Origin: Mycolicibacterium moriokaense
GTDB taxonomy: Bacteria; Actinomycetota; Actinomycetes; Mycobacteriales; Mycobacteriaceae
Reading direction: 5' to 3'
NCBI RefSeq assembly: GCF_010726085.1
Contig: NZ_AP022560.1
Location: 2,666,001-2,730,000 of the forward strand
Length of the DNA: 64,000 bases
In this document: positions 1 through 64,000 of the stretch, in pieces
Numbering within the stretch: position 1 is the first letter of the stretch
Layout of the letters: the number at the start of each line of letters is the position of its first letter
Notes under the pieces: generated by a model
What the model was told of the DNA's origin: nothing
What the model saw: only the letters and a program-made list of their open reading frames with translations
The model's database searches: none
Position numbers and translations under genes: made by a program

Positions 1-320
1 TCGAACGGCGTCACGTCCATCCCCAGCGCCGAACCGAACGTCAGCCAGTTGTCGCTGCCGTCGCCGCCGCCCATGTCGCCGCCGGGCGCGAACACGTCCC
101 CCGTACCGGTGATCAGCAGACCAGCCAGGTCGGGGTCGGCGTCAACGTGGCGGACGGCGTAGCGGATCCCGAAGTACATCGCGGGCGTCATCGCGTTGCG
201 GGCCTGCGGCCGGTCCAGCGTGCAGACGCCGAACGCGCCTTCCCGGGTGAAGCGCAGGTACGGCGTACCCAGCCAGTCGCCCTCCGGGGGTCGTGGTGCG
301 TTCGTCGTCTCGGTTGTCAT
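1..320 (-). CDS. Enoyl-CoA hydratase/isomerase family protein, partial at window edge
   Basis: The minus strand from the ATG at 320 reads [16 protein letters not shown] and stays open to base 1, so the gene continues beyond the window. The visible 106 residues show the crotonase pattern: a strand ending in TLDRPQARNAM at about residues 39-49, then LLITGTGDVFAPGGDMGG at about 76-93, which matches the oxyanion-hole segment of enoyl-CoA hydratases (usually G-x-x-F-x-x-G-x-D). Crotonases act on acyl-CoA thioesters in the cytoplasm; the substrate here cannot be told. Its ATG overlaps the ribokinase stop (ATGA), so the two genes form one operon. The N-terminal 20 residues before the crotonase fold are longer than in many relatives. 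Confidence 0.85.
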   Translation of the reverse strand, partial: MTTETTNAPRPPEGDWLGTPYLRFTREGAFGVCTLDRPQARNAMTPAMYFGIRYAVRHVDADPDLAGLLITGTGDVFAPGGDMGGGDGSDNWLTFGSALGMDVTPF

Positions 321-1198
321 AGATGTCCCTCGCTCGCCTTCCTGTTGGCCACCGCATCGTCGATGGCTTCGGCATATGGTGCACAATCACCTGCCCCCGG
401 CACCAGCGTCGACAACGCGCCCGCCGCGCACGCCCGCCGCAGCGCGGGCTCGTGCCCGTCCTGCCATGAGGCGGCCAGCACGCCGGCGAAGACGTCGCCG
501 GCCCCCGTGGTGTCCACCGGCGTGACGCGCGGTGCCGGCACGTCGAAGCGCTCGTCCTCACCGAGGTAACTGGCGCCGCGCCTGCCCCGGGTGATCACGA
601 GATGCGCTACGGGCCAGTGCCATTCACGCGCCTCCGCCTCGTTCACGACGACGACGTCGGCCAGTTCGGAGAGGGCGAGCAGATCGTGCGGCCGCGCACC
701 CGCAGGTGACGCGTTGACGATGACGGTCGCACCCGCGGTGCGCGCGACACGCGCCGCGGCGATCGCCGTGCTCACCGGGATCTCAAGTTGCAGCAGGACG
801 ACGTCGCTGTCGGCGATGACGCTGCGGACGTCGTCCGAGCCGACGGACAACTGCGCGTTGGCGCCCGGCGCGACCACGATGGAATTCTCGGCCGCGGCGT
901 CCACCACGATGACCGCCGTCCCGCTAGGCCCGGGCACCGTGACCACGCCGTCGAGGCCCACGTCATTGGCGATCAGATGGGCGCGAAGCCGCTCGGCCTC
1001 GGAGTCGCTGCCCAGCGCGGCGATCAGCTGCACGGCCGCCCCGGCCCGGGCGGCGGCCACCGCCTGATTGCCGCCTTTCCCGCCGGGTGACGACAGGAGC
1101 GACGACGCCAGAACGGTCTGGCCGGGCCGCGGCATGGCGTCCACGGTGAACGTGAGATCGGCGTTGACACTGCCCACGACACAGACCCGCGCGGTCAT
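317..1198 (-). CDS. rbsK: Ribokinase (PfkB family)
   Basis: A 293-residue PfkB-family sugar kinase that should phosphorylate ribose at O5 using ATP. The N-terminus carries the signature GSVNADLTF and [16 protein letters not shown] of ribokinases; the C-terminal PfkB signature with catalytic Asp is in [15 protein letters not shown]. Length is normal for the family. The ATG at 1198 is preferred over the upstream codon at 1207 because a TAGCTT -10 hexamer (1206-1211) lies seven bases before it and overlaps the upstream codon, implying a leaderless transcript. It is divergent from proA and overlaps the downstream crotonase gene by four bases. No ribose transporter or RbsD gene is visible next to it. 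Confidence 0.9.
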
Positions 1199-1205
1199 AA
1201 CTGTC

Positions 1206-1211
1206 AAGCTA
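1206..1211 (-). promoter_or_regulatory. Predicted -10 element of leaderless rbsK promoter
   Basis: The minus strand reads TAGCTT followed by seven bases and then the ATG at 1198. The spacing fits transcription starting at or next to the initiation codon. Confidence 0.55.
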
Positions 1212-1259
1212 GCTCAGCCGTGCTACCTGACACGTGTCGAACGATGGAGAGAGGTTCGA

Positions 1260-1265
1260 TACGCT
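1260..1265 (+). promoter_or_regulatory. Predicted -10 element of leaderless proA promoter
   Basis: TACGCT followed by six bases and the ATG at 1272. No Shine-Dalgarno sequence lies in between, so a leaderless transcript is likely. A GACACGTGTC palindrome lies upstream at about 1229-1238. Confidence 0.55.
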
Positions 1266-1271
1266 GGCTTA

Positions 1272-2519
1272 ATGAGTGTGCAAGCCCCAGTGCTCACCGA
1301 CTTGCGCTCGCAGGTGCACGATGCCGCTCGACGGGCCCGCGTCGCGGCCCGCACTCTGGCGACCCTGAGCACCGAAGCCAAGAACCGCGCGCTGCACGCC
1401 GCCGCCGACGCCGTGCTCGCGAACGTGGACGGAATCCTCGCCGCCAACGCCCGCGATCTCGAGGCCGCCAAGGCTGCGGGCACGCCGGAAGCCATGCTCG
1501 ACCGGTTGGCGCTCAACCCCCAGCGCATCGACGGCATCGCCGCCGGGCTGCGTCAGGTCGCCGGCCTACCCGACCCGATCGGTGAGGTGTTGCGTGGCCG
1601 CACGCTGCCCAACGGTCTGCAGCTGCGCCAGCAGCGGGTGCCGCTCGGCGTGGTCGGGATCGTCTACGAAGGACGGCCGAACGTCACGGTCGACGCGTTC
1701 GGGCTGACGCTGAAGTCCGGCAACGCGGTGCTGCTGCGCGGCAGCTCGTCGGCGGCGCAGTCCAACGACGCGCTCGTCACCGCGCTACGTGGCGCGATGG
1801 CCGCCGAGGGGCTCGAACCGGACTCCGTACAGCTGCTGCCCAGCAGCGACCGCGCCAGCGTGACGCACCTGATCCAGGCCCGCGGTCTCGTCGACGTCGT
1901 GATCCCGCGCGGGGGAGCGGGACTCATCGACGCCGTGGTGCGCGACGCGCAGGTCCCTACCATCGAGACGGGTGTCGGCAACTGCCACGTCTACGTCCAC
2001 GAAGCGGCCGATCTCGATGTCGCGGAACGCATTCTGCTCAACGCGAAGACGCGTCGGCCCAGCGTGTGCAACGCCGCCGAGTCGCTGCTGATCGACGCCG
2101 CGATCGCCGACCACGCGCTGCCCCGGCTGACGAAGGCGCTGCAGGACGCCGGCGTGACAGTGCACGACAACCCGTCCGAGGATGAGCTGCGCGCGGAGTT
2201 CCTGTCGATGGACATCGCCGTCGCGGTGATCGACGGTCTCGACGCCGCGATCGACCACGTCAACGAATACGGCACCGGGCACACCGAAGCCATCGTGACG
2301 ACCAATCTTGCTGCTGCACAACGATTCACCGAACGGGTGGACGCCGCAGCGGTGATGGTGAACGCATCGACCGCGTTCACCGACGGCGAGCAGTTCGGTT
2401 TCGGCGCGGAAATCGGCATCTCCACCCAGAAGCTGCACGCCAGAGGCCCGATGGGCCTGCCCGAACTGACATCGACCAAGTGGATCGTGTGGGGAGACGG
2501 CCACACCCGGCCCGCGTGA
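1272..2519 (+). CDS. proA: Gamma-glutamyl phosphate reductase
   Basis: Catalyses NADPH-dependent reduction of gamma-glutamyl phosphate to glutamate-5-semialdehyde, the second step of proline synthesis. The 415-residue protein shows the ALDH-like fold with [19 protein letters not shown] (about 133-151), [18 protein letters not shown] (about 212-220) and the catalytic cysteine C266 in [13 protein letters not shown]. An upstream in-frame extension to 1068 exists but overlaps rbsK; the start at MSVQAPV is backed by the leaderless -10 at 1260. It is divergent from rbsK by 64 bp between coding regions (73 to the rbsK ATG), and 22 bp precede the moxR-like gene. Equivalent of M. tuberculosis Rv2427c. 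Confidence 0.97.
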
Positions 2520-2541
2520 CCATGACCCGAGGAGAAACTCA

Positions 2542-3417
2542 GTGAGCGTCCCCGCACGCCCGGCACCGCTGTTCGCCGACATCGACGATGTCGCGAACAA
2601 GCTTGCCGAAACCGGCTACCTGCCCGACACCGCCACCGCCACAGCGGTATTCCTCGCCGACCGGCTCGGTAAGCCGCTGCTAGTCGAGGGTCCCGCGGGT
2701 GTGGGCAAGACCGAACTCGCCCGCGCGGTGGCCCAGGCCACCGGTTCGGGCCTGGTTCGGCTGCAGTGCTACGAAGGCGTCGACGAGGCGCGGGCACTCT
2801 ACGAGTGGAACCACGCCAAGCAGATCCTGCGCATCCAGGCCGGTTCCGGCGACTGGGATCAGACGAAAACCGATGTCTTCAGCGAGGAATTCCTGCTGAG
2901 CCGTCCACTGCTGACCGCGATCCGACGAATCGAGCCGACGGTCCTGCTGATCGATGAGACCGACAAGGCCGACATCGAAATCGAGGGTCTGCTGCTCGAG
3001 GTGCTCAGCGACTTCGCGGTAACCGTGCCGGAGCTGGGCACCATCACCGCCGAGCGCAAGCCGTTCGTTGTGCTGACGTCGAACGCGACGCGCGAGCTGT
3101 CCGAGGCGCTCAAGCGCCGGTGTCTGTTCCTGCACATCGACTTTCCCGATCCCGACCTGGAGCGGCGCATCCTGTTGTCGCGCGTGCCGGAGCTGCCCGA
3201 GCACATCGCCGAGGAATTGGTGCGCATCATCGGCGTGCTGCGTCAAATGCAGCTCAAGAAGCTGCCGTCGGTGGCGGAGACCATCGACTGGGCGCGCACG
3301 ATCCTGGCATTGGGGCTGGACACCATCACCGACGAGACCATCGCCGCGACCCTCGGGGTGGTGCTCAAACATCAGTCCGATCAGATCAAGGCGTCCGGCG
3401 AGCTAAGGCTGAACTGA
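2542..3417 (+). CDS. MoxR-family AAA+ ATPase (Rv2426c type)
   Basis: A 291-residue AAA+ ATPase thought to act as a chaperone for maturation of partner proteins. Walker A is GPAGVGKT at residues 50-57 and Walker B LLIDET at 135-140; the sensor-1 asparagine lies in VVLTSNATRE and an arginine-finger region in LKRRCLFLHIDFPDP. The GTG start at 2542 has the Shine-Dalgarno GGAG eight bases before it. Its TGA overlaps the ATG of the VWA gene by one base, the classic MoxR-VWA pairing, so the two proteins almost certainly work together. The target of the pair in mycobacteria is not known. Length equals that recalled for Rv2426c. Confidence 0.93.
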   Translation: MSVPARPAPLFADIDDVANKLAETGYLPDTATATAVFLADRLGKPLLVEGPAGVGKTELARAVAQATGSGLVRLQCYEGVDEARALYEWNHAKQILRIQAGSGDWDQTKTDVFSEEFLLSRPLLTAIRRIEPTVLLIDETDKADIEIEGLLLEVLSDFAVTVPELGTITAERKPFVVLTSNATRELSEALKRRCLFLHIDFPDPDLERRILLSRVPELPEHIAEELVRIIGVLRQMQLKKLPSVAETIDWARTILALGLDTITDETIAATLGVVLKHQSDQIKASGELRLN

Positions 3418-4862
3418 TGGCCGTCCGCCGAACCCGCCCGCCGCAACCATTGGCGCCGCACGGAATCCCCGGCCACCTGGTCGAGTTCGTCGAAGCGCTG
3501 CGCGGGCGCGGGATTTCGGTGGGCCCCTCCGAGACCGTCGACGCCGGACGGGTGATGTCGGTGCTCGGCCTCGGGGACCGCGAACAGCTGCGGGAGGGCA
3601 TCGCATGCGCGGTGCTGCGTCGCCCAGACCACCGCGAGACGTACGACGCGATGTTCGACCTGTGGTTCCCAGCCGCGTTGGGCGCCAAGACGATCACGCT
3701 CGAGGATGACGAGGCGGAGGGCTCGGACGAGGGGCTGCCACCCGAGGACGTCGATGCCATGCGTCAGGCGCTGCTGGACCTGTTGGAGCAGAACGAGGAT
3801 CTGGCCAATCTGGACGAGCGGCTGCAGCGGATGATCGCCCAGATCGTCGAGGCGTACGGCCGTTACAACTCGAGCCGCGGTCCGTCGTACTCGTCGTATC
3901 AGGCGCTCAAGGCGATGAATCTCGACGATCTCGAGGGCCGGCTGCTGGCGGGCCTGCTCGCCCCCTACGGCGACGAGCCGACGCCGACGCAGGAACAGAT
4001 CGCGAAAGCCATGGCGGCGCAACGCATCAACCAACTGCGCCGCATGGTGGAGGCGGAGACCAAGCGCCGTACCGCCGAGCAGCTGGGCCGCGATCATGTG
4101 CAGATGTACGGCGTGCCGCAGCTCGCCGAGAACGTGGAGTTCCTGCGCGCTTCCGGCGAGCAGCTGCGCCAGATGCAACGCGTGGTGAAGCCGCTGGCGC
4201 GCATGTTGGCGACGCGGCTGGCGGCGCGGCGGCGACGGTCGCGGCGGGGTGAGATCGACCTGCGCAAGACGCTGCGCAAGTCGATGTCCACCGGCGGCGT
4301 GCCGATCGACGTGGTGCTGAAGAAGCCGCACCCGGCCCGCCCCGAGCTGGTGGTGCTGTGCGACGTGTCCGGATCGGTGGCCGGCTTCAGCCACTTCACG
4401 TTGATGCTCGTGCACGCGCTGCGCCAGCAGTTCTCCCGGGTTCGGGTGTTCGCGTTCATCGACACCACCGACGAGGTGACCGAGCTGTTCGGGCCCGACG
4501 CTGACCTGGCAGTCGCCGTGCAGCGCATCACTCGTGAGGCCGGGGTGTACACCCGCGACGGTCACTCCGACTACGGGCACGCGTTCGTGTCGTTCATGGA
4601 GTCCTGGCCGAACGTGCTGTCGCCGCGCAGCTCCCTGCTGGTACTCGGCGACGGGCGCAACAACTACCGCAACCCCGAGACGGAGCTGCTGGCCCACATG
4701 GTCAACTCCGCCAGGCACGCGCACTGGCTCAACCCCGAGCCCCGGCACCTGTGGGGTAGCGGTGACTCCGCGGTGCCGCGCTATCAGGACGTCATCACCA
4801 TGCACGAATGTCGGTCCGCCAAGCAGCTGGCCTCGGTCATCGATGCGCTGCTGCCGGTCTGA
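3417..4862 (+). CDS. VWA-domain CoxE-like protein (Rv2425c type)
   Basis: A 481-residue protein with an N-terminal helical region rich in charged residues, a basic stretch RLAARRRRSRRGEIDLRK (about 267-284), and a C-terminal von Willebrand A domain starting at about residue 308. The metal-dependent adhesion site begins with DVSGS at 316-320, followed by further MIDAS-like Thr and Asp residues in FIDTTDEVTE and LVLGDGRNNYRNP. It is the partner of the upstream MoxR ATPase, with which it overlaps by one base (TGATG). By analogy with CoxD/CoxE and MoxR/VWA pairs it should help insert a cofactor or assemble a complex; the client is unknown. Confidence 0.9.
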   Translation: MAVRRTRPPQPLAPHGIPGHLVEFVEALRGRGISVGPSETVDAGRVMSVLGLGDREQLREGIACAVLRRPDHRETYDAMFDLWFPAALGAKTITLEDDEAEGSDEGLPPEDVDAMRQALLDLLEQNEDLANLDERLQRMIAQIVEAYGRYNSSRGPSYSSYQALKAMNLDDLEGRLLAGLLAPYGDEPTPTQEQIAKAMAAQRINQLRRMVEAETKRRTAEQLGRDHVQMYGVPQLAENVEFLRASGEQLRQMQRVVKPLARMLATRLAARRRRSRRGEIDLRKTLRKSMSTGGVPIDVVLKKPHPARPELVVLCDVSGSVAGFSHFTLMLVHALRQQFSRVRVFAFIDTTDEVTELFGPDADLAVAVQRITREAGVYTRDGHSDYGHAFVSFMESWPNVLSPRSSLLVLGDGRNNYRNPETELLAHMVNSARHAHWLNPEPRHLWGSGDSAVPRYQDVITMHECRSAKQLASVIDALLPV

Positions 4863-4875
4863 GCGTCGTCAGACC
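4856..4875. terminator. Small hairpin spanning two convergent stop codons
   Basis: GGTCTGA (4856-4862) and TCAGACC (4869-4875) pair perfectly around a six-base loop. The arms contain the stop codons of the VWA gene and of the convergent flavoprotein gene. With only seven pairs and no T run it is at best a weak bidirectional terminator. Confidence 0.4.
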
Positions 4876-6110
4876 AACGAAACAACGACCTCGCCGCCAT
4901 TCGGATCTGCATCCTCGACCAGCGACCAGGGTGCGCGGTAGACCCTGCCGGGTGCAGCAGGCCACGGCGTACGTTTGGTCGCCAGTGTCCGGCCGTCCTG
5001 CACCGCACGTAACCTTGGAAGCCGCCGGTATTCGTCGACCCAGAACAACAGGTCGCCACGCGGTGCCGCGCCCGACCCTGGGGAGACAAGCTGCGGCGCA
5101 ACCCATCTGAGGGGTCCAACAGCACGGATGCGGACGGGTTTGGCGGGCTCGTCCCGGCCTTGCAGCCACTTCGTGACGGTACCGGCCACGTGCCGACCGT
5201 CGAGGGCGGCACCGTCGGCGGTGTCGACGGGATGCAGCAGATTGCCGACGGCGAACACCCCGGCACGGCTGGTGCGCAGCGACGCATCGACGAGCGGCCC
5301 ACGGGTCGCGGGATCCATGTCGAGACCGCCGGTTCGTGCCAGTTCGTGGTCTGGAACCCAGTCGCCTGTGAACACGACGGTGTCGCAGTCAATGGTCTCC
5401 CGGACACCCGTTTCGATGTTCTCCACCACGACGGCGCGCACCCGGTCTTTGCCGCGAATGTCGACGACCCGGCTCCGGGTGAGCAGCGGGCCCTTCATCA
5501 ATAACCTTCCAGGAAACCGAAACGCCGCATAGGCCTCGGCGCGCGGATAGGCGCTGACCATCGCGACTGTGGCACAGCCGGATTCCCGCAGTGTCAGTAC
5601 CGCCGACCAGCTGACGAGTTCAGCACCGACGATCACTGCTCGGCTGCCTACTTTCGCGCGATGGAGGTGCACGAGGTTCTGCAACTGGCCGGTGGTGTAC
5701 ACACCGTCCGGCCGGTCACCGGGCACCAGACGCGCGGGCCTCGGCCGCTCTCGCGCCCCCGTGGCCAACACGACCGCGTCAGCGGTCACCGTGCGTACGC
5801 CGCGCGGCGACGTGATCTGCAGCGCTCTCTCACCCACCCAGCCGGTGACCATTGCCTCGGTCTCCAACGTGACGCCGACCTCCTGGGTCATGGCCGTCAG
5901 CCGCCGAGCGTAGGCGGGCCCGGAGATGAACCGTTTGAGATCGCGCATGCCGTAGCCGAGATGGTCGCTGTGGCGGGGGATTCCACCTGTTTCGGCCTCG
6001 CGTTCGATGACCAGGACTTCGCCGTCGATCTGTCTTGCCACGGTGGCAGCCGCGGTCAGACCCGACGGACCGCCCCCCACTATCGCCACGGCGACATGTT
6101 GTCCGGTCAT
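4869..6110 (-). CDS. GlpB/HcnB-like NAD(P)/FAD-dependent oxidoreductase
   Basis: A 413-residue flavoprotein. The N-terminal FAD motif is VAIVGGGPSGLTAAATVA (about 7-24) and a second nucleotide-binding region is AVIVGAELVSWSAVLTLRESG; the middle carries VVLATGARERPR and the C-terminal FAD contact GVFAVGNLLHPVDTADGAA. This layout matches the small-molecule oxidoreductases that pair with a GlpA- or SoxB-like subunit. The last 100 residues have no clear match. The ATG at 6110 overlaps the stop of the GlpA-like gene (ATGA), so the two subunits are probably made together and form a complex oxidising the phosphorylated product of the upstream kinase. No GlpC is present. Confidence 0.8.
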   Translation of the reverse strand: MTGQHVAVAIVGGGPSGLTAAATVARQIDGEVLVIEREAETGGIPRHSDHLGYGMRDLKRFISGPAYARRLTAMTQEVGVTLETEAMVTGWVGERALQITSPRGVRTVTADAVVLATGARERPRPARLVPGDRPDGVYTTGQLQNLVHLHRAKVGSRAVIVGAELVSWSAVLTLRESGCATVAMVSAYPRAEAYAAFRFPGRLLMKGPLLTRSRVVDIRGKDRVRAVVVENIETGVRETIDCDTVVFTGDWVPDHELARTGGLDMDPATRGPLVDASLRTSRAGVFAVGNLLHPVDTADGAALDGRHVAGTVTKWLQGRDEPAKPVRIRAVGPLRWVAPQLVSPGSGAAPRGDLLFWVDEYRRLPRLRAVQDGRTLATKRTPWPAAPGRVYRAPWSLVEDADPNGGEVVVSLV

Positions 6111-7501
6111 TGGGCACCGCATTGCGCGTCGAGGAGTGCGCGGGTGCGCGCTCCGCAGTAAAACCCTTGACAGCGACCGTTCATCACGCGGGTTCTCCTA
6201 CGCAGCCCGTCGAGGTCGGAGGGTGGGATCGGCGAGGAAAACGCGTCGCGAACCTCGCCAGCAGTCACACGTTCGCAGAAGCAGACGATGCGCCCGTATT
6301 CGGCGTCGGCCGCGATGCGGTCACCGTCCTGGTAGGGCCGGATACCCACGTGCTCACCGAGATTCGGCATGCTCGGTGGTGGAGGCAGATCCGGCCGGGG
6401 TGTCACATCGACGCCCGCGCCCTGTAGGAGTTCGGTCACGTACTCGCCGATGGCCATTCCCGATGTCAAACCGGTGGACCGGATGCCGCCAACCAACACG
6501 TAGCGGGCCTGCGAGTCGACCTCGATCAGGTAATCGTTGTGCTCGGTCGCCGCACGCAGCCCCGCGTAGGTCGCGGTGATCTCCTCTTCGAACAGCGGCG
6601 GTATCAATGCGCGTCCCTTGGACACCAGGAAGTCCAGGCCCTCTTCCGAAGTGCCTGTGGCGGTGCGGTCGTCGAGGTTCTCGGAAGTCGGACCGACCAT
6701 CACATTGCCGTATATCGTCGGGCTGACCAGCACGCCCTTACCCCGCGACGACGGCACGGCCAACACGATGACGGGAACCATCGGTCGGGTCAGCTTGTCG
6801 AAAACCAAGAGTTCGCCGCGCCGCGGCGTGACGGTGAAGCGGTGGTGGCCGAACTCGGCATCAAGGTAGTCCGAACCGAGTCCCGCCGCATTGACAACCC
6901 ATCGACCGTGGATCGCACCGCGGGTGGTGTGCAGCGTGGTGTGCTCCTTGCCGACGACGGCCCCCGTTACGCGGGCACCGCACAGCAGCCGCGCGCCACG
7001 CGTCACGGCGTCGGTCGCCAACGCCAGGTTCGTCGTCCAGGTGCAGATGATCGACTCGTCCGGCACCGTCAGCCCGGCCAGCGCACCGGGGCCGAGATCG
7101 GGAACCTGGCGATACACCTCGTCGGAGCTGACGATCTCGCAGCGGTGATACGAGTTTCGCTCGGCTTTTTCCTTAAGTCCTGGAAGAGCGCCGACCTCTT
7201 CGTCGGTCCATGCCACCAGGAGCGCCCCAGTGCGCTCGACGGGAATCCCGGTCTGCTGCGCGTAGTCGCCGAGTAGTTCGTAACCGCGTGCGACCAAACG
7301 TGATTCGAGCGTTCCCGGGGTGGCATCGAAGCCGGTGTGTAACAGTGCCGTGTTCGCCTTGCTGGTGCCGTCGCCGATGTCGTCACGCGCTTCGACGAGC
7401 GTTACCGAAAGGCTGGTGCCCGCCAAAGCGCGCGCGATTGCGCAACCCACGATGCCGCCACCCACCACGACGACGTCGGCCACATCGGAAGCTGTGTTCA
7501 T
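6107..7501 (-). CDS. GlpA-like FAD-dependent glycerol-3-phosphate dehydrogenase family protein with BFD-like Fe-S domain
   Basis: A 464-residue DAO-family flavoprotein. The FAD motif is VVVVGGGIVGCAIARAL near residue 10, followed by DIGDGTSKANTALLHTGFD, typical of anaerobic-type glycerol-3-phosphate dehydrogenases. The C-terminus (about 395-464) is a BFD-like [2Fe-2S] domain with cysteines in IVCFCERV and CQGFYC. The family oxidises glycerol-3-phosphate to dihydroxyacetone phosphate, but other phospho-polyols are possible. It is sandwiched between the kinase and the GlpB-like subunit with four-base ATGA overlaps on both sides. The start at 7501 is set by that overlap; an upstream in-frame start would run into the kinase. 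Confidence 0.85.
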   Translation of the reverse strand: MNTASDVADVVVVGGGIVGCAIARALAGTSLSVTLVEARDDIGDGTSKANTALLHTGFDATPGTLESRLVARGYELLGDYAQQTGIPVERTGALLVAWTDEEVGALPGLKEKAERNSYHRCEIVSSDEVYRQVPDLGPGALAGLTVPDESIICTWTTNLALATDAVTRGARLLCGARVTGAVVGKEHTTLHTTRGAIHGRWVVNAAGLGSDYLDAEFGHHRFTVTPRRGELLVFDKLTRPMVPVIVLAVPSSRGKGVLVSPTIYGNVMVGPTSENLDDRTATGTSEEGLDFLVSKGRALIPPLFEEEITATYAGLRAATEHNDYLIEVDSQARYVLVGGIRSTGLTSGMAIGEYVTELLQGAGVDVTPRPDLPPPPSMPNLGEHVGIRPYQDGDRIAADAEYGRIVCFCERVTAGEVRDAFSSPIPPSDLDGLRRRTRVMNGRCQGFYCGARTRALLDAQCGAQ

Positions 7502-8937
7502 GTGGACGTCGTCTCCCTCTGTGCCAGAACAGATTCCGCTGCCCGCTGCCATCGCGACAGATATTCGGCGGCGCGATCGTCGGTCCAGACCGGTTCGTAG
7601 GTGTGCTGCGGCGTCCAGTCACTGATCGCCTCCATGGTGTCTGCGTCCGGGTCGAGCGCCAGCCGCGCACAGGTCGCCGCGCCGAGGGCGGTGGCGTGCT
7701 GCGACGGGTAGACGTCGACGGGAATGCGGGCCAGGTCCGCTTGCGCCTGCATCAGTACCGCCGATTGCGTGAGGCCGCCGTCCACCCGTAATCGGGTCAG
7801 CGGCTGCCCCAGATCCGTCGCGACGAGATCGGCCAGCGCGGCTACCTGCGCGGCAATGCCCTCCAGCAGCGCGCGAACCAACTGTCCGCGACCGCTCGAC
7901 AACGTCATCCCACTGAAGGACGCGGTCGCCGCAGAGTCCCACCACGGCGCAGCCAGCCCGGCCAACGCAGGCACACACAACACACCGTCGCTGGAATCGG
8001 CTGCCACCGTGTCGATCTGATCGGCCGCTGGCACAAGCCCGAGATCTACGGCCCAGCGCACCGCGGACGCCGCCGTGTACACCTGACCGTCCACGCAGTA
8101 CGACGTGCGTCCGCGCAGCCGCCACGCCACGGAGGTGGTCAATCCCGTTGTCGACCGGGCGGGGTTGCCGCCGAGTTGGGCCAACAGGAAGGCGCCGGTG
8201 CCGAAGGTGCACTTGGCGTCACCGGGGGTCAGGCAGCTCTCGGCCAGCAGGGCGGCCTGTTGGTCGACGATGAGGCCGGCGACCGGAATCGACGGTCCGA
8301 ATGCGTCGGTGCTGCCTACGATCTCGTCGCTGCCGACTATCTCGGGCAGCTGTTCGTCGGCCAGGCCGAAGAGCTCGAGCAGTTCCTCGTCCCATTCGAC
8401 GGAGTCGAGCCCGAGCAGCAGCGAGCGGCTGGCGGTCGACGCGTCGGTGACAAACGCACCGCACAGGCGGTGCACCAACCAGGTGTCGGTGGTGGTGACG
8501 ACGCCCGCGGTGGTCAGATTCGCACGGATCCAGGACATCTTCGGTGCGGAGAAGTACGGGTCGAGCACGAGGCCGGTGCGTTGCGCGACGGCTTCCGCGG
8601 AAGCTGACAGCCCGGCGCAGATCGACTCGGCCCGCCGGTCTTGCCAGACGACGGCGGGTGTCAAGGGGTTACCGGTATCGCGGTCCCACGCGAGCACCGT
8701 CTCGCCCTGATTGGCGATGGCGACTGCGGACACGCCAACACCCGCCTGCGCCAAGGCTTGTCGTCCCGCAGACACGACAGAGTCGTACAACGCCTCGGGA
8801 TCCTGCTCGACGCCGCCGCCCGGAAGGTACTCGGCCCGCACGCCCACCTCGGCGATCGATACCAAGCGCCCGACTTCGTCGACCACGATGGCCTTGGTGC
8901 CGGACGTGCCTTGGTCGATCGCCAGGTAGTGCTGCAT
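7498..8937 (-). CDS. FGGY-family carbohydrate kinase, glycerol kinase-like
   Basis: A 479-residue kinase with the phosphate-binding N-terminus IDQGTSGTKAIVVDEVG, the substrate region NQGETVLAWDRDTGNPLTPA followed by VVWQDRRA, and the C-terminal LRVDGGLTQSAVLMQAQADL ATP-binding loop. The order of motifs resembles glycerol kinase (GlpK has NQRET and IVWQDRRT), but the first motif has SGTK where GlpK usually has TSSR, so the substrate may be another polyol. The start at 8937 has a GGAG Shine-Dalgarno and lies 13 bases after the permease stop. It is the second gene of the operon permease-kinase-GlpA-like-GlpB-like. Confidence 0.85.
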   Translation of the reverse strand: MQHYLAIDQGTSGTKAIVVDEVGRLVSIAEVGVRAEYLPGGGVEQDPEALYDSVVSAGRQALAQAGVGVSAVAIANQGETVLAWDRDTGNPLTPAVVWQDRRAESICAGLSASAEAVAQRTGLVLDPYFSAPKMSWIRANLTTAGVVTTTDTWLVHRLCGAFVTDASTASRSLLLGLDSVEWDEELLELFGLADEQLPEIVGSDEIVGSTDAFGPSIPVAGLIVDQQAALLAESCLTPGDAKCTFGTGAFLLAQLGGNPARSTTGLTTSVAWRLRGRTSYCVDGQVYTAASAVRWAVDLGLVPAADQIDTVAADSSDGVLCVPALAGLAAPWWDSAATASFSGMTLSSGRGQLVRALLEGIAAQVAALADLVATDLGQPLTRLRVDGGLTQSAVLMQAQADLARIPVDVYPSQHATALGAATCARLALDPDADTMEAISDWTPQHTYEPVWTDDRAAEYLSRWQRAAESVLAQRETTST

Positions 8938-8950
8938 CAGTCGATCTCCA

Positions 8951-10453
8951 TCAGTCTTTGGCAGCCTCCGCCTCCAGCTCGGCATCGATCGACTGCATGC
9001 CCGGCATCGTCAGGCCGGCCTTGCCGCGGGTAGCGAGCAGGTATCCGAGGTAGCACGCACCGATGATGACCATCACGATGACGTACGCCCATGCCTCTTT
9101 GAAGCTCGAGTCCCGGAACAACGCGAGTTCGAACGCCAGCCACACGACCGCGACGATCAGAATCGGGATCTCCCAGGCGCCGAGGTTGAACTTATCGCTC
9201 ACCGGCAACGACTTGCGCTTGATCAAGTACAGCACCACCGTCGAGGCGTACATCACCGCGGGCAGCAGTGTGGCGGCGCCGAACAGCGTGAAGAGCGCGG
9301 TCTCCGAGTGCGAGAAGACCGCCAGAATGAGTTCGGCGAGGACGACGTACAGCAGCGTCGCCTTGAGCGGCGTATGGAACTTGGGCGAGATCTGGCTCCA
9401 CTGCTGCCAACCGGGGAAGCGTTGGTCGCGCGACATCGCCCAGGTCAGCCGCACGCCGGTGATCATGATGACCAGCCCGCAGGCGAATATCGCCAGCACC
9501 ACAAGCAGGAGAAGGAGCGTCGCGACTGCTGAGCCGAGGGTCTTGTCGATGACATCGGCGATCGGGGTGCCCGATTCGGCCAGGGCCACCGGGTCGCCGG
9601 CCGCGAGCGTCACTGCGACGATGAAGATGAACCCGAGCACACCGGAAGCCAGCACGGCCTGCCACATCGCGCGCGGCACAACACGTTCGGGGTCGTTGGT
9701 CTCTTCGGCCAGGTTGGCCGCGGACTCGAAGCCGACGATGGTGAAGGCGCCGAGCAGGAAGCCGAGCATCCAGGGACCCGCCGTCGTCAGATCGCCGAAG
9801 CTCCAGAAGCCCTCCGCGGGTATGGCTCCCTTGCTCCACAGGTTCGAGAAGTTCATGTCGCCCCGCACCGCGGCGACGACCAGCAGCAGCACGGTCAGTG
9901 TGACCATGCCGATGAGTTCGAGGGAGACGAAGGTGTTGTTCACCCGCTCCGCCCACGGTGTCGATCCCCCGACCAGGAGGGCCTGGATCAAGAGCACGAT
10001 CCCGGTCACGACCCATGCGATCGTCGCCGTGCCTTCGTAGTTGAGAAGCACCGGGAAGATCGTCGACGCAATGGTGTAGTCCACCGCGACGACGACGATG
10101 GCCAGGAATGTGAACGAGATCCAACCGAGGATCCAACCGAGGATCGGATTGGCAAGCCGCGACATCCATTGGTAGTGGTAGCCGGTGACTGGGATGCGCG
10201 CGGCGAGCGCGCCGAGCACGAAGGCCACCGCAAGCTGCCCGACCGTGGCGATCGGCCAGGTCCAGATGCCGACCGGGCCCGACGAGTTCAGCACCGCGCC
10301 GTAGGTGGTGAAGATACCGGTGGCGATCGAGACGAAAGCGAAGGCCACCGCGAACGACGCGAATTTGCCTGTGCGACGCTCGAGCGCCTGCTTGTAGCCG
10401 AATTTCTCCAGGTCGGCGGCGTCGCTACCGGATGGAAGCTGCGGGACTGTCAT
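8951..10453 (-). CDS. APC-family amino acid/polyamine-type permease
   Basis: A 500-residue inner-membrane transporter with about 12 hydrophobic segments. The first follows RRTGKFASFAVAFAFVSIAT, and GFESAANLAEETNDPERVVP at about 255-274 is the conserved amphipathic segment of the APC superfamily (amino acid, choline or amine transporters). The start at 10453 has GGAGG five bases upstream; upstream in-frame starts would swallow the operator. It heads the catabolic operon, where a GlpF facilitator would be expected if glycerol were the substrate. The presence of an APC permease hints that the substrate carries an amine or is imported together with one; this is inference. Confidence 0.88.
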   Translation of the reverse strand: MTVPQLPSGSDAADLEKFGYKQALERRTGKFASFAVAFAFVSIATGIFTTYGAVLNSSGPVGIWTWPIATVGQLAVAFVLGALAARIPVTGYHYQWMSRLANPILGWILGWISFTFLAIVVVAVDYTIASTIFPVLLNYEGTATIAWVVTGIVLLIQALLVGGSTPWAERVNNTFVSLELIGMVTLTVLLLVVAAVRGDMNFSNLWSKGAIPAEGFWSFGDLTTAGPWMLGFLLGAFTIVGFESAANLAEETNDPERVVPRAMWQAVLASGVLGFIFIVAVTLAAGDPVALAESGTPIADVIDKTLGSAVATLLLLLVVLAIFACGLVIMITGVRLTWAMSRDQRFPGWQQWSQISPKFHTPLKATLLYVVLAELILAVFSHSETALFTLFGAATLLPAVMYASTVVLYLIKRKSLPVSDKFNLGAWEIPILIVAVVWLAFELALFRDSSFKEAWAYVIVMVIIGACYLGYLLATRGKAGLTMPGMQSIDAELEAEAAKD

Positions 10454-10464
10454 CGATCCTCCAG

Positions 10465-10483
10465 TGGTATAGACCATGTGGTT
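10465..10483. promoter_or_regulatory. GntR/HutC-type operator box 1
   Basis: TGGTATAGACCATGTGGTT. It begins with the near-palindrome TGGTATAGACCA, which resembles the DasR/NagR box TGGTCTAGACCA, and continues into ACCAnnTGGT. It lies 12 bp upstream of the permease start and overlaps its Shine-Dalgarno flank. It matches box 2 at 10547 in 16 of 19 positions. Confidence 0.7.
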
Positions 10484-10546
10484 GAACCGAGTATGGGTGT
10501 GACGTGGAACATCGTCAAGCGCGATTACAAACTGTTTACACACTGA

Positions 10547-10565
10547 TGGCATAGACCAATTGGTT
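10547..10565. promoter_or_regulatory. GntR/HutC-type operator box 2
   Basis: TGGCATAGACCAATTGGTT, the second copy of the box at 10465. It contains the perfect palindrome ACCAATTGGT and sits just upstream of the predicted -10 of the gntR gene, where bound repressor would block the promoter. Confidence 0.7.
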
Positions 10566-10577
10566 CGCTCGGGCGGC

Positions 10578-10583
10578 TACTCT
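10578..10583 (+). promoter_or_regulatory. Predicted -10 element of leaderless gntR promoter
   Basis: TACTCT, then six bases, then the ATG at 10590. This supports the start MPPSARKG rather than the upstream codon at 10560, which lies inside operator box 2. Confidence 0.55.
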
Positions 10584-10589
10584 GCAGCC

Positions 10590-11339
10590 ATGCCTCCCTC
10601 TGCTCGGAAAGGGCCAGCAACCACCCCGAGATACATCGCGATCGCGGCACTGCTGCGCGACCACATCGCCACTGAGCAGCTGGGACCACATACGCTCCTG
10701 CCGTCCGAGCGGGAGCTGGCCGAACGGCACGGCGTCAGCCGGATGACCGCACGCCAGGCACTCTCACTGCTCGAGAGCGAAGGCGTGGTCTACCGAAAGC
10801 CGCCGCGTGGGACCTTCGTCGCGGAGCCTCGCGTGCGGTTCCACATCGGCAGCTTCTCGGAGGAGGTGTCGCGGCTGGGCCGGCGGCCGGCCGCGCGCCT
10901 GTTGTGGGCGGAGCACCAGCATCCGACGCCCGCTGTGCGTATTGCGCTCGGGCTGGACGACCAGGCAATGGTGAACGTCTTTCACCGGCTTCGCACGGTT
11001 GACGACGTCCCGTTCGCACTTGAAACGACGTTTCTCCCCGCCGACCTGACGCCCGGCATTCTCGACATTTCCGACGACGGGTCGCTGTGGGCCGTGCTGC
11101 GGGACCGCTACGGGCTCGACCTGGCCAAGTCCACAGCGGTACTGGAGTCGATCGTCCTCGACGACGCTTCAAGTGCGCAGTTGGGTGTGCGTGCCGGATC
11201 GGCCGGCACCCTGCTCACTCGCCGCACCGAGGACGGTACGGGCCGTTGTGTTGAATACGCTCGAGACGTCTACCGGGCCGACCGCGCGTCCTTCGAGGTG
11301 TCCGAAATGCTCGGAGCGCACCGCCTCTCGGCCGTCTAG
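10590..11339 (+). CDS. GntR-family regulator, HutC subfamily (UTRA effector domain)
   Basis: A 249-residue repressor. The N-terminal winged helix-turn-helix (about 10-75) contains [20 protein letters not shown] and [20 protein letters not shown], typical of GntR/HutC proteins. The C-terminal UTRA domain (about 90-245) would bind the inducer; it includes [20 protein letters not shown]. It is divergent from the permease-kinase-flavoprotein operon, with two matching operator boxes in the 136-bp gap. The simplest reading is repression of both the operon and itself until a phosphorylated intermediate is present. The nearest known boxes are those of DasR/NagR-type regulators, which sense phosphosugars. 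Confidence 0.9.
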
Positions 11340-11356
11340 GTGCGATAACGCTCCCG

Positions 11357-11362
11357 TAAGCT
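11357..11362 (+). promoter_or_regulatory. Possible -10 element of nadD operon
   Basis: TAAGCT eight bases before the GTG at 11371. The spacing is slightly long for a leaderless start, but no Shine-Dalgarno precedes this GTG. Confidence 0.35.
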
Positions 11363-11370
11363 GGCAGACC

Positions 11371-12012
11371 GTGGCTTCTCGACGCAGGATGGGCGTGATG
11401 GGTGGGACGTTCGATCCCATTCACAATGGTCACTTGGTCGCGGCCAGCGAGGTGGCCGACCTGTTCGAGCTCGACGAGGTCGTGTTCGTGCCCACCGGCC
11501 AGCCGTGGCAGAAACGCGAGCGCTACGTCACCGCCGCCGAGGACCGCTACCTGATGACCGTGATCGCGACAGCATCCAACCCGATGTTCTCGGTGAGCCG
11601 GGTGGACATCGACCGCGGCGGACCGACCTACACCAAGGACACGTTGCACGACCTGCATGCCCTCAACCCGGACGCCGACCTGTACTTCATCACCGGAGCA
11701 GACGCACTGGCGTCGATCCTGTCCTGGCAGAACTGGGAGGAGATGTTCTCGATAGCCAAGTTCGTGGGGGTCAGCCGGCCCGGCTACGAACTCGACGGTC
11801 AGCACATCAAGACCGCCCTGACCGAACTGCCCAACGATGCGCTCACCCTCGTCGAGGTGCCTGCGCTCGCGATCTCGTCGACCGACTGCCGCAAGCGCGC
11901 CGAGCAGAACAGGCCCATCTGGTACCTGGTCCCCGACGGCGTCGTCCAGTACGTGGCCAAACGCAAGCTCTACCAAGCCCATTCGCTGGTTACCGAGGAG
12001 TCCACCCGATGA
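11371..12012 (+). CDS. nadD: Nicotinate-nucleotide adenylyltransferase
   Basis: A 213-residue enzyme adenylating nicotinate mononucleotide to deamido-NAD, an essential step of NAD synthesis. The N-terminal nucleotidyltransferase signature is [17 protein letters not shown] with the HNGH motif, and the C-terminal ISSTDCRKR matches the conserved ISST-x-x-R. The GTG start at 11371 gives [15 protein letters not shown] and a length close to the M. tuberculosis protein. It opens a five-gene operon with overlapping genes (rsfS, gpgP, octT, degV). The gene lies 31 bp after gntR, but a separate -10-like TAAGCT suggests its own promoter. Confidence 0.96.
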
Positions 12013-12410
12013 GCGCGTCCGAGGAGGCGATCGGCATGGCGACCGTCGCCGCGCAGGCGGCGGCCTCCAAGCTGGCGACCGACGTCGTCGTCATCGATGT
12101 GTCCGGGCAGCTGGTCATCACCGACTGCTTCGTGATCGCGTCGGCGTCCAACGAGCGACAGGTCAACGCGATCGTCGACGAGGTCGAGGAGAAGATGCGC
12201 ATCGCCGGGCACAAACCCGCCCGCCGCGAAGGCGCGCGCGAGGGCCGGTGGACGCTGTTGGACTACGTCGACATCGTGGTGCACATCCAGCATCAGGACG
12301 AGCGCAACTTCTATGCCCTCGACCGGCTGTGGCGCGACTGCCCGACCGTCCCCGTGGACCTGGACGTCGATGAGCCGCTTGCGCAAAGAGAAGAGGACTC
12401 CGGCTCGTGA
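12009..12410 (+). CDS. rsfS: Ribosomal silencing factor RsfS
   Basis: A 133-residue RsfS/Iojap-family protein that binds ribosomal protein uL14 and prevents subunit joining during starvation. The conserved [19 protein letters not shown] and the segment [20 protein letters not shown] followed by [10 protein letters not shown] are present, covering the whole family domain; a short acidic tail follows. The ATG overlaps the nadD stop (ATGA), and the stop overlaps the gpgP GTG (GTGA). Position after nadD is the usual bacterial arrangement. Equivalent of M. tuberculosis Rv2420c. Confidence 0.95.
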
Positions 12411-13075
12411 GGCTCCGTCGCCTGGTCATGCTCCGGCACGGGCAGACCGAGTTCAACGCAGGCAGCCGAATGCAGGGCCAGCTCGACACCGACCTGTCCG
12501 ATCTCGGCAGGGACCAGGCCGTCGCCGCGGCCGAGGTGTTGGCCAAGCGCCAGCCGTTGCTCATCGTGTCCTCGGATCTGCGGCGCGCGCTGGACACCGC
12601 GATCAGCCTTGGTGAGCGCGCCGGTATGCCGGTGGAGGTGGACGTCCGGCTGCGCGAGACCCACCTCGGTGACTGGCAGGGAATGACCCATCTCGAGGTC
12701 GACGCCGAGGCGCCGGGTGCGCGGCTGGCGTGGCGGGAGAACGCCCGGTGGGCGCCGCACGGGGGAGAGAGCCGGGTCGACGTCGCCGCGCGCAGCGTGC
12801 CGCTGGTGCAGGAGCTTCTGGATCAACACCCGGACTGGGGTGTCGACGAACCCGATCGCCCCGTCGTGCTCGTCACGCACGGTGGACTGATCGCGGCGCT
12901 GACCGCGGCGCTGCTCGGGCTGCCCGTCGACAACTGGCCGATCCTCGGTGGCATGGGCAACTGCAGCTGGGTGCAGCTATCGGCGCACAGCGAAATCGAC
13001 GCCCCGACAACGGATATCCGCTGGCGACTCGATGTCTGGAACGCCTCGGCGCAGGTGGCTAACGATGTCCTCTGA
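12407..13075 (+). CDS. gpgP: Histidine phosphatase, probable glucosyl-3-phosphoglycerate phosphatase
   Basis: A 222-residue histidine phosphatase with the phosphate-binding RHGQTEFN (catalytic His11) and the second histidine in [13 protein letters not shown]. By synteny and order it is the equivalent of Rv2419c (GpgP), which dephosphorylates glucosyl-3-phosphoglycerate to glucosylglycerate, an early step of methylglucose lipopolysaccharide synthesis. The motif alone would also fit a generic phosphoglycerate mutase-like enzyme; the neighbouring octT supports the specific role. The GTG start overlaps the rsfS stop, and the end overlaps octT by 11 bases. Confidence 0.9.
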
Positions 13076-13790
13076 TACGAGGCCTACTCTGCTGCTGTTC
13101 TGCGACTCGTTGTCGTACTACGGCCCGACCGGCGGCCTGCCGTCCGATGATCCGCGGATCTGGCCCAATATCGTTGCCGCGCAGTTGGGTTGGGATGTCG
13201 AACTCATCGGGCGCATCGGCTGGACGTGCCGCGACGTCTGGTGGGCGGCGACTCAGGATCCGCGGGCGTGGGCGGCGCTGCCGCGAGCGGGCGCGGTGGT
13301 GTTCGCGACGGGCGGCATGGATTCGCTGCCGTCGCCGTTGCCGACGGCGCTGCGCGAGTTGATCCGCTACATCCGTCCGGCCTGGCTTCGCCGCTGGGTG
13401 CGTGACGGCTACGGCTGGCTACAGCCCCGACTGTCCCCGGTGTCGCGGTCGGCGCTCCCGCCGCACGTCACGGTGGAGTACCTCGAGATGACCCGCGGTG
13501 CCATCGATTTCAACCGACCCGGCATACCCGTGGTGGCGTCGCTGCCGTCGGTGCACATCGCGGACACGTACGGACGGGCACACCACGGCCGCGAGCCCAC
13601 GGTGAAGGCCATCACCGCGTGGGCGGCCGAGCACGACATCCCGCTGGTCGACCTGAAGGCCGCCGTCGGTGAAGAGGTCATGAGCGGCCGGGGCAATCCC
13701 GACGGCATCCACTGGAATTTCGAAGCGCATCAGGCGGTCGCCGATCTGATGCTCAAGGCGCTCGCGGAGGCTGGCGTGTCGTGTCCGTGA
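13065..13790 (+). CDS. octT: Diglucosylglycerate octanoyltransferase (SGNH fold)
   Basis: A 241-residue protein with an SGNH/GDSL-like start, [12 protein letters not shown], with the nucleophile Ser15 in C-D-S-L, and a C-terminal D-G-I-H-W that supplies the Asp-His pair. It matches the position and length of Rv2418c, reported as the enzyme transferring octanoate to diglucosylglycerate in methylglucose lipopolysaccharide synthesis. The ATG at 13065 overlaps gpgP by 11 bases, and the 3' end overlaps degV by 10, so translation is coupled. An upstream in-frame extension lies wholly inside gpgP and is not used. Confidence 0.88.
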
Positions 13791-14614
13791 TCGTGGTGAC
13801 GGACTCGTCGTCGCGGCTGCATTCAGATGAGCTGAAGCAGCACGACATTCGACAGGTGCCGCTGCACGTCCTCATCGACGGCGTCGACCTGCGCGACGGC
13901 GTCGACGACGTGCCCTACGACGTCCACGAGAAGGTGCGCGCAACGACCTCGGGTGCATCGCCTGCCGAGCTGATCGAGACGTACCAGCAGGCGTTGGCCG
14001 ACAGCGACGGTGACGGCGTCGTCGCGGTCCATCTCTCGGCCGCGCTGTCGGGCACGTTCAGCACCGCCGTGCAGGCCTCGCGCGAGTTCGGGCCGTCGGT
14101 CCGTGTCGTCAACTCGCGCAGCGCCGCCATGGGTGTCGGGTTCGTCGCGCGTGCGGCGGCCGAGGCGGCGCAGACGGGAGCGGATCTGGAAGCCGTTGAG
14201 GCCGCGGCGCGTTCGGCGGTCCCGCGCACCCACGCGTTCATCGTCGTGCACCGCCTGGACAACCTGCGGCGCAGCGGGCGGATCGGAACGGCGGCGTCGT
14301 GGTTAGGCACGGCACTGTCGCTGAAGCCGTTGCTGACCCTCGACATGGATGGTCGGCTGGTGCTGGATCAGCGGATCCGCACGATCACCAAGGCGCATGC
14401 GGCCATGGTCGACCGGGTCGCCGAGATCGTCGGTGAGGGCCGCGCGAGCATCGCCATCCACCACGTCGACAATCACGACGGCGCCGACGAAATGGGTGCC
14501 GCGCTGACGACGCGCCTGCCGCAGATCGAATCGCTCACCGTCTGCGATATGGGCCCGGTGCTGTCGATCCACCTGGGCGCGGGCGCCGTCGGCGTGGTGG
14601 TCCAGACGGCCTAA
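13781..14614 (+). CDS. DegV-family fatty-acid-binding protein
   Basis: A 277-residue DegV protein (Rv2417c type). The N-terminal [10 protein letters not shown], the middle [20 protein letters not shown] and the C-terminal [13 protein letters not shown] are family hallmarks: serines in the first two contact a bound fatty acid carboxylate in solved DegV/FakB structures. FakB partners deliver acyl chains to a fatty acid kinase in Firmicutes; no FakA is near, so the role here is open. A link with the octanoyl transfer by the preceding gene is attractive but inferred only from the operon. The GTG start lies ten bases inside octT. Confidence 0.9.
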
Positions 14615-14620
14615 TCCCGT

Positions 14621-14683
14621 CGCCGAGTGCACGCTTGTTCGCGCGTCTACTCGCGGTTTGTGTCAAGAAGCGTGCAGTCGGCG
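14621..14683. terminator. Long imperfect inverted repeat between convergent genes
   Basis: CGCCGAGTGCACGCTTGTT (14621-14639) pairs with AAGAAGCGTGCAGTCGGCG (14665-14683) with two mismatches over 19 bases. It starts six bases after degV and ends four bases before the next convergent stop, so it is placed as a bidirectional terminator. There is no T run. The loop contains GCGTCTACTCGCG, whose complement recurs with one change at 57392-57404. Confidence 0.7.
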
Positions 14684-14687
14684 CAGG

Positions 14688-15740
14688 TTAGGGTCCGACG
14701 CGGCCGGTGATCGGCGGCAGATCCTTCAGCGTGACGATGCCCGGCTCCGCCGCGACAACAGCAGGCACGGCGTTGGTCACCGGCATCGCGGTGTAGATCA
14801 TGCCGAGGCCCATGAACCCGGGTTCGGTCCAGTCCCTGGGCGGCAGGCAGTGCAGCACCGTCCGCATATTCGGCAATCCGAACACCTGGATGACGTGGCC
14901 GTGTTCCAGCGGCTTCGGCGGGGTGACGTGGTTGCCCATGATCCAGTTGAACCCCACGCTGACGACGTTCTTGTCGCCGACCCAGCCGCGGTGATACCCC
15001 ATGACGCCGCCGACGGTGCCCTCTGGAATCTGCATGAAGCCCAGATCGCTATGGCCGGTCGCCGGCGTGAACGTCACGTCGAACGTCATCCTGTCCAGCT
15101 TGGCGCCGATCGCATCGGCCATCATCGCGGCGGACTCGGCGAACACCTCGCTCTCGCGGCGCACGCTCTCGGCCAGACCGGGGGTGTCGGGGTCCTGCGA
15201 GAAACCCATCGCGGTCTGCGTGCCCGCCGATTGGTAGGTCGAGCAGTCCACCGACTCGGTGATGCGAATCTCGTCGACCCGTTCACACGCGCCGGACAGC
15301 ACCATGCCCACCATATTCGTCATGCCGGGGTGGGCGCCGTTGCCGAAGATGGTGGAATTGCCCTTCTCGCAGGCTTTTCGGATGCGCTCGAGGTCCTCGG
15401 GTGTCTGTTTGCCGCCGGTGATCCAGGCCGCACTGGTGCAGACGTTGACGCCGGCTTCGAGTAGCCGGACAAGCTCATCGATGCTGGGCCACAACGGGTT
15501 GTAACAACAGGCGTCGGGCTTGGCGGCAAGCAGCGCGTCGATGTCGTTGGTGGCCTTGATGCCGGTGGGTTCGGGCCAGCCCGAGAGATCAGCGGCGTCG
15601 ACGCCCACCTTGTCCGCACCGTGGGCGTACACGCCGACCAGTTCCATGTCGTCGCGGCCGATGATCGCGTGCAGCGACCGGCGGCCGATGTTTCCGGTGG
15701 TCCACTGAATGACGCGAATAGGCCGATCGAGGGTCGTCAT
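14688..15740 (-). CDS. NAD(P)H-dependent amine dehydrogenase/dihydrodipicolinate reductase-like protein
   Basis: A 350-residue Rossmann-fold protein with the N-terminal VIQWTTGNIGRRSLHAI as dinucleotide site and a C-terminal alpha/beta dimerisation region. This arrangement is that of the 2,4-diaminopentanoate dehydrogenase-like family, common in mycobacterial catabolic clusters, where the true substrate is seldom known. The ATG at 15740 lies ten bases after the SDR stop, and the set thioesterase-SDR-this gene runs as one operon. The start is placed at MTTLDRP because the upstream in-frame stretch is the SDR gene read in another frame. It is the outermost gene of the island on this side. Confidence 0.75.
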   Translation of the reverse strand: MTTLDRPIRVIQWTTGNIGRRSLHAIIGRDDMELVGVYAHGADKVGVDAADLSGWPEPTGIKATNDIDALLAAKPDACCYNPLWPSIDELVRLLEAGVNVCTSAAWITGGKQTPEDLERIRKACEKGNSTIFGNGAHPGMTNMVGMVLSGACERVDEIRITESVDCSTYQSAGTQTAMGFSQDPDTPGLAESVRRESEVFAESAAMMADAIGAKLDRMTFDVTFTPATGHSDLGFMQIPEGTVGGVMGYHRGWVGDKNVVSVGFNWIMGNHVTPPKPLEHGHVIQVFGLPNMRTVLHCLPPRDWTEPGFMGLGMIYTAMPVTNAVPAVVAAEPGIVTLKDLPPITGRVGP

Positions 15741-15750
15741 TCGACGCAAT

Positions 15751-16596
15751 CTACATGTGGGTGCCGCCGTCGACCCGGACTTCGGTGCCGGTGACGAAAT
15801 AGGCGTCCGAGGAGGCGAGCATCGCCACCACCGCGGCGACAGCGTCCGGCTTGGCGAACATCCCGCCGCCGTCCACGGGCAGGATCGGCGTGATCTTGCC
15901 GAACAGCGAGAAGTCGGCATCGGCAGGCAGTCCGGGGCCGATGCTCTGCTTGGATTCGCCGGTGCCGTCGGTCATTCCGGAGGAGATGGAGCCGGGCTGC
16001 ACCGAGTTGAACCGGATCCCTTCCTTGGCGAACTCGAGCGCGAGCGTGTGCGTCATCGCCTGGATCCCACCCTTGGACGCCGCGTAGGCGGACATGTAGG
16101 GGTGGCCGAAGGCCGCGGACGTCGAGCTGAAGTTGACGACGGCCGGGTGGGTCCCGTTGCGCAGCGCGGGGATGGCCTCCCGCGTCATGAGGAACGTGCC
16201 GACGAGGTTGATCCGCAGCACGTGCTCGAAGTCGGCGAGCGTGGTCTCGAGGAAATGCACCGACCGCAGGATGCCCGCGGCGTTGACGAGAGCGTCCAGG
16301 CCGCCAAGGGCCTCGACGGCGCCGGCCACGCCCTGTTTGACGGACTCCTCGTCGGCGACGTCGAGGACCACCGTTGTCAGGCGGTCGCTGTGCGACTCGG
16401 CCTTCGCGACGGTGTCCTTGAGGCCGGATTCGCTGATGTCTGCCGCGGCCACCCGGCCGCCTTCGGAAAGTAGCCGCAAGACGGTCGCCTGGCCGATGCC
16501 CGAGCCGCCGCCCGTGATCAGGACTCGACGGTCCGCAAATCGCTGAAGGGATGCCATACGCAGATCCTGCTGTGCCGGGCCCGGATTGTCAGCCAT
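15751..16596 (-). CDS. Short-chain dehydrogenase/reductase (SDR)
   Basis: A 281-residue classical SDR. The cofactor motif is LITGGGSGIGQATVLRLLSEGG, broken here as TGGGSGIG at about residues 26-33, followed by DI (NAD preference), the NAAG motif in ALVNAAGILR, and the catalytic Ser, Tyr and Lys in NFSSTSAA and YAASKGG. The ATG at 16596 has AAAGGAGG upstream and overlaps the thioesterase gene by eight bases; a second start at MASLQRF is possible. A steroid or hydroxyacyl-CoA substrate is likely from context but cannot be read from the sequence. Confidence 0.88.
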   Translation of the reverse strand: MADNPGPAQQDLRMASLQRFADRRVLITGGGSGIGQATVLRLLSEGGRVAAADISESGLKDTVAKAESHSDRLTTVVLDVADEESVKQGVAGAVEALGGLDALVNAAGILRSVHFLETTLADFEHVLRINLVGTFLMTREAIPALRNGTHPAVVNFSSTSAAFGHPYMSAYAASKGGIQAMTHTLALEFAKEGIRFNSVQPGSISSGMTDGTGESKQSIGPGLPADADFSLFGKITPILPVDGGGMFAKPDAVAAVVAMLASSDAYFVTGTEVRVDGGTHM

Positions 16597-17173
16597 CTCG
16601 CTGACCTCCTTTCGGATGGATGAAGACACCTTCGGCCGTGACGGTGACGCCGTCGGGGCCGGCGATGTGGCCGACGGCGAACGTCTTCGCGCCCTCGATC
16701 CGATCGACGTGCGCCGATGCGCGCAGTGGCCGTCCCAGCGGTGTGCCACGGAGATAGCGCAGTGTCAGGGTGCCGGTGACGGCGGGTTTGCCGGGCAGAT
16801 GCGCGGTGGCGCCGAGAACGTGGTCGAGGATCAACGCGCAGACACCGCCATGGACATGGCCTGGCGGCCCCTCATACGCGGCGCCCAGCGTGAATTCCGT
16901 GTGTACCGTGCCGTCGGCGTCGTGCCGAATGGTCAGGGGAGGAGCGACGGGGTTGCGCAACCCGATGACGACGTTGCCCAATGCGATGGACTGTCCGTCC
17001 GGTCCCGTCCGCACGCCGAATGATCCGGGCACGAGCGAATCGCTCAATTGCGCTGTCGCCGAATCGATCTTTTCGGTCACCGCGGCGACCGCCGCGTCAT
17101 CCACCTCGGTGCGGATGGTGACGTCGATCAGTCGGCGCACGGACTCCGCCAGCCGTTCCTGAGCTGTGGTCAT
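16589..17173 (-). CDS. PaaI-family hotdog-fold thioesterase
   Basis: A 194-residue protein whose C-terminal half is a hotdog domain: EGPPGHVHGGVCALILDHVL contains the HGG-x(n)-D pattern of PaaI-type acyl-CoA thioesterases, with the general-base Asp in LILDH. The N-terminal 80 residues are a helical extension common in mycobacterial relatives. It should hydrolyse an acyl-CoA or aryl-CoA. It is the first gene of a three-gene operon and is divergent from the PadR regulator by 119 bp; the candidate island motif at 17237 lies between them. Confidence 0.85.
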   Translation of the reverse strand: MTTAQERLAESVRRLIDVTIRTEVDDAAVAAVTEKIDSATAQLSDSLVPGSFGVRTGPDGQSIALGNVVIGLRNPVAPPLTIRHDADGTVHTEFTLGAAYEGPPGHVHGGVCALILDHVLGATAHLPGKPAVTGTLTLRYLRGTPLGRPLRASAHVDRIEGAKTFAVGHIAGPDGVTVTAEGVFIHPKGGQRDG

Positions 17174-17236
17174 TCACTTCCTCGGGTCGGGTGCACGCAA
17201 CTCTGGTCGCTGCACCGGTCGGGCCGCAACCACACG

Positions 17237-17252
17237 TCCCGCCCAGCGGTTA
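17237..17252 (+). promoter_or_regulatory. Island motif copy 1 (upstream of padR-like gene)
   Basis: TCCCGCCCAGCGGTTA. It shares 12 of 16 bases with the copy upstream of kshA and is centred 48.5 bp before the leaderless GTG of the PadR gene. The last three bases of the GGGA half are altered, so it may be a weak site. Confidence 0.5.
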
Positions 17253-17280
17253 GTCCGCACTCGGGGGTGACCCGTGTTGT

Positions 17281-17286
17281 TAGGCT
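17281..17286 (+). promoter_or_regulatory. Predicted -10 element of leaderless padR-like promoter
   Basis: TAGGCT followed by six bases and the GTG at 17293. Confidence 0.6.
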
Positions 17287-17292
17287 GAACAG

Positions 17293-17961
17293 GTGAAAGG
17301 CAGCGACCAGCAGGGGAAGTCGAACCTCGCGGCGACCAGTTGGGCGTTGTTGGGCATGCTCTCCTACGAATACGAGCTGTCGGGCTATGACATCCGCAAA
17401 TGGATCGACTGGAGCATGCGGTTCTTCTACGGGAGCCCTGCGTACAGCCAGATCTACTCCGAACTCCGCAAGCTCGAGCAGCTCGGCTATGTGACGTCGC
17501 GTGTCGAGGACGGCGGGACCCGCAATCGCAGGCTGTACAAAATCACCGAGGCGGGGATGGACGCCCTCACGCGGTGGGCGAATGAATCGCCCCTGGACCC
17601 GCCGGTGCTCAAGCACAGCCCGTTGCTGAGGGTGACGTTCGGGCACCTCACCACTCCGGCCAGGCTCAAGGAGATGCTGCAGGAGCACCTGGCCTACGCC
17701 GATGAAATGCACCGCAGCGCGGCCAAGGACGCGAAGTGGGCCAAAGCTGATCCGTCATGGGCATATGCGCGCGTGGCGCTGCAATGGGCCGAACGGTATT
17801 ACGCCAACGAGCGCGAGCTGACCTTGAAGATGATCAAGGAACTCGACGAGGCGGAGGCCCAGTTCCCGCGGGCCGGCGACGGCGGGCAGGGGAAGATCCC
17901 GTGGCCCGCACCGGATTACTGGTACGAGATCGAGAAGAAGGCCGAAGCCGACGACGCGTGA
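17293..17961 (+). CDS. PadR-family transcriptional regulator
   Basis: A 222-residue PadR regulator. The N-terminal winged helix (about 15-95) includes WALLGMLSYEYELSGYDIRK and YSQIYSELRKLEQLGYVTSR, then a basic wing ending GTRNRRLYKITEAG. A C-terminal helical domain (about 100-200) with HLAYADEMH is the dimerisation region of the PadR-s/Vir type. It stops one base before the stop codon of the convergent kstD-like gene, with no room for a terminator. It is a candidate regulator of the island, but known PadR operators (ATGT/ACAT palindromes) do not resemble the motif found here. Confidence 0.88.
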   Translation: MKGSDQQGKSNLAATSWALLGMLSYEYELSGYDIRKWIDWSMRFFYGSPAYSQIYSELRKLEQLGYVTSRVEDGGTRNRRLYKITEAGMDALTRWANESPLDPPVLKHSPLLRVTFGHLTTPARLKEMLQEHLAYADEMHRSAAKDAKWAKADPSWAYARVALQWAERYYANERELTLKMIKELDEAEAQFPRAGDGGQGKIPWPAPDYWYEIEKKAEADDA

Positions 17962-19677
17962 CTATGTCGCTGCCGCCTCGGTCGCCGCTTCTGTGGCCGC
18001 GATGTAGCCGTACACCAGACCCTGCGCAATCGTCGCGCCCGCACCGGGGTACGTCGCTCCGAACGCATTCGCCGCGGTGTTGCCGATGGCGTACAGGCCG
18101 GGGATGGCAGTGCCGTCTTCGCGCAACACCCGGGCACGTTCGTCAGCACGCAGGCCACCGCACGTACCGAGGTCACTCAGCGTCATCTTCACCGCATAGA
18201 ACGGGCCCTTGTCCAGCGGGCGCAGGTTTGGGTTGGGCGTGATGGTCGGGTCGCCGTAGTATCGGTCGTACGCGCTTCTCCCGCGGCCGAAGTCGGAATC
18301 CTCACCGGCGCGGGCCAATTGGTCGAAGCGCGATACCGTCGCCACGAACTGTCCTTCCGGCACGTTCATCATTCGGGCCAATTCGCCGAGATCGGATGAG
18401 CGGTGGGCGATGCCGGCGTCGTACCACGACTGCGGAAGTGGCTGGCGTGGAAAGCAATCCGCGGCAAAGACGTAACTGTTGCGGTACTGCTGATCGAAGA
18501 CGATCCACATTGTTTCGATCGGATCACCGGAGCGCTCGCGTTCGAGGACGCACTGTCCGAACGACATGTAGTCGGCCGCCTCGTTGGTGAACCGGCTGCC
18601 CGTCTGGTCGACGATCAGCGAGCCCGGCAGGGCTCGTTCGGCCAGCATGACCAGCGGGGCGCCCCCGGGAAGCGGAGCGACCGCCGGAAACCACCACGCC
18701 TGATCCATGAGAGCGATTCCCGCACCGGCATCCTGGGCGATCCGGATCGCGTCGCCGGTGTTGGTCTCGGCGCCCAGGCTGGTGTGTTCGCCGAGCGACT
18801 CGGACTGGAACTTCCACCGCATGTCCATGTTGTGGTCGAATCCGCCGGCCGCCAGGATCACTCCGCGTCGCGCGTTGACCGCGATCTCGTGACCGTCGTG
18901 CGAGACGACGGCTCCGGTAACCCTGCCGTCCTCGGTGATCAACCGCACCAGCGCGGTCTCCGTCCACACCCCGACGCCGGCGCGCAGGATCCCGGCGAAC
19001 AGGCCGGCGGCCAGGGCCTGACCGCCCGCGGCGTAGCGCCTGCCGATCAGCAGGCCACCTGCGCCCTGCGCCAGCCGTTTGGCGATGAGCGGCAAGCCTT
19101 TTCGGGGAACCCGCGCCATCAGGTTCATCCAGCGATAGTCCGCCCCGGTGGTGGGCATCGGCACGGTTGGCTCCATCAGCCCGGGACGCAGCCGTGAGCC
19201 GTACTGGCCGAGCACCGAGGTGTTGAAGGGTTTGCACTCACAGGTCCGCCCCACCGCACTTCCGCCGGGATGCTCCGGGTGGTAGTCGGAGTATTCCTTT
19301 GCCCACATGAACTTCAGCGGTGTCGTGCGCCGCAGCATCGCCACCGTTTCGGGAAGGTGGGCGACGAAACTCTCCGATCGCTGCGCGGGCGCGGTGCCGT
19401 CGACGACGGACTCCAGATACGTGCGCGCCTGCGAGGCGGTGTCACCCGCGCCGTTCTCCGCCAAAACCTGGCTTGCAGGGAACCACAGTGCACCACCGGA
19501 GCGCGCCGTGGACCCACCCACATATGGCGACTTCTCGACGATCAGCACCTTCAGCCCACGTTCAGCGGCCGCCAGCGCCGCCGCCATGCCCGTACCGGAG
19601 CCCACGACAAGCAGATCAACGGTCGTATCGGTCATCGGCAGGCCCGCGGGGATGGTCGCCTGAAAAGCACTCGTCAC
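17962..19677 (-). CDS. kstD: 3-ketosteroid delta1-dehydrogenase-like flavoprotein
   Basis: A 571-residue FAD enzyme of the KstD/fumarate reductase family that would remove hydrogens from C1 and C2 of a 3-ketosteroid. The FAD motif LLVVGSGTGMAAALAAAERG begins near residue 22, followed by GGSTARSGGALWFP. The C-terminal GPFYAVKMTLSDLGTCGG places Tyr494 near the catalytic tyrosine known at 487 in rhodococcal KstD1, and ATYPGAGATIAQG completes the FAD site. The GTG at 19677 is chosen because TAATGT lies six bases before it. It is divergent from kshA across 98 bp, matching the joint role of KstD and Ksh in opening the steroid B ring. Which of several mycobacterial paralogues it equals is uncertain. 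Confidence 0.82.
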   Translation of the reverse strand: MTSAFQATIPAGLPMTDTTVDLLVVGSGTGMAAALAAAERGLKVLIVEKSPYVGGSTARSGGALWFPASQVLAENGAGDTASQARTYLESVVDGTAPAQRSESFVAHLPETVAMLRRTTPLKFMWAKEYSDYHPEHPGGSAVGRTCECKPFNTSVLGQYGSRLRPGLMEPTVPMPTTGADYRWMNLMARVPRKGLPLIAKRLAQGAGGLLIGRRYAAGGQALAAGLFAGILRAGVGVWTETALVRLITEDGRVTGAVVSHDGHEIAVNARRGVILAAGGFDHNMDMRWKFQSESLGEHTSLGAETNTGDAIRIAQDAGAGIALMDQAWWFPAVAPLPGGAPLVMLAERALPGSLIVDQTGSRFTNEAADYMSFGQCVLERERSGDPIETMWIVFDQQYRNSYVFAADCFPRQPLPQSWYDAGIAHRSSDLGELARMMNVPEGQFVATVSRFDQLARAGEDSDFGRGRSAYDRYYGDPTITPNPNLRPLDKGPFYAVKMTLSDLGTCGGLRADERARVLREDGTAIPGLYAIGNTAANAFGATYPGAGATIAQGLVYGYIAATEAATEAAAT

Positions 19678-19683
19678 GCCTCG

Positions 19684-19689
19684 ACATTA
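19684..19689 (-). promoter_or_regulatory. Predicted -10 element of leaderless kstD-like promoter
   Basis: The minus strand reads TAATGT, six bases, then GTG at 19677. Confidence 0.6.
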
Positions 19690-19718
19690 GGTCGGGCCAA
19701 TCGCGGTGGTAGGGAGTT

Positions 19719-19734
19719 TCCCTCCCAGCGGGAC
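19719..19734 (+). promoter_or_regulatory. Island motif copy 2 (kstD/kshA divergent promoter)
   Basis: TCCCTCCCAGCGGGAC. Its centre is 49.5 bp from both the kshA ATG and the kstD-like GTG, exactly mid-way in the 98-bp divergent region. The arms TCCC and GGGA are inverted. Confidence 0.6.
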
Positions 19735-19763
19735 GATCGCCTCCATCGGCACTGCAGCCGACG

Positions 19764-19769
19764 TAGAAA
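19764..19769 (+). promoter_or_regulatory. Possible -10 element of leaderless kshA promoter
   Basis: TAGAAA followed by six bases and the ATG at 19776. The last position is A rather than the usual T, so confidence is lower. Confidence 0.4.
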
Positions 19770-19775
19770 CAGGCC

Positions 19776-20927
19776 ATGACGTTGCAGTCGGAAACCGATG
19801 CGGTTCGGCAGATCGAAGCTTCAGCGACGCCGACCAGATTCGCCCGCGGCTGGCACTGCCTGGGCCTGACCAGGGACTTCGGCGACGGCCAACCGCACTC
19901 CGTGCGCGCTTTCGGCCAGAAGCTGGTGGTGTTCCGCAGCGGCGACGGCAGGATCAACGTGCTCGACGCCTACTGCCGTCACATGGGCGGGGACCTCAGC
20001 CAGGGTGCGGTGAAGGGCAACGAGATCGCGTGTCCGTTCCACGACTGGCGGTGGGGCGGCGACGGCCGATGCAAGAACGTGCCCTACAGCAAGCGGACGC
20101 CGAGGCTGGCCCGCACCGCGACGTGGACCACCCTCGAACAGGACGGGATGTTGTTCGTGTGGAACGACCCCGAGGGCAACCCGCCGCCACCCGAGGTTGC
20201 CATCCCCCGGATCGAGGGCGCGACGAGCGATGAGTGGACCGACTGGCATTGGTACACCACTGTCGTCAACACCAACTGCCGCGAGATCATCGACAACGTC
20301 GTCGACATGGCGCACTTCTTCTACATCCACGGATCGCTGCCGACGCACTTCAAGAACATCTTCGAGGGCCACGTCGCGACCCAGTACATGAACAGTCGAG
20401 GCCGCCCCGATCTGGGTGAACCCGGCGAGACGCGGCTCCTCGGAACCACCTCGGTGGCATCGTATTTCGGGCCGTCGTTCATGATCGACGACCTGACCTA
20501 CCACTACGAGGACACCGACCACAAGACGATACTGATCAACTGCCACTATCCCATCGACGCGAATTCTTTTGTGCTGCAGTACGGCATCATCGTGAAGAAG
20601 TCGGAGACGTTACCCGGCGATGCGGCGCTGCAGACGGCGATCGCCCTCGGAGACTTCGTAAAGATGGGCTTCGAGCAGGACGTCGAGATCTGGAAGAACA
20701 AGGCGCGCATCGACAATCCGCTGCTGTGCGAGGAGGACGGGCCGGTCTACCAGCTGCGTCGGTGGTACGAACAGTTCTACGTCGATGTCGCCGACATCGA
20801 GCCCGACATGGTGGACCGCTTCGAATACGAGCTCGACACCACCAGTCCCCTCGAAGAATGGATGAAGATCGTCGAGGAGAACTTGGAGGCTCAAGGGGCG
20901 CAAGCGGCGGGGCCGGGAAGCTCCTGA
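19776..20927 (+). CDS. kshA: 3-ketosteroid 9alpha-hydroxylase, oxygenase component
   Basis: A 383-residue Rieske non-haem iron oxygenase that hydroxylates C9 of 3-ketosteroids; with KstD this opens ring B. The Rieske cluster ligands are C67, H69, C86 and H89, the same numbering as M. tuberculosis KshA, and the mononuclear iron site includes H180 and H185 in NVVDMAHFFYIH. The length matches KshA. It needs a KshB-type reductase, which is not in the window. Its stop overlaps the ATG of a 96-residue cysteine-rich protein by one base. Several KshA paralogues with different steroid preferences exist in actinobacteria, so the substrate is open. Confidence 0.9.
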   Translation: MTLQSETDAVRQIEASATPTRFARGWHCLGLTRDFGDGQPHSVRAFGQKLVVFRSGDGRINVLDAYCRHMGGDLSQGAVKGNEIACPFHDWRWGGDGRCKNVPYSKRTPRLARTATWTTLEQDGMLFVWNDPEGNPPPPEVAIPRIEGATSDEWTDWHWYTTVVNTNCREIIDNVVDMAHFFYIHGSLPTHFKNIFEGHVATQYMNSRGRPDLGEPGETRLLGTTSVASYFGPSFMIDDLTYHYEDTDHKTILINCHYPIDANSFVLQYGIIVKKSETLPGDAALQTAIALGDFVKMGFEQDVEIWKNKARIDNPLLCEEDGPVYQLRRWYEQFYVDVADIEPDMVDRFEYELDTTSPLEEWMKIVEENLEAQGAQAAGPGSS

Positions 20928-21217
20928 TGGCCGTCCGGCCCGACAACCGCCTTGCCGACTCGCCAATGGTGCCGGTGTCCTGCCGCATATGTGGAGCCTG
21001 CGTGTCCGCTCGCAAGAGCAGCTGGAACCAGACCAGCGTCCAGTGGAACGCCCAGGCGCAGGCGTCCTGCCTGGAGCGGCGCGAGGCGCAGCGCCTGGCC
21101 GCGCACTCGACTCGTCCAGTGTTCCTGGGCTGCTCAGCGCTGACCGCCTCGATCATCGACGCGGTCCGCAGCGGCGATCTGCCCGTCGTCGATGAATCGG
21201 TGCGGGTGACGACGTAG
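20927..21217 (+). CDS. Small cysteine-rich protein of unknown function, coupled to kshA
   Basis: A 96-residue protein not recognised with certainty. It carries C19, C22 and C25 in SCRICGACVSARKSSW, then C48 and C69, and a Trp/Gln-rich stretch NQTSVQWNAQAQ. Three closely spaced cysteines plus further ones suggest an iron-sulfur or zinc site, and it could be an electron carrier or a maturation or stability factor for the oxygenase. Its ATG overlaps the kshA stop (TGATG), so it is made with KshA. There is no signal peptide. The GTG of the next SDR follows ten bases later. The function is inferred only from motif and position. Confidence 0.7.
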   Translation: MAVRPDNRLADSPMVPVSCRICGACVSARKSSWNQTSVQWNAQAQASCLERREAQRLAAHSTRPVFLGCSALTASIIDAVRSGDLPVVDESVRVTT

Positions 21218-21220
21218 CTT
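21215..21220 (+). promoter_or_regulatory. Possible -10 element for the SDR at 21228
   Basis: TAGCTT overlaps the stop codon of the preceding gene and lies seven bases before the GTG at 21228. It could give the SDR its own leaderless transcript in addition to read-through from kshA. Confidence 0.35.
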
Positions 21221-21227
21221 CGACTGT

Positions 21228-22037
21228 GTGACACACACTGAGCCGCCGGTGGCGGTTGTGACAGGGGCAAGTCGTGGTGCGGGGCGCGGCATCGCCGCCG
21301 CGCTCATCGCCGACGGGTGGCGGGTGTACCTCACGGGCAGAACCGTGAGCGACCCGGGAGACGGTGGGATCGCCGTACCCGTCGACCACCGTGACGACGA
21401 CGCCGTCGCCGCCCTGTTCGAGCTAGTCAACGACGAGCAGGGCCGGCTGGATCTACTGGTGAACAACGCCGCGGCCGTTCACGACGCGCTGGTCAGCCCA
21501 AAACCGTTCTGGGAGAAGCCTCTCGAGTTGGCTGAGATTCTCGACGTGGGCCTGCGGTCGGCGTATGTGGCGTCCTGGTGTGCAGCACCGCTGATGGTGC
21601 GCGGAGGCGGCGGGCTGATCGCGTTCACGTCGTCGCCCGGATCGGTGTGCTACATGCACGGCCCCGCCTACGGCGCACAGAAAGCGGGCGTCGACAAGAT
21701 GGCCGCCGACATGGCCGTCGACTTCCGCGACACCGGGGTGTCGACGGTGTCGATCTGGATGGGGATCCTGCTTACCGAACGCATCCGCAGTGCCTTCGAC
21801 GGCCATCCCGAGGGGTTGGCCGAGACGGCCAAGCACGCAGAAACCCCCGAATTCACCGGCCATGTAATCAACGCGCTGTACCGCGATCCCGACATCGCAC
21901 AGCTGTCCGGTCACACCGTGATCGGCGCCGAGATCGCGCAGCGGTATGGCATCACCGACGAGGACGGCAGACAACCGCCGTCGCACCGCGACATGATGGG
22001 CGCACCGCGGGAGCCGAGCTCGGTGATCGTGCGCTAG
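21228..22037 (+). CDS. SDR-family oxidoreductase (DHRS1-like)
   Basis: A 269-residue SDR with VVTGASRGAGRGIAAALIADG as cofactor site (TGASRGAG near residue 11), LLVNNAAAVHD in place of NNAG, catalytic serine in AFTSSPGSV, and Y-G-A-Q-K as the Tyr-x-x-x-Lys pair. The variable loop and YRDPDIAQLSGHTVIGAEIA resemble dehydrogenase/reductase SDR member 1 homologues. It follows kshA and the cysteine-rich gene in the same direction and is the last gene before a convergent terminator region. Substrate unknown; a steroid hydroxyl is plausible from context. Confidence 0.85.
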   Translation: MTHTEPPVAVVTGASRGAGRGIAAALIADGWRVYLTGRTVSDPGDGGIAVPVDHRDDDAVAALFELVNDEQGRLDLLVNNAAAVHDALVSPKPFWEKPLELAEILDVGLRSAYVASWCAAPLMVRGGGGLIAFTSSPGSVCYMHGPAYGAQKAGVDKMAADMAVDFRDTGVSTVSIWMGILLTERIRSAFDGHPEGLAETAKHAETPEFTGHVINALYRDPDIAQLSGHTVIGAEIAQRYGITDEDGRQPPSHRDMMGAPREPSSVIVR

Positions 22038-22056
22038 GTTCAAACGCCGGGCCTGT

Positions 22057-22109
22057 CCCCAGCTTCGCGGGGCCCAGAGAGATCGCGCTTTCAGCAAGAT
22101 TCGCGATCT
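22057..22109. terminator. Two hairpins between convergent genes
   Basis: The first is CCCC-N8-GGGG (22057-22072), flanked by GGGCC and GGCCC. The second pairs AGATCGCG (22080-22087) with CGCGATCT (22102-22109) around a 14-base loop. They lie in the 101-bp gap between the SDR and the convergent gene at 22139 and probably end transcription from both sides. Confidence 0.55.
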
Positions 22110-22138
22110 GCCCGCAGTCTCGGCGACCGCCGTAGACG

Positions 22139-23215
22139 CTAGGCCAATTGGAACGCGCTGATCGGTGCCTCGTCCGGATACGTCGCCGGTCCGCCCAGAT
22201 CATAGGCTGCGTTGAGCGCCATGATGAACTGCGGATCGTGTAGCGGCTCACTGGGAATGTCGAGCCTGACGCCGTTCTTGCCGGCGTTGTCGACGAGCAT
22301 GTCGATCGCCTTGTCGATCGTCAGATCGTCGGAGCCGTCCATGTTCTTCTTCAGCTCGTCGAAGTCCTCGAACACCTCAGCCGACCAATGCACGAGGAAG
22401 CGAAGCTCGTCGGTGTGGTGCCGGGCGATCACGTCATCGCCGTTCTTGAGCAGCCAATGGTCGCGGTCGGCGGGATCGCCGGTGAACACCGTGTCGAACG
22501 CCAGCCCGGCGGGAATCTGTTGCTCCAACGGGCCGTTGGCCTCGCCGCGGTGCACCATCATCTCGTTCTGGACCAGCACACCGCGGTTGTAGATCGGCGG
22601 CTTGACGCGCTGCGGCTCCTTCAGCGGGCCGTCGGGCCAGTAGGTGAAACCGCTGCCCTCGTCGTGGGAGAACCAGGTGATCACCTGGGCCATCTTGATC
22701 AGGTAGTCGCGGAACAACCCGGACTTGCCCATCACGCTGGTCAACCATGTCGGCGCATTCTCGTGGCGCACGCCGCGGAAACTGGGGGAGTCCAGATGGC
22801 CGGGGTCGCGGTTGGCGCACGGCCCGTTGATGTTGAACAGCATCATCTGCGGCTTGGCGTATACGGCGCTCCAATAGCTCTTGGCGAGGTCGACGAACCG
22901 CTGGTTGTAGAAGCAGTCGTGCAGTTCGGGATAGAGCACCGTGCCGTAGTTGGCGAGGTAGCCGCGAAAGGTCGGCGTGAGGAACAAGTCCAGCGACGGC
23001 TCGAAGCCCTCGGGGAACATGCCGCTCATCGTGGCGATCAGTTCCTCGGCGGACGCGAAATGCTGCGCGATGATCAGCCGCCACGGCCCCTGGGTGCGGA
23101 CGACGTCCAGCAGCCGATCCCGTTGATCGTCGGTGTACACACCGTCGATCTCGCGAGGCGGTGACACGGGTCGCAGAATGTCGGAAAGCTCCATCCGGCG
23201 TTCTTCGGTGAGCAT
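22139..23215 (-). CDS. Unassigned 358-residue protein with possible H-x-D...H iron site
   Basis: Not recognised as a named family. The sequence is soluble, without signal peptide or membrane spans. H140-L-D142 in RDPGHLDSPSFRG and H222 in NEMMVHRGEANG are spaced like the facial triad of cupin-fold Fe(II)/2-oxoglutarate dioxygenases, with Arg223 right after the distal His. The start at ATG 23215 is preferred over GTG 23221 because AGGAG lies five bases before it. It is transcribed alone, convergent with the kshA operon, with an island motif copy 75 bp upstream, so it is probably expressed with the steroid genes. A ring- or side-chain-hydroxylating role is speculation. Confidence 0.65.
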   Translation of the reverse strand: MLTEERRMELSDILRPVSPPREIDGVYTDDQRDRLLDVVRTQGPWRLIIAQHFASAEELIATMSGMFPEGFEPSLDLFLTPTFRGYLANYGTVLYPELHDCFYNQRFVDLAKSYWSAVYAKPQMMLFNINGPCANRDPGHLDSPSFRGVRHENAPTWLTSVMGKSGLFRDYLIKMAQVITWFSHDEGSGFTYWPDGPLKEPQRVKPPIYNRGVLVQNEMMVHRGEANGPLEQQIPAGLAFDTVFTGDPADRDHWLLKNGDDVIARHHTDELRFLVHWSAEVFEDFDELKKNMDGSDDLTIDKAIDMLVDNAGKNGVRLDIPSEPLHDPQFIMALNAAYDLGGPATYPDEAPISAFQLA

Positions 23216-23282
23216 GTCCACTCCTAAGGGTGTCGTCGTTGGGTCGAGTGTGCTGTCGGCGGGGGCCTCATGGGTCGTGGCC

Positions 23283-23298
23283 GTCCGGTGATCGGGAG
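23283..23298 (+). promoter_or_regulatory. Island motif copy 3 (upstream of the 22139-23215 gene)
   Basis: GTCCGGTGATCGGGAG, matching the copy at 38312 in 13 of 16 bases. A CACACT -10-like hexamer on the minus strand at 23247-23252 would place the start of transcription about 49 bp from the motif centre. The motif is in the opposite orientation relative to its gene compared with most other copies. Confidence 0.5.
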
Positions 23299-23374
23299 GT
23301 CTATTTCTTGGTGAGCAGACCGAAAGTGATACGACACGCCGAGAAGTAGGAACACTTTGTGTCTGCTGCTCGCG

Positions 23375-24307
23375 CTAAAACGGGAGTGGGTGAGCGAACT
23401 TCGCGCGCAGGAGTCCGCCGATCTCCGCGATCGCGAGCCTCCCGCGTGCGGTCGCATCCGAGCGCATCAAGAACCCGTGATACGCGCCCGGATAGCGGGT
23501 GACGGTGGTTTGGACGCCCGCGTCGCGCAGCCGTGCCGCGTAGCGCTCACCCCAGTCGCGGATCGGATCGCACTCTGCGGTGACGACGATCGCGGGCGGC
23601 AGACCACTCAGATCCGTTGCATAGGCAGGAAAACGGTATTCGTCGTGGGGGCCGCCGCTGGCATCGGCGAGCTCATGCATGTAGAGGATGTCGTCGTGAC
23701 GCAGCATTGGCGCATCTGTCAGCGCGACGATCGACTCCGCTTCCATGTCGCGGTCGAGACCCGGATACAGCAACACCTGGCAGCAGATGGCGGGGCCGCT
23801 GCGATCCCGCGCCGCCAGGGCCACCGCCGCGGCCAGCGAGCCACCCGCGCTGTCGCCCACCACCGCCAGTCGGGTGGGGTCGGCGCCCACCTGATCGGCG
23901 TGACCCGCGACCCATTCGGTGGCCGCATACGCGTCGTCGAACTGGGCAGGTGCGGGAGACTCCGGAGCGAGCCGGTACTCCACCGACACCACAGTGGCGT
24001 CGGACTGTGCGGCAAGCGTTCTCGCCAGTGGCTCGAACGAATGGTTGGACCCCATCACCATGCCACCACCGTGCAAGTAGACCAGAACGGGTGCTTCCGA
24101 CACGGTCGAGGGGCGGTAGATCCGGACGGGAATCTCACCGGCGGGGCCGGGGATCGCGCAGTCCTCGATATGCGCCATCGACGGCATGCCGTCCGGATGC
24201 GGTGCGGACTCGATCGCCTCGCGCACGGCCGCGAGGCCCCGCACCCGCATCGGCGGCACCTCACCGAACGAGGCGATTCGGGCGGCGGCGTCGGGGTCGA
24301 GTCTCAT
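23375..24307 (-). CDS. HSL-family alpha/beta hydrolase (esterase/lipase)
   Basis: A 310-residue family IV esterase. The oxyanion motif YLHGGGMVMGS (about 75-85), the nucleophile elbow GDSAGGSLAAAVAL, the acid in ECDPIRDWGE and the histidine in GAYHGFLMRS are all present. It should hydrolyse an ester of a medium-size alcohol or acid in the cytoplasm. Its ATG overlaps the SDR stop (ATGA), making it the last gene of the operon fadE-fadD-SnoaL-like-SDR-esterase. Given two Baeyer-Villiger enzymes in the island, cleavage of an ester made by them is a reasonable guess. Confidence 0.9.
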   Translation of the reverse strand: MRLDPDAAARIASFGEVPPMRVRGLAAVREAIESAPHPDGMPSMAHIEDCAIPGPAGEIPVRIYRPSTVSEAPVLVYLHGGGMVMGSNHSFEPLARTLAAQSDATVVSVEYRLAPESPAPAQFDDAYAATEWVAGHADQVGADPTRLAVVGDSAGGSLAAAVALAARDRSGPAICCQVLLYPGLDRDMEAESIVALTDAPMLRHDDILYMHELADASGGPHDEYRFPAYATDLSGLPPAIVVTAECDPIRDWGERYAARLRDAGVQTTVTRYPGAYHGFLMRSDATARGRLAIAEIGGLLRAKFAHPLPF

Positions 24308-25164
24308 TGGCGCGACGGGTCGAAGCGACGGCCCTTGCGTAGTGCCGGTGGCCGTTGGGAGGCAAGGATTTCTGCGCGTTCGGCCATCGCGGAGCCGACA
24401 TACTCCGGTTGGGTCAGCAGGTAGAAGCGTCCCTCCGCGGCCTGATCGAATACCACTTCCGCGGCGGCGACGGGATCCATCGCGTCGGCCTTGATGTCAA
24501 GCATCGCGCTGCGCTGCGACTCCGCCGCGGCGACGTCGCCGGTATCGACACCGCCGGCGGACTCGAAGATGTTGGACGCCACGGCTCCCGGCAGCACCGC
24601 CTGCACGTGGATGTGATCGTGGCCGGCCAGTTCGACCTCGAGTCGCAGACACTCGGTGAGTGCCAACACCGCGTGCTTGCTCATGATGTAGGGCGTCTGC
24701 AGGGGCACGGCGGCGACGCCGCCGATGGACGACAGGTTCCACACCCACGCCGGTTCCCCGGCCGCGATCATCGGCGGGAGGAACGCCCGCACGCCGTAGA
24801 AGACGCCACTGACGTTGATGTCGACCAGCCGTTTCCAGTTCTCGACCGGGGTGTCCCACAGATACCCGAACTGCTCGACACCGGCATTGTTGACCAGCAA
24901 CCGGACCGGACCGTGGTCGCGGTAGGTGCGCTCGGCCAGCGCCTGCATCGAATCAGGCTCGCGCACATCGCACTCCACGGCGACGGCATTGGCCCCAGTG
25001 CCCCCGAGCTCGTCCCGCAGTCGGGTGACCGCGGCGGCGTCGACATCGACGAGGACGACCGTCATTCCCAGCCCGGCGGCGTAGCGCGCCAGACCCGCAC
25101 CGATGCCTGCACCCGCGCCGGTGATGACGGCAACACCGCCGCCGAAGGTGTCGCGAGCGGACAT
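24304..25164 (-). CDS. Short-chain dehydrogenase/reductase (SDR)
   Basis: A 286-residue classical SDR. VITGAGAGIGAGLARYAAGL holds the TGxxxGIG site near residue 15, DVDAAAV sets the cofactor pocket (Asp favours NAD), LVNNAGVEQFG carries NNAG, and SSIGG plus YIMSKHAVLAL give Ser, Tyr and Lys. An extended C-terminus after FYLLTQPEYVG is typical of mycobacterial SDRs in lipid clusters. It sits six bases downstream of the SnoaL-like gene and overlaps the esterase start. Confidence 0.88.
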   Translation of the reverse strand: MSARDTFGGGVAVITGAGAGIGAGLARYAAGLGMTVVLVDVDAAAVTRLRDELGGTGANAVAVECDVREPDSMQALAERTYRDHGPVRLLVNNAGVEQFGYLWDTPVENWKRLVDINVSGVFYGVRAFLPPMIAAGEPAWVWNLSSIGGVAAVPLQTPYIMSKHAVLALTECLRLEVELAGHDHIHVQAVLPGAVASNIFESAGGVDTGDVAAAESQRSAMLDIKADAMDPVAAAEVVFDQAAEGRFYLLTQPEYVGSAMAERAEILASQRPPALRKGRRFDPSRQ

Positions 25165-25170
25165 ACCCGC

Positions 25171-25653
25171 TTAGGAGCCGGCCGCGGAGGCCGCGCTGCG
25201 GTAGTCCGCCAGCGGCACCGAATCCTCAGCGTCGAGAATGACTTTCATCGACGTGAATACGAGGCCGTGGTCGGCTGGGCGGATGCCGACGTCGACGACA
25301 CCGCTGGATACGGCGAACGGCAACGCGTTGGTGACCTGGTTGACGAACAGGTAGAAGCGGACGTTGGTCACGGGGCCGTCGACCCCGGTCCGGAATATGT
25401 TCGTCGCATGATGGCGCAGCGGGTAGGGGTTCTCGTTGCGGTGCTGGGTCAGCCACGCCAGAGTTTCGGCGCCGCCATGCAGCTCGGCCGCCAGCAGTTC
25501 CTCGAACGGGCAGGCACCGGACTCGGATCGGCTGAGGTATTCCATCTCATCGCCGATGCGTAGCGCCAACTCGTCGAAATGTCCCTGGTCGTAGTGGTAC
25601 CAGAAGCCGGCGATGAACTCCTGTGCCTCGGGCAGCGTGATCGCGTCGCTCAT
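25171..25653 (-). CDS. SnoaL-like (NTF2-fold) protein
   Basis: A 160-residue protein with the NTF2-like alpha+beta cone: an N-terminal helix EAQEFIAGFWYHYDQGHFDE, then LALRIGDEMEYLSRSESG and a beta-rich half with HHATNIFRTGVDGPVTNVRF. Such proteins act as isomerases, hydrolases or cyclases (delta5-3-ketosteroid isomerase, limonene epoxide hydrolase, SnoaL) or as the beta subunit of ring-hydroxylating oxygenases. No certain catalytic residue could be assigned. The ATG at 25653 is used instead of a TTG at 25665. It lies 27 bases after fadD in the same operon. Confidence 0.75.
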   Translation of the reverse strand: MSDAITLPEAQEFIAGFWYHYDQGHFDELALRIGDEMEYLSRSESGACPFEELLAAELHGGAETLAWLTQHRNENPYPLRHHATNIFRTGVDGPVTNVRFYLFVNQVTNALPFAVSSGVVDVGIRPADHGLVFTSMKVILDAEDSVPLADYRSAASAAGS

Positions 25654-25680
25654 GGCGTCAGTCAACAGCCGCCGGTTGCC

Positions 25681-27258
25681 CTACGGCGCGAAAGTGTCCG
25701 GTGAGTGGAACGCATTCTCTGAGCCGAACCGGGTACGGAGGTCGCGTTTGAGCAGCTTGCCGCTGGGGTTCTTCGGCAGACTGTCGACGAAGAAGACCTG
25801 CTTGGGAGTCTTGTACCCGGCGAGGTGGCTGCGGCAGTGCGCGATGAGTTCGTCCTCGTCGGCTGTGCCCCCGTCCCGTATCACGACCGCTGGCACCACG
25901 GCCTCGACCCACACCGGGTGCGGAATGCCGAATACGGCGACTTCCTCCACCTTGGGGTGCCGATACATAACCTCTTCGACCTCGCGGCTGGCGACGTTCT
26001 CGCCGCCGGTCTTGATCATGTCCTTCTTGCGGTCGACTACGTGCAGCTGCCCGAACTCGTCGAAGTAGCCGAGGTCGCCGGAGTGAAACCAGTCGCCGCG
26101 AAACGCCTCTGCCGTGCGGACCGGATCGTCGAGGTAGCCGAGCATCAGATGGGGCCCGCGGTGGGCGATCTCGCCGACCGTGCCCGGCGGCACGGGTTGG
26201 TCGTTGTCGTCGATGACGGCGGTCTCGACGTTGACCGCGGGTCTGCCTGCGGCGCCGGCGTGCTCACGCTGGTCCTCGGGTCCCATCGCGGTGGCGAGCG
26301 GTGCCATCTCCGTCTGGCCGTAGAAGTTCCAGAGCCGCAGGTTCGGCAGCCGTTCCTGGAGTTCGTTGAGTATCTCCGTCGGCATCGCCGATGCGCCGTA
26401 ATACCCCTTGCGCAGGCTGCTCAAATCAACCTGGTCGAAGATCGGAGACCGGAGTAGCGAGATCCAAACAGTCGGCGGGGCAAAGTAATTGGTCACCCCG
26501 TGGGCCTCGATGCCGCGCAGCACCAGCTCCGGATCGGGGCGGGGAAGAATGATGCTGGTCGCACCGAGGTAGATGTCGGTGGCGAGGAAATTGTCCAGTT
26601 GCGCGCAGTGGTAGAGGGGCATCGAGTGGATCTCGACGTCGTCGGACGTCATCGACCCGGCGACGATTGAACTGACGTAATTCGCCATCAGACTGCGGCT
26701 GGAGTGCATCACACCCTTCGGCCGGGACTCCGTGCCGCTGGTGTACATCAGCCGCAGCAGTTGATCGTCGTGGATCTCGAGGTCCGGCGCGGGCGTCGTT
26801 GTGGTGAGCCAGAGCGCGAACTCGTCCCACCCGGCCGGAGCGCGCTGTTCGCCAGTGGTCAACACCACTTTCGTCGTCACCGAGCCACCGCGGGTCATCG
26901 CCTGCGCGGCAGTGGAAACGAAGTCATGCTCGACGACCAGACCGCGCGCCTGACTGTGACCGAGGATGTAGGCGATCTCCTCGGCCGTGAGCATGAAGTT
27001 GATCGGCACGAGCACGACCGCGGCGCGCGCGGTCGCGAATGCCAGCACGGCGTACTGCCAGCAGTTGCGGGCCAGCAGTGCAAGTCGATCACCCTGCGCG
27101 AAACCGTTGTCCCGCAACGCGGCTGCAGCGCGATCGACCAGGTCATCGAATTCGGCGAACGTCAGCCTGACATCGCCGTCCACGATCGCTGTCTTGTCGG
27201 GACAGCGACGCGCTGACCGGCGCGGGATGTCGCCCAGGGAGTGGCTGCGAACCTGCAT
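25681..27258 (-). CDS. Acyl-CoA synthetase (FadD family)
   Basis: A 525-residue ANL-superfamily ligase that activates a carboxylic acid to its CoA thioester through an acyl-adenylate. The P-loop is MYTSGTESRPKGVMH (about 180-194), then YGQTEMAPLATAMGPE, the hinge region SGDLGYFDEFGQLHVVDRKK, GGENVASREVEEVM, and the C-terminal catalytic lysine in KNPSGKLLKRDL. The ATG at 27258 has GAGG upstream and lies ten bases after the fadE stop. The acid could be a steroid ring-cleavage product or a side chain; sequence alone does not say. Confidence 0.92.
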   Translation of the reverse strand: MQVRSHSLGDIPRRSARRCPDKTAIVDGDVRLTFAEFDDLVDRAAAALRDNGFAQGDRLALLARNCWQYAVLAFATARAAVVLVPINFMLTAEEIAYILGHSQARGLVVEHDFVSTAAQAMTRGGSVTTKVVLTTGEQRAPAGWDEFALWLTTTTPAPDLEIHDDQLLRLMYTSGTESRPKGVMHSSRSLMANYVSSIVAGSMTSDDVEIHSMPLYHCAQLDNFLATDIYLGATSIILPRPDPELVLRGIEAHGVTNYFAPPTVWISLLRSPIFDQVDLSSLRKGYYGASAMPTEILNELQERLPNLRLWNFYGQTEMAPLATAMGPEDQREHAGAAGRPAVNVETAVIDDNDQPVPPGTVGEIAHRGPHLMLGYLDDPVRTAEAFRGDWFHSGDLGYFDEFGQLHVVDRKKDMIKTGGENVASREVEEVMYRHPKVEEVAVFGIPHPVWVEAVVPAVVIRDGGTADEDELIAHCRSHLAGYKTPKQVFFVDSLPKNPSGKLLKRDLRTRFGSENAFHSPDTFAP

Positions 27259-27268
27259 GTCGTGATCC

Positions 27269-28426
27269 TCAGTCGGTGGGTACCAGGGCAAGGTCGCGGC
27301 CGATGATCTCCCGCATGATCTCCGACGTGCCGCCGTACACCCGGGTGACCCGGGCGTCGATGGCCGCGCGGGCAATCGAGTACTCGCGCATGTAACCGTA
27401 GCCGCCGAACAGCTGTTGGCAGGAGTCCAGGCAACGGAACTCCATCTCCGTTGCCCAGAGTTTCGCCTTGGCGGCATCGGTCGGCGAAAGCCGACCCGCA
27501 TTGAGTTCGGTCACGCACCGGTCGATGAACGCTTCCGCCACCGACACTTCGGTGGCCACGTCGGCCAGCACGAAGCGGGTGTTCTGCAGCGCACCGATCG
27601 GCTTGCCGAAGGCGGTGCGTTCGCGTACGTAGTCGACGGTCCAGCGCAACGCTGCACGGGCCCGCGCCAAGCTGCCGACGGCGATCTGCATGCGTTCCTG
27701 CGGAAGGTTTTTCATCATGTACGCGAATCCGCTGCCGACCCCGCCGAGCACATTGCTCTTGGGAACCGCCACATCGGTGAAGACCAGTTCGGAGGTGTCC
27801 TGGGAGTGCAGTCCCAGCTTGTCCAGGTTGCGTCCCCGCTCGAAGCCGGGCATACCGCGCTCGAGCACCATCAGCGTCAGGCCACGGTGCCGGTCCGGTG
27901 AAGTGCGTACCGCGGTGATGACCAGGTCTGCGTTCTGCCCGTTGGTGATGAATGTCTTGGCGCCGTTGACGACGAAGTGGTCGCCGGCGTCGACGGCGGA
28001 TGTGCGGATCCCGGCAACGTCGGATCCGGCGCCGGGTTCGGTCATACCGATGGCCGCGATCAGGGTGCCGTTCACGAAGCCGGGTAGCCATCGCTGCTGT
28101 TGTTCGGGTGTCGTCAGATCGGCGAGGTATGGCAGGCAGATGTCGTTGTGGACGGCGAAACTCAGCCCCACCGGACCACAGTCGGCGTCCATGAACGCTT
28201 CGATCAGAATCTGGTTGTAGCGGAAGTCGCGGGCGCCGACCCCGCCGAAGCGTTCGTCGGCCGCGAAGCCCAGCAGCCCGATGTCACCGGCCTTGGCGAA
28301 CACCTCCCGCGGAATGATGCCGTCGGCGTCCCATTCGGCGAGGTGCGGAGCGACCTCCTTGGCCGCGAAATCGCCCGCGAGTTCGGCAAAGGCGTGGTGG
28401 TCGGCGTCGTAGTGCACCCGTTGCAT
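27269..28426 (-). CDS. Acyl-CoA dehydrogenase (FadE family)
   Basis: A 385-residue flavoprotein dehydrogenase. GMTEPGAGSDVAGIRTSA and NGAKTFITNGQNADL form the FAD and substrate sites, FGKPIGALQN and FGGYGYMREYSI the rest. The usual YEGT catalytic glutamate is replaced by RVYGGTSEIM; instead Glu244 in NLPQERMQIA is at the position used by long-chain and isovaleryl-CoA dehydrogenases. The ATG at 28426 is backed by TACGCT six bases before it. It heads the five-gene operon to 23375 and is divergent from the HAPMO-like gene. Confidence 0.92.
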   Translation of the reverse strand: MQRVHYDADHHAFAELAGDFAAKEVAPHLAEWDADGIIPREVFAKAGDIGLLGFAADERFGGVGARDFRYNQILIEAFMDADCGPVGLSFAVHNDICLPYLADLTTPEQQQRWLPGFVNGTLIAAIGMTEPGAGSDVAGIRTSAVDAGDHFVVNGAKTFITNGQNADLVITAVRTSPDRHRGLTLMVLERGMPGFERGRNLDKLGLHSQDTSELVFTDVAVPKSNVLGGVGSGFAYMMKNLPQERMQIAVGSLARARAALRWTVDYVRERTAFGKPIGALQNTRFVLADVATEVSVAEAFIDRCVTELNAGRLSPTDAAKAKLWATEMEFRCLDSCQQLFGGYGYMREYSIARAAIDARVTRVYGGTSEIMREIIGRDLALVPTD

Positions 28427-28432
28427 CGCCGA

Positions 28433-28438
28433 AGCGTA
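28433..28438 (-). promoter_or_regulatory. Predicted -10 element of leaderless fadE promoter
   Basis: The minus strand reads TACGCT, six bases, then the ATG at 28426. Confidence 0.6.
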
Positions 28439-28468
28439 GGCAGGCCCGCCGCTTGGGTATCTACACGT

Positions 28469-28484
28469 GTCCCGCTCAGTAGAC
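28469..28484 (-). promoter_or_regulatory. Island motif copy 4 (fadE/BVMO divergent promoter)
   Basis: On the minus strand GTCTACTGAGCGGGAC, with inverted ends GTC and GAC. The centre is 50.5 bp from the fadE ATG and 52.5 bp from the GTG of the divergent monooxygenase. An ACACGTGT palindrome (28463-28470) overlaps one edge. Confidence 0.6.
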
Positions 28485-28514
28485 AGTCGCATCGCCGGCA
28501 CCGGCGCACGCCTC

Positions 28515-28520
28515 GATACT
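28515..28520 (+). promoter_or_regulatory. Possible -10 element for the HAPMO-like gene
   Basis: GATACT eight bases before the GTG at 28529. Confidence 0.4.
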
Positions 28521-28528
28521 TCACAGTC

Positions 28529-30451
28529 GTGACGACCGATGCCGACACCACGGCGGCCCCGAACCGCGCGGATCCCGACGAACTGCGGGCCAACCTGCGC
28601 CAGGCCGACCCCGGCGTGCTGGTGGCGGTACTAGCCCAGATCACCGGCGACACCGCGGTGATCGACCGGTTCGGGCCGGCGATCTCCCATGTGCCCGATC
28701 CGCCCGAACGGGCAGGCGTCACCGATCCCGATACGGCGGAAGCGCTTGTGCAGGCTGTCATCGAGGCGCTCGAACGCCCGCGGCCCGATGATGCGCTCGC
28801 CGCCGACGACCCCGAACTGTTCAGACGGGTGCTGCCATTGGCGTTGGGCTCCGCGGTCGACGACGAGTTCGTCCCGCTGCTGCTGGAGCAGGGCGGTTTC
28901 CAGCTGTCGCAGCCCACGCTGCCGCGGACGACGCCCATTCCACCGACGATGACCGTGGCCATCGTGGGAGCGGGCCTGGCAGGCATCATCACGGCGCTCG
29001 CCGCCGCAGATGCGGGGGTCTCGTACCAACTCTTGGATCGCAACTCCGAAGTCGGCGGCACGTGGCTGACCACCACCTATCCAGGCATCGGAGTCGACAC
29101 GCCATCGGCCTACTACTCGTTGTCCCGCGAGGTGAACCCCGATTGGACCAGCTACTACCCGCAGGGTGGCGAGTACCAGGCCTACCTGACGGCGCTTGCG
29201 GATAAATACGGGCTGCGCGAGCGGACTCGATTCGACACCGAGGTCACGGCCTTGTGGTGGGACGAGGACCGGCGCCAGTGGCAGATCCATTCGGTCGACC
29301 GCGACGGCAATCGTGACATCACGTTCGCCAGCGTCGTCGTCACCGCGGCCGGCTACCTGAACCGTCCTCGGTGGCCGGAGGTCCCGGGACGGGAGACGTT
29401 CGCGGGCATCAGCGTTCACTCCGCGCAATGGGATCACTCATTGGATCTCACAGGTAAGCGGGTCGCGGTCATCGGTGCCGGCTGCACTGCGGTCCAGATC
29501 GTCGATGCCTGCGTTGAGCAGGTGGAGCATTTGACGGTGTTTCAACGGCAGCCCCACTGGGTGGCGCCACGCAAGCGGGCGTCCGACGACGTGCCAGACT
29601 ATCGGCGCTATCTGGGCCGTCACCTGCCGTACTACGCGAACTGGAACAGACTGAAGTCCTACTGGGGCACCGCGGACAACAACTATCCGGTCATCTTGCA
29701 GGATCCGGAATGGGCGAAGGACCACCTGTCGATCTCGCAGGCCAACGATGTGCTCCTGCAGTTGTGCATGGACTACATCAACCGAACCTTCGGCGAGGGA
29801 ACAGAACTGGCGAAGAAGGTGACGCCGGACTTCGCGCCGTACGGTAAACGCATCGTTCGTGACCCGGGCGGCTACTACGCGGCACTGACTCGCGATCACG
29901 TCGACGTGGAAGCCAGCGAGCCGGCGGCGGTCACCCCGAACGGGATCGTCACGGTGGACGGCCGCCACATCGACCTCGACGTCATCATCTACGCAACCGG
30001 ATACCATCTGGACTTCTTGTCCACCATGGATATTCGCGGCCGCAACGGGCACAAGCTCGCCGACGAGTGGGGGGACAGTCCACGCGCCTACCGCGGAGGC
30101 ACCGTCCCTGGTTTTCCGAACCTGTTCATCAACTCAGCGCCGAACTACAGTCCCGGCCACGGTGCGGGCGCGAACTTCTCGATGGAGTTGATGGCGCATT
30201 ACGTCATCGAGTGCCTGCAACTGATGGCACTTCGCGGTGCAAGCACCATCGAGGTGAAGCGTGACGCCCACGACGAATACGTGCGGGGCATCGACGAGGC
30301 GATGGCAGGCACCGTCTGGTGTCACACCCCGAATGCGCACACCTACTACCGCTCGGGATCGGGCCGGGTCGTGGTCGCAACGCCGTATCGGCTGGTCGAC
30401 CTCTGGCATCAGCACCGCGCGCCGATCGAAGAGCATTTCGACCTCGCATGA
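28529..30451 (+). CDS. Baeyer-Villiger monooxygenase, HAPMO-like with N-terminal extension
   Basis: A 640-residue FAD/NADPH enzyme inserting oxygen next to a ketone to give an ester or lactone. The first Rossmann motif VAIVGAGLAGI is at about 143-153, the family fingerprint F-A-G-x-x-x-H-x-x-x-W is FAGISVHSAQWD (291-302), and the second Rossmann motif is VAVIGAGCTAV. The 140-residue N-terminal domain, with ELRANLRQADPGVLVAVLAQ then ITGD, and the total length resemble 4-hydroxyacetophenone monooxygenase. GTG 28529 is the first start compatible with the divergent promoter. Its stop overlaps the next SDR (ATGA). A steroid C17/C20 ketone or a degradation intermediate is a possible substrate. Confidence 0.9.
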   Translation: MTTDADTTAAPNRADPDELRANLRQADPGVLVAVLAQITGDTAVIDRFGPAISHVPDPPERAGVTDPDTAEALVQAVIEALERPRPDDALAADDPELFRRVLPLALGSAVDDEFVPLLLEQGGFQLSQPTLPRTTPIPPTMTVAIVGAGLAGIITALAAADAGVSYQLLDRNSEVGGTWLTTTYPGIGVDTPSAYYSLSREVNPDWTSYYPQGGEYQAYLTALADKYGLRERTRFDTEVTALWWDEDRRQWQIHSVDRDGNRDITFASVVVTAAGYLNRPRWPEVPGRETFAGISVHSAQWDHSLDLTGKRVAVIGAGCTAVQIVDACVEQVEHLTVFQRQPHWVAPRKRASDDVPDYRRYLGRHLPYYANWNRLKSYWGTADNNYPVILQDPEWAKDHLSISQANDVLLQLCMDYINRTFGEGTELAKKVTPDFAPYGKRIVRDPGGYYAALTRDHVDVEASEPAAVTPNGIVTVDGRHIDLDVIIYATGYHLDFLSTMDIRGRNGHKLADEWGDSPRAYRGGTVPGFPNLFINSAPNYSPGHGAGANFSMELMAHYVIECLQLMALRGASTIEVKRDAHDEYVRGIDEAMAGTVWCHTPNAHTYYRSGSGRVVVATPYRLVDLWHQHRAPIEEHFDLA

Positions 30452-31335
30452 GCCAATTACTCAGCGGCAGAACGGCACTCGTCACCGGAAGCAGCCGGGG
30501 GATCGGCCGGGCGATCGCGCAGCGCCTAGCCGCAGAGGGTGCGACGGTGGTGGTGACGGCCCGGTCGTTCGAGCCGTCACCGTCGTTGCGCGGGGGATCG
30601 GCCGCCGCGCTGCCCGGCACCATCGGCGAAACCATCGAGCTGATCGAGGCGGCCGGCGGCCAGGCGATCGGAATGGCAGCCGATCTCGAGAATGCCGACG
30701 AGCGCGACAGCCTGGTGCAACGGGCCGTCGACCAAATCGGCCGGCTCGACATCCTCGTCAACAACGCCGGTTTCGCTGACTATTCACTGGTCGAGAACAT
30801 GTCGCTCGACACCTTCGACCGCACCGTCGAACACTACTTGCGCGCACCGTTCCAGCTCACCAAGGCGGCCGTCCCGCATATGCGCGAACAGGGCGCCGGC
30901 TGGATCGTCAACATCGGATCGGTGACCGGAGTGGCGCCGGTGCGGCCGTACCGCGCGTACAACAAGACCTCGGGTGATGTGATCTACGCATCGATGAAGG
31001 CTGCGCTGCACCGGTTCACCCAGGGCGTCGCCGCCGAGCTGGTCGACGCCAACATCGCGGTCAACTGTGTCGGGCCTTCCACAGCGGTACGCACACCTGG
31101 TGCGGCGCAACTGATCCCTGAGACCTTCCCGACCGAGCCGGTGGAGTATCTGGCCGAGACTGTGCTGGCGATGTGTCACCGGCCGGCCGCCGAACGCACC
31201 GGGCTGGTGGCCTTCAGCCTGCACTATCCCTGGTCTCAGGGGCTGGTGGTGCACAGCCTGGACGGCGCCGAAGTGTTGCCTCCGTTGGAACCGCCCGCGA
31301 CGGCCAACCCGAATATTCTGCCTGCGGGAATGTAG
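30448..31335 (+). CDS. Short-chain dehydrogenase/reductase (SDR)
   Basis: A 295-residue SDR with LVTGSSRGIGRAIAQRLAAE, NNAG in ILVNNAGFAD, serine in NIGSVTGVAP and a Tyr-Lys pair that reads YRAYNKTSGD, so Y-N-K-T differs from the strict Y-x-x-x-K: the pair may be Y-R-A-Y-N-K with Tyr two before Lys, or Y-A-S-M-K a few residues later. The segment TARSFEPSP with Arg favours NADP(H). It overlaps the upstream BVMO by four bases and could supply the ketone from an alcohol or use the product. The end is 17 bp from the convergent Dabb gene. Confidence 0.85.
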   Translation: MSQLLSGRTALVTGSSRGIGRAIAQRLAAEGATVVVTARSFEPSPSLRGGSAAALPGTIGETIELIEAAGGQAIGMAADLENADERDSLVQRAVDQIGRLDILVNNAGFADYSLVENMSLDTFDRTVEHYLRAPFQLTKAAVPHMREQGAGWIVNIGSVTGVAPVRPYRAYNKTSGDVIYASMKAALHRFTQGVAAELVDANIAVNCVGPSTAVRTPGAAQLIPETFPTEPVEYLAETVLAMCHRPAAERTGLVAFSLHYPWSQGLVVHSLDGAEVLPPLEPPATANPNILPAGM

Positions 31336-31352
31336 TTCGACGCTCGGCCGCG

Positions 31353-31967
31353 TCACAGCGGGCAGAAGCTGTGGCAGACCCGGTCGCGGATGATGACCTC
31401 CGGACACTCCGGGTCGAACCAGCGGTCGACGTAGGCCCAGTGGATCGGGTGCATCAGATAGGGCCCCATCAGACCGTCGACGTCAGTGAAGTCCTGCTCG
31501 AAGACATGTGTCCACGGCGATGCGCCTAACGCGTTGTCTACGCGACTCAGCTGCCACGAGGTGATGGTGCGGACGTAGCGCGGCAGCAGTTGCAGGTCGT
31601 CTTCGAACCGTTCGACTGTGGCGGTGGCGGTGTCGGGAATCACTCGCAGCAGGAGCGCCCGAAAAACGGTGGGCTGCTTACCTGTCTCGTTGTCGTGGAC
31701 CGTGCCGCGGTAGTCGGCGCCGTCGATGTGGGTGATGGCCGGATCCGACAGCGCGGTTTCGAATCCTTCGGCAGCCGTCGCCCAATCGGCGGCACTTTCG
31801 AACCGCAGATTCATCAGGATGTCGCCGCCGTTGCGGCTGCCCGCCAGGGTTGGTGCGATGACGACACGTTCGGCATGTGATGTGCCGGCGGTCGTCTGTA
31901 GCTGCCCGATCAATGCCTGCGGATCGGCGTCGGGTGCGAGATGAATCAGCCGCGTGACACTAAACAT
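31353..31967 (-). CDS. Dabb-like dimeric alpha/beta-barrel protein
   Basis: A 204-residue protein with two ferredoxin-like halves: N-terminal FSVTRLIHLAPDADPQALIG and C-terminal PTVFRALLLRVIPDTATATV, both ending in barrel strands such as GDILMNLRFESAADWATAAE and SPWTHVFEQDFTDVDGL. The HVFEQDF stretch is typical of stress-responsive A/B barrel (Dabb) proteins. Some relatives act as small cyclases or lyases in catabolic clusters; the role here is unknown. The start at 31967 overlaps the upstream gene by eight bases. It is the last gene of the IclR operon. Confidence 0.7.
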   Translation of the reverse strand: MFSVTRLIHLAPDADPQALIGQLQTTAGTSHAERVVIAPTLAGSRNGGDILMNLRFESAADWATAAEGFETALSDPAITHIDGADYRGTVHDNETGKQPTVFRALLLRVIPDTATATVERFEDDLQLLPRYVRTITSWQLSRVDNALGASPWTHVFEQDFTDVDGLMGPYLMHPIHWAYVDRWFDPECPEVIIRDRVCHSFCPL

Positions 31968-32307
31968 CGCAGAGTCCGTCGACGTCATCGTGGGTGGCCG
32001 CGACACTGCGGGTCCGCTCAGAGATGAGCTCGGCGATGCCGTCCCACCACTTCCCGATACGGGCGTCGGGGCGACCCTTCCAGGTCATCTCCCACCATGC
32101 CTGCGCGGAGGGAAGCGACCAGGTGATCGTGATGGTATTCGGTTGGTCGTCGAACCAGATCGGTGGGCTTACGAGGATGTCCCGCAACGACATTCCGCGG
32201 TCACGGGCACCGGGAGCGTACTCGGCAAGATAGGAATCAATGAAGGCCTTTGCGCAGCCTGGCCGCGTCACCACCCGGTCAATGACGTATACCGCACCGT
32301 CAGCCAC
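31960..32307 (-). CDS. Small alpha/beta-barrel-like protein
   Basis: A 115-residue protein of the NIPSNAP/Dabb-like size class. The strand VYVIDRVVTRPGCAKAFIDS, then YAPGARDRGM and TITITWSLPSAQAWWEMTWK outline a single ferredoxin-like barrel. No catalytic motif is recognised. It overlaps the esterase gene upstream and the Dabb gene downstream by eight bases each, so the proteins are likely made in fixed proportion. Possibly a monooxygenase-fold or isomerase acting on the same substrate as the esterase; not determined. Confidence 0.65.
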   Translation of the reverse strand: MADGAVYVIDRVVTRPGCAKAFIDSYLAEYAPGARDRGMSLRDILVSPPIWFDDQPNTITITWSLPSAQAWWEMTWKGRPDARIGKWWDGIAELISERTRSVAATHDDVDGLCDV

Positions 32308-33238
32308 GAGCCGCCCCGGCGAAGACCGCTCCCAGCTGTGCGCACACCTGTTTACGCGCTTGCTGAGCCAGGTCCAGCATCGGCATCGTCATGAACCCGT
32401 GCACGCCGCCGTCGAAGGCGAGGCGCGTCGTCGCGACCCCTGCGTTCTCGAGCGCATCGCCGTAAGCCAGTCCCTCGTCGCGCAGCGGATCGTGGCCGGC
32501 GACGACGACGATGGCGTGCGGGAGTCCGCGCAGATCGCCGTTGAGCGGTGTGGCATAAGGATGTTCGCGGTTGGCGGGGGAGGGCACGTACTGGTCCCAG
32601 TACCACTGCAGCGCCGGGCGTGGGTTGTAGAAGCCCTCGCCGTAAAGGTGGTACGACTCCGTCTCGAAGTTCGGCGCGATCATCGGATAGAGCAGCAGTT
32701 GAGCCGCCAGCGCAGGCGCACCGCGATCGCGGGCCATCAACGCGACCGCGGCCGCGAGGTTGCCGCCCGCGCTGTCGCCGCCGACGACGATCCGGTTCGC
32801 ATCGCCACCGAGCGCGTCGGCGTTGCGGGCTGCCCACTGCGCCACGGCGAAGACATCCTCGGCGGCCGCAGGCCACGGGTGCTCGGGCGCGAGCCGGTAA
32901 GCGACCGAAACGACTACGGCGGGAATCAAATTCGTGAACGCGCGACACAACCCGTCGTGACTGTCGAGGTCGCAGAACACGAATCCGCCGCCGTGGGCGT
33001 ACACGAGCGTCGGCACCGGGCCGGGCATCTCCGCGGGGCGGTAGATCCGCGCGTCGATGCCGCCGCCCTGCCCGCGCACCGTGGTGTCGCGAACCTCGCC
33101 GACCTCTTCGGGTGAGGCCGCGGGCACGAAACGGGACCGAATCGTGGCGCGGGCCTGCGCCCCGGACATCGTGTGCACGGGCGGAAACCCGGCGTCCAGC
33201 GCCTCGATGATCTCCGCTATCTGGGGGTCCAGACTCAT
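32300..33238 (-). CDS. HSL-family alpha/beta hydrolase (esterase/lipase)
   Basis: A 312-residue family IV esterase, the second in the island. The oxyanion motif is YAHGGGFVFCDLDSHD, the nucleophile elbow VVGGDSAGGNLAAAVAL, the acid in AGHDPLRDEGLAY and the histidine in GVHGFMTM. The ATG at 33238 overlaps the IclR stop (ATGA). With the IclR regulator and two small barrel proteins it makes a compact four-gene cassette. It may hydrolyse an ester or lactone formed by one of the Baeyer-Villiger enzymes. Confidence 0.9.
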   Translation of the reverse strand: MSLDPQIAEIIEALDAGFPPVHTMSGAQARATIRSRFVPAASPEEVGEVRDTTVRGQGGGIDARIYRPAEMPGPVPTLVYAHGGGFVFCDLDSHDGLCRAFTNLIPAVVVSVAYRLAPEHPWPAAAEDVFAVAQWAARNADALGGDANRIVVGGDSAGGNLAAAVALMARDRGAPALAAQLLLYPMIAPNFETESYHLYGEGFYNPRPALQWYWDQYVPSPANREHPYATPLNGDLRGLPHAIVVVAGHDPLRDEGLAYGDALENAGVATTRLAFDGGVHGFMTMPMLDLAQQARKQVCAQLGAVFAGAARG

Positions 33239-34056
33239 GCGTACTGCAACTCGCCGACCGGGCGTACCGCGCCGCGAAGCGGACGCGCCTGCTGCAGCGT
33301 CGGCGCCACCCGCCTGGGTCCGTCCTCCACATCGCGCCAGATGCCCATCGCCGTCATGCGTACCGGAGCGGCGAGACGCTGGTCGAACATCATCCGGCTC
33401 ATCGGGCCACACACCGAGACCGCCGCGACGGCTTCGCCGGGAGCTCCGATCGGCGCTGCGACACAACCGAATCCGGCGATCGACTCCTCGCGGTCGAACG
33501 CCACTCCGCGGGCGCGGACCTTGTCCAGTTCGTCGCGCAGCTGGGCCGGCGTGCTGATCGAGTATCTGGTCTTGCGCGTGCTCAGATCAACGACATCGGC
33601 ATCACTGTTGTAGGCCAGGATCGCCTTGCCGACCGCCGCGCAGTGCGCGGGCTGGCGACCACCGACGCGGGTGGGAATCGCGGCCATCATCCGGTCGCCG
33701 ATCTTCTCGAGGTACATCACGTCGGAGCCGTCCAGCACGGCGAGATGCACCACCAGTCCGGTGGCGCGGTGCAGGTCGTGCAGGAGGGGGATCGCCGCGG
33801 AATGCAGCCGGTCCTGGTGCACGGCGAGTGACCCGAGTTCGACGAGGCGCATCCCCAGTTCGTAGTCGCGGCCGTTGCGGCGCAGCCAGCGCAGCGCCAC
33901 CAAGCGCTCGAGCATCCGGTGCGCCGATGAGCGCGGCAGACCCGTGCGGCGCACGATCTGAGCCAGGTTCAGACGTCCTGGTCCGTCGAAGGCATCCAGT
34001 ACAAGCGACACCCTATCGATAACAGCACTGGGTGTGGTTTCGACGGCCCGAGTCAT
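33235..34056 (-). CDS. IclR-family transcriptional regulator
   Basis: A 273-residue IclR protein. The N-terminal winged helix (about 10-70) has LNLAQIVRRTGLPRSSAHRM and LERLVALRWLRR; the C-terminal GAF-like effector domain (about 85-255) has HLAVLDGSDVMYLEKIGD, CAAVGKAILAY and the cluster GFGCVAAPIGAPGEAVAAVS where inducers bind. GAGGAGG lies before the ATG. It is autocistronic with the esterase and two small proteins. Palindromes at 34105-34114 and 34123-34134 upstream may be its binding sites. It does not show an island motif copy upstream, so it may control this cassette separately. Confidence 0.9.
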   Translation of the reverse strand: MTRAVETTPSAVIDRVSLVLDAFDGPGRLNLAQIVRRTGLPRSSAHRMLERLVALRWLRRNGRDYELGMRLVELGSLAVHQDRLHSAAIPLLHDLHRATGLVVHLAVLDGSDVMYLEKIGDRMMAAIPTRVGGRQPAHCAAVGKAILAYNSDADVVDLSTRKTRYSISTPAQLRDELDKVRARGVAFDREESIAGFGCVAAPIGAPGEAVAAVSVCGPMSRMMFDQRLAAPVRMTAMGIWRDVEDGPRRVAPTLQQARPLRGAVRPVGELQYA

Positions 34057-34104
34057 GATGCCTCCTCGCGGTCATATGACTAATAGAAATATGCCTATTT
34101 GTAG

Positions 34105-34114
34105 CACACGTGTG
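34105..34114. promoter_or_regulatory. Palindrome upstream of iclR-like gene
   Basis: CACACGTGTG, perfectly self-complementary, centred 53 bp upstream of the iclR-like ATG. A possible operator. Confidence 0.4.
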
Positions 34115-34122
34115 TGCCGGGT

Positions 34123-34134
34123 GTCACTAGTGAC
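34123..34134. promoter_or_regulatory. Second palindrome upstream of iclR-like gene
   Basis: GTCACTAGTGAC, a perfect 12-bp palindrome eight bases beyond the first. Two palindromes next to an IclR gene with a low-GC stretch (34075-34103) between them and the gene suggest a regulated promoter. Confidence 0.4.
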
Positions 34135-34219
34135 GTGGATTTGTGGGGCGTGTCGTATCGGGAACTGTGGATCGCTGAGTCCGCTGTGGGGGGCGCCTGT
34201 CTTGCGCGCTTCCTATGGG

Positions 34220-34272
34220 CGAGATTGAACACAGGGCTGTGGATCCAGAGCACAACCCTGTGTTCAATCTCG
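34220..34272. repeat. Long perfect inverted repeat (17-bp arms)
   Basis: CGAGATTGAACACAGGG (34220-34236) is exactly complementary to CCCTGTGTTCAATCTCG (34256-34272). Inside, after one mismatch, TGTG and CACA continue the stem, leaving a nine-base loop. The arms have lower GC than the surroundings. It lies 48 bp after the stop of the flavoprotein gene at 34321 and about 160 bp before the iclR-like gene, both on the minus strand. A U-less terminator is the simplest role; a mobile palindromic element or a large operator is also possible. Confidence 0.75.
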
Positions 34273-34320
34273 GTGTTAGGACCGAAACGGCGTATTAGCT
34301 CAGAGCGCAGTGAGAAGCGT

Positions 34321-35784
34321 TCAGGCCTTGGCGGCCGCGCGGCCGGCGCGACGGCCGTAGAAGCTGCCGTCGCCCAGCGAGATCCCGCTGGCGTAGCCCC
34401 ACGCCGCGACGCCCGCGGTGCAGCGTCCCGCGGCGTACAGGCCGGGGATCGGCTCGCCGCTGACGTGCAACACCTCGGAGTCCAGCGTCGTCTGCAGGCC
34501 GCCGAGCGTGAAACCGGCGCAGCTGCCCCGGAGATCGATCGCACCGACCGGCGTGCCGATGGGCTTCAGCCATTCGGCCTTCTTGTGCAGCAACGGATCC
34601 TCGCCGCGGGCCGAGTTCTCGTTGTACACGCGGACGGTGTCCTGCAGCACCCCGGTGGGGAGGCCGATCTCGGCTTCGAGTTCGGCCACCGATTCGCACA
34701 CCCAGGTCGCCGGGCGTTTCAGGAACGGAGTCGGGGAGGTCGCGGCCATCGCCTCCTCCTGAGCGTCACCGTCGATGATCAGGTAGGCCGTGTCGTCCTG
34801 GTGGTAGAGGGTGAGTTGCCCGATCCGCCCGGAGTATGTGTCCTCCGGGACGTAGCGCTGGCCACGCCCGTTGACGAGAATGCCGCGAACGGTCTGCTGC
34901 GGGTCGATCAGAAACGCGACCTCGGTGGCATCCATGTGCGCCAGGTCGGCGCCGAGCGCCTGAGCCATCCGGATCGCCTGACCGTCGTGCTGTTCGATCG
35001 ATGCGGCGGGACGGCCGACGAGTCGCGGCGCATATTGGGCCAGCATCGCGTCGTTATAGGCGAAGCTACCCGCGGCAAGGACCACGCCGCGGCGTGCGCG
35101 GATCGCAATGGATTTCCCGTACTGGCGGGCGACGAGGCCTGCGACGCGACCGTCGGACTGCACGATCAACGCCGATGCATGGACGTCGTACACCGCGCGC
35201 ACGCCCAACGATGTCGCTGTGTCCACAAGCGGCTTCATCAGCATGTAGCCGGCGCTGGCTTCGCCGGCCTTCTTGTTGGACATCTGCGGAATGTGGCCGC
35301 GCGGAGCGGGTTTCGCGATCGTGTTGAACGGATAGGCGTTCTCGCCGCCGGTGAACATCAGCCCTTCGTCACCGGGTGGCTCCCAGCCGGGCTCACCCCA
35401 GAACACCGGTTTGAACGGGACCCCGCAGCGCACCAGCCACTCGAAGTGGTCGACGCTGCCCGCGCAGTAGTCGCCGATCCGGTTCGGGTCGGCGCCCGGG
35501 CCCATGGCCGCGTTGAGGAACGCGGCCATGTTGTCGACGGAATCGTCGAAACCACAAGCTCTCTGAATGGGGGTGCCGCCGCCGAGGTAGATGAACCCGC
35601 CCGCCATGGCCGCGGCTCCACCCCAACCGCCGGTGCGCTCGAGGACCAACACGTCGACGCCGGCCGAGGCGGCCTCCACCGCCGCGGCGGCGCCGGCGAT
35701 GCCGTACCCCGCGATCACGACATCGGCTTCATAGTCCCAACTGTCGATCTCGTCAAACGTCTTGGGGTAAACGTCGGTATCCAT
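34321..35784 (-). CDS. 3-ketosteroid delta4-(5alpha)-dehydrogenase-like flavoprotein
   Basis: A 487-residue FAD enzyme. The FAD motif VVIAGYGIAGAAAAVEAAS is near residue 22 and GGWGGAAAMAGGFIYLGGG follows. The C-terminal WGYASGISLGDGSFYGRRAG places Tyr464 and Ser466 in a Y-x-S arrangement, close to the Tyr466/Ser468 pair known in the rhodococcal delta4-(5alpha)-KstD, whose length is also about 490. That enzyme introduces the C4-C5 double bond of 5alpha-3-ketosteroids. It is the last gene of the operon with HsaA- and HsaC-like genes, three bases after the latter. A generic fumarate reductase-type flavoprotein remains possible. Confidence 0.75.
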   Translation of the reverse strand: MDTDVYPKTFDEIDSWDYEADVVIAGYGIAGAAAAVEAASAGVDVLVLERTGGWGGAAAMAGGFIYLGGGTPIQRACGFDDSVDNMAAFLNAAMGPGADPNRIGDYCAGSVDHFEWLVRCGVPFKPVFWGEPGWEPPGDEGLMFTGGENAYPFNTIAKPAPRGHIPQMSNKKAGEASAGYMLMKPLVDTATSLGVRAVYDVHASALIVQSDGRVAGLVARQYGKSIAIRARRGVVLAAGSFAYNDAMLAQYAPRLVGRPAASIEQHDGQAIRMAQALGADLAHMDATEVAFLIDPQQTVRGILVNGRGQRYVPEDTYSGRIGQLTLYHQDDTAYLIIDGDAQEEAMAATSPTPFLKRPATWVCESVAELEAEIGLPTGVLQDTVRVYNENSARGEDPLLHKKAEWLKPIGTPVGAIDLRGSCAGFTLGGLQTTLDSEVLHVSGEPIPGLYAAGRCTAGVAAWGYASGISLGDGSFYGRRAGRAAAKA

Positions 35785-35787
35785 CGG

Positions 35788-36696
35788 CTACATCCGGATC
35801 GCCGCTGGGGGGTCGCCCAACCATTGGTGGCCCCAGTAGCTGTCGGCGGTGATTTCCTCTGCGGTGTAGTACCTTTCGTCGACACGCATGCCGTCCGTGC
35901 CGAACTCGATGTCCCAGTCGCCCGGTGCCCGGACGTAGAACGACACCATCTTGTCGTTGGTGTGGCGGCCCAGCGTGGAGGAGACCTGGAAGCCCTCGAC
36001 GTTGACGCGGTCCAGCGCCTGCCCGACGGCGTCGAGGCTGTCGACTTCCACCATGACGTGGACGACGCCGGGCTTGTCCTGGTTCATCGCCGGGCAGATG
36101 GCCAGGCTGTGGTGGCGTTCGTTGATGCCGAGGAACCGCACGCGGATGGGGCCGAACTCGGGCGGTGCGGGCACCCGGAACGCGCCGCGCGACCGGAAAC
36201 CCAAGACGCCGGTGTAGAAGTCGAACAGACCGTTGGCATCCATCGCCGGCATCACCACGTGGCCCAGCCCCTGGTCACCCGTGACGAACCGCGCCCCGAA
36301 TGGGGTGATCACCGGACTGTGATCGAGCACCGCGCCGTGGAACACCTCCAGCGTCGTGCCCGCGGGGTCGTCGAAGGTGATCACTTCCTCGACCCGACGC
36401 TCGTCGGCCTCGGCGTTGGACAGCTCTTTGAACACCACCCCGGCGCTGTCGAGGGTGGCCTTGAGTTGCTCCAGTGCGGCGTGGTCGCGCACTTCCCAGC
36501 CGACCGTGAGGACGCGGTCGACGTCGCCGGGTTTGATGATGATGCGCGCGGGCCGCTCATCCATCCGCAGGTACAGCGCAGACGGATCGGGGCCGGTGCC
36601 CTGGGCGAATCCGAGGACGTCGAAGGCGAATTGGCGCCAGCGATCGATATCGGTGGCCGCAACGGTGATGTAGCCGAGGCTCTTGAGGATGCTCAT
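35788..36696 (-). CDS. HsaC-like extradiol (catechol meta-cleavage) dioxygenase
   Basis: A 302-residue type I two-domain extradiol dioxygenase that would cleave a catechol ring beside the hydroxyls. Iron ligands are H146 in GLGHVVM, H213 in VVHVMVEV and E264 in WDIEFG; further active-site residues lie in ERHHSLAICP. From memory it resembles M. tuberculosis HsaC in motif order (SLGY start, ALYLRMD, VFHG, RFVTG, GRHxND, WGH end) but with many changes, so it is a paralogue rather than the cholesterol-cluster copy. It lies between the HsaA-like and delta4-KstD-like genes with three-base gaps. Confidence 0.9.
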   Translation of the reverse strand: MSILKSLGYITVAATDIDRWRQFAFDVLGFAQGTGPDPSALYLRMDERPARIIIKPGDVDRVLTVGWEVRDHAALEQLKATLDSAGVVFKELSNAEADERRVEEVITFDDPAGTTLEVFHGAVLDHSPVITPFGARFVTGDQGLGHVVMPAMDANGLFDFYTGVLGFRSRGAFRVPAPPEFGPIRVRFLGINERHHSLAICPAMNQDKPGVVHVMVEVDSLDAVGQALDRVNVEGFQVSSTLGRHTNDKMVSFYVRAPGDWDIEFGTDGMRVDERYYTAEEITADSYWGHQWLGDPPAAIRM

Positions 36697-36699
36697 GGG

Positions 36700-37878
36700 T
36701 CAGATCAGCGCTCGCAGTGGGCCTTCGGGATCGACGCCGAACGAGCTCAGCGCCGACGCGTGATAGGGGACGCCGGGCACATGGATCGCGTGTGCCAGTC
36801 CGGCGTGTGCATCGCGCCAGTAGCGTTGCAGCGGTTTGTCCATCCGCAGCGCGTTGCCGCCCGAGCGCGCGAAGATCTGGTCGACGGCCGTCACGGCGCG
36901 CCACGCCGCGCGCACCTGCGTGCGGCGACCCGCGGCGCGATCCTCGAACGACACCTCTCTGCCGGAGTCGACGATGTCGTAGATCCGGTCGACATTGGCC
37001 AGCAGCTCCTGGCGGGCCGCGTTGATGTCGGCGGCGGCCTCACCGATGGCGTACATGACATAGGGGTCGTCCTTGACCGCGCCGTAGGCGCCGACGCGGT
37101 CACGCTGGTAGTCCAGGTGGGCGGCGAGCGCACCTTCGGCGATACCGATCACGGCGGACGTGATGCCCAGCGGGAACATCGTCGACCACGGCATCAAGTA
37201 CAGCGCCGAGGTCATGCCGGCCTTGCGCTGCGCGGTGCCGTCCATCACCTCGGTGGCATCCATCGTCCGGTAGTCGGGGACGAAGGCGTCGCGCACGATG
37301 ACGTCCTTGGAACCGGTGCCACGTAGGCCCACGACGTTCCACGAATCCTCGACGATCTCGTAGTCCTTGCGCGGCAGGATCATGTGCAGCATCTGCGGCG
37401 GCATCAGCGGTGCGCCCTCGGCGTCACCGAGGAACGCGCCGAGGATGATCCACTCGCACTGGTCGGTGCCGGAGCTGAACTGCCAGCGTCCGTTGAAGAT
37501 GTAGCCGCCGTCGACAGGCTTGGCCACCCCCTGTGGGGCGTACGGCGACGCGACCCAGGTGTCGACGTCCTTGCCCCAGATCTCCTCGGCCACCCGGGGA
37601 TCGGCGTACGCCAGCTGATACGGGTGCACGCCGACGACACCGTTGATCCACCCCGCGGCGGGGTCGAGCGATGCCGTGGCCATCACGGTCTCAGCGAACT
37701 CGCGAGGGTGAACCTCGTAGCCGTTGTACTTGGCGGGCTGCAGCAACCTGATGTTGCCTGCCGCCTTCATCGCCTTGGTCGTCTGGTCGGTGAGCCGGCC
37801 GATGGTCTCCGCCTCGGCGGCCTGCTCGCGCAATTGCGCGGCCATCTCCATCACCCGGTCGATTACCCGCTCGGTCAT
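36700..37878 (-). CDS. HsaA-like flavin-dependent monooxygenase (acyl-CoA dehydrogenase fold)
   Basis: A 392-residue protein of the HsaA/HpaH-type group D monooxygenases, which use reduced flavin to hydroxylate a phenol to a catechol. The N-terminal ETIGRLTDQTTKAMKAAGNI, the middle NGRWQFSSGTDQCEWIILGA and the C-terminal GGNALRMDKPLQRYWRDAHA are hallmarks. Length equals that of HsaA. The Shine-Dalgarno AAGGA precedes the ATG. It heads the operon with the HsaC-like dioxygenase, so it should supply the catechol for ring cleavage. A flavin reductase (HsaB) is required but none is found in the window. Confidence 0.88.
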   Translation of the reverse strand: MTERVIDRVMEMAAQLREQAAEAETIGRLTDQTTKAMKAAGNIRLLQPAKYNGYEVHPREFAETVMATASLDPAAGWINGVVGVHPYQLAYADPRVAEEIWGKDVDTWVASPYAPQGVAKPVDGGYIFNGRWQFSSGTDQCEWIILGAFLGDAEGAPLMPPQMLHMILPRKDYEIVEDSWNVVGLRGTGSKDVIVRDAFVPDYRTMDATEVMDGTAQRKAGMTSALYLMPWSTMFPLGITSAVIGIAEGALAAHLDYQRDRVGAYGAVKDDPYVMYAIGEAAADINAARQELLANVDRIYDIVDSGREVSFEDRAAGRRTQVRAAWRAVTAVDQIFARSGGNALRMDKPLQRYWRDAHAGLAHAIHVPGVPYHASALSSFGVDPEGPLRALI

Positions 37879-37943
37879 CTGTCGTCCTTACGCTGTGTGG
37901 GCTGATTCATGGTCTACCTCAGTGCGGCGGCCTACCGCAGCCA

Positions 37944-37959
37944 TTCCCGGTCAGTGGAA
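37944..37959 (-). promoter_or_regulatory. Island motif copy 5 (upstream of hsaA-like gene)
   Basis: On the minus strand TTCCACTGACCGGGAA, with inverted TTCC and GGAA ends. A TAGACC hexamer at 37911-37916 could be the -10 and would put transcription start about 48 bp from the motif centre; the remaining leader contains the hsaA-like Shine-Dalgarno. Confidence 0.6.
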
Positions 37960-37968
37960 CCGCGCCTG

Positions 37969-38238
37969 TCAGAACTCGATGTGCACCGTGTCGGACAGCG
38001 GTTTGGCCTGACAGGCCAGGATCAGGCCCGACCGCCGGTCCTCGGGGTCGAGGACGTCATTGGGCGCCATGTCGACGTCGCCGGAGACGACGCTGCAGAC
38101 GCAGGAGCCGCACCGCCCTTCCCGGCATGAGTGGGGGACGTCCATGCCTGCGGCGAGCATTACGTCGACGAGCGTGGACTCCGGTGGCCATTCGATGCGG
38201 TGAAGTTGCCCGTCGAGGTCCACGTCGGCTCTGGCCAT
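37969..38238 (-). CDS. [2Fe-2S] plant-type ferredoxin
   Basis: An 89-residue ferredoxin with the cysteine pattern C-x4-C-x2-C in HSCREGRCGSCVCSVVSG and the fourth ligand in LILACQAKPLSD. This is the type found as the C-terminal domain of KshB-like reductases, here as a separate protein. It could carry electrons to the Rieske oxygenase KshA or another oxygenase of the island; a partner reductase is not in the window. The ATG at 38238 is favoured because a GACAAT hexamer lies seven bases before it; ATG 38247 is the alternative. It is divergent from the BVMO operon. Confidence 0.9.
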   Translation of the reverse strand: MARADVDLDGQLHRIEWPPESTLVDVMLAAGMDVPHSCREGRCGSCVCSVVSGDVDMAPNDVLDPEDRRSGLILACQAKPLSDTVHIEF

Positions 38239-38311
38239 GCGGGTCATTGTCGGAAGGTGGCGCCTCGTGCGATGTCCGGCCGCCCGATGCCCGGGAGGAA
38301 AGATCGGGAGC

Positions 38312-38327
38312 GTCCGGTCACCGGGAA
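38312..38327 (+). promoter_or_regulatory. Island motif copy 6 (upstream of second BVMO)
   Basis: GTCCGGTCACCGGGAA, centred 48.5 bp before the leaderless GTG at 38368. It is followed by an inverted repeat ACCGGG-N6-CCCGGT (38320-38337) that overlaps the motif and reaches the -35 region. Confidence 0.65.
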
Positions 38328-38355
38328 TTCACCCGGTTCTTGGTGGCCGACGACC

Positions 38356-38361
38356 TACCGT
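38356..38361 (+). promoter_or_regulatory. Predicted -10 element of leaderless BVMO promoter
   Basis: TACCGT, six bases, then the GTG at 38368. Confidence 0.6.
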
Positions 38362-38367
38362 GTGGTC

Positions 38368-39981
38368 GTGAGCAACGAGGCAGACGCGGATATCGACGTC
38401 GTCATTGTGGGTGCAGGGATCGCCGGAATCTATGCCCTGCACAAGTTCCGGTCGCTGGGGTTGACGACGCGGGTGTTCGAGGCGGCACCGGAGGTCGGCG
38501 GCACCTGGTACTTCAACCGATATCCGGGTGCCCGCTGCGATGTGGAGAGCGTCGACTACTGCTACTCGTTCTCCGACGAGTTGCAGCAGCAGTGGACGTG
38601 GACCGAGAAATACGCGACACAGGCCGAGATCCTGCAGTACCTGAACTGGGTCGTCGACGTGCTCGACCTGCGGGACGGGATTACGTTCAACACCCGCGTG
38701 ACGTCGGTGGTGTTCGACGAAGCCACCACGCGGTGGACGGTGGAGACCGACACGGGGGAGTCGGTGCGCACGCGGTTCGTCGTGATGGCGACGGGACCGC
38801 TGTCAGCGGCGTTGACACCGGACTTCCCTGGTCTGTCCACGTTCGCCGGCGAGATCTACCACACCGCGCACTGGCCCAAAGAGCCCGTCGATTTCACCGG
38901 CAAGCGCGTCGCGGTGATTGGCACCGGATCATCGGGCATTCAGTCGATACCGATCATCGCCGACCAGGCGGACTCGCTTGTCGTCTTCCAGCGCACCCCG
39001 AATTATAGTGTGCCTGCGGGCAATCGGAAGCTGACCGCGGAGGACGTCGCTCATTACAAGGCCAACTATGCCGAGCGGCGGCGGTTGTCATGGCGCAGTG
39101 GCGGTGGCTCTCCGCACATCGCGCATCCCAAGCTGACGATGCAGGCGACCCCGGAGGAGCGTAGGGCCGCATTCGAAAAGCGTTGGGAACTAGGCGGTGT
39201 GCTGTTCTCCAAGACGTTTAGCGACCAGATGACCGATATGGCGGCCAATGAGGAGGCACGCAAGTTCTACGAGGAAAAAGTTCGTGCGGTCATCGACGAT
39301 CCGGAGCTCGCCGATCTGCTGATCCCGAACGATCACCCGATCGGCACCAAGCGAATCTGTACCGACACCAACTACTTTCAGACCTTCAACCGGCCGCACG
39401 TCAAACTCGTCAGCGTGCGCAAGACGCCGATCGAGTGCATCGACGCGACCGGGATCAACACTTCCGACGCACGTTTCGAAGTCGATGTGATTGTGCTCGC
39501 CACCGGGTTCGACGCCATGACGGGCGCCCTGGCCAAGATTGACATCGTCGGGCGTGACGGCCACAGGTTGCGCGACGACTGGGCCGACGGGCCGCGCACC
39601 TACCTAGGGCTGTGCGTCGACGACTTCCCGAATCTGTTTCTGGTGTCGGGCCCCGGCGCACCCGCCGTGCTGGCCAACATGGTGCTGCACGCGGAAGCCC
39701 ATGTGAACTGGATCGCCGATGCCATCACCTATCTCGACGACCACGGGTACACCGCGATCGAGGCGACCGCCGATGCCGTCGAAGACTGGAACGCCGAACT
39801 GAACCGGCGGGCCGAGGCCTCGCTGTTCACCAAGGCCAACTCCTGGTATCTGGGGGCGAATGTGCCTGGTAAACCACGAGTTTTCATGCTCTTCATCGGC
39901 GGGTTCGCGGCCTACCTCGACATCTGCACCGAGGTTGTCAACGCGGGCTACAAGGGATTCGCCCTGCTGAAGGCGCCGTGA
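38368..39981 (+). CDS. Baeyer-Villiger monooxygenase (cyclohexanone/steroid monooxygenase type)
   Basis: A 537-residue type I BVMO. VVIVGAGIAGIYALHKFR (from residue 11) binds FAD, PEVGGTWYFNRYPGARCDVE follows, the fingerprint FAGEIYHTAHWP occupies 159-170 and VAVIGTGSSGIQ (from 181) binds NADPH. Length fits cyclohexanone-, cyclododecanone- and steroid monooxygenases. It oxidises a ketone to an ester or lactone. GTG 38368 is chosen over earlier in-frame codons because of the -10 at 38356. It heads an operon with two SDRs by overlap. A steroid ketone (C17 or side chain) is likely from context, but not proved. Confidence 0.92.
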   Translation: MSNEADADIDVVIVGAGIAGIYALHKFRSLGLTTRVFEAAPEVGGTWYFNRYPGARCDVESVDYCYSFSDELQQQWTWTEKYATQAEILQYLNWVVDVLDLRDGITFNTRVTSVVFDEATTRWTVETDTGESVRTRFVVMATGPLSAALTPDFPGLSTFAGEIYHTAHWPKEPVDFTGKRVAVIGTGSSGIQSIPIIADQADSLVVFQRTPNYSVPAGNRKLTAEDVAHYKANYAERRRLSWRSGGGSPHIAHPKLTMQATPEERRAAFEKRWELGGVLFSKTFSDQMTDMAANEEARKFYEEKVRAVIDDPELADLLIPNDHPIGTKRICTDTNYFQTFNRPHVKLVSVRKTPIECIDATGINTSDARFEVDVIVLATGFDAMTGALAKIDIVGRDGHRLRDDWADGPRTYLGLCVDDFPNLFLVSGPGAPAVLANMVLHAEAHVNWIADAITYLDDHGYTAIEATADAVEDWNAELNRRAEASLFTKANSWYLGANVPGKPRVFMLFIGGFAAYLDICTEVVNAGYKGFALLKAP

Positions 39982-40781
39982 TGTCGGGACTCGACGACAA
40001 GGTGGTCGTCGTTACCGGTGCCGCCAAGGGAACGGGGCGCGTGCACTGCCAACGGTTCGCCGACGAGGGCGCCGACGTCATCGCTCTCGACGCCGCTGAG
40101 GTCGCCGACGAGCTGGACGTCACCGCAGCACAGGTGCGCAAGCGAGGACGGCGATGCGTCGCCGCGACGGCCGATGTGCGTGACGCCGAGGCGATGTCAG
40201 CCGCGATCGACGCCGCGGTCGGCGAGTTGGGTCGGCTCGACGTCGTCGTCGCCAATGCCGGTGTCCACCTCGCCGGCGTACCGACCTGGGAGGTCACCGA
40301 GGAAGCCTGGCAGAACACGCTGGGCATCAACCTGACCGGGGTGTGGCACACCGTGAAGTCGACGGTGCCGCATATCGGCGAGGGCGGGGGATCGGTGGTG
40401 ATCATCAGCTCCACCAGCGGATTACGCGGTACCGCCAACTCCGCGGCCTACACCGCCAGCAAGCATGCGGTGGTGGGCCTGTCCCGAACGCTGGCCAATG
40501 AACTGGGGCCGCAACGCATCCGGGTCAACACCGTTCATCCGGGGGCGGTGGGCACCGCAATGGTGCTGAACGAGGCGACCTTCCGACGTCTGTGTCCGGA
40601 CGTGCCGAACCCGACGGCGGCCGACGCCGCCAAAGTCCTGCAGGCGCGCAACCTGTTACCGGTGCCCTGGCTCGACCCCGTCGACATCGCCAACGCAGTC
40701 GTGTTCCTGGCCTCCGATGAAGCCCGGTACATCACCGGCACCCAACTCGTGGTCGACGCCGGCCTGACGCAGAAGGTGTGA
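39981..40781 (+). CDS. Mycofactocin-associated type SDR oxidoreductase
   Basis: A 266-residue SDR. VVVTGAAKGTGRVHCQRFAD is the cofactor site, then GADVIALDAAE, ADVRDAEAM, NAG in VANAGVHLAG, Ser in IISSTSGLRG, and Y-T-A-S-K. The long insertion DEATFRRLCPDVPNPTAADA and the end FLASDEARYITGTQLVVDAG are shared with the next gene. The sequence style (GADVIALD, ADVRD, TNVDTPM-like segment) resembles the SDR subgroup whose NAD is not exchangeable and that depends on mycofactocin as electron carrier. It overlaps the BVMO stop; a GTG at 39978 is an alternative start. Confidence 0.85.
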   Translation: MSGLDDKVVVVTGAAKGTGRVHCQRFADEGADVIALDAAEVADELDVTAAQVRKRGRRCVAATADVRDAEAMSAAIDAAVGELGRLDVVVANAGVHLAGVPTWEVTEEAWQNTLGINLTGVWHTVKSTVPHIGEGGGSVVIISSTSGLRGTANSAAYTASKHAVVGLSRTLANELGPQRIRVNTVHPGAVGTAMVLNEATFRRLCPDVPNPTAADAAKVLQARNLLPVPWLDPVDIANAVVFLASDEARYITGTQLVVDAGLTQKV

Positions 40782-40783
40782 CC

Positions 40784-41611
40784 ATGGGGCGATTGCAGGG
40801 CAAGGTCGCGCTGATCACAGGCGCGGCGAGGGGAATCGGGCGGGCGCAGGCGGTGCGGTTCGCGCAGGAGGGCGCCGACATCATCGCGCTCGACATCTGC
40901 GGCGCGGTCGACACCGTCATCATTCCGCCCGCCACGCGGGAGGACCTCGACGAGACAGCTCGGCTGGTGTCTGAAGCAGGTGGCCGGATCGTCACCGAGG
41001 TCGCCGATGTCCGCGACACCGACGCGGTGCAGGCGGCGACCGACTGCGGCGTCGAACACTTCGGTGGTCTCGACATCGTTTGTGCGACAGCGGGGATCAC
41101 GTCACGCGGGATGACCGTGGAACTCAGCGAAAACGCCTGGCAGACAATGCTGGACGTGAATCTGTCCGGCGTCTGGCGCACCTGTCGCGCCACCGCGGGC
41201 CACCTCATCCAACGCGGATCCGGGTCGATGATTCTGATCAGTTCGATCGCGGGCCTCCGGGGGTTGGTCGGGGTGGCGCACTACACCTCGGCCAAACACG
41301 GTGTCGTCGGTCTCATGCGCACCCTCGCTAATGAACTTGCCCCACACAACATCCGGGTCAACACCGTGCATCCCACCAATGTGGACACGCCGATGATCCA
41401 GAACGATCATGTTCGCGGTGCATTCAGGCCGGACCTCGAGCATGTCAGCCGCGAGGAATTCGCCGAGGCGGCGCGGCCGATGAACATGCTGCCGATCCCA
41501 TGGGTCGAACCTGTCGACGTCGCCAACGCGTGTCTTTTCCTCGCCTCGGATGAGGCCCGATACATCACCGCCGTCACGCTGCCGGTCGATGCCGGGAGCA
41601 CCCAGCGCTGA
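40784..41611 (+). CDS. Mycofactocin-associated type SDR oxidoreductase (carveol dehydrogenase-like)
   Basis: A 275-residue SDR, clearly of the mycofactocin-coupled subgroup: LITGAARGIGRAQAVRFAQE, then GADIIALDICG, PATREDLDETARLVSEAGG with VTEVADVRD, a long C-terminal insert after HPTNVDTPMIQND, and FLASDEARYITAVTLPVDAG. Catalytic Ser, Tyr, Lys are in LISSIAGLRG and YTSAKHG. Such enzymes oxidise alcohols (carveol, long alkanols, hydroxysteroids). The ATG at 40784 has GAAGG upstream; GTG 40778, overlapping the previous stop, is possible. It is paralogous to its neighbour, with about half the residues apparently shared, so an old tandem duplication is likely. Confidence 0.88.
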   Translation: MGRLQGKVALITGAARGIGRAQAVRFAQEGADIIALDICGAVDTVIIPPATREDLDETARLVSEAGGRIVTEVADVRDTDAVQAATDCGVEHFGGLDIVCATAGITSRGMTVELSENAWQTMLDVNLSGVWRTCRATAGHLIQRGSGSMILISSIAGLRGLVGVAHYTSAKHGVVGLMRTLANELAPHNIRVNTVHPTNVDTPMIQNDHVRGAFRPDLEHVSREEFAEAARPMNMLPIPWVEPVDVANACLFLASDEARYITAVTLPVDAGSTQR

Positions 41612-41615
41612 GATC

Positions 41616-42473
41616 TCAGCGATTCAAGAACGCCAGCACGGTGCTTTCGAACGCGGCCTTGGCCTCGATCATCGCCCAGTGCCCACAGTTGGGGAACACA
41701 TGCAGTTCGGCGTTGGGAATTGTGCGCATCGGGATGAGCGCCATGTCGAGCGGGCTGACCCGGTCGTCGCGTCCCCACGTCAGCAACGTCGGTGCGGCCA
41801 CTTTGTGCATCGTCGCCCACGGTAGGGGAGCGTCGGATGCGCGCATCGCGGCCATCATCTGCGTGAACGCCGCCTTGCTATACATCCGTCGGGCGCTCTC
41901 CAACGTCGGCGGATCGGTCGCCAACGCCCACCGCTCCTCGATCAGCTTCTCGGTCACGAGGGCGGGGTCGAACACCATCGAATGCAACCAGTCGATCAGG
42001 CGCTGCCGAGTCGGGTTCTCGGTGAACTCCTGAAGTAGCCTGATGCCCTCGCTCGGCCCCGGAGAGAAGATGTTGGTGCCGATCCCCCCGATGGTCACCA
42101 GCCGCCGCACCTTGGCCGGCTGGCCGATGGCGTAGTTGATGCCGACGCCACCGCCCATCGAATTACCGATGATGTCGACGGCGTCGAGGCCGAGCGCGTC
42201 GACGAAGGTGCCGACCGCGCCGAAGGCCGTGATCATCGGGTGGCCGCCGAAGTCGTCGCTCACCCCGAAGCCGGGAAATTCCAGCACCAAGCAGCGGAAG
42301 TGCTCGGCGAAGGTGGGAAGAATGCCGCGGTAATTACGCCAGCCCGTCACTCCGGGACCGGAGCCGTGCAGCAGCAGCAGTGGTGAACCGGCGCCGGCTT
42401 CGTGGTAACGAAGGACGCCCGCGTCGGTCGTTATCTCGCGAAGCGTGCTGTCGTAAGTCAATTCCGCTGTCAT
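41616..42473 (-). CDS. HsaD-like meta-cleavage product hydrolase (alpha/beta hydrolase)
   Basis: A 285-residue C-C hydrolase of the HsaD/BphD/MhpC type, acting on the ring-fission product of an extradiol dioxygenase. The oxyanion region LLLLHGSGPGVTGWRNY, the nucleophile Ser105 in GNSMGGG, the aspartate in LLTWGRDDRVSPLDMAL and the histidine in FPNCGHWAMIEA are conserved; the last two stretches closely follow what is known of HsaD. It completes the hydroxylase-dioxygenase-hydrolase set with the HsaA- and HsaC-like enzymes, though it is a separate transcription unit, convergent with the SDR (four bases apart). AGGA precedes the ATG. Confidence 0.88.
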   Translation of the reverse strand: MTAELTYDSTLREITTDAGVLRYHEAGAGSPLLLLHGSGPGVTGWRNYRGILPTFAEHFRCLVLEFPGFGVSDDFGGHPMITAFGAVGTFVDALGLDAVDIIGNSMGGGVGINYAIGQPAKVRRLVTIGGIGTNIFSPGPSEGIRLLQEFTENPTRQRLIDWLHSMVFDPALVTEKLIEERWALATDPPTLESARRMYSKAAFTQMMAAMRASDAPLPWATMHKVAAPTLLTWGRDDRVSPLDMALIPMRTIPNAELHVFPNCGHWAMIEAKAAFESTVLAFLNR

Positions 42474-42544
42474 CACCGATCCTGTCGCCGACCATTGGGC
42501 CGTCGCCCATACTGGCATCGTGACACATGGTGGCGCAGACACGG

Positions 42545-42560
42545 TCCCGGTGAGTGGGCT
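42545..42560 (+). promoter_or_regulatory. Possible island motif copy 7 (upstream of hsaD-like gene)
   Basis: TCCCGGTGAGTGGGCT, a weaker match. A CAGTAT -10-like hexamer on the minus strand at 42509-42514 would give a start about 50 bp from the motif centre, the same spacing as at the better copies. Confidence 0.35.
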
Positions 42561-42640
42561 TTGAGCGACAACGGGATTCGCGCGTTCACCTCACCCTGAG
42601 TATTTCGTGCCGCCCGCCGGCAGTCATTCCGCCGGTTCGT

Positions 42641-43375
42641 TCACCTTTTCAGATCCTCGGCGGTTTCCGGTTCGGCTGTCTCCTCCGGTTTGTCGCCCGG
42701 TTCGTCGCCCGAGCCCGGGGGTGCCTCGATCGCACGCTGACCGTCGCGTTGTTGCTCCAATGACAGTGCGACGCCCAGCGCCAGGAAGAACAGGATGAAC
42801 AGCGGCCCACCGAGGTAGACGTTCATAGGGCCGCCCGGCGAGATGAAACTGCCGGGCGGACCGATGATCGTGATCGTCTCGATCAGCTGCTCGACCGTGA
42901 AGACCGCGGCGGCGGTCCCCAGCCAACGTGGGAAGTGTCCGGCGTTCGCAGCCACCAGGATCGGTATCGCGACCATGATGCCCGCGATCGTCCGCAGCGG
43001 ACCCCACATGGTCACGATGTCGGCGATCGTGCGCGCGGTCGCCGAGCCGAGTTGTCCGGGGTGCAGGGCCAGCCCCGCGGTGAACCACGTCGCGACGAAC
43101 ACCTGGATCAGCACCGCCGCGGCGCCGATGGTGAACACGTAGCTGGACGGGCCCGTCAACCGCTCGCGCGCATACCCGAGCACCACCACAAGTGCCAGCG
43201 ATCCGAACGCCAGCAGCAGTGCCTGTGCCCGCAGCGCCCCGGAGTGCTCATCGATGTGGGAAACGATGTCGTATCCCGGTGTGTCGATGCCGGGAAACTT
43301 TGGAATCGCCAGCAGCGCAACGGCATACAGCACCGCGAACGCAATAGCAGCGATCATCGGCGTACGACGATCCAT
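42641..43375 (-). CDS. Polytopic membrane protein of unknown function
   Basis: A 244-residue integral membrane protein not assigned to a family. There are about six hydrophobic segments: IAAIAFAVLYAVALLAI, ALLLAFGSLALVVVLGYA, VFTIGAAAVLIQVFVATWFT, IAGIMVAIPILVAANAG, AAVFTVEQLIETITIIG and LGGPLFILFFLALGVALSL. The last 40 residues are soluble and rich in Glu, Pro and Asp. GGGAG precedes the ATG at 43375. It is divergent from comEA and sits at the border between the catabolic island and the conserved block. Confidence 0.75.
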   Translation of the reverse strand: MDRRTPMIAAIAFAVLYAVALLAIPKFPGIDTPGYDIVSHIDEHSGALRAQALLLAFGSLALVVVLGYARERLTGPSSYVFTIGAAAVLIQVFVATWFTAGLALHPGQLGSATARTIADIVTMWGPLRTIAGIMVAIPILVAANAGHFPRWLGTAAAVFTVEQLIETITIIGPPGSFISPGGPMNVYLGGPLFILFFLALGVALSLEQQRDGQRAIEAPPGSGDEPGDKPEETAEPETAEDLKR

Positions 43376-43443
43376 TCTGCACTCCCTGTGTGCCGCGATG
43401 ACCCTGTGACGCGGACGCCGGAACCCCATCGTAAACAACGCGG

Positions 43444-43452
43444 TTATCCACA
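43444..43452 (+). promoter_or_regulatory. Perfect match to the E. coli-type DnaA box
   Basis: TTATCCACA inside the small inverted repeat GCGGTT-N6-AACCGC. Single boxes occur by chance at a low rate in GC-rich DNA, so a role is uncertain. Confidence 0.25.
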
Positions 43453-43496
43453 ACCGCCATTTGATCCCCAGCAGGACCCGCGTGTCCCCGAGCACG

Positions 43497-43517
43497 GCAG
43501 ATGCGGTCGGCATCTGC
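43497..43517. promoter_or_regulatory. Inverted repeat at the comEA promoter
   Basis: GCAGATGC and GCATCTGC are exact complements separated by five bases and end three bases before the predicted -10. Bound protein would cover the -35 region, so this is a likely operator. Confidence 0.5.
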
Positions 43518-43520
43518 GCC

Positions 43521-43526
43521 TAGCTT
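43521..43526 (+). promoter_or_regulatory. Predicted -10 element of leaderless comEA promoter
   Basis: TAGCTT, six bases, then the ATG at 43533. Confidence 0.6.
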
Positions 43527-43532
43527 CGGCTC

Positions 43533-44348
43533 ATGCGAACGGAATTGCCCGCCGAGCGGCTCCAGCGCCGCCTTGGCGCCGAGAGCGAACCCGATACCGG
43601 CACAGATGCCGAGCCTCCCCCTGACTCGGTGTTGTCCCGTTGGTTGCCAGAGTCGAAGTCGGATGGATCGTCGAGTTGGGTGGCGGCACTGCGAGCCGAT
43701 CCCGGACGCGCCGGCGTCGTCGCGCTGGGTGGCGTCGGCATCATCGCAGTGCTGGTGACGCTGTTCACGCTGACGCGCGACGAATCTCCGCCCGTGACCT
43801 CTGCCAAACTGCCGCCGGTGCAGATGGTCTCGTCGGCAAGCCCGAAACCACCGGCGGCAGACCAGCCGGTGGTCGTCAGCGTGGTCGGCCTGGTGGGTAA
43901 GCCCGGCCTGGTCACGCTGGATCCGGGCGCCCGGATCGCGGACGCCCTCACCGCGGCGGGCGGACCGCTCGACGGCGCCGATCTGGTCGATCTCAACATG
44001 GCCAGACGCCTCGCCGACGGCGAGCAGATCGTGGTCGGTATCGCGCCCGCACCGGGAGAGCCGACGGTCATGGGCAGCTCGGTCAGCCCCGGCGCCAGCC
44101 CGGCCGCGTCGCCCGCGGAGTCTCCGCCGACGTCCGGAACCGCCGCCGCGTCGACGGAATCGGTGGATCTCAACACCGCGACCGTCGAGCAACTGGACAC
44201 CTTGCCCGGTATCGGTCCGGTGACCGCGGCCGCGATCGTGGCCTGGCGTGACGCGAACGGGCGCTTCACCAGTGTCGACCAACTCGGCGACGTCGACGGC
44301 ATCGGCCCGGCGCGGCTGGACAAGCTGCGCGACCGCGTCCATGTATGA
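43533..44348 (+). CDS. comEA: ComEA-like DNA-binding protein
   Basis: A 271-residue membrane-anchored protein. After a cytoplasmic N-terminus comes one transmembrane helix, AGVVALGGVGIIAVLVTLFT (about 60-79), then an SLBB domain (VVVSVVGLVGKPGLVTLDPG), a Ser/Pro/Ala-rich linker and a C-terminal double helix-hairpin-helix: VDLNTATVEQLDTLPGIGPV and RFTSVDQLGDVDGIGPARLD. In competent bacteria ComEA binds DNA outside the membrane. Its stop overlaps comEC (ATGA). Natural competence is not well shown in mycobacteria, so the actual role is open. Equivalent of Rv2415c. Confidence 0.92.
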   Translation: MRTELPAERLQRRLGAESEPDTGTDAEPPPDSVLSRWLPESKSDGSSSWVAALRADPGRAGVVALGGVGIIAVLVTLFTLTRDESPPVTSAKLPPVQMVSSASPKPPAADQPVVVSVVGLVGKPGLVTLDPGARIADALTAAGGPLDGADLVDLNMARRLADGEQIVVGIAPAPGEPTVMGSSVSPGASPAASPAESPPTSGTAAASTESVDLNTATVEQLDTLPGIGPVTAAAIVAWRDANGRFTSVDQLGDVDGIGPARLDKLRDRVHV

Positions 44349-45895
44349 CACCGGTGGACGCGGGCGTCGCACGACTCGACCTGCGTCTGGTTCCGGCGGC
44401 GCTCACCGGCTGGTCGGTCACTGCAGCCGGAATTCTCTGGCAGGTAACAGGTTTGGTGTTCACGCTGGCGGTGGCCGTTGCGGTCACCGGCATAGTGGGG
44501 TGGTGGTGGCGTGGCCGCGGTGAGGGCGCCGACGATCGCGCCATCGGTGCGGGTGTGCTGGCGGTCCTCGTGGTCGGCATCGCGTTCGGGATCTCGGTGG
44601 GGCTGCGCGTCGATGCCGCGCGGAACAATCCGATCACCCAGCGGTACGGCACGCTCGCCACCGTCGAGGTTTCGCCTGTCGAGAGCCCACGCGCGCTGGG
44701 CGGCAACCGCACGATGTTTCGCGCGTCCTTGAGGACACTCGACGGATGCGACGCGACCGGCAGGGTCGTCGTGTTCGGCTCGGCTCAGGCCTTTTCGGAG
44801 CTTGCCGCGGGCCGTCCCGTCGTCTTCCGGGCCCGGATCGGTCGACCGGCGCGGTCCGACCTCACCGTTGCGGTGCTGTCGGCGACAGGGCGACCGGTGT
44901 GGGGCAAGGCGGCGACGGTGTACCGGGCCGCGCATGCAGTCCGTACCGCATTCGCCGAGGCGACGCGGCGTGCGCTACCGGCCGATCAGGCAGCGATGCT
45001 GCCCGCGCTGGTGCTGGGGGACACGTCGGCGCTGTCGCAGCAGACGACCGCGGAGTTCCGGACGTCGGGCCTGACGCACTTGACCGCGGTCTCTGGCGCG
45101 AACGTGACCATCGTGTGCGGTGCGGTGCTGTTGAGTGCCGGGTTGATCGGTCCGCGCGCGGCGGCCGTGCTGGCGGCGTTCGCGTTGCTCGTATTCGTGA
45201 TCGTCGTCCAGCCGTCGGCGAGTGTGTTGCGCGCCGCGATCATGGGTGCGGTCACGTTGTTGGCGGTGCTGTCACACCGTCGCCGACAAGCACTTCCGGC
45301 GTTGTCGGCAACCATCCTGTCGCTGATGGTCGCGTCCCCGGAACTGGCCGTCGACGTCGGCTTCGCGTTGTCGGTATCGGCGACTGCGGCACTGGTCGTC
45401 ATCGCGCCGGCGTGGTCGCGGCGGCTGGTCGACCGTGGCTGGCCCAAGCCGCTCGCCGATGCGGTGTGCATCGCCGTCGCCGCCCAACTCGTGACCGCCC
45501 CGCTGATCGCGGGGGTGTCGGGCAGGTTCAGCGTCGTGTCGATCGCCGCCAACCTCGCCGCCGCCGCGGTGATCCCACCCATCACCGTCCTCGGGACCGC
45601 GGCCGCGGCAATCTGCCCGCTGTGGCCCGCTGGCGCGGGTCTGCTGATCCGATTCACCGGACCCGAATTGTGGTGGCTGTCAACGGTTGCCAGATGGTCG
45701 GCGAAGGTGCCGGGCGCCGCACTCGCCATGCCGTCCGGGCTGCCGGGCGCCGTCATCGTCGGGGCCGCGGGACTGGCGGTCGTGGTGTTGTGGCGGTGGC
45801 GTTGGACACGCATCGGCGTATGCGTGGCCGTCCTGGCCGGGCTGGCGTGGACGGTGTCGGGTGTGTCGGGCGGACATGACACGATCGTGGGGTGA
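44345..45895 (+). CDS. comEC: ComEC/Rec2-family DNA uptake channel protein
   Basis: A 516-residue multi-spanning membrane protein of the competence domain. The family signature lies in [20 protein letters not shown], and [20 protein letters not shown] precedes it. About ten hydrophobic helices follow. The protein ends after the competence helices and lacks the C-terminal metallo-beta-lactamase nuclease domain found in longer ComEC proteins, as recalled for the M. tuberculosis protein of 514 residues. The start overlaps comEA and the stop overlaps holA by four bases. Confidence 0.92.
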
Positions 45896-46866
45896 CTGAG
45901 GACGCGGTACGCCTGCACCTGGTGCTCGGGGACGAAGAGCTGTTGGTCGAACGGGCGGTGTCGAGCGTGCTCCGCGCCGTCCGTAAGCAGGCGGGCACCG
46001 ACCCGCATGAGACCCAAGTCCCGGTGGACCGGCTGCGTGCCGGCGAGGTCAGCACCAGCGAGCTCGCCGAACTGCTCAGCCCGTCGTTGTTCGCCGAGGA
46101 ACGTGTTGTCGTGCTGGAGTCCGCCGCAGAGGCGGGCAAGGATGCCGTCGCGCTCATTTCCGATGTCGCCGCCGACCTGCCGCCGGGAACCGTGCTGATC
46201 GTCGTGCATTCGGGCGGCGGCCGCGCCAAGGCCTTGGCCGACAAGCTCAAGAGCATCGGCGCGCAAGTCCACCCCTGCGCCCGCATTACGAAGTACGCCG
46301 AGCGCGCCGACTTCGTGCGACGCGAGTTCCGCGCATACAAGGTGAAGGTCAGCGACGACACGGTCACCGCGTTGATCGACGCCGTCGGGTCCGACATCCG
46401 CGACCTGGCGTCGGTGTGCTCGCAACTGGTCGCCGACACCGGCGGCGAGGTCGATGCCGCGGCCGTGCGTCGGTACCACTCCGGCAAGGCCGAGGTGAAG
46501 GGGTTCGACATCGCCGACAAGGCGGTCGTGGGTGACGTCGCGGGCGCCGCCGAGGCGCTGCGCTGGGCGATGATGAGCGGCGAGCCCCAGGTCGTCTTGG
46601 CCGATGCCTTGGCCGAGGCGGTGCACACAATCGCCCGGGTGGCGCCGCTGTCCGGGGATCCCTACCGGCTGGCCGCGGAACTGGGCATGCCGCCGTGGCG
46701 CGTGCAGAAGGCGCAGAAGCAGGCCAGAAGGTGGTCGCGCGCGTCGGTCGCGGAGGCGGTGCGACTGGTCGCAGCGTTGAATGCGGACGTCAAGGGAGCA
46801 GCAGCAGACGCCGACTACGCGCTGGAGTCAGCGGTGCGAAAGGTCGCCGAGCTCGCCCAGGACTGA
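45892..46866 (+). CDS. holA: DNA polymerase III subunit delta
   Basis: A 324-residue clamp-loader delta subunit. The N-terminal AAA-like fold contains [40 protein letters not shown] and [40 protein letters not shown] and the C-terminal collar domain follow. It opens the beta clamp within the gamma complex. The GTG start overlaps the comEC stop (GTGA), as is usual for the comEA-comEC-holA order. It ends 11 bp before the stop of rpsT on the other strand. Confidence 0.95.
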
Positions 46867-46877
46867 GCCGGACGAAG

Positions 46878-47138
46878 TCAGATCTTGTTGAACGCGCGGG
46901 CCAGCGCCGACTTGCGGTTGGCGGCCTGGTTCTTGTGGATCACACCTTTGCTGGCGGCCTTGTCGAGCTGGCGGCTGGTCGACACCAGCAACTCGCCGGC
47001 CTTGTCCTTGTCGCCGACCTCGACGGCCGCCCGAAATCCGCGGACCGCCGTGTGAAGCGACGACTTCACCGACTTGTTGCGCAGTCTGCGGCGCTCGTTG
47101 GTCTTGATCCGCTTTTCCTGCGACTTGATGTTGGCCAC
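46878..47138 (-). CDS. rpsT: 30S ribosomal protein S20
   Basis: An 86-residue basic protein with the S20 helical pattern: [20 protein letters not shown] at the start, [19 protein letters not shown] in the middle and the conserved end [20 protein letters not shown]. It binds 16S rRNA in the small subunit. GTG start (CGTGTG context CGCGTGGCC), with AAGGA nine bases upstream. It is divergent from the ATP-grasp gene and convergent with holA, the standard mycobacterial layout. Confidence 0.97.
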
Positions 47139-47288
47139 GCGTGTTTTTCCTTCGTAAATCCAGGTTGGCTTGTTGCAAAGACTGTGTGGCGCCCGACCTG
47201 CGGGCAGCGAGGGTTCAGATTACCAGCGTGAAGGGTAATTGCCCAAAGTGAGCCCGCTGGCCTGCCGGAAAGCGACAGTTGGTGCAGC

Positions 47289-49007
47289 ATGTCAAAGGTG
47301 AGTCTCCGAACCCTGCCAGCCGACAGCACTCGGTCGCCGCGCGCCCGTGTCCCCAAGCCCCGACGCCATGAAGGCGTCTTCGGCGGCTACAACAATCTGG
47401 GGTCCTACGCCAAGGCCTTCGACGAGATGTTCGACGCTCAGGGCAACGTTCGGGGCCCCTACAAGGGCATATACGCCGAGCTTGCACCGTCCGACGCGTC
47501 GGAGTTAGCGGCCAGGTCCGACGCGCTGGGGCGTGCCTTCATCGACCAGGGCATCACCTTCTCGCTGTCTGGCCAGGAACGGCCGTTCCCCCTGGACCTC
47601 GTTCCGCGGGTGATCTCCGCCGCCGAGTGGACCCGACTGGAGAAGGGCATCACCCAGCGGGTCAAGGCGCTCGAGGCCTACCTCGACGACATCTACGGCG
47701 AGCAGGAAATCCTGCGCGATGGCGTCATCCCCCGCCGGCTGGTCACCTCGTGCGAGCACTTTCACCGGCAGGCCGCCGGGATCAACCCGCCCAATGGTGT
47801 GCGCATCCACGTCGCCGGTATCGACCTGGTGCGCGACGCGCAGGGACAGTTCCGCGTGCTGGAGGACAACCTGCGATCGCCGTCGGGGGTTTCCTACGTG
47901 ATGGAGAACCGGCGCACGATGGCGCGCGTCTTCCCCAACCTGTTCGCGACCCACCGGGTGCGCGCGGTCGGCGACTACTCGTCGCATCTGCTGCGGGCGC
48001 TGCGCAACGCGGCGGCCTCGAACGAAGCCGACCCGACGGTCGTTGTGCTGACGCCGGGCGTCTACAACTCCGCGTACTTCGAGCATTCGCTGCTCGCCCG
48101 CCAGATGGGCGTCGAGCTCGTCGAGGGTCGCGACTTGTTCTGCCGCGACAACACCGTGTACATGCGCACCACCGAGGGTGAGCGGCAGGTCGATGTCATC
48201 TACCGCCGCATCGACGACGACTTCCTCGACCCCATGCAGTTCCGTCCCGATTCCGTGCTGGGCGTCGCGGGTCTGCTCAACGCGGCACGCGCGGGCAACG
48301 TCGTCATCTCCAGCGCGGTGGGCAACGGCGTCGGCGACGACAAGCTGGTCTACACCTACGTGCCGACGATCATCGAGTACTACCTGGGTGAGAAACCGTT
48401 GCTGGCCAACGTCGACACTTATCGCTGCTGGCTCGACGACGAACGCGAAGAGGTCCTCGACCGGGTGGACGAACTCGTCATCAAACCGGTCGAAGGGTCC
48501 GGCGGCTACGGCATCGTGTTCGGCCCGGAGGCTTCCGAAAAGGAACGCGCCGCGATCATCAAGAAAATCCGCAGCGACCCGCGCGGTTGGATCGCTCAGC
48601 CGGTGGTTCAGCTGTCAACCGTCCCCACCCAGATCGGCGACACCCTGGCACCCCGGCATGTCGACCTGCGCCCGTTCGCCGTCAACGACGGCGACGAGGT
48701 CTGGGTCCTTCCCGGCGGCCTGACGAGGGTCGCGCTGCCGGAAGGGTCGCTGGTGGTCAACTCCAGCCAGGGTGGGGGATCGAAGGACACCTGGGTGCTG
48801 GCCTCGCGCGCCTCGGTGGCCGACCGTGAACTCGCGGCCGCCGAAGTGGTGCGGTCACTACCGAAGGCGCCCAAGGCGACGAAGAACGAAAACGGTTCGG
48901 AGAGCTCACAACAGCAGCAGCAACAACAGTCGCAGGCGACGATTTCGACGAACGGCACCCAGATGGGTCAACAGCAACAACAGCAGCAACAGGCAAGGAG
49001 CCAATGA
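47289..49007 (+). CDS. Circularly permuted ATP-grasp protein with polyglutamine tail (Rv2411c type)
   Basis: A 572-residue protein of the circularly permuted ATP-grasp (DUF404/DUF407) family: GSYAKAFDEMFDAQGNVRGP near residue 37, SGQERPFPLDLVPRVI, VLEDNLRSPSGVSYVMENRR, RIDDDFLDPMQFRPDS, and the ATP-binding DELVIKPVEGSGGYGIVFGP. These proteins travel with an alpha-E and a transglutaminase-like protein and probably ligate or modify a peptide; the substrate is unknown. The C-terminal 50 residues after residue 520 are low complexity with two glutamine runs (7 and 8 Q). The stop overlaps the next gene by four bases. Confidence 0.9.
   Translation: MSKVSLRTLPADSTRSPRARVPKPRRHEGVFGGYNNLGSYAKAFDEMFDAQGNVRGPYKGIYAELAPSDASELAARSDALGRAFIDQGITFSLSGQERPFPLDLVPRVISAAEWTRLEKGITQRVKALEAYLDDIYGEQEILRDGVIPRRLVTSCEHFHRQAAGINPPNGVRIHVAGIDLVRDAQGQFRVLEDNLRSPSGVSYVMENRRTMARVFPNLFATHRVRAVGDYSSHLLRALRNAAASNEADPTVVVLTPGVYNSAYFEHSLLARQMGVELVEGRDLFCRDNTVYMRTTEGERQVDVIYRRIDDDFLDPMQFRPDSVLGVAGLLNAARAGNVVISSAVGNGVGDDKLVYTYVPTIIEYYLGEKPLLANVDTYRCWLDDEREEVLDRVDELVIKPVEGSGGYGIVFGPEASEKERAAIIKKIRSDPRGWIAQPVVQLSTVPTQIGDTLAPRHVDLRPFAVNDGDEVWVLPGGLTRVALPEGSLVVNSSQGGGSKDTWVLASRASVADRELAAAEVVRSLPKAPKATKNENGSESSQQQQQQQSQATISTNGTQMGQQQQQQQQARSQ
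48909..48992 (+). repeat. CAA/CAG codon repeats encoding two polyglutamine runs
   Basis: Two tracts of CAA and CAG codons, at about 48909-48929 and 48966-48992, at the 3' end of the ATP-grasp gene, separated by a Ser/Thr/Asn-rich stretch. The codons are mixed rather than a pure trinucleotide run. Confidence 0.8.
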
Positions 49008-49984
49008 TGTTGGCCCGCAACGCTGAATCGCTGTACTGGATCGGCCGTTACGTCGAACGCGCCGACGACACCGCCCGCATTCTCGACGTGACCGTCCACC
49101 AGCTGCTGGAAGACTCCAGCGTCGACCCCGACCAGACGTCGCGGACGCTGCTGCGAGTGCTGGGCATCGAGCCGCCCGCACAACAATTGGACGTGTGGTC
49201 GCTGACCGATATCGTCGCGTTCGGTCGCGACACGCAGGGGGCGTGTTCCATCGTCGAGGCCATCTCTGCTGCGCGTGAGAACGCCCGCGGTGCACGCGAA
49301 GTCACCTCGACCGAGATCTGGGAGTGCCTCAACACCACCTACAACGCGCTCGCCGAGCGTGAGCGCGCCGCGAAACGTCTTGGGCCCCACGAGTTCCTGT
49401 CGTTCGTCGAGGGACGCGCCGCCATGTTCGCGGGGTTGGCCGACTCGACGCTGAGCCGTGATGACGGGTATCGGTTCATGGTCCTGGGGCGTGCGATCGA
49501 ACGGGTCGACATGACGGTGCGGTTGCTGCTCGCGCGCGTCGGCGACAGCGCGTCGTCGCCGGCCTGGGTGACCGTGCTGCGTTCCGCGGGCGCGCACGAC
49601 ACCTACCTGCGTACCTACCGGGGTGTGCTCGACGCCGGTCGGGTCGTCGAGTTCATGCTTCTCGACCGGCTTTTCCCGCGGTCCGTCATGTACTCGTTGC
49701 GGCTGGCCGAGCACAGCCTCGACGAACTGCATCACCGCGCCCTCAACCGCGTGGGCGCCACGGCGGAGACGCAGCGGCTGTTGGGCCGCGCGCGCAGTGA
49801 GTTGGAGTTCCTCCAGCCGGGGATGCTCCTCGAATCGCTCGAACAACGCCTGGCGGGGTTGCAGATGACATGCGCCGACGTCGGAGATGCATTGGCGTTG
49901 GAGTACTTCCACTCCGCACCGTGGGTCGCATGGACAGACGCAGGCCGCCACGGCCCGCTGGTCATCGAGGAGGGGGAAATCTGA
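49004..49984 (+). CDS. Alpha-E domain protein (DUF403, Rv2410c type)
   Basis: A 326-residue, largely helical protein of the alpha-E family, beginning MLARNAESLYWIGRYVERAD, the conserved opening, and containing RFMVLGRAIERVDMTVRLLL and FMLLDRLFPRSVMYSLRLAE. The biochemical role is not known; its fixed partners are the ATP-grasp protein upstream (four-base overlap ATGATG) and the transglutaminase-like protein downstream (TGATG). Together they may form a peptide-tagging or cell-surface amidation system, as has been proposed from gene neighbourhoods. Confidence 0.92.
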   Translation: MMLARNAESLYWIGRYVERADDTARILDVTVHQLLEDSSVDPDQTSRTLLRVLGIEPPAQQLDVWSLTDIVAFGRDTQGACSIVEAISAARENARGAREVTSTEIWECLNTTYNALAERERAAKRLGPHEFLSFVEGRAAMFAGLADSTLSRDDGYRFMVLGRAIERVDMTVRLLLARVGDSASSPAWVTVLRSAGAHDTYLRTYRGVLDAGRVVEFMLLDRLFPRSVMYSLRLAEHSLDELHHRALNRVGATAETQRLLGRARSELEFLQPGMLLESLEQRLAGLQMTCADVGDALALEYFHSAPWVAWTDAGRHGPLVIEEGEI

Positions 49985-50823
49985 TGTGGCGGCTGAGGGT
50001 GGTGCATTCCACCGGCTACGCATACAAGTCACCGGTGACGGCGTCGTTCAACGAGGCGCGGTTGACGCCGCGATCGGATTCGCGCCAGAACGTCATCCTC
50101 AACCGCGTCGAAACCATCCCTGCGACAAGGTCATACCGTTACGTCGACTACTGGGGCACCGCGGTGACAGCGTTCGACCTGCACGCCCCGCATACCGAGT
50201 TGGAGGTGACGTCGTCGTCGGTGGTGGAGACCGACCGCGACGATCTACCGAGGAAGGAAGTGGGTTGGGACGACCTGCATTCGGAGGCGGTGGTCGACAA
50301 GTTCGACGAAGTGCTGAGCCCGACTGACTACACGCCGAGCAGTAAGCGGATCGCGCGGGTGGGGCAACGCATCGCCAAGTATCACGACCCGCATGAGGCC
50401 GTCATCGCGGCGGCGAACTGGGTGTACAGCGAACTGGAATACGTGCCGGGGACGACGGGTGTGCACTCGTCCGGACTGGACGCGCACCGCGAGGGCAAGG
50501 GTGTCTGCCAGGACTTCGCGCATCTGACGTTGATCCTGCTGCGCAGCATGGGAATTCCCGCTCGCTACGTATCGGGATATCTCCATCCGAACAAGAAGGC
50601 CAAGATCGACGAAACCATCGACGGCCAGAGCCATGCGTGGGTGCAGGCCTGGACAGGTGGCTGGTGGAACTACGACCCCACCAACGACTCCGAGATCAAC
50701 GAGCAGTACGTCAGCGTCGGTGTCGGCCGGGACTACTCGGACGTCAGCCCGCTCAAGGGCATCTACTCCGGCGAAGATTCGACCGACCTCGACGTCGTCG
50801 TGGAGATCACCCGGCTCGCCTGA
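49984..50823 (+). CDS. Transglutaminase-like cysteine protease family protein (Rv2409c type)
   Basis: A 279-residue protein: N-terminal beta domain (WRLRVVHSTGYAYKSPVTAS) and C-terminal transglutaminase core with the catalytic Cys in GKGVCQDFAHLTL, His in DGQSHAWVQAWT and Asp in WWNYDPTNDSEI. The length is as recalled for Rv2409c. It is the last gene of the three-gene set and overlaps the alpha-E gene by one base. It could cut or cross-link peptides made by the ATP-grasp partner; no signal peptide is seen, so it acts in the cytoplasm unless exported otherwise. Confidence 0.93.
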   Translation: MWRLRVVHSTGYAYKSPVTASFNEARLTPRSDSRQNVILNRVETIPATRSYRYVDYWGTAVTAFDLHAPHTELEVTSSSVVETDRDDLPRKEVGWDDLHSEAVVDKFDEVLSPTDYTPSSKRIARVGQRIAKYHDPHEAVIAAANWVYSELEYVPGTTGVHSSGLDAHREGKGVCQDFAHLTLILLRSMGIPARYVSGYLHPNKKAKIDETIDGQSHAWVQAWTGGWWNYDPTNDSEINEQYVSVGVGRDYSDVSPLKGIYSGEDSTDLDVVVEITRLA

Positions 50824-50846
50824 CCCTGCGTTGTGGGGTGCGGGCG

Positions 50847-50903
50847 CGAATCTGAACTTATGGCCGGGATTTCCGGGGGAACGGCGGCATAGGTTCAGAT
50901 TCG
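50847..50903. terminator. Bidirectional terminator hairpin
   Basis: CGAATCTGAACTTATG (50847-50862) pairs with CATAGGTTCAGATTCG (50888-50903) with one G-T pair, and GCCG/CGGC extend the stem inside. It sits between the convergent transglutaminase and RNase Z-like genes, 23 bp from one stop and 18 bp from the other. Confidence 0.75.
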
Positions 50904-50921
50904 GCGGCTGAGGAAGCTGGA

Positions 50922-51782
50922 CTAGCTGCTGGGTTTGGCGCACACCCCGGGGTGGACCTCGACGCGGTGCAGGTCGTCGCCCACCTCGATCTGCCGATCA
51001 AACGCAGTGGCGGCCAACGCGCGCCACTCGTCTTCCTGACCGGGCGCGATGGCGGGCACGTAGTGGGTGAGGATCAGGATGCCCACCCCGGCCCGCGCCG
51101 CGGTGGCGGCCGCTTCCTCGACCGACGAGTGGTAGTCGCAGATGTCGCGAATGCGCTGCATCGGCATGGCGTCGATCAGATCTTTGCGAATCACCGTGTG
51201 CACCAACGCACCTGCGCCGGAGGCCAGGGCGTCGAGGCTTTCGCACGGCACGGTATCGCCGGCCAGTACGACGGACGCGCCGTTGTGCTCGACACGAAAA
51301 CCGATGGTGGGAGCCACCGGACGGTGATCGGTCGGTGCCACCCGAATCTGTACGTCGTCCTGATCCCACACCGGACCGTCGGTGTATTCGCGCACCTCCA
51401 CCGGCGGCGGCGAGTTGAGGTCCGCGTGATGAGCGATGCGGTACCCGATGTCGAACCCGAACGCCTTGAGTGTGGCGTCGACGACCTCGGCGGTGCCCGG
51501 AGGACCGATGATCAGCAGCGGGGACGGCTCGGGCGTGAAATTGGAAACCCAGCGGGTGATGATCAGGTCGCCCAGATCGGCGATGTGGTCACTGTGCAGA
51601 TGCGTCAACAGCAGTGCCGTCAGCGCGCCCGCGCTGCTTCCCACGGCCGTCAGCCGTTGCTGCACACCCCGGCCGCAGTCAACCAGGAATGTCTGACCGC
51701 CGGCACGCACCAGGGTGGACGGGCCCGCCCGGTTCGCATCGGGGATAGGGCTTCCAGTACCTAGGAGCGTGACCTCAATCAT
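50922..51782 (-). CDS. Metallo-beta-lactamase fold hydrolase, RNase Z-like (Rv2407 type)
   Basis: A 286-residue protein of the RNase Z/arylsulfatase-like branch. [20 protein letters not shown] opens the fold, the zinc motif is [17 protein letters not shown] (H-x-H-x-D-H), further ligands are in [10 protein letters not shown] and [10 protein letters not shown]. tRNA 3'-end processing has been assumed for Rv2407, but general phosphodiesterase activity is possible. It is transcribed toward the transglutaminase gene, as in M. tuberculosis. The aldo/keto reductase gene lies 60 bp upstream on the same strand. Confidence 0.88.
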
Positions 51783-51842
51783 GGGGCTAGATATACCTGA
51801 ATCACCGGACCAGGTACACCAACACGGCGAGGCCGACGGCGC

Positions 51843-52862
51843 TTATTCGCGGCCGGCGGACACCCACCCCAGGTTGGCGAAGCGTTGGCCCGTCACTTTG
51901 TCCGCCGCGGCATCCAACGCCTCGATCTGTTGCGGTGTCAACGTCACCGACAGCGAGCCGAGGTTCTCTTCGACGCGGGCCGCCCGGCGGGTACCGGGGA
52001 TCGGCACGGCCGTCACTCCCAGGGTTTTGGCGCGGTACCGCAGCCAGGTCAGCGCCACCTGTGCCGGTGTCGCGCCCTGTTGTTCAGCGACCGATTTCAC
52101 GAGCTCGACGACCGCCAGGTTGGAGTCGAACGCGTCGTCGCTGAACCGGGGCATCTTTCGGCGGAAGTCGGTGGCAGGCAGGTCGTCGACGGCGCTGATG
52201 GTTCCGGTGAGGAAGCCACGGCCCAGCGGCGAGTACGGAACGAACCCGACACCGAGTTCGGCGGCCGCGGGTACGACGTTGACCTCGACGTCACGGCTCC
52301 AGATCGACCACTCGCTCTGTACTGCTGCGATCGGGTGCACCGCGACGGCGGCCCGCAGCTCATCGGCCGTCACCTCCGATAATCCGAGGTAGCGGACCTT
52401 GCCGGCGGTCACCAATTCGGCCATGGCGCCGACCGTCTCCTCGATCGGCACGCTCGTGTCGCGTCGGTGCATGTAGTAGAGGTCGACGACCTCCGTCTGC
52501 AGCCGCTGCAGGCTCTCGTCGATGCACTGGCGGACATAGGCGGCGTCGCCGCGCGCGACGAGCTGGCCCGCTGCGCGATCGGCCGGATTGCCGACGATGC
52601 CGAACTTGCTCGCCAGCGTCACCTCATCGCGACGATCGGCCAGAAGTTGGGAGATCAACAGTTCGTTGTTGCCGTTGCCGTAGATATTGGCGGTGTCGAT
52701 GAAGGTGACACCGAGGTCGAGGCAGCGATGCAACGTCGCCAGCGACTCGGCGTCATCCACCTCGCCATAGACCGGAGTCAGCGCCATCGCGCCGAAACCG
52801 ATTGCACTGACCTCCAATTCGTCACCCAGAGTGACGGTGGGTGCAGAGTGCGGGGTCGTCAT
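51843..52862 (-). CDS. Aldo/keto reductase
   Basis: A 339-residue NADPH-dependent AKR with the catalytic tetrad Asp and Tyr in FIDTANIYGNGNNELL, Lys in VTLASKFGI and His in DLYYMHRRD, and the cofactor segment VAVPIPGTRR-like PIPGTRRAARVEENLG near the end. The opening VTLGDELEVSAIGFGAMALT is typical of the AKR11/AKR13 type. GGAG precedes the ATG at 52862. In-frame codons upstream would run across the divergent CBS gene and are not used. In M. tuberculosis there is no such gene at this place as far as recalled, so it is probably an insertion. Substrate: small aldehydes or ketones, not specified. Confidence 0.92.
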   Translation of the reverse strand: MTTPHSAPTVTLGDELEVSAIGFGAMALTPVYGEVDDAESLATLHRCLDLGVTFIDTANIYGNGNNELLISQLLADRRDEVTLASKFGIVGNPADRAAGQLVARGDAAYVRQCIDESLQRLQTEVVDLYYMHRRDTSVPIEETVGAMAELVTAGKVRYLGLSEVTADELRAAVAVHPIAAVQSEWSIWSRDVEVNVVPAAAELGVGFVPYSPLGRGFLTGTISAVDDLPATDFRRKMPRFSDDAFDSNLAVVELVKSVAEQQGATPAQVALTWLRYRAKTLGVTAVPIPGTRRAARVEENLGSLSVTLTPQQIEALDAAADKVTGQRFANLGWVSAGRE

Positions 52863-53046
52863 GGTTCTCCGTTCACGTCGACGGTCGAATGACAAGCGAG
52901 AGACAAGCAGGTGCAGCGGCGAATACAACCGTTCTATTCCTACACAGGGGACTTTCAGCGTTTTTTGGGACACCGATGCCAAAACCTTTCGCGCAGCGCC
53001 ACGCGGACTTAGCCTGATGTGAGGCAGGTCACGAGCGGAGGCAACG

Positions 53047-53475
53047 ATGCGGATCGCGGACGTATTGCGGAGCAAGGGTGCGTCGGTGGCGACCATCACC
53101 CCGGAGACTTCGGTATCCGGGCTGCTCACCGAGCTTTCCGTGCACAACATCGGGGCGATGGTGGTGGTTTCGCCCGACGGTGTGGTCGGCATCGTCTCCG
53201 AGCGGGATGTCGTGCGGGCCCTGCAGAAGCGCGGGGCTGAGCTGCTGCGGGCGCCGGTGTCGGAGATCATGACCTCGTTCGTGGCGACGTGCGGTCCGAA
53301 CGACACCGTCGACAGCCTCAGCGCGCTGATGACGACCAAGCGGGTCCGGCACATCCCCGTCATGGAGAACGGCAGGCTCGCCGGGATCGTGAGCATCGGC
53401 GACGTCGTGAAGACGCGGATGGAGGAGCTCGAAGCGCAGCAGGAGCAGCTGCAGGCCTACATCACCCGTGGCTGA
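53047..53475 (+). CDS. CBS-domain pair protein (Rv2406c type)
   Basis: A 142-residue protein made of two CBS domains: ITPETSVSGLLTELSVHNIG with VVGIVSERDVVRAL, and CGPNDTVDSLSALMTTKRVR with LAGIVSIGDVVKTR. A coiled end MEELEAQQEQLQAYI follows. CBS pairs bind adenine nucleotides; the effect here is unknown. GGAGG lies before the ATG, and a TAGCCT hexamer at 53010-53015 may be the -10. Its stop lies eight bases inside the acetyltransferase gene, so both are made together. The length equals that recalled for Rv2406c. Confidence 0.92.
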   Translation: MRIADVLRSKGASVATITPETSVSGLLTELSVHNIGAMVVVSPDGVVGIVSERDVVRALQKRGAELLRAPVSEIMTSFVATCGPNDTVDSLSALMTTKRVRHIPVMENGRLAGIVSIGDVVKTRMEELEAQQEQLQAYITRG

Positions 53476-54082
53476 CATCGCGGTCGAGCCCGCCCAGCGG
53501 CACCACGTGGCCGACGTGTCGACGGTGCTGGCCCGCGCGTTCTACGACGATCCGGTGATGTCGTGGATGCTGCCCGACGACCGGACCCGGCTCAAGGCGC
53601 TGACGCGAGCCTTCGCCGGTCTTGCCCGCCATCATTTCCTGCCCCGCGCAGGGTCGGAAGTGGCCCGACGCGACGGCACGCTTGGTGGCGCCACGCTGTG
53701 GGATCCGCCGGGTCAGCGCAAGGCGGGCTGGTTTGAACAGCTCGCGATGATGCCCGTGATGCTGTGGGCGTTTCGCTCGCGGGCCCAGGCGAGCATGCAG
53801 GTGATGGAGCTGATGGAAGAGCACCATCCCGAGGAACCGCATTGGTATCTGATGGTGATCGGCAGCGACCCGTCCGTGCGCGGTGCGGGTTTCGGGCAGG
53901 CGCTGATGCGTTCGCGCCTGGACCGCTGCGACGCCGAAGGTGTGCCTGCGTATCTGGAGAACAGCAACCCGCGCAACGAGTCTTACTATCTGCGATTCGG
54001 ATTCGAGGTGTTGGGGGAGATCGAGTTGCCGGATGGTGGGCCCTCGATGTGGCCGATGTGGCGGGAGCCGCGGTCGGGCTAG
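53468..54082 (+). CDS. GNAT-family N-acetyltransferase
   Basis: A 204-residue acetyltransferase. The acetyl-CoA loop is DPSVRGAGFGQALMRSRLDR (R-G-x-G-x-G near residue 136-142) and PAYLENSNPRNESYYLRFGF is the C-terminal motif B. The N-terminal helix VSTVLARAFYDDPVMSWMLP is common in GNATs acting on small molecules. The GTG start overlaps the CBS gene by eight bases; the 3' end overlaps the convergent GT2 gene by four. Substrate unknown. Confidence 0.85.
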   Translation: MADIAVEPAQRHHVADVSTVLARAFYDDPVMSWMLPDDRTRLKALTRAFAGLARHHFLPRAGSEVARRDGTLGGATLWDPPGQRKAGWFEQLAMMPVMLWAFRSRAQASMQVMELMEEHHPEEPHWYLMVIGSDPSVRGAGFGQALMRSRLDRCDAEGVPAYLENSNPRNESYYLRFGFEVLGEIELPDGGPSMWPMWREPRSG

Positions 54083-55533
54083 CCGTCTGGCGCGCTGTGG
54101 GAACCTCGCAGCCCGAACCGGTGTTGACGCCCCCAGCGCTGCCCGCCGCCGAGGAAGGCGATCCACCCCAAAACCGCGCCGCATTGCAGCATCAGGCGGA
54201 ACGTCACCGGCTCGACGATCGTCATCGCCGCGATGCCGACAAGGCTTCCGCGGTTCGGATCGCCGACCCACCGTCGGTAGCGGCGCATGGCCCATACGCC
54301 GAAAACCACGTCGATGGCGAGCTTTCCCGCGACGACGAGAAGTACCGGACCGAGGATGTCGGTTTGCCTTGTCGCCGCGTACCCGATCAGCAGGCCGAGG
54401 GCCATGAGCCCGAAGATCGGCGCAAGGGTGTCGACGGCTTTGACGGGGAGCATCACGGTGCCCAACCGACCCATGCGTCGGTCGCCCGTCATCGCGCGAT
54501 ACCACCACTGCGTCTGCAGGAATCCGCCGAACCACCGTCGTCGCTGCCGCAGGAAGGCCGCAGCCGACCCCGGCGCCTCGGTGCGGGCCTGCGCGCCGCC
54601 CAGAACCTCGAATTTCCACGGCAGTCCGTGTTCGCCCGCGTACCGACGTAGCCGGTGCACCAGTTCGTAATCCTCGACCATGCAGACGTCGTCGAAGCCG
54701 CCGAGGTCGATGACGTGGTCGCGCCGAAAGCCGGCGAACGCACCGGATATCAGTTGCAGGCACTCGATGCGCATGAAGGCATAGCGGCCGAGGAAGTTGC
54801 GGACATATTCATAGGTCTGGAAGAACTGCCATATCCGCCCGACGACCGTGGGCCGGCACACCGGTGTGATGATGCCCGTTACGCCGGCCAGGTCCGGGTC
54901 GGCCGAGAATGCTTGACGCACAACGCCGATGGCCGGCCTTTCGAGGAGTGTGTCGCCGTCCACGGTGATGATGATGGCGGTATCGGTCGCGGTGAGAGCC
55001 GCGTTGAGGGCGTGGGCTTTTCCTCCGCGGGGCAGTCGGAGCCAGACGATCGACGTCGTCCCGCGCGTCACGGTCGCCTTCGCGCCGACATTCGGTTGCA
55101 ACAGTCCGAACTCAGCGCGGAGTACGTCGGCGGTGTCGTCGGTGGAACCGTCGTCGGCGATGACGATCTCGTTGGGTGGATCGTCCTGGCCGAGTAGCGC
55201 CTTCACCGTCGCGGGCAGCACGGCCGCTTCGTTGTGTACGGCAACCAGCACCGACAGGCTGAGACGCACGGCCGTCTCGCGAGGGCTGTCGCGCGCTGAG
55301 GTGATATTGCGGATCTGCCAGGCCGTGAAGGCGACCAACAGCGTGTCGTAGGCGAGATAGGCCACCCCGACCGACCACGCGAACAGCCCGCCCCTGCCGA
55401 AGGCGTTGAGGAACAGCGCCACCCAAGCCGCAAGCACCGCAAGGTTGATCAGCACGCTGACGGCAGGCGTCGGCGGCGGCGAGAGCCTTGATGAGTAGCG
55501 ACGCAGTGCGGAGGCGAGCTGTTCAGACAACAC
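54079..55533 (-). CDS. Membrane-bound family 2 glycosyltransferase
   Basis: A 484-residue GT-A fold enzyme with two N-terminal helices (VSVLINLAVLAAWVALFLNA and the next segment), the catalytic region SLSVLVAVHNEAAVLPATVK, IVIADDGSTDDTADVL, ITVDGDTLLE (the D-x-D), acceptor Asp in MVEDYELVHRLRR and the Q-x-x-R-W motif FLRQRRRWFGGFL; four more helices follow. This is the layout of processive beta-glycosyltransferases (PgaC, hyaluronan or cellulose synthases). GTG start with TACAAT five bases before. It is divergent from a second membrane enzyme and probably makes a surface polysaccharide or lipid with it. Confidence 0.88.
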   Translation of the reverse strand: MLSEQLASALRRYSSRLSPPPTPAVSVLINLAVLAAWVALFLNAFGRGGLFAWSVGVAYLAYDTLLVAFTAWQIRNITSARDSPRETAVRLSLSVLVAVHNEAAVLPATVKALLGQDDPPNEIVIADDGSTDDTADVLRAEFGLLQPNVGAKATVTRGTTSIVWLRLPRGGKAHALNAALTATDTAIIITVDGDTLLERPAIGVVRQAFSADPDLAGVTGIITPVCRPTVVGRIWQFFQTYEYVRNFLGRYAFMRIECLQLISGAFAGFRRDHVIDLGGFDDVCMVEDYELVHRLRRYAGEHGLPWKFEVLGGAQARTEAPGSAAAFLRQRRRWFGGFLQTQWWYRAMTGDRRMGRLGTVMLPVKAVDTLAPIFGLMALGLLIGYAATRQTDILGPVLLVVAGKLAIDVVFGVWAMRRYRRWVGDPNRGSLVGIAAMTIVEPVTFRLMLQCGAVLGWIAFLGGGQRWGRQHRFGLRGSHSAPDG

Positions 55534-55538
55534 GTGAG

Positions 55539-55544
55539 ATTGTA
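55539..55544 (-). promoter_or_regulatory. Predicted -10 element of the GT2 promoter
   Basis: The minus strand reads TACAAT five bases before the GTG at 55533, within a short AT-richer stretch shared with the divergent gene. Confidence 0.5.
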
Positions 55545-55598
55545 TTCATTCAAGATCGGTGGCGGAGGGTTCGGACGAATGACCGTCGAGCAGGTGTC

Positions 55599-57380
55599 AT
55601 GACGGTGTGGGCGGTGCTGTCGATCGCCGTGCTGTCGGGCGCCGTCACGACGATCGGGTTCGGTGCGCTGCTGTTTCCGTCCAAAGCATCGGCAGGTGAG
55701 CGGCTGCTGGGCGGTGCGCTGTTGACCGTGGGCGCCGTGGTTGTCGGGGTGCGGGTCCTGGGCGCGATTGGGGCGTTGTCGACGACGGTAGTGCTCGGTG
55801 CGGGTGTCGTGGTATCCGCGACTGTTGTTGCGGCGGTGTACATCCGGGGGTTGCCGTGGCTGCGGGTGCGGCCGCCGGTGAGCGTCGAAACGGTGCCGGT
55901 GCTGCTGGTCGCCGGGGGCGGGCTGGCGATCGCGACGATGGCGGCCTACCTGTTGCCGGTCTGGCAGTTCGATGCCTTGGGCTATCACCTGCCGTACGTG
56001 AACTTCACGCTGCAGCACGGCACTTTGGCCGACGTCCCCGTCGATGTTCCCTACGTATCCACCTATCCGCACAACGTCGAAAACGTCTTCGTCGCCTGGC
56101 GCGCCCTGCTTCCCGACGACCGGCTGGTCGAACTCGGTCATCTGCCGTTCGGGTTGCTCGGCGGTCTGGCGATTGCGGTGATCGCTCGTGGGCAAGGGGC
56201 GCGGCCAGCTACTGCGACGGCGGCCGGTGCGGCGTGGCTGACCCTGCCCGCGGTGTTTCTGCAACTGCCGACGAACTACGTCGACGTCGCGTCGGCGGCG
56301 CTGTTGCTCACCGCGATCGCGTTCGTGCTAGGGCCCGTCGACCGCACCAGAATGCTCCTCGCGGCGACCGCGCTCGGTCTGTTCGTGGGTTCGAAACCGA
56401 GCACACCCGTGGCGGCCCTCATCGTGTTCGCCGCACTGGTCGTGGTTGCGTGGCGGGCTGCTTCATGGCGCACGCTTGGCGTCGCGGGACTGCTCGTGCT
56501 GGTGCTCGGCGGCGAAACCTACGTGACCAACATTGTGCGACAAGGTAATCCGGTGTGGCCGGTGCGGATCGACGTCGGTCCGATTCACCTGCCCGGCCGG
56601 TATCCGATGTCGGAACTCCTGGCGTCGGGGGCGGGCGCGCCGCGCGCGAGCGGCAACCTCATCGAACGCGTCGTCACCTCGTGGACGACGATCTGGCCTC
56701 CGGTGCCGGCGTTCGACATGCGTGTCGGAGGTCTCGGTCTGCTGTTTCTGGCAGCACTGCCGGTCGCGCTGTTCCGCGCGGCCCGAACCCGCTCGGTACT
56801 GGTCGCGCTCGTCTTCTCCTCGACGCTCGCCACGCCCGACCCCGCGGTGGCGCGTTTCGTCCTGCCGTTCGCGGCACTGGTGCTGGCCTTCGCGGCGCCC
56901 GCGCTCGACCACCGGCGTATCGGCCGAGCGGCGCGTGTCGCGGTGTTCGGCCTGGTCGCACTCGTCGCCGCGCACAGCCTCTACGTCGCCTATCCCGGGC
57001 TGACCGGCGAGGGCCCCCCGCTGCGCGACTACTTCGGCATGACCGACGACGAGCGCCGCCGAGCCGTCGGGGCCGAAGGCCCGCCGACGAAGTTCATCGA
57101 CGCGGTCGAGCAGGTGGGCCCGGGCGAGATCACGCTGTTCGACCACACGCTCGAGCTGCCGTACTACGCCTGGCCGCCCGATCTGTCCCGCAGCGCCGCA
57201 CGCATCCCCGACGACGTGACGGCCGAGGCTGCCGACCGTCTCGTACACGACGACAACGTGCGGCTGCTCTTCGTCGGGCGGAACACCGCCGCGGGTGCGG
57301 CCGTGCGTCGTGACCTGCCCAGTTTCGTCCGGTTGTTCGACTGCAGGTTCTCGGCGTGTTCGGTCTACCTGCGACGGTGA
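55599..57380 (+). CDS. Polytopic membrane protein, possible GT-C glycosyltransferase
   Basis: A 593-residue protein with about 12 hydrophobic segments and a soluble C-terminal 120 residues. After the fourth helix the periplasmic loop VWQFDALGYHLPYVNFTLQH has an acidic residue followed by H, reminiscent of the modified D-x-D loop of GT-C lipid-linked sugar transferases; YPHNVENVFVAWRALLPDD follows. No family is certain. ATG 55599 is used; the in-frame ATG at 55488 would lie inside the divergent GT2 coding region. Likely paired with the GT2 enzyme, which could make the lipid-linked donor. Confidence 0.6.
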   Translation: MTVWAVLSIAVLSGAVTTIGFGALLFPSKASAGERLLGGALLTVGAVVVGVRVLGAIGALSTTVVLGAGVVVSATVVAAVYIRGLPWLRVRPPVSVETVPVLLVAGGGLAIATMAAYLLPVWQFDALGYHLPYVNFTLQHGTLADVPVDVPYVSTYPHNVENVFVAWRALLPDDRLVELGHLPFGLLGGLAIAVIARGQGARPATATAAGAAWLTLPAVFLQLPTNYVDVASAALLLTAIAFVLGPVDRTRMLLAATALGLFVGSKPSTPVAALIVFAALVVVAWRAASWRTLGVAGLLVLVLGGETYVTNIVRQGNPVWPVRIDVGPIHLPGRYPMSELLASGAGAPRASGNLIERVVTSWTTIWPPVPAFDMRVGGLGLLFLAALPVALFRAARTRSVLVALVFSSTLATPDPAVARFVLPFAALVLAFAAPALDHRRIGRAARVAVFGLVALVAAHSLYVAYPGLTGEGPPLRDYFGMTDDERRRAVGAEGPPTKFIDAVEQVGPGEITLFDHTLELPYYAWPPDLSRSAARIPDDVTAEAADRLVHDDNVRLLFVGRNTAAGAAVRRDLPSFVRLFDCRFSACSVYLRR

Positions 57381-57389
57381 TCATTTCTC

Positions 57390-57477
57390 CCCGCGAGCAG
57401 ACGCTAATACCCCCGACACGCCGCGGAAATGGGGGAGTTCACGTTCCCTTACCTACGGTGTGGGCCCAGCTCGCGGG
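57390..57477. terminator. Inverted repeat between convergent genes
   Basis: CCCGCGAGC (57390-57398) pairs with GCTCGCGGG (57469-57477) across a 70-base loop. The left arm overlaps CGCGAGCAGACGC (57392-57404), a near copy of the sequence in the loop of the 14621-14683 repeat. It lies between the GT-C-like gene and the Rv2405-type gene. Confidence 0.4.
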
Positions 57478-57483
57478 AGGAAG

Positions 57484-58074
57484 TCAGCTCCAGGAGTACT
57501 CGGCGCGCAGCCGCGCGGCGACCACCTCGAACGTCTCGCGCGACAGGATCGCGCCCTCGCGGCGGATGCCCTCCTCGGGCACGTCCAGCACGCGGTCCAG
57601 CCGCACCCAGCTGGCCCTGCCTTCGTAGTCCCAGGTCCCGCTGCCGATGCTCACCCAGTTGGGGTCGTCGCGGTGGTGGTCCTGGCTGGACAGCATCAGG
57701 CCGAGCAGGGTGGCCCGGTCGCGCCCAACGACCAGCACCGGCCGGTCCTTGCCCTTCGACGGGTCGTCCTCGTAGACCACCCACGTCCACACGATCTCGC
57801 CCGGGTCGGCGCGGCCGTCGAGGTCGGGGGCGTAGACCACCTTGCGGGCCCGGTGGGCGGTCGGGACGAAGTTCTGGCTCACCGGACGGCCCGCGGTGAT
57901 CGCGCGGGGCCCCTCGTCCGAAGCGCCCACGATGGCGTCGATGCCGAGCCTGATGCCCTGCTGGATACCGCGTGTGACGGTCTCGGACTGCAGCTGTTGG
58001 CGGATGAACTTCGGCGCCTCGTTGAACACCAGGTTCTCCGCAAACCTCTGGAAGGTCTTCCACGGCGGAGCCAT
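57484..58074 (-). CDS. PemK/MazF-fold family protein (Rv2405 type)
   Basis: A 196-residue protein. An N-terminal helical part (KTFQRFAENLVFNEAPKFI) is followed by a C-terminal domain starting RKVVYAPDLDGRADPGEIVW with VVYEDDPSKGKDRPVLVVGR, the opening of PemK/MazF-like barrels, ending in LRAEYSWS. Classic toxins of this fold cut RNA and are paired with an antitoxin; none is seen here, and the gene is part of the conserved backbone next to lepA, so a housekeeping role is as likely. It is divergent from lepA by 101 bp. Confidence 0.8.
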   Translation of the reverse strand: MAPPWKTFQRFAENLVFNEAPKFIRQQLQSETVTRGIQQGIRLGIDAIVGASDEGPRAITAGRPVSQNFVPTAHRARKVVYAPDLDGRADPGEIVWTWVVYEDDPSKGKDRPVLVVGRDRATLLGLMLSSQDHHRDDPNWVSIGSGTWDYEGRASWVRLDRVLDVPEEGIRREGAILSRETFEVVAARLRAEYSWS

Positions 58075-58164
58075 ATCCCCGAGCTTAGGCGAAGCCCGGT
58101 TGCCGCGATTGTGTCGACGGGGCCCCGGCTAGATACCCTGGTACTGCCCATCACACCGCTCACC

Positions 58165-58178
58165 AGGAGATTCCCATC
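58165..58178 (+). promoter_or_regulatory. Shine-Dalgarno and non-canonical start codon of lepA
   Basis: AGGAG at 58165-58169, six bases, then ATC at 58176. The reading frame between the upstream in-frame stop (58086) and the first ATG (58278) has no ATG, GTG or TTG, while the P-loop is already encoded before 58278. Confidence 0.6.
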
Positions 58179-60017
58179 AGCAGTTTCGCGGACAAGACCT
58201 TCACCGCGCCGGCGCAGATTCGGAACTTCTGCATCATCGCCCATATCGACCACGGTAAGTCGACGCTGGCCGACCGGATGCTGCAACTCACCGGTGTGGT
58301 CGCCGAACGGGATATGCGCGCCCAGTACCTGGACCGGATGGACATCGAGCGTGAGCGCGGTATCACCATCAAGGCGCAGAACGTCCGGCTGCCCTGGAAG
58401 GTGAACGGTGTCGATTATGTTCTCCACCTGATCGACACCCCCGGCCACGTCGACTTCACCTACGAGGTGTCCCGGGCGCTGGAGGCCTGCGAGGGTGCGG
58501 TGCTGCTGGTGGACGCCGCGCAGGGCATCGAGGCGCAGACGCTGGCCAACCTGTACCTGGCGCTGGACCGGGACCTGCACATCATCCCGGTGCTCAACAA
58601 GATCGACCTGCCCGCCGCCGACCCGGACCGCTACGCCGGCGAGATCGCCCACATCATCGGCTGTGAGCCCTCCGACGTGCTGCGGGTATCGGGGAAGACC
58701 GGTGAAGGGGTCGCTGACCTGCTCGATCACGTCGTCCGTGAGGTGCCCCCGCCCACCGGCGATGCCGACGCCCCAGCGCGGGCGATGATCTTCGACTCGG
58801 TGTACGACACCTATCGCGGTGTGGTGACCTACGTGCGCGTGGTCGACGGCAAGATCATCCCGCGCGAACGCATCAAGATGATGTCCACCGGGGCCACCCA
58901 CGAGCTGCTGGAAGTGGGCATCGTCTCCCCGGAGCCCAAGGCGTCCGACGGCCTCGGCGTGGGGGAGGTCGGCTACCTGATCACCGGCGTGAAGGACGTG
59001 CGCCAGTCCAAGGTGGGTGACACCGTCACGAGCGCGCGCAACGGTGCGACCGAACCGCTGACCGGGTATCGGGAACCGCGGCCGATGGTCTACTCCGGGC
59101 TGTATCCGGTGGACGGTTCGGACTACCCGGACCTGCGTGACGCGCTGGAGAAGCTACAGCTCAACGACGCCGCCCTGACGTACGAGCCGGAGACGTCGGT
59201 AGCCCTCGGTTTCGGGTTCCGCAGCGGCTTTCTCGGCCTGCTGCACATGGAGATCACCCGCGAGCGCCTCGAGCGCGAGTTTGGTCTCGATTTGATATCG
59301 ACGTCACCCAACGTCGTGTATCGCGTTGTGCAGGAGGACGGCACGGAAATCGTCGTCACCAACCCGTCGGACTGGCCCGAGGGCAAGGTACGCACCGTGT
59401 ACGAGCCCATCGTCAAGACGACCATCATCGCGCCGAGCGAGTTCATCGGCACGATCATGGAGCTGTGCCAGTCGCGGCGGGGCGAGCTCGGCGGCATGGA
59501 CTACCTTTCGCCGGAGCGGGTCGAGCTGCGGTACACAATGCCGTTGGGGGAGATCATCTTTGACTTCTTCGACGCGCTGAAGTCGCGCACCCGCGGCTAC
59601 GCGAGCCTCGACTACGAGGAGGCAGGCGAACAGGAAGCGGCTCTGGTGAAGGTCGACATTCTGTTGCAGGGCGAGGCCGTCGACGCGTTCAGCGCCATCG
59701 TGCACAAGGATTCCGCCTACGCGTACGGCAACAAGATGACGACCAAACTCAAGGAGCTGATTCCGCGTCAGCAGTTCGAAGTTCCGGTCCAGGCGGCGAT
59801 CGGCTCGAAGATCATTGCTCGCGAAAACATCCGCGCGATCCGCAAAGACGTGCTATCGAAGTGCTACGGCGGTGACATCACGCGCAAGCGCAAGCTGCTC
59901 GAGAAACAAAAAGAGGGCAAGAAGCGAATGAAGACCATAGGTCGGGTCGAGGTGCCTCAGGAGGCCTTCGTCGCGGCGCTGTCCACCGATGCCCCGGCGG
60001 ACAAGACGAAGAAGTAG
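58176..60017 (+). CDS. lepA: Elongation factor 4 (LepA), GTPase
   Basis: A ribosome-associated translational GTPase that acts on stalled or mis-translocated ribosomes. If read from ATC 58176 it has 613 residues, near the family norm of 600. The P-loop [14 protein letters not shown] is at about residues 23-36, the switch I region [32 protein letters not shown] the G3 motif, and NKIDLP the G4. The C-terminal LepA-specific domain contains [20 protein letters not shown] and [20 protein letters not shown]. Without the non-canonical start the P-loop would be lost, so this start is needed. The upstream gene is divergent; a lipoprotein gene follows. Confidence 0.95.
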
Positions 60018-60027
60018 GTACTTGAAA

Positions 60028-60744
60028 ATGATGCGCTCAACGGCTCGCACAGTGGGTGCGTTGAGCGCGTGCGTCGTCCTTGCGGCGTGCGGCGCACCGA
60101 CTCAGGATGCGCGGCCGACGGTGCGCATCGCCGAAGCCGTCCAACCGTCGCCGGCCAGGGCGCTGGACGAGATCCTGCCCACGCACGACGAACTGGCCGT
60201 CCTCGGCCCCAACGGCATGATGAGTCAACGCGTCCAGGGCGGCCCCGACGTGCTGCTGGCTAGCGTGGGAGAAGCGGACGCGACCCCCGCCGAGTGCGTC
60301 AGCCCCGCCTACCGGCTGCAGCGAGTGGTCTACCAGGCAGGTCCGGTGCAGCGGGTGGCGAGTCAGTCGTGGGCGGGCGGAACGTTCGACAAACCACCGG
60401 TGTCCGGGTTCTTCGGCGTCGTGCAGTTCGCCTCCGAGGCTGATGCGCAGGCGTTCTTCGCCACCGCGGCCGAAAGGTGGCACCGCTGCAACGGACAGAC
60501 GCTGGTGTTGGACCAAGCCGGACATGGTGCGCAGGAAACCAGCAGGGTCACCGACGTGTCCGTCGATGGCCGGATGGTGTCGGCGATGGTCATGCACGAC
60601 GCGGGTTCGATGACCCAGCGGGCGCTCGGGGTGGCCGCGGATTGTGTTGTGGACGTGGAGGTTACCGACGCCAACGGTCTCAGCGGCCCGGACGGGGCTG
60701 CGAGCGTGGCGAGCCTGATGCTGGAGAAGGTCGGCGCCGCGTAA
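60028..60744 (+). CDS. lppR: Lipoprotein with PknH-like extracellular sensor domain
   Basis: A 238-residue secreted lipoprotein. The signal peptide runs to the lipobox LAAC (VVLAACGAPT), so the cysteine near residue 21 should be lipidated. The rest matches the PknH_C-type sensor fold: HDELAVLGPNGMM, ECVSPAYRLQRVVYQ, FASEADAQAFFATAAERWHR followed by CNG, and AADCVVDVEVTD, with cysteines suited to two disulfides. The ligand is unknown. Position just after lepA is that of lppR (Rv2403c) in M. tuberculosis. Two ATGs in a row (60028, 60031) are possible starts. Confidence 0.88.
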   Translation: MMRSTARTVGALSACVVLAACGAPTQDARPTVRIAEAVQPSPARALDEILPTHDELAVLGPNGMMSQRVQGGPDVLLASVGEADATPAECVSPAYRLQRVVYQAGPVQRVASQSWAGGTFDKPPVSGFFGVVQFASEADAQAFFATAAERWHRCNGQTLVLDQAGHGAQETSRVTDVSVDGRMVSAMVMHDAGSMTQRALGVAADCVVDVEVTDANGLSGPDGAASVASLMLEKVGAA

Positions 60745-60795
60745 CGCCTTGGCCCCCGAATTGTCGGGTGGCGCACGCATCGGCCGGAAGTCGGT

Positions 60796-60801
60796 CACAA
60801 T
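60796..60801 (+). promoter_or_regulatory. Possible -10 element for the second lipoprotein gene
   Basis: CACAAT, six bases, then the GTG at 60808; no Shine-Dalgarno is seen. Confidence 0.4.
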
Positions 60802-60807
60802 AACGCG

Positions 60808-61518
60808 GTGACCAATATCGGTACAGCCACCCGGGTATCCGCCGGATTCGCCGTGATCGCGGCATCCGTCCTGCTCACCGGCTGTGTGACCACCGTCTCG
60901 GGCACGGCGACGCGGGCCCAGAACCCGGGCGCCGACGTGGCTCCGCTGGACGAGTCGAAGCTCGAGGACGTGGTGCTGACGATCGGTGAGGTCAACACCA
61001 TCATGGGTGCGAGGACCATGGAGGTCACCAGCGAACTGGAAGACATGACCGACCATTCGGACCAGGTCTCGGAGCCGGAGTGCCTCGGCGCGGTCTACGG
61101 AGCCGAGGAACCCGTGTACGCCGGCAGCGGCTGGAAGGCGGTGCTGGACCAGATCGCGCGCGAAGAAGGCGATGACAACGACCACTGGGTGGAACAGACC
61201 CTCGTGTTGTACCCATCGGCCGACAAGGCGCTGAACTTCTTCGACAAGTCCAAGGCGATATGGGAGTCGTGCGCCAACTACACGGTTTCGGTGGACGACG
61301 GCGGCAACACCTACGACTGGGAACTCGGTGAGGTCACCGCAAAGGACAATCTGATCACCCAGCTCACGATCCAATCCGACGCGGACGGGTGGGGATGCCA
61401 GCACGCCCTCTCGCCGGTCTCCAACATCACCGTCGAGGTGTGGGCGTGCAGCTACGACATCGGCGACGAAGCGGCGACCATCGTGAACGACGTGGTCGCC
61501 AACGTCACCAAAAAGTAG
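60808..61518 (+). CDS. Second lipoprotein with PknH-like extracellular sensor domain
   Basis: A 236-residue lipoprotein with signal peptide and lipobox LLTGC (VLLTGCVTTVSG). The domain from about residue 48 has VLTIGEVNTIMGARTMEVTS, ECLGAVYGAEEPVYAGSGW, LYPSADKALNFFDKSKAIWE with SCAN, and conserved cysteines in WGCQHALSP and EVWACSYDIGDEAA. It belongs to the same family as its upstream neighbour but is clearly diverged, so an older duplication. GTG start at 60808. Role unknown; sits outside the membrane. Confidence 0.85.
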   Translation: MTNIGTATRVSAGFAVIAASVLLTGCVTTVSGTATRAQNPGADVAPLDESKLEDVVLTIGEVNTIMGARTMEVTSELEDMTDHSDQVSEPECLGAVYGAEEPVYAGSGWKAVLDQIAREEGDDNDHWVEQTLVLYPSADKALNFFDKSKAIWESCANYTVSVDDGGNTYDWELGEVTAKDNLITQLTIQSDADGWGCQHALSPVSNITVEVWACSYDIGDEAATIVNDVVANVTKK

Positions 61519-61542
61519 CTCTGACCGGAGCGAACCAACCAG

Positions 61543-62979
61543 TCAGATCATGTATTCCAGCTGAAGCTGGCCTTCCGGCTCCTCGGTGTGCGTGCTGCCG
61601 AGCAACGTCTCTGCGACGTGTCTGGCCTGCACGCGCAACTCCGGAACCGCGATGGTCTCCCAATACGTGCCCCGAAGCATCGGGCCCAAGGCGAGCAGCC
61701 AGGGCGATCTCTCGCCGGTCGCGGTCAACACGGTGTGATCGGAGTCCACGTGGATTCCCATGTCGGTGGAATCCGGGGCGATCGCACCTCGCCGAAGCAG
61801 GTTCTGCAGCAATACCGATTGGGTCGCAGTGAATTTCGTGGATGGACCCGTCGCATTGAGTACCAGGTCGCCCTCAAGCGATGCACCGCCGGCGAGGTCG
61901 ACGACGATCCTGTCGGCGGATGCCCGCAACTTCTCGATGGTGTCCGCATGAACGCGCAGTTGCCCGGTGAGTTGTGCGCTGGTGATCTGTGAGTAGATGT
62001 CCGGAGCGATCCGATGGCGGAACACATTCCACCGCGCCGCGTGCTTCTTCGCAAAGGTCAGACGTTCGTCGTGGCTGAAACCGCTCCAGATGCGTTGGGT
62101 GTGGGGCCGCAACTTGTCGACGATGATCGCGGGATTGGCGTTGCGCGCGTGCAGGATTGCGCAGTGCTCCTCGATGAGCGCCAGCAGCTTGTCGAGTCCC
62201 AGCGTCGCGACGTCGACCCCTGGCGGCGGAAAATCCGGATACCTGATGCCGCGGAAATGCGAATGCGGGAACCATCCGTGACGCGACACCGCGTGGATGG
62301 TGCCGAGCCATCCCTTGGCGCGAAGGGTGAGGATCGCATCGACCGCGGTGAGGCCGGTCCCCAGGATGACGATGCTGCCGTGGTATGGCGGGAGACGTTC
62401 CTCCCACGACTGCCACGGATTACCGACCCAGGCCGGATGTTCGGAAAGACTCTCGGTTCCGGGCAGCGCCGCGGGTGGCTCATTGCCGGTGGCCAGCACG
62501 ACGCGATCGGCACTCAGCGTCGATCCGTCGGCGAGGCGCACGAGACAACCGGATTCGCTTGGTTCCACGTCGACCGCCGAGCCGATGACGAACTCGGCCG
62601 ATGCGGGTGCCATCTCACCGGGGCTTTGCAAATGATGTTGGACGATGGACCGCACGTAGTCGCCGTAGATCTGGCGCGGCACGAAGCGCTCGCGGAGGTC
62701 GATCTCGGAGGCCGACTCGAATTCAGATCGCGTCCGCAGCCATTGAAGGAAATGATCGGGCTCGTGGGGGAACGCCGACATGTTCCGCGCCGCGACGTTG
62801 AGCAGGTATTCCGGACGCCGGAGACGGTACGCGACCCCGCGTCCCACCGAGGGTTCGTCGCTGATGACGGTGATGTGCAGCGGATGGTCGGTCAGTCGTG
62901 CGAGGTTCACTGCGCTCATGGACCCGCTGAAACCTCCGCCGATGACGGCGATCCGACGAGGTACTGACGATCGATCCAC
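61543..62979 (-). CDS. FAD/NAD(P)-binding domain protein
   Basis: A 478-residue protein with the N-terminal motif IAVIGGGFSGSMSAVNLARL, GRGVAYRLRRPEYLLNVAAR and then MSAFPHEPDHFLQWL, the pattern of the HpyO-like FAD/NAD(P)-binding family. A second dinucleotide site is SIVILGTGLTAVDAILTLRA. LVLNATGPSTKFTATQSVLL lies near the C-terminus. Such proteins are often found near ornithine/lysine hydroxylase-like or siderophore enzymes, but no such context is here, so the reaction is unknown. It is convergent with the lipoprotein gene, where TCTGAC and GTCAGA (61520-61547) can form a short hairpin. Confidence 0.82.
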   Translation of the reverse strand: MDRSSVPRRIAVIGGGFSGSMSAVNLARLTDHPLHITVISDEPSVGRGVAYRLRRPEYLLNVAARNMSAFPHEPDHFLQWLRTRSEFESASEIDLRERFVPRQIYGDYVRSIVQHHLQSPGEMAPASAEFVIGSAVDVEPSESGCLVRLADGSTLSADRVVLATGNEPPAALPGTESLSEHPAWVGNPWQSWEERLPPYHGSIVILGTGLTAVDAILTLRAKGWLGTIHAVSRHGWFPHSHFRGIRYPDFPPPGVDVATLGLDKLLALIEEHCAILHARNANPAIIVDKLRPHTQRIWSGFSHDERLTFAKKHAARWNVFRHRIAPDIYSQITSAQLTGQLRVHADTIEKLRASADRIVVDLAGGASLEGDLVLNATGPSTKFTATQSVLLQNLLRRGAIAPDSTDMGIHVDSDHTVLTATGERSPWLLALGPMLRGTYWETIAVPELRVQARHVAETLLGSTHTEEPEGQLQLEYMI

Positions 62980-63245
62980 GAGTCCCCATTCGGCGCGGTG
63001 CGGTGTTACGCCGAGGGGTTCAACCAGCGGCAGCGCCAGTATCCCAGTGTAGTCCGCTGCGGCAAGGTCCGGCTGCCGCCGGATGGGCTGGGATCACCTG
63101 ACCTGTTTAGAATCTGCGCGGTTTTAACGGACTACCGCGATTTCACGCGGTTGCGACCAATCTGATTCAAAGGGAACACGATCGCCGTCCTGCGGTCTCG
63201 CCTACCACGCGCCGCGGTGCGACTTCCATGATGAGCGTTCGCGCC

Positions 63246-63251
63246 TAGCCT
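63246..63251 (+). promoter_or_regulatory. Predicted -10 element of a leaderless promoter
   Basis: TAGCCT, six bases, then the GTG at 63258. Confidence 0.55.
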
Positions 63252-63257
63252 GCAGGC

Positions 63258-63455
63258 GTGAGCGAGTACGTGGAGTTGACCTCTCCCGAAGGCGGGGTCG
63301 TTCCTTGGTTGCAGCCTGTCGGCAGTTGGCCGTGGGTGGTGCTGCTTCTCGGGGTCGTCATCATCGCTCTCGGCGGTCTGGTGTTCTCTCATGAAGCGGA
63401 CGGCGATCCCGCAGGCACATTGCAGCCGTCAGTGACGCAACAGGCGGTGCCGTGA
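63258..63455 (+). CDS. Small single-span membrane protein
   Basis: A 65-residue protein with one hydrophobic helix, WPWVVLLLGVVIIALGGLVF (about residues 24-43), an N-terminal SEYVELTSPEGG and a short polar tail. No family is recognised. The GTG start follows a TAGCCT -10 by six bases, and the stop overlaps the GTG of the flavin monooxygenase gene (GTGA), so both are translated from one message. It might anchor or assist the downstream enzyme; this is only inferred from coupling. Confidence 0.7.
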   Translation: MSEYVELTSPEGGVVPWLQPVGSWPWVVLLLGVVIIALGGLVFSHEADGDPAGTLQPSVTQQAVP

Positions 63456-64000
63456 CGCGGCAACTGCACCTGCTGGCGTTCGGAAACACGCGCTCGGCTG
63501 GCCCGTGGCGTCATCCTGACATCGACAACAGCACCGCAGGGGTTCGTCGCGGACTGATCAGCCGTGCACAGGCGGCCGAGGCCGGTGCGTTTGACGCGGT
63601 GTTCTTCGCCGATGGCCTCAATTTCGGCCCGTCTGCGACGTGGCCGTACAAAACGCCGGAAGACTTCGAGCCCCTGACCACGACGGCGGCGCTCTCCTCA
63701 GTCACCGAGCGCATCGGTCTGGTTGTCACCGGTTCGGCGACGTTGCAGCAGCCTTATCACCTCGCGCGCCAACTCCTCTCACTCGACCACCTCAGCGGTG
63801 GCCGTGCAGGGTGGAATCTGGTGACGAGTTTCGCGCGCGCCGCGGCCGACAACTTCAGCGCCGCCGGTGTAGTGGACCACGATGAGCGGTACGCGATAGC
63901 GGAAGAGGCCATCGACGTCGTCAAGAAGCTATGGGACTCCTGGGACGACGACACGATCATCGAGGACCGGGTCAACGGAATCTTCCACGACATAACCAAG
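63452..64000 (+). CDS. Luciferase-like FMN-dependent monooxygenase (NtaA/DszA type), partial
   Basis: The reading frame from GTG 63452 is open to the window end (183 codons visible). It starts VTRQLHLLAFGNTRSAGPWR, followed by AQAAEAGAFDAVFFADGLNF, LVVTGSATLQQPYHLARQLL and SGGRAGWNLVTSFARAAADN, all typical of the NtaA/SnaA/DszA branch of bacterial luciferase-like flavin monooxygenases, which use FMNH2 to attack chelators or sulfur compounds. The WNLVTS motif is a family mark. A flavin reductase would be expected nearby, outside the window. Confidence 0.9.
   Translation, partial: MTRQLHLLAFGNTRSAGPWRHPDIDNSTAGVRRGLISRAQAAEAGAFDAVFFADGLNFGPSATWPYKTPEDFEPLTTTAALSSVTERIGLVVTGSATLQQPYHLARQLLSLDHLSGGRAGWNLVTSFARAAADNFSAAGVVDHDERYAIAEEAIDVVKKLWDSWDDDTIIEDRVNGIFHDITK

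Follow-up and report, generated by a model that had tools for sequence, protein, structure and literature searches.

What controls the catabolic island in this stretch of DNA, and which of its regulators reads the motif that recurs upstream of its genes? The island lies within a 64-kb window (the whole stretch analysed here) and is the known C-19+ steroid cluster: kstD, kshA, hsa-like genes and an adjacent padR occur together both in the window and in its relatives (Table 1). The M. smegmatis cluster spans MSMEG_2851-2901. According to PMC5962712, MSMEG_2869 is linked to C-19 steroid catabolism, and deletion of the cluster or of its genes could raise the yields of industrial steroid intermediates. 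Regulation of the pathway is described as tight and its natural mechanism of activation as not established (PMC10672877). MSMEG_2869 is not wholly silent in PMC4881515, which gives levels of 9.14 with androstenedione, 18.40 with cholesterol and 10.92 with glycerol, although the qRT-PCR check on these was inconsistent. A search of the open-licence literature found no description of C-19+ operators, of an activator or of a regulatory cascade.

Table 1. Genes and candidate regulatory elements of the island (positions are those of the window)
Feature	Position	Strand	Context	Evidence or remark
padR	17293..17961	+		Pfam PadR (winged helix) 41.4 bits, cut-off 27
kstD	17962..19677	-		NCBIfam PRK12845, 1072 bits
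kshA	19776..20927	+		KshA_C
358-residue protein	22139..23215	-		start codon picked by ribosome-binding-like AGGAG
iclR	33235..34056	-		HTH_IclR 50.0 bits (cut-off 22); effector domain IclR_C 117.6 (cut-off 24)
hsaA-like monooxygenase	36700..37878	-		381.7 bits, under cut-off 450
BVMO2, second Baeyer-Villiger-type monooxygenase (FMO-like)	38368..39981	+
hsaD-like hydrolase	41616..42542 (listed ORF)	-		271.4 bits, under cut-off 400
Dyad	17237..17251, centre 17244	-	between thioesterase gene and padR	14.1 bits, rank 6
Dyad	19719..19733, centre 19726	-	between divergent kstD and kshA	rank 9
Dyad	23283..23297, centre 23290	+	upstream of 358-residue protein gene	rank 2
Eighth dyad	25696..25710	+	upstream of p164-SDR-lipase operon	rank 5
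Dyad	28470..28484, centre 28477	-	between divergent fadE and BVMO1	rank 1
Dyad	37945..37959, centre 37952	-	upstream of hsaA-hsaC-kstD2-like operon	rank 3
Dyad	38312..38326, centre 38319	+	upstream of BVMO2	rank 4
Dyad	42545..42559, centre 42552	-	upstream of hsaD-like gene	rank 8
21-bp AT-rich palindrome CATATTCCTAnTAGGAATATG	34073..34093	.	iclR promoter	41.2 bits; proposed PadR operator
Predicted iclR -10 element, TACAAA	34098..34103	-	iclR promoter	promoter alignment
CRP-like box, GTGACA...CACA	34113..34128	-	upstream of iclR	promoter alignment

A 15-bp dyad upstream of the island's transcription units

The original prediction listed seven 16-bp sites across the island. Each occurs once in the window, at the position given for it, and together they take ranks 1, 2, 3, 4, 6, 8 and 9 among all window positions on both strands when scored with a matrix trained on 222 sites from other genomes, the window and its three nearest relatives having been omitted. 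The motif does recur, but as a 15-bp dyad centred on G/C (consensus [GT][TC]CC[GA]CT[GC]AnCGGGA) rather than as a 16-mer. The minus orientation assigned to the sites at 28469 and 37944 was right, whereas those at 17237, 19719 and 42545 had been given in the opposite orientation, the minus strand scoring best. The list was also incomplete, having overlooked the eighth dyad, which overlaps the 3' end of an acyl-CoA synthetase gene. A ferredoxin-like reading frame flanks both the 37944 and the 38312 sites, with hsaA and the second BVMO, respectively, on their other sides. The true start of the hsaD-like gene probably lies inside the listed ORF, and the 358-residue protein has no match in Pfam or NCBIfam.

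Eight matches of at least 12.5 bits are found in the window, whereas 40 dinucleotide shuffles give a mean of 1.23 and never more than 4. Raising the threshold to 17 bits leaves four against 0.17, with a single shuffle holding a 21.3-bit match. Six of the eight fall in intergenic DNA, which makes up 7% of the window. The 19719 dyad is the weakest of the seven listed sites, at 13.0 bits, and drops to 11.1 bits, under the 12.5-bit threshold, with the leave-out matrix. A match at 6097 (13.7 bits), which is coding and outside the island, we take to be due to chance.

Across 44 related genomes the dyad is kept upstream of orthologous island genes and is rare in their coding sequence. Found de novo as GTCC-n7-GGGA, it is present in 77 of 305 upstream regions and in none of 305 coding controls; scored with the matrix, it is present in 250 of 260 upstream regions. 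Equal density in coding DNA was not seen: 795 kb of coding sequence hold 31 matches of at least 12.5 bits and 33 kb of target promoters hold 241, a comparison that is partly circular because the matrix was trained on those promoters, whereas the GTCC-n7-GGGA count is untrained. Gene by gene, dyads precede kshA (38/38), kstD (40/41), p358 (36/37), bvmo1 (37/37) and hsaA (42/43) and, at 11 bits or more, padR (36/37), bvmo2 (40/41) and p164 (34/37 mapped regions). They are irregular at hsaD (19/27 at 11 bits or more; 21/46 in another count) and at teA (14/29), an extra site lies upstream of kstD2 in 15 of 70 regions, and several inner-operon genes are almost devoid of them (lipA 0/37, sdr2 0/38, dabb 0/37, hsaC 1/43).

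Genome-wide searches used strict patterns rather than the matrix. Strict matches average 3.30 per genome with an IclR orthologue (n=115) and 1.61 per genome without one (n=83, a group that includes smaller and less complete genomes). TCCRNTSANCGGGA is matched exactly nine times in this genome, with three of these matches inside the window; the other six all lie within predicted reading frames and we therefore claim no off-island member of the regulon. A poorly suited pattern, GGWCNSTCASNGGNAC, has no match in the 64-kb window.

These observations on orthologous promoters and on coding depletion support the proposal that the island has a regulon of its own, apart from that of KstR. No exact KstR box (TnnAACnnGTTnnA) is present in the window, in agreement with the original prediction, and the island therefore does not class with the KstR regulon. 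One-mismatch KstR boxes number 6 against 5.5 expected, and two-mismatch KstR2-type boxes 16 against 10.1 expected, a figure reached by 8 of 100 shuffles; with boxes at or near chance level, control by KstR or KstR2 was rejected. The C-19+ cluster is said to have apparently evolved separately from the KstR regulon (PMC5962712) and no KstR operator is listed at MSMEG_2867, 2869, 2870 or 2893 (PMC5270728).

Spacing between dyad and promoter

In 205 of 259 promoters a hexamer of the form [TCG]AnnnT starts 37-39 bp away from the dyad centre, and no other offset between 14 and 55 accounts for more than 19. There is no -35 box, TTGA occurring at offsets 14-21 in only four of the 259. In clusters outside the matrix training set, 20 of 23 sites have NAnnnT at 37-39 bp to one side or both, against one or two of the 23 at each control offset, of which there were four. 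Within the window, the -10-like hexamer TAGGCT of padR stands at offset 37 from the 17237 dyad, with CACACT, GATACT and the -10-like TACCGT near the fixed offset from the 23283, 28470 and 38312 dyads, respectively. A fixed dyad to -10 spacing without a -35 box suits the geometry of an activator.

Such constancy of spacing could also describe a single bipartite promoter, with dyad and -10 element read as a promoter type by a sigma factor or by a third regulator not linked to the island. We regard this as highly improbable: the distance of about 38 bp from dyad centre to -10 element is too long for a -35/-10 pair, the 15-bp palindrome is used in both directions, and the motif follows iclR into other clusters and into another family (see below).

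A second palindrome at the iclR promoter

The original prediction named PadR and IclR as candidate regulators without specifying which bound the motif. Our analysis favours IclR for the dyad and directs PadR to a second palindrome, absent from that prediction: the 21-bp AT-rich CATATTCCTAnTAGGAATATG, which lies across the predicted start of iclR transcription. With a threshold of 8 bits the palindrome is present in 44 of 45 iclR promoters and in none of the other promoter classes; the copy in the window is the sole match in this genome at up to one mismatch. Among 198 genomes it is matched in 114 of the 115 with an IclR orthologue but in four of the 83 without. Of 45 iclR promoters, 28 have a TAnAnA placed 20 bp from the centre of the palindrome and 34 have GTGA-n6..8-CACA; CRP may provide an input at iclR. 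A consensus type for PadR sites is ATGT-n8-ACAT; the palindrome core ATATnnCTAnTAGnnATAT is an AT-rich dyad unlike this, the one consensus against which it was set.

Which motif goes with which regulator

Clusters with only one of the two regulators separate the two motifs, and this double dissociation points to the GTCC dyad following IclR and the AT palindrome following PadR. In G086 (IclR 62%) and in G388, a member of another family (45%), the GTCC motif stands at iclR and enzyme promoters and there is no AT palindrome in the fetched cluster; the best PadR-like match of G086 is located elsewhere (38% over 121 residues, E 8e-12), and G388 has no PadR match at E 1e-10. Dyad scores held up when G086 and G108 were dropped from the matrix. 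Conversely, five genomes without an IclR orthologue (G158, G089, G159, G066 and G030) have a weaker AT-type palindrome in the padR intergenic region and no GTCC match of 12.5 bits within 4 kb of padR, their best IclR-family matches being at most 42% and none adjoining padR. PadR paralogue clusters in G028, G081 and G144, where the main island is also present, likewise have an AT-type palindrome and no GTCC match near padR.

It might be argued that PadR itself binds the dyad and directly represses the enzyme promoters, the AT palindrome then being an autoregulatory site of IclR. PadR is the genetically known repressor of the cluster, and the dyad stands at padR's own promoter. Two genomes with PadR and no IclR orthologue found also retain dyads: G075, whose decaying island has lost IclR but keeps a 16.6-bit dyad near padR, and G042, whose two dyads score 20.4 and 19.1 bits and whose assembly, of 230 contigs with the island contig ending near padR, lacks the AT palindrome. 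The double dissociation nevertheless makes this unlikely, as the dyad is present in IclR clusters without a PadR orthologue and the five PadR genomes without IclR have the palindrome instead; spacing upstream of the -10 element, about 50 bp from the start, also suits activation.

Returning to IclR as the reader of the dyad, iclR is linked to and co-inherited with the dyad sites, the exceptions being G042, G075 and G185. In the last of these iclR is split into two frames, the hsaA dyad (23.7 bits) and AT palindrome are kept, and no padR dyad of 12.5 bits is found. Not every decayed or distant cluster follows this pattern. G018 (IclR 53%) has 12.5-bit matches confined to coding sequence; G239 (52%, without a PadR orthologue) has two dyads, neither adjoining iclR; and around the distant iclR genes of G205, G238, G338, G317 and G315 (44-54%) neither motif is found in the fetched stretches. 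The IclR recognition helix is near-identical in these last five and so does not explain presence or absence of the motif, nor does the HTH alignment distinguish motif-bearing IclR genes from the rest.

A proposed repressor-over-activator switch

Taken together, the results suggest, with a probability of roughly 0.8, that the dyad is the operator of the island's IclR protein acting as an activator and that PadR represses iclR through the AT palindrome. IclR would attach to the 15-bp dyad, whose centre lies about 50 bp before the predicted transcription start, and bring RNA polymerase to promoters with a -10 but no -35 element, turning on the C-19+ enzyme operons and padR. PadR would in turn bind the 21-bp palindrome, where iclR transcription is predicted to begin, and prevent that transcription, giving a switch with negative feedback. 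Binding, the sign of regulation and the part of inducers are what we infer from the motifs, positions, conservation and protein association described above.

Fernandez-Cabezon and colleagues reportedly found in 2017 that M. smegmatis padR (MSMEG_2868) mutants express the C-19+ cluster. If PadR's sole site is at iclR, this would make IclR an activator. Many IclR proteins are repressors, and IclR might sit on the dyad as one, released by inducer. That is improbable here, given a dyad upstream of the core promoter in fixed phase with no -35 box; moreover, with the PadR site at iclR only, loss of PadR would raise IclR and deepen repression, contrary to the reported derepression.

With IclR as activator under PadR, the two-tier switch, with its CRP box at iclR, probably keeps the steroid pathway silent in more than 100 genomes within the genus, and also in G253, G408 and G217, which represent a second genus of the family. 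Since related clusters have PadR alone or IclR alone, two one-tier circuits seem to have been fused into the cascade. Naming the two operators and the order of PadR over IclR offers defined genes to delete or express in silencing or switching on the pathway; two ordinary regulator families may be stacked as a feedback switch, for which the single-regulator relatives are natural controls.

Comparison with known systems

The KstR and KstR2 regulons likewise control mycobacterial steroid catabolism but depend on TetR proteins with boxes of other sequence. PadR-family repressors resemble the island PadR in their Pfam winged helix and in a dyad site over a promoter; the conserved site of the island PadR differs in fronting an activator gene rather than enzymes or padR. 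In clusters with PadR alone, an AT-type palindrome adjoins padR. The IclR-family activators PcaU, PcaR and PobR, whose sites lie upstream of the core promoter, share with the island protein both the IclR domains and a palindromic site so placed. Theirs is aromatic catabolism, however, whereas the island IclR serves a different pathway with PadR proposed above it, and scores 120.9 against the NCBIfam PcaR/PcaU cut-off of 284.75. Motif X, as described in PMC6593523, is also palindromic and stands upstream of mycobacterial genes that steroids induce and that have no KstR boxes; it was assigned by its authors to an Rv0767c-type TetR regulator and to other operons. The C-19+ clusters of M. smegmatis (from the literature) and M. 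neoaurum ATCC 25795, the latter described as homologous in PMC5962712, have kstD, kshA, padR and hsa-like genes in common, and in ATCC 25795 (L224) the iclR half of the island has both motifs.

The dyad and the island that carries it

The M. moriokaense genome is a single contig of 6.2 Mb, of which the window covers 64 kb. The C-19+ steroid-degradation island within it adjoins comEA and comEC and encodes KstD, KshA, HsaA-, HsaC- and HsaD-like enzymes, two Baeyer–Villiger-type monooxygenases (genes bvmo1 and bvmo2), FadE, an acyl-CoA synthetase and several SDRs, together with one PadR, one IclR and a 358-residue protein (p358). The last, an uncharacterised component of the steroid pathway, has no match in Pfam or NCBIfam but occurs in 97 of the 198 genomes surveyed in the genus, mostly at >80% identity. 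Outside the island lies a gene for a PemK/MazF-type toxin domain protein (Pfam PF02452).

Each of the seven 16-mers that the original prediction took as marks of a regulon occurs exactly once, where it was placed, and with a matrix trained on neither the window nor its three closest relatives they rank 1, 2, 3, 4, 6, 8 and 9 in the window. The core is a 15-bp dyad, [GT][TC]CC[GA]CT[GC]AnCGGGA, centred on one G/C base. For comparison we fetched stretches from 44 other genomes of the genus, 36 picked for having IclR and p358 on one contig and eight (among them G086) in which IclR but not p358 was found; the order of the genes varies little among them. When gapped dyads were counted mechanically, without a matrix, GTCC-n7-GGGA ranked first (77/305 upstream regions versus 0/305 coding controls), and the matrix was refined from this result. 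Conservation at orthologous genes, as predicted, was borne out: the dyad exceeds 9 bits in 250 of the 260 regions upstream of padR, kshA, p358, bvmo1, hsaA, bvmo2 and hsaD. Equal density in coding sequence, named beforehand as grounds against a regulon, was not what we found, with 0.39 sites per 10 kb of coding interiors versus 73 per 10 kb of target promoters, a partly circular comparison, unlike the dyad count.

Features of the window, with upstream regions holding a dyad of at least 11 bits in the genomes compared
Feature	Window position	Dyad upstream
Island	~14.7 to 42.6 kb
padR		36/37
kshA		38/38
kstD		40/41
p358 (358-residue protein)	22139-23215	36/37
bvmo1		37/37
hsaA		42/43
bvmo2		40/41
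hsaD		19/27
teA (thioesterase)		14/29
fadE		6/6
AT palindrome, iclR promoter	34073-34093
Second, overlapping AT palindrome	34088-34108
CRP-like box upstream of iclR	34113-34128
Inverted repeat between kstD2-like gene and iclR	34221-34271
PemK/MazF-type toxin gene	57484-58074

At the same threshold the dyad is absent upstream of lipA (0/37), sdr2 (0/38), sdr3 (0/37), dabb (0/37), lipP (0/36), acs (0/13) and sdr4 (0/16) and nearly so upstream of sdr1 (1/18) and hsaC (1/43). At 9 bits or more it is present in 15/36 kstD2 regions, six of them at 11 bits, and in 3/45 iclR regions. A second set of 80 loci with named organisms, which overlaps the first, gave dyads in the mapped regions upstream of hsaA (75/75), bvmo2 (72/73), bvmo1 (64/65), p358 (12/12), kstD (11/13), kshA (9/11), padR (6/7) and hsaD (21/46). 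Genomes with an IclR orthologue average 3.30 strict matches versus 1.61 in those without, and since the latter also hold some, single genomic matches mean little.

Promoter geometry

In 205 of 259 promoters a [TCG]AnnnT hexamer begins 37, 38 or 39 bases from the dyad centre towards the gene (40, 147 and 18 promoters, respectively), whilst no other offset between 14 and 55 has more than 19; TTGA at offsets 14 to 21, the expected place of a -35 box, was seen in only four of the 259. The spacing recurs in clusters outside matrix training (the paralogue clusters of G108 and G148, and G253, G408, G217 and G388), where 20 of 23 sites of at least 15 bits have NAnnnT at 37-39 on one or both sides, with one or two of 23 at four control offset triplets. 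If the first hexamer base is -12, the dyad centre would lie near -50 from the predicted start, a position typical of activators.

Which regulator the dyad follows

PadR and IclR had both been named as candidate binders. IclR is found in 115 and PadR in 117 of the 198 genomes, nearly always together, so the exceptions decide between the two as the probable binder of the dyad. IclR stands alone only in G086 (62% identity; best PadR match 38% over 121 residues, no orthologue), whose cluster has dyads upstream of iclR (20.9 bits) and bvmo2 (19.7-19.8). In G388, from another family, where IclR has 45% identity and PadR gave no match at E 1e-10, there are five dyads of at least 18 bits, including one each upstream of iclR and of hsaD; the paralogous IclR clusters of G108 and G148 also carry the dyad. 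Conversely, five genomes with PadR at 39-53% identity and no IclR orthologue have no dyad near padR: G089 has three matches of 12.6-14.4 bits, all at least 6 kb away, and G158, G159, G066 and G030 have none in the 11-20 kb fetched.

Several cases run counter to this pairing. PadR stands alone within the 198 genomes only in G042, G075 and G185. G042 and G075 have one or two dyads and no IclR orthologue; the former may reflect an assembly gap, and the latter's island is decaying: it no longer has iclR, and its kstD and kshA are incomplete (L117-L118). G185 (L119), also decaying, keeps its motifs though iclR is split into two frames. In G018 no promoter dyad reaches 12.5 bits, neither of two dyads in G239 adjoins its iclR, and both motifs are missing from the stretches fetched for five distant IclR genes, though their recognition helix is almost unchanged. 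Further checks for PadR and IclR orthologues and for dyads in the exceptional genomes left the odds on this pairing as they were.

A palindrome at the iclR promoter

The iclR promoter holds a palindrome that differs from the dyad, the perfect or near-perfect AT-rich CATATTCCTAnTAGGAATATG, the proposed PadR operator. It scores at least 8 bits in 44 of the 45 iclR promoters, all but that of G086, and in no other promoter class, and at least 15 bits in 79/79 from named-organism loci. Of the 115 genomes with an IclR orthologue, 114 contain it with at most one mismatch, versus 4 of the 83 without. Among the 114, G086 has its match far from the cluster, and this looks like chance; the remaining genome, G164, has a two-mismatch copy at iclR. 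As to the four, G185 retains the palindrome at its split iclR, G178 has it at iclR in a related cluster, and the G029 match looks like chance. The copy in G114 (L170, G114:C1:3046110; genome of 3,268,203 bases) is well preserved, and the surrounding 12 kb that we fetched showed no island gene; it looks like a fossil operator.

The intergenic region at padR holds a weaker copy in each of the five clean PadR-only clusters and in three clusters of PadR paralogues. Among four PadR genes that are more distant still, a copy lies directly upstream in G283, on the far side of padR in G298 and 1.5 kb away in G399, with none in the 5 kb contig of G337. In G253 (L133, 1533), from a different genus of the family, an SDR gene has a second AT palindrome upstream, and PadR may therefore have more targets there. 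A separate conserved cluster (L128-L131, L164-L167) comprising padR, a lipase, a BVMO, an SDR, two fadE genes and an acyl-CoA synthetase is apparently controlled by PadR alone.

In the iclR promoter a TACAAA element immediately precedes the palindrome (28/45 promoters have TAnAnA at 20 bp), which therefore overlies the predicted start, where a repressor would be expected. An overlapping second copy, shifted by 15 bp, often follows (also in L045, L049, L063 and L072), and G012 has three; these may reflect cooperative PadR dimers. The CRP-like box (GTGACA...CACA; GTGA-n6..8-CACA in 34/45 iclR promoters) suggests carbon control of iclR, of either sign; its spacing from the predicted -10 would be atypical of an activating site. 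Nearby, a perfect inverted repeat of 16 bp encloses a 19-base loop; none was noticed by eye in the aligned relatives.

Proposed circuit and the M. smegmatis cluster

How the pathway is activated in nature has yet to be established, according to PMC10672877. PMC5270728 gives no KstR operator at MSMEG_2867, 2869, 2870 and 2893, where fold induction by cholesterol ranged from -1.17 to 1.21; slightly more MSMEG_2869 transcript on cholesterol is reported in PMC4881515. In the circuit we propose, with regulator–dyad pairing and transcription starts predicted from sequence, PadR would repress iclR, and IclR would activate both the enzyme genes and padR. M. smegmatis mutants in PadR (MSMEG_2868) reportedly express the otherwise silent C-19+ cluster. 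If PadR acts only at iclR and its loss switches the cluster on, then IclR must activate, and the mutant genetics thus fit the proposed circuit.
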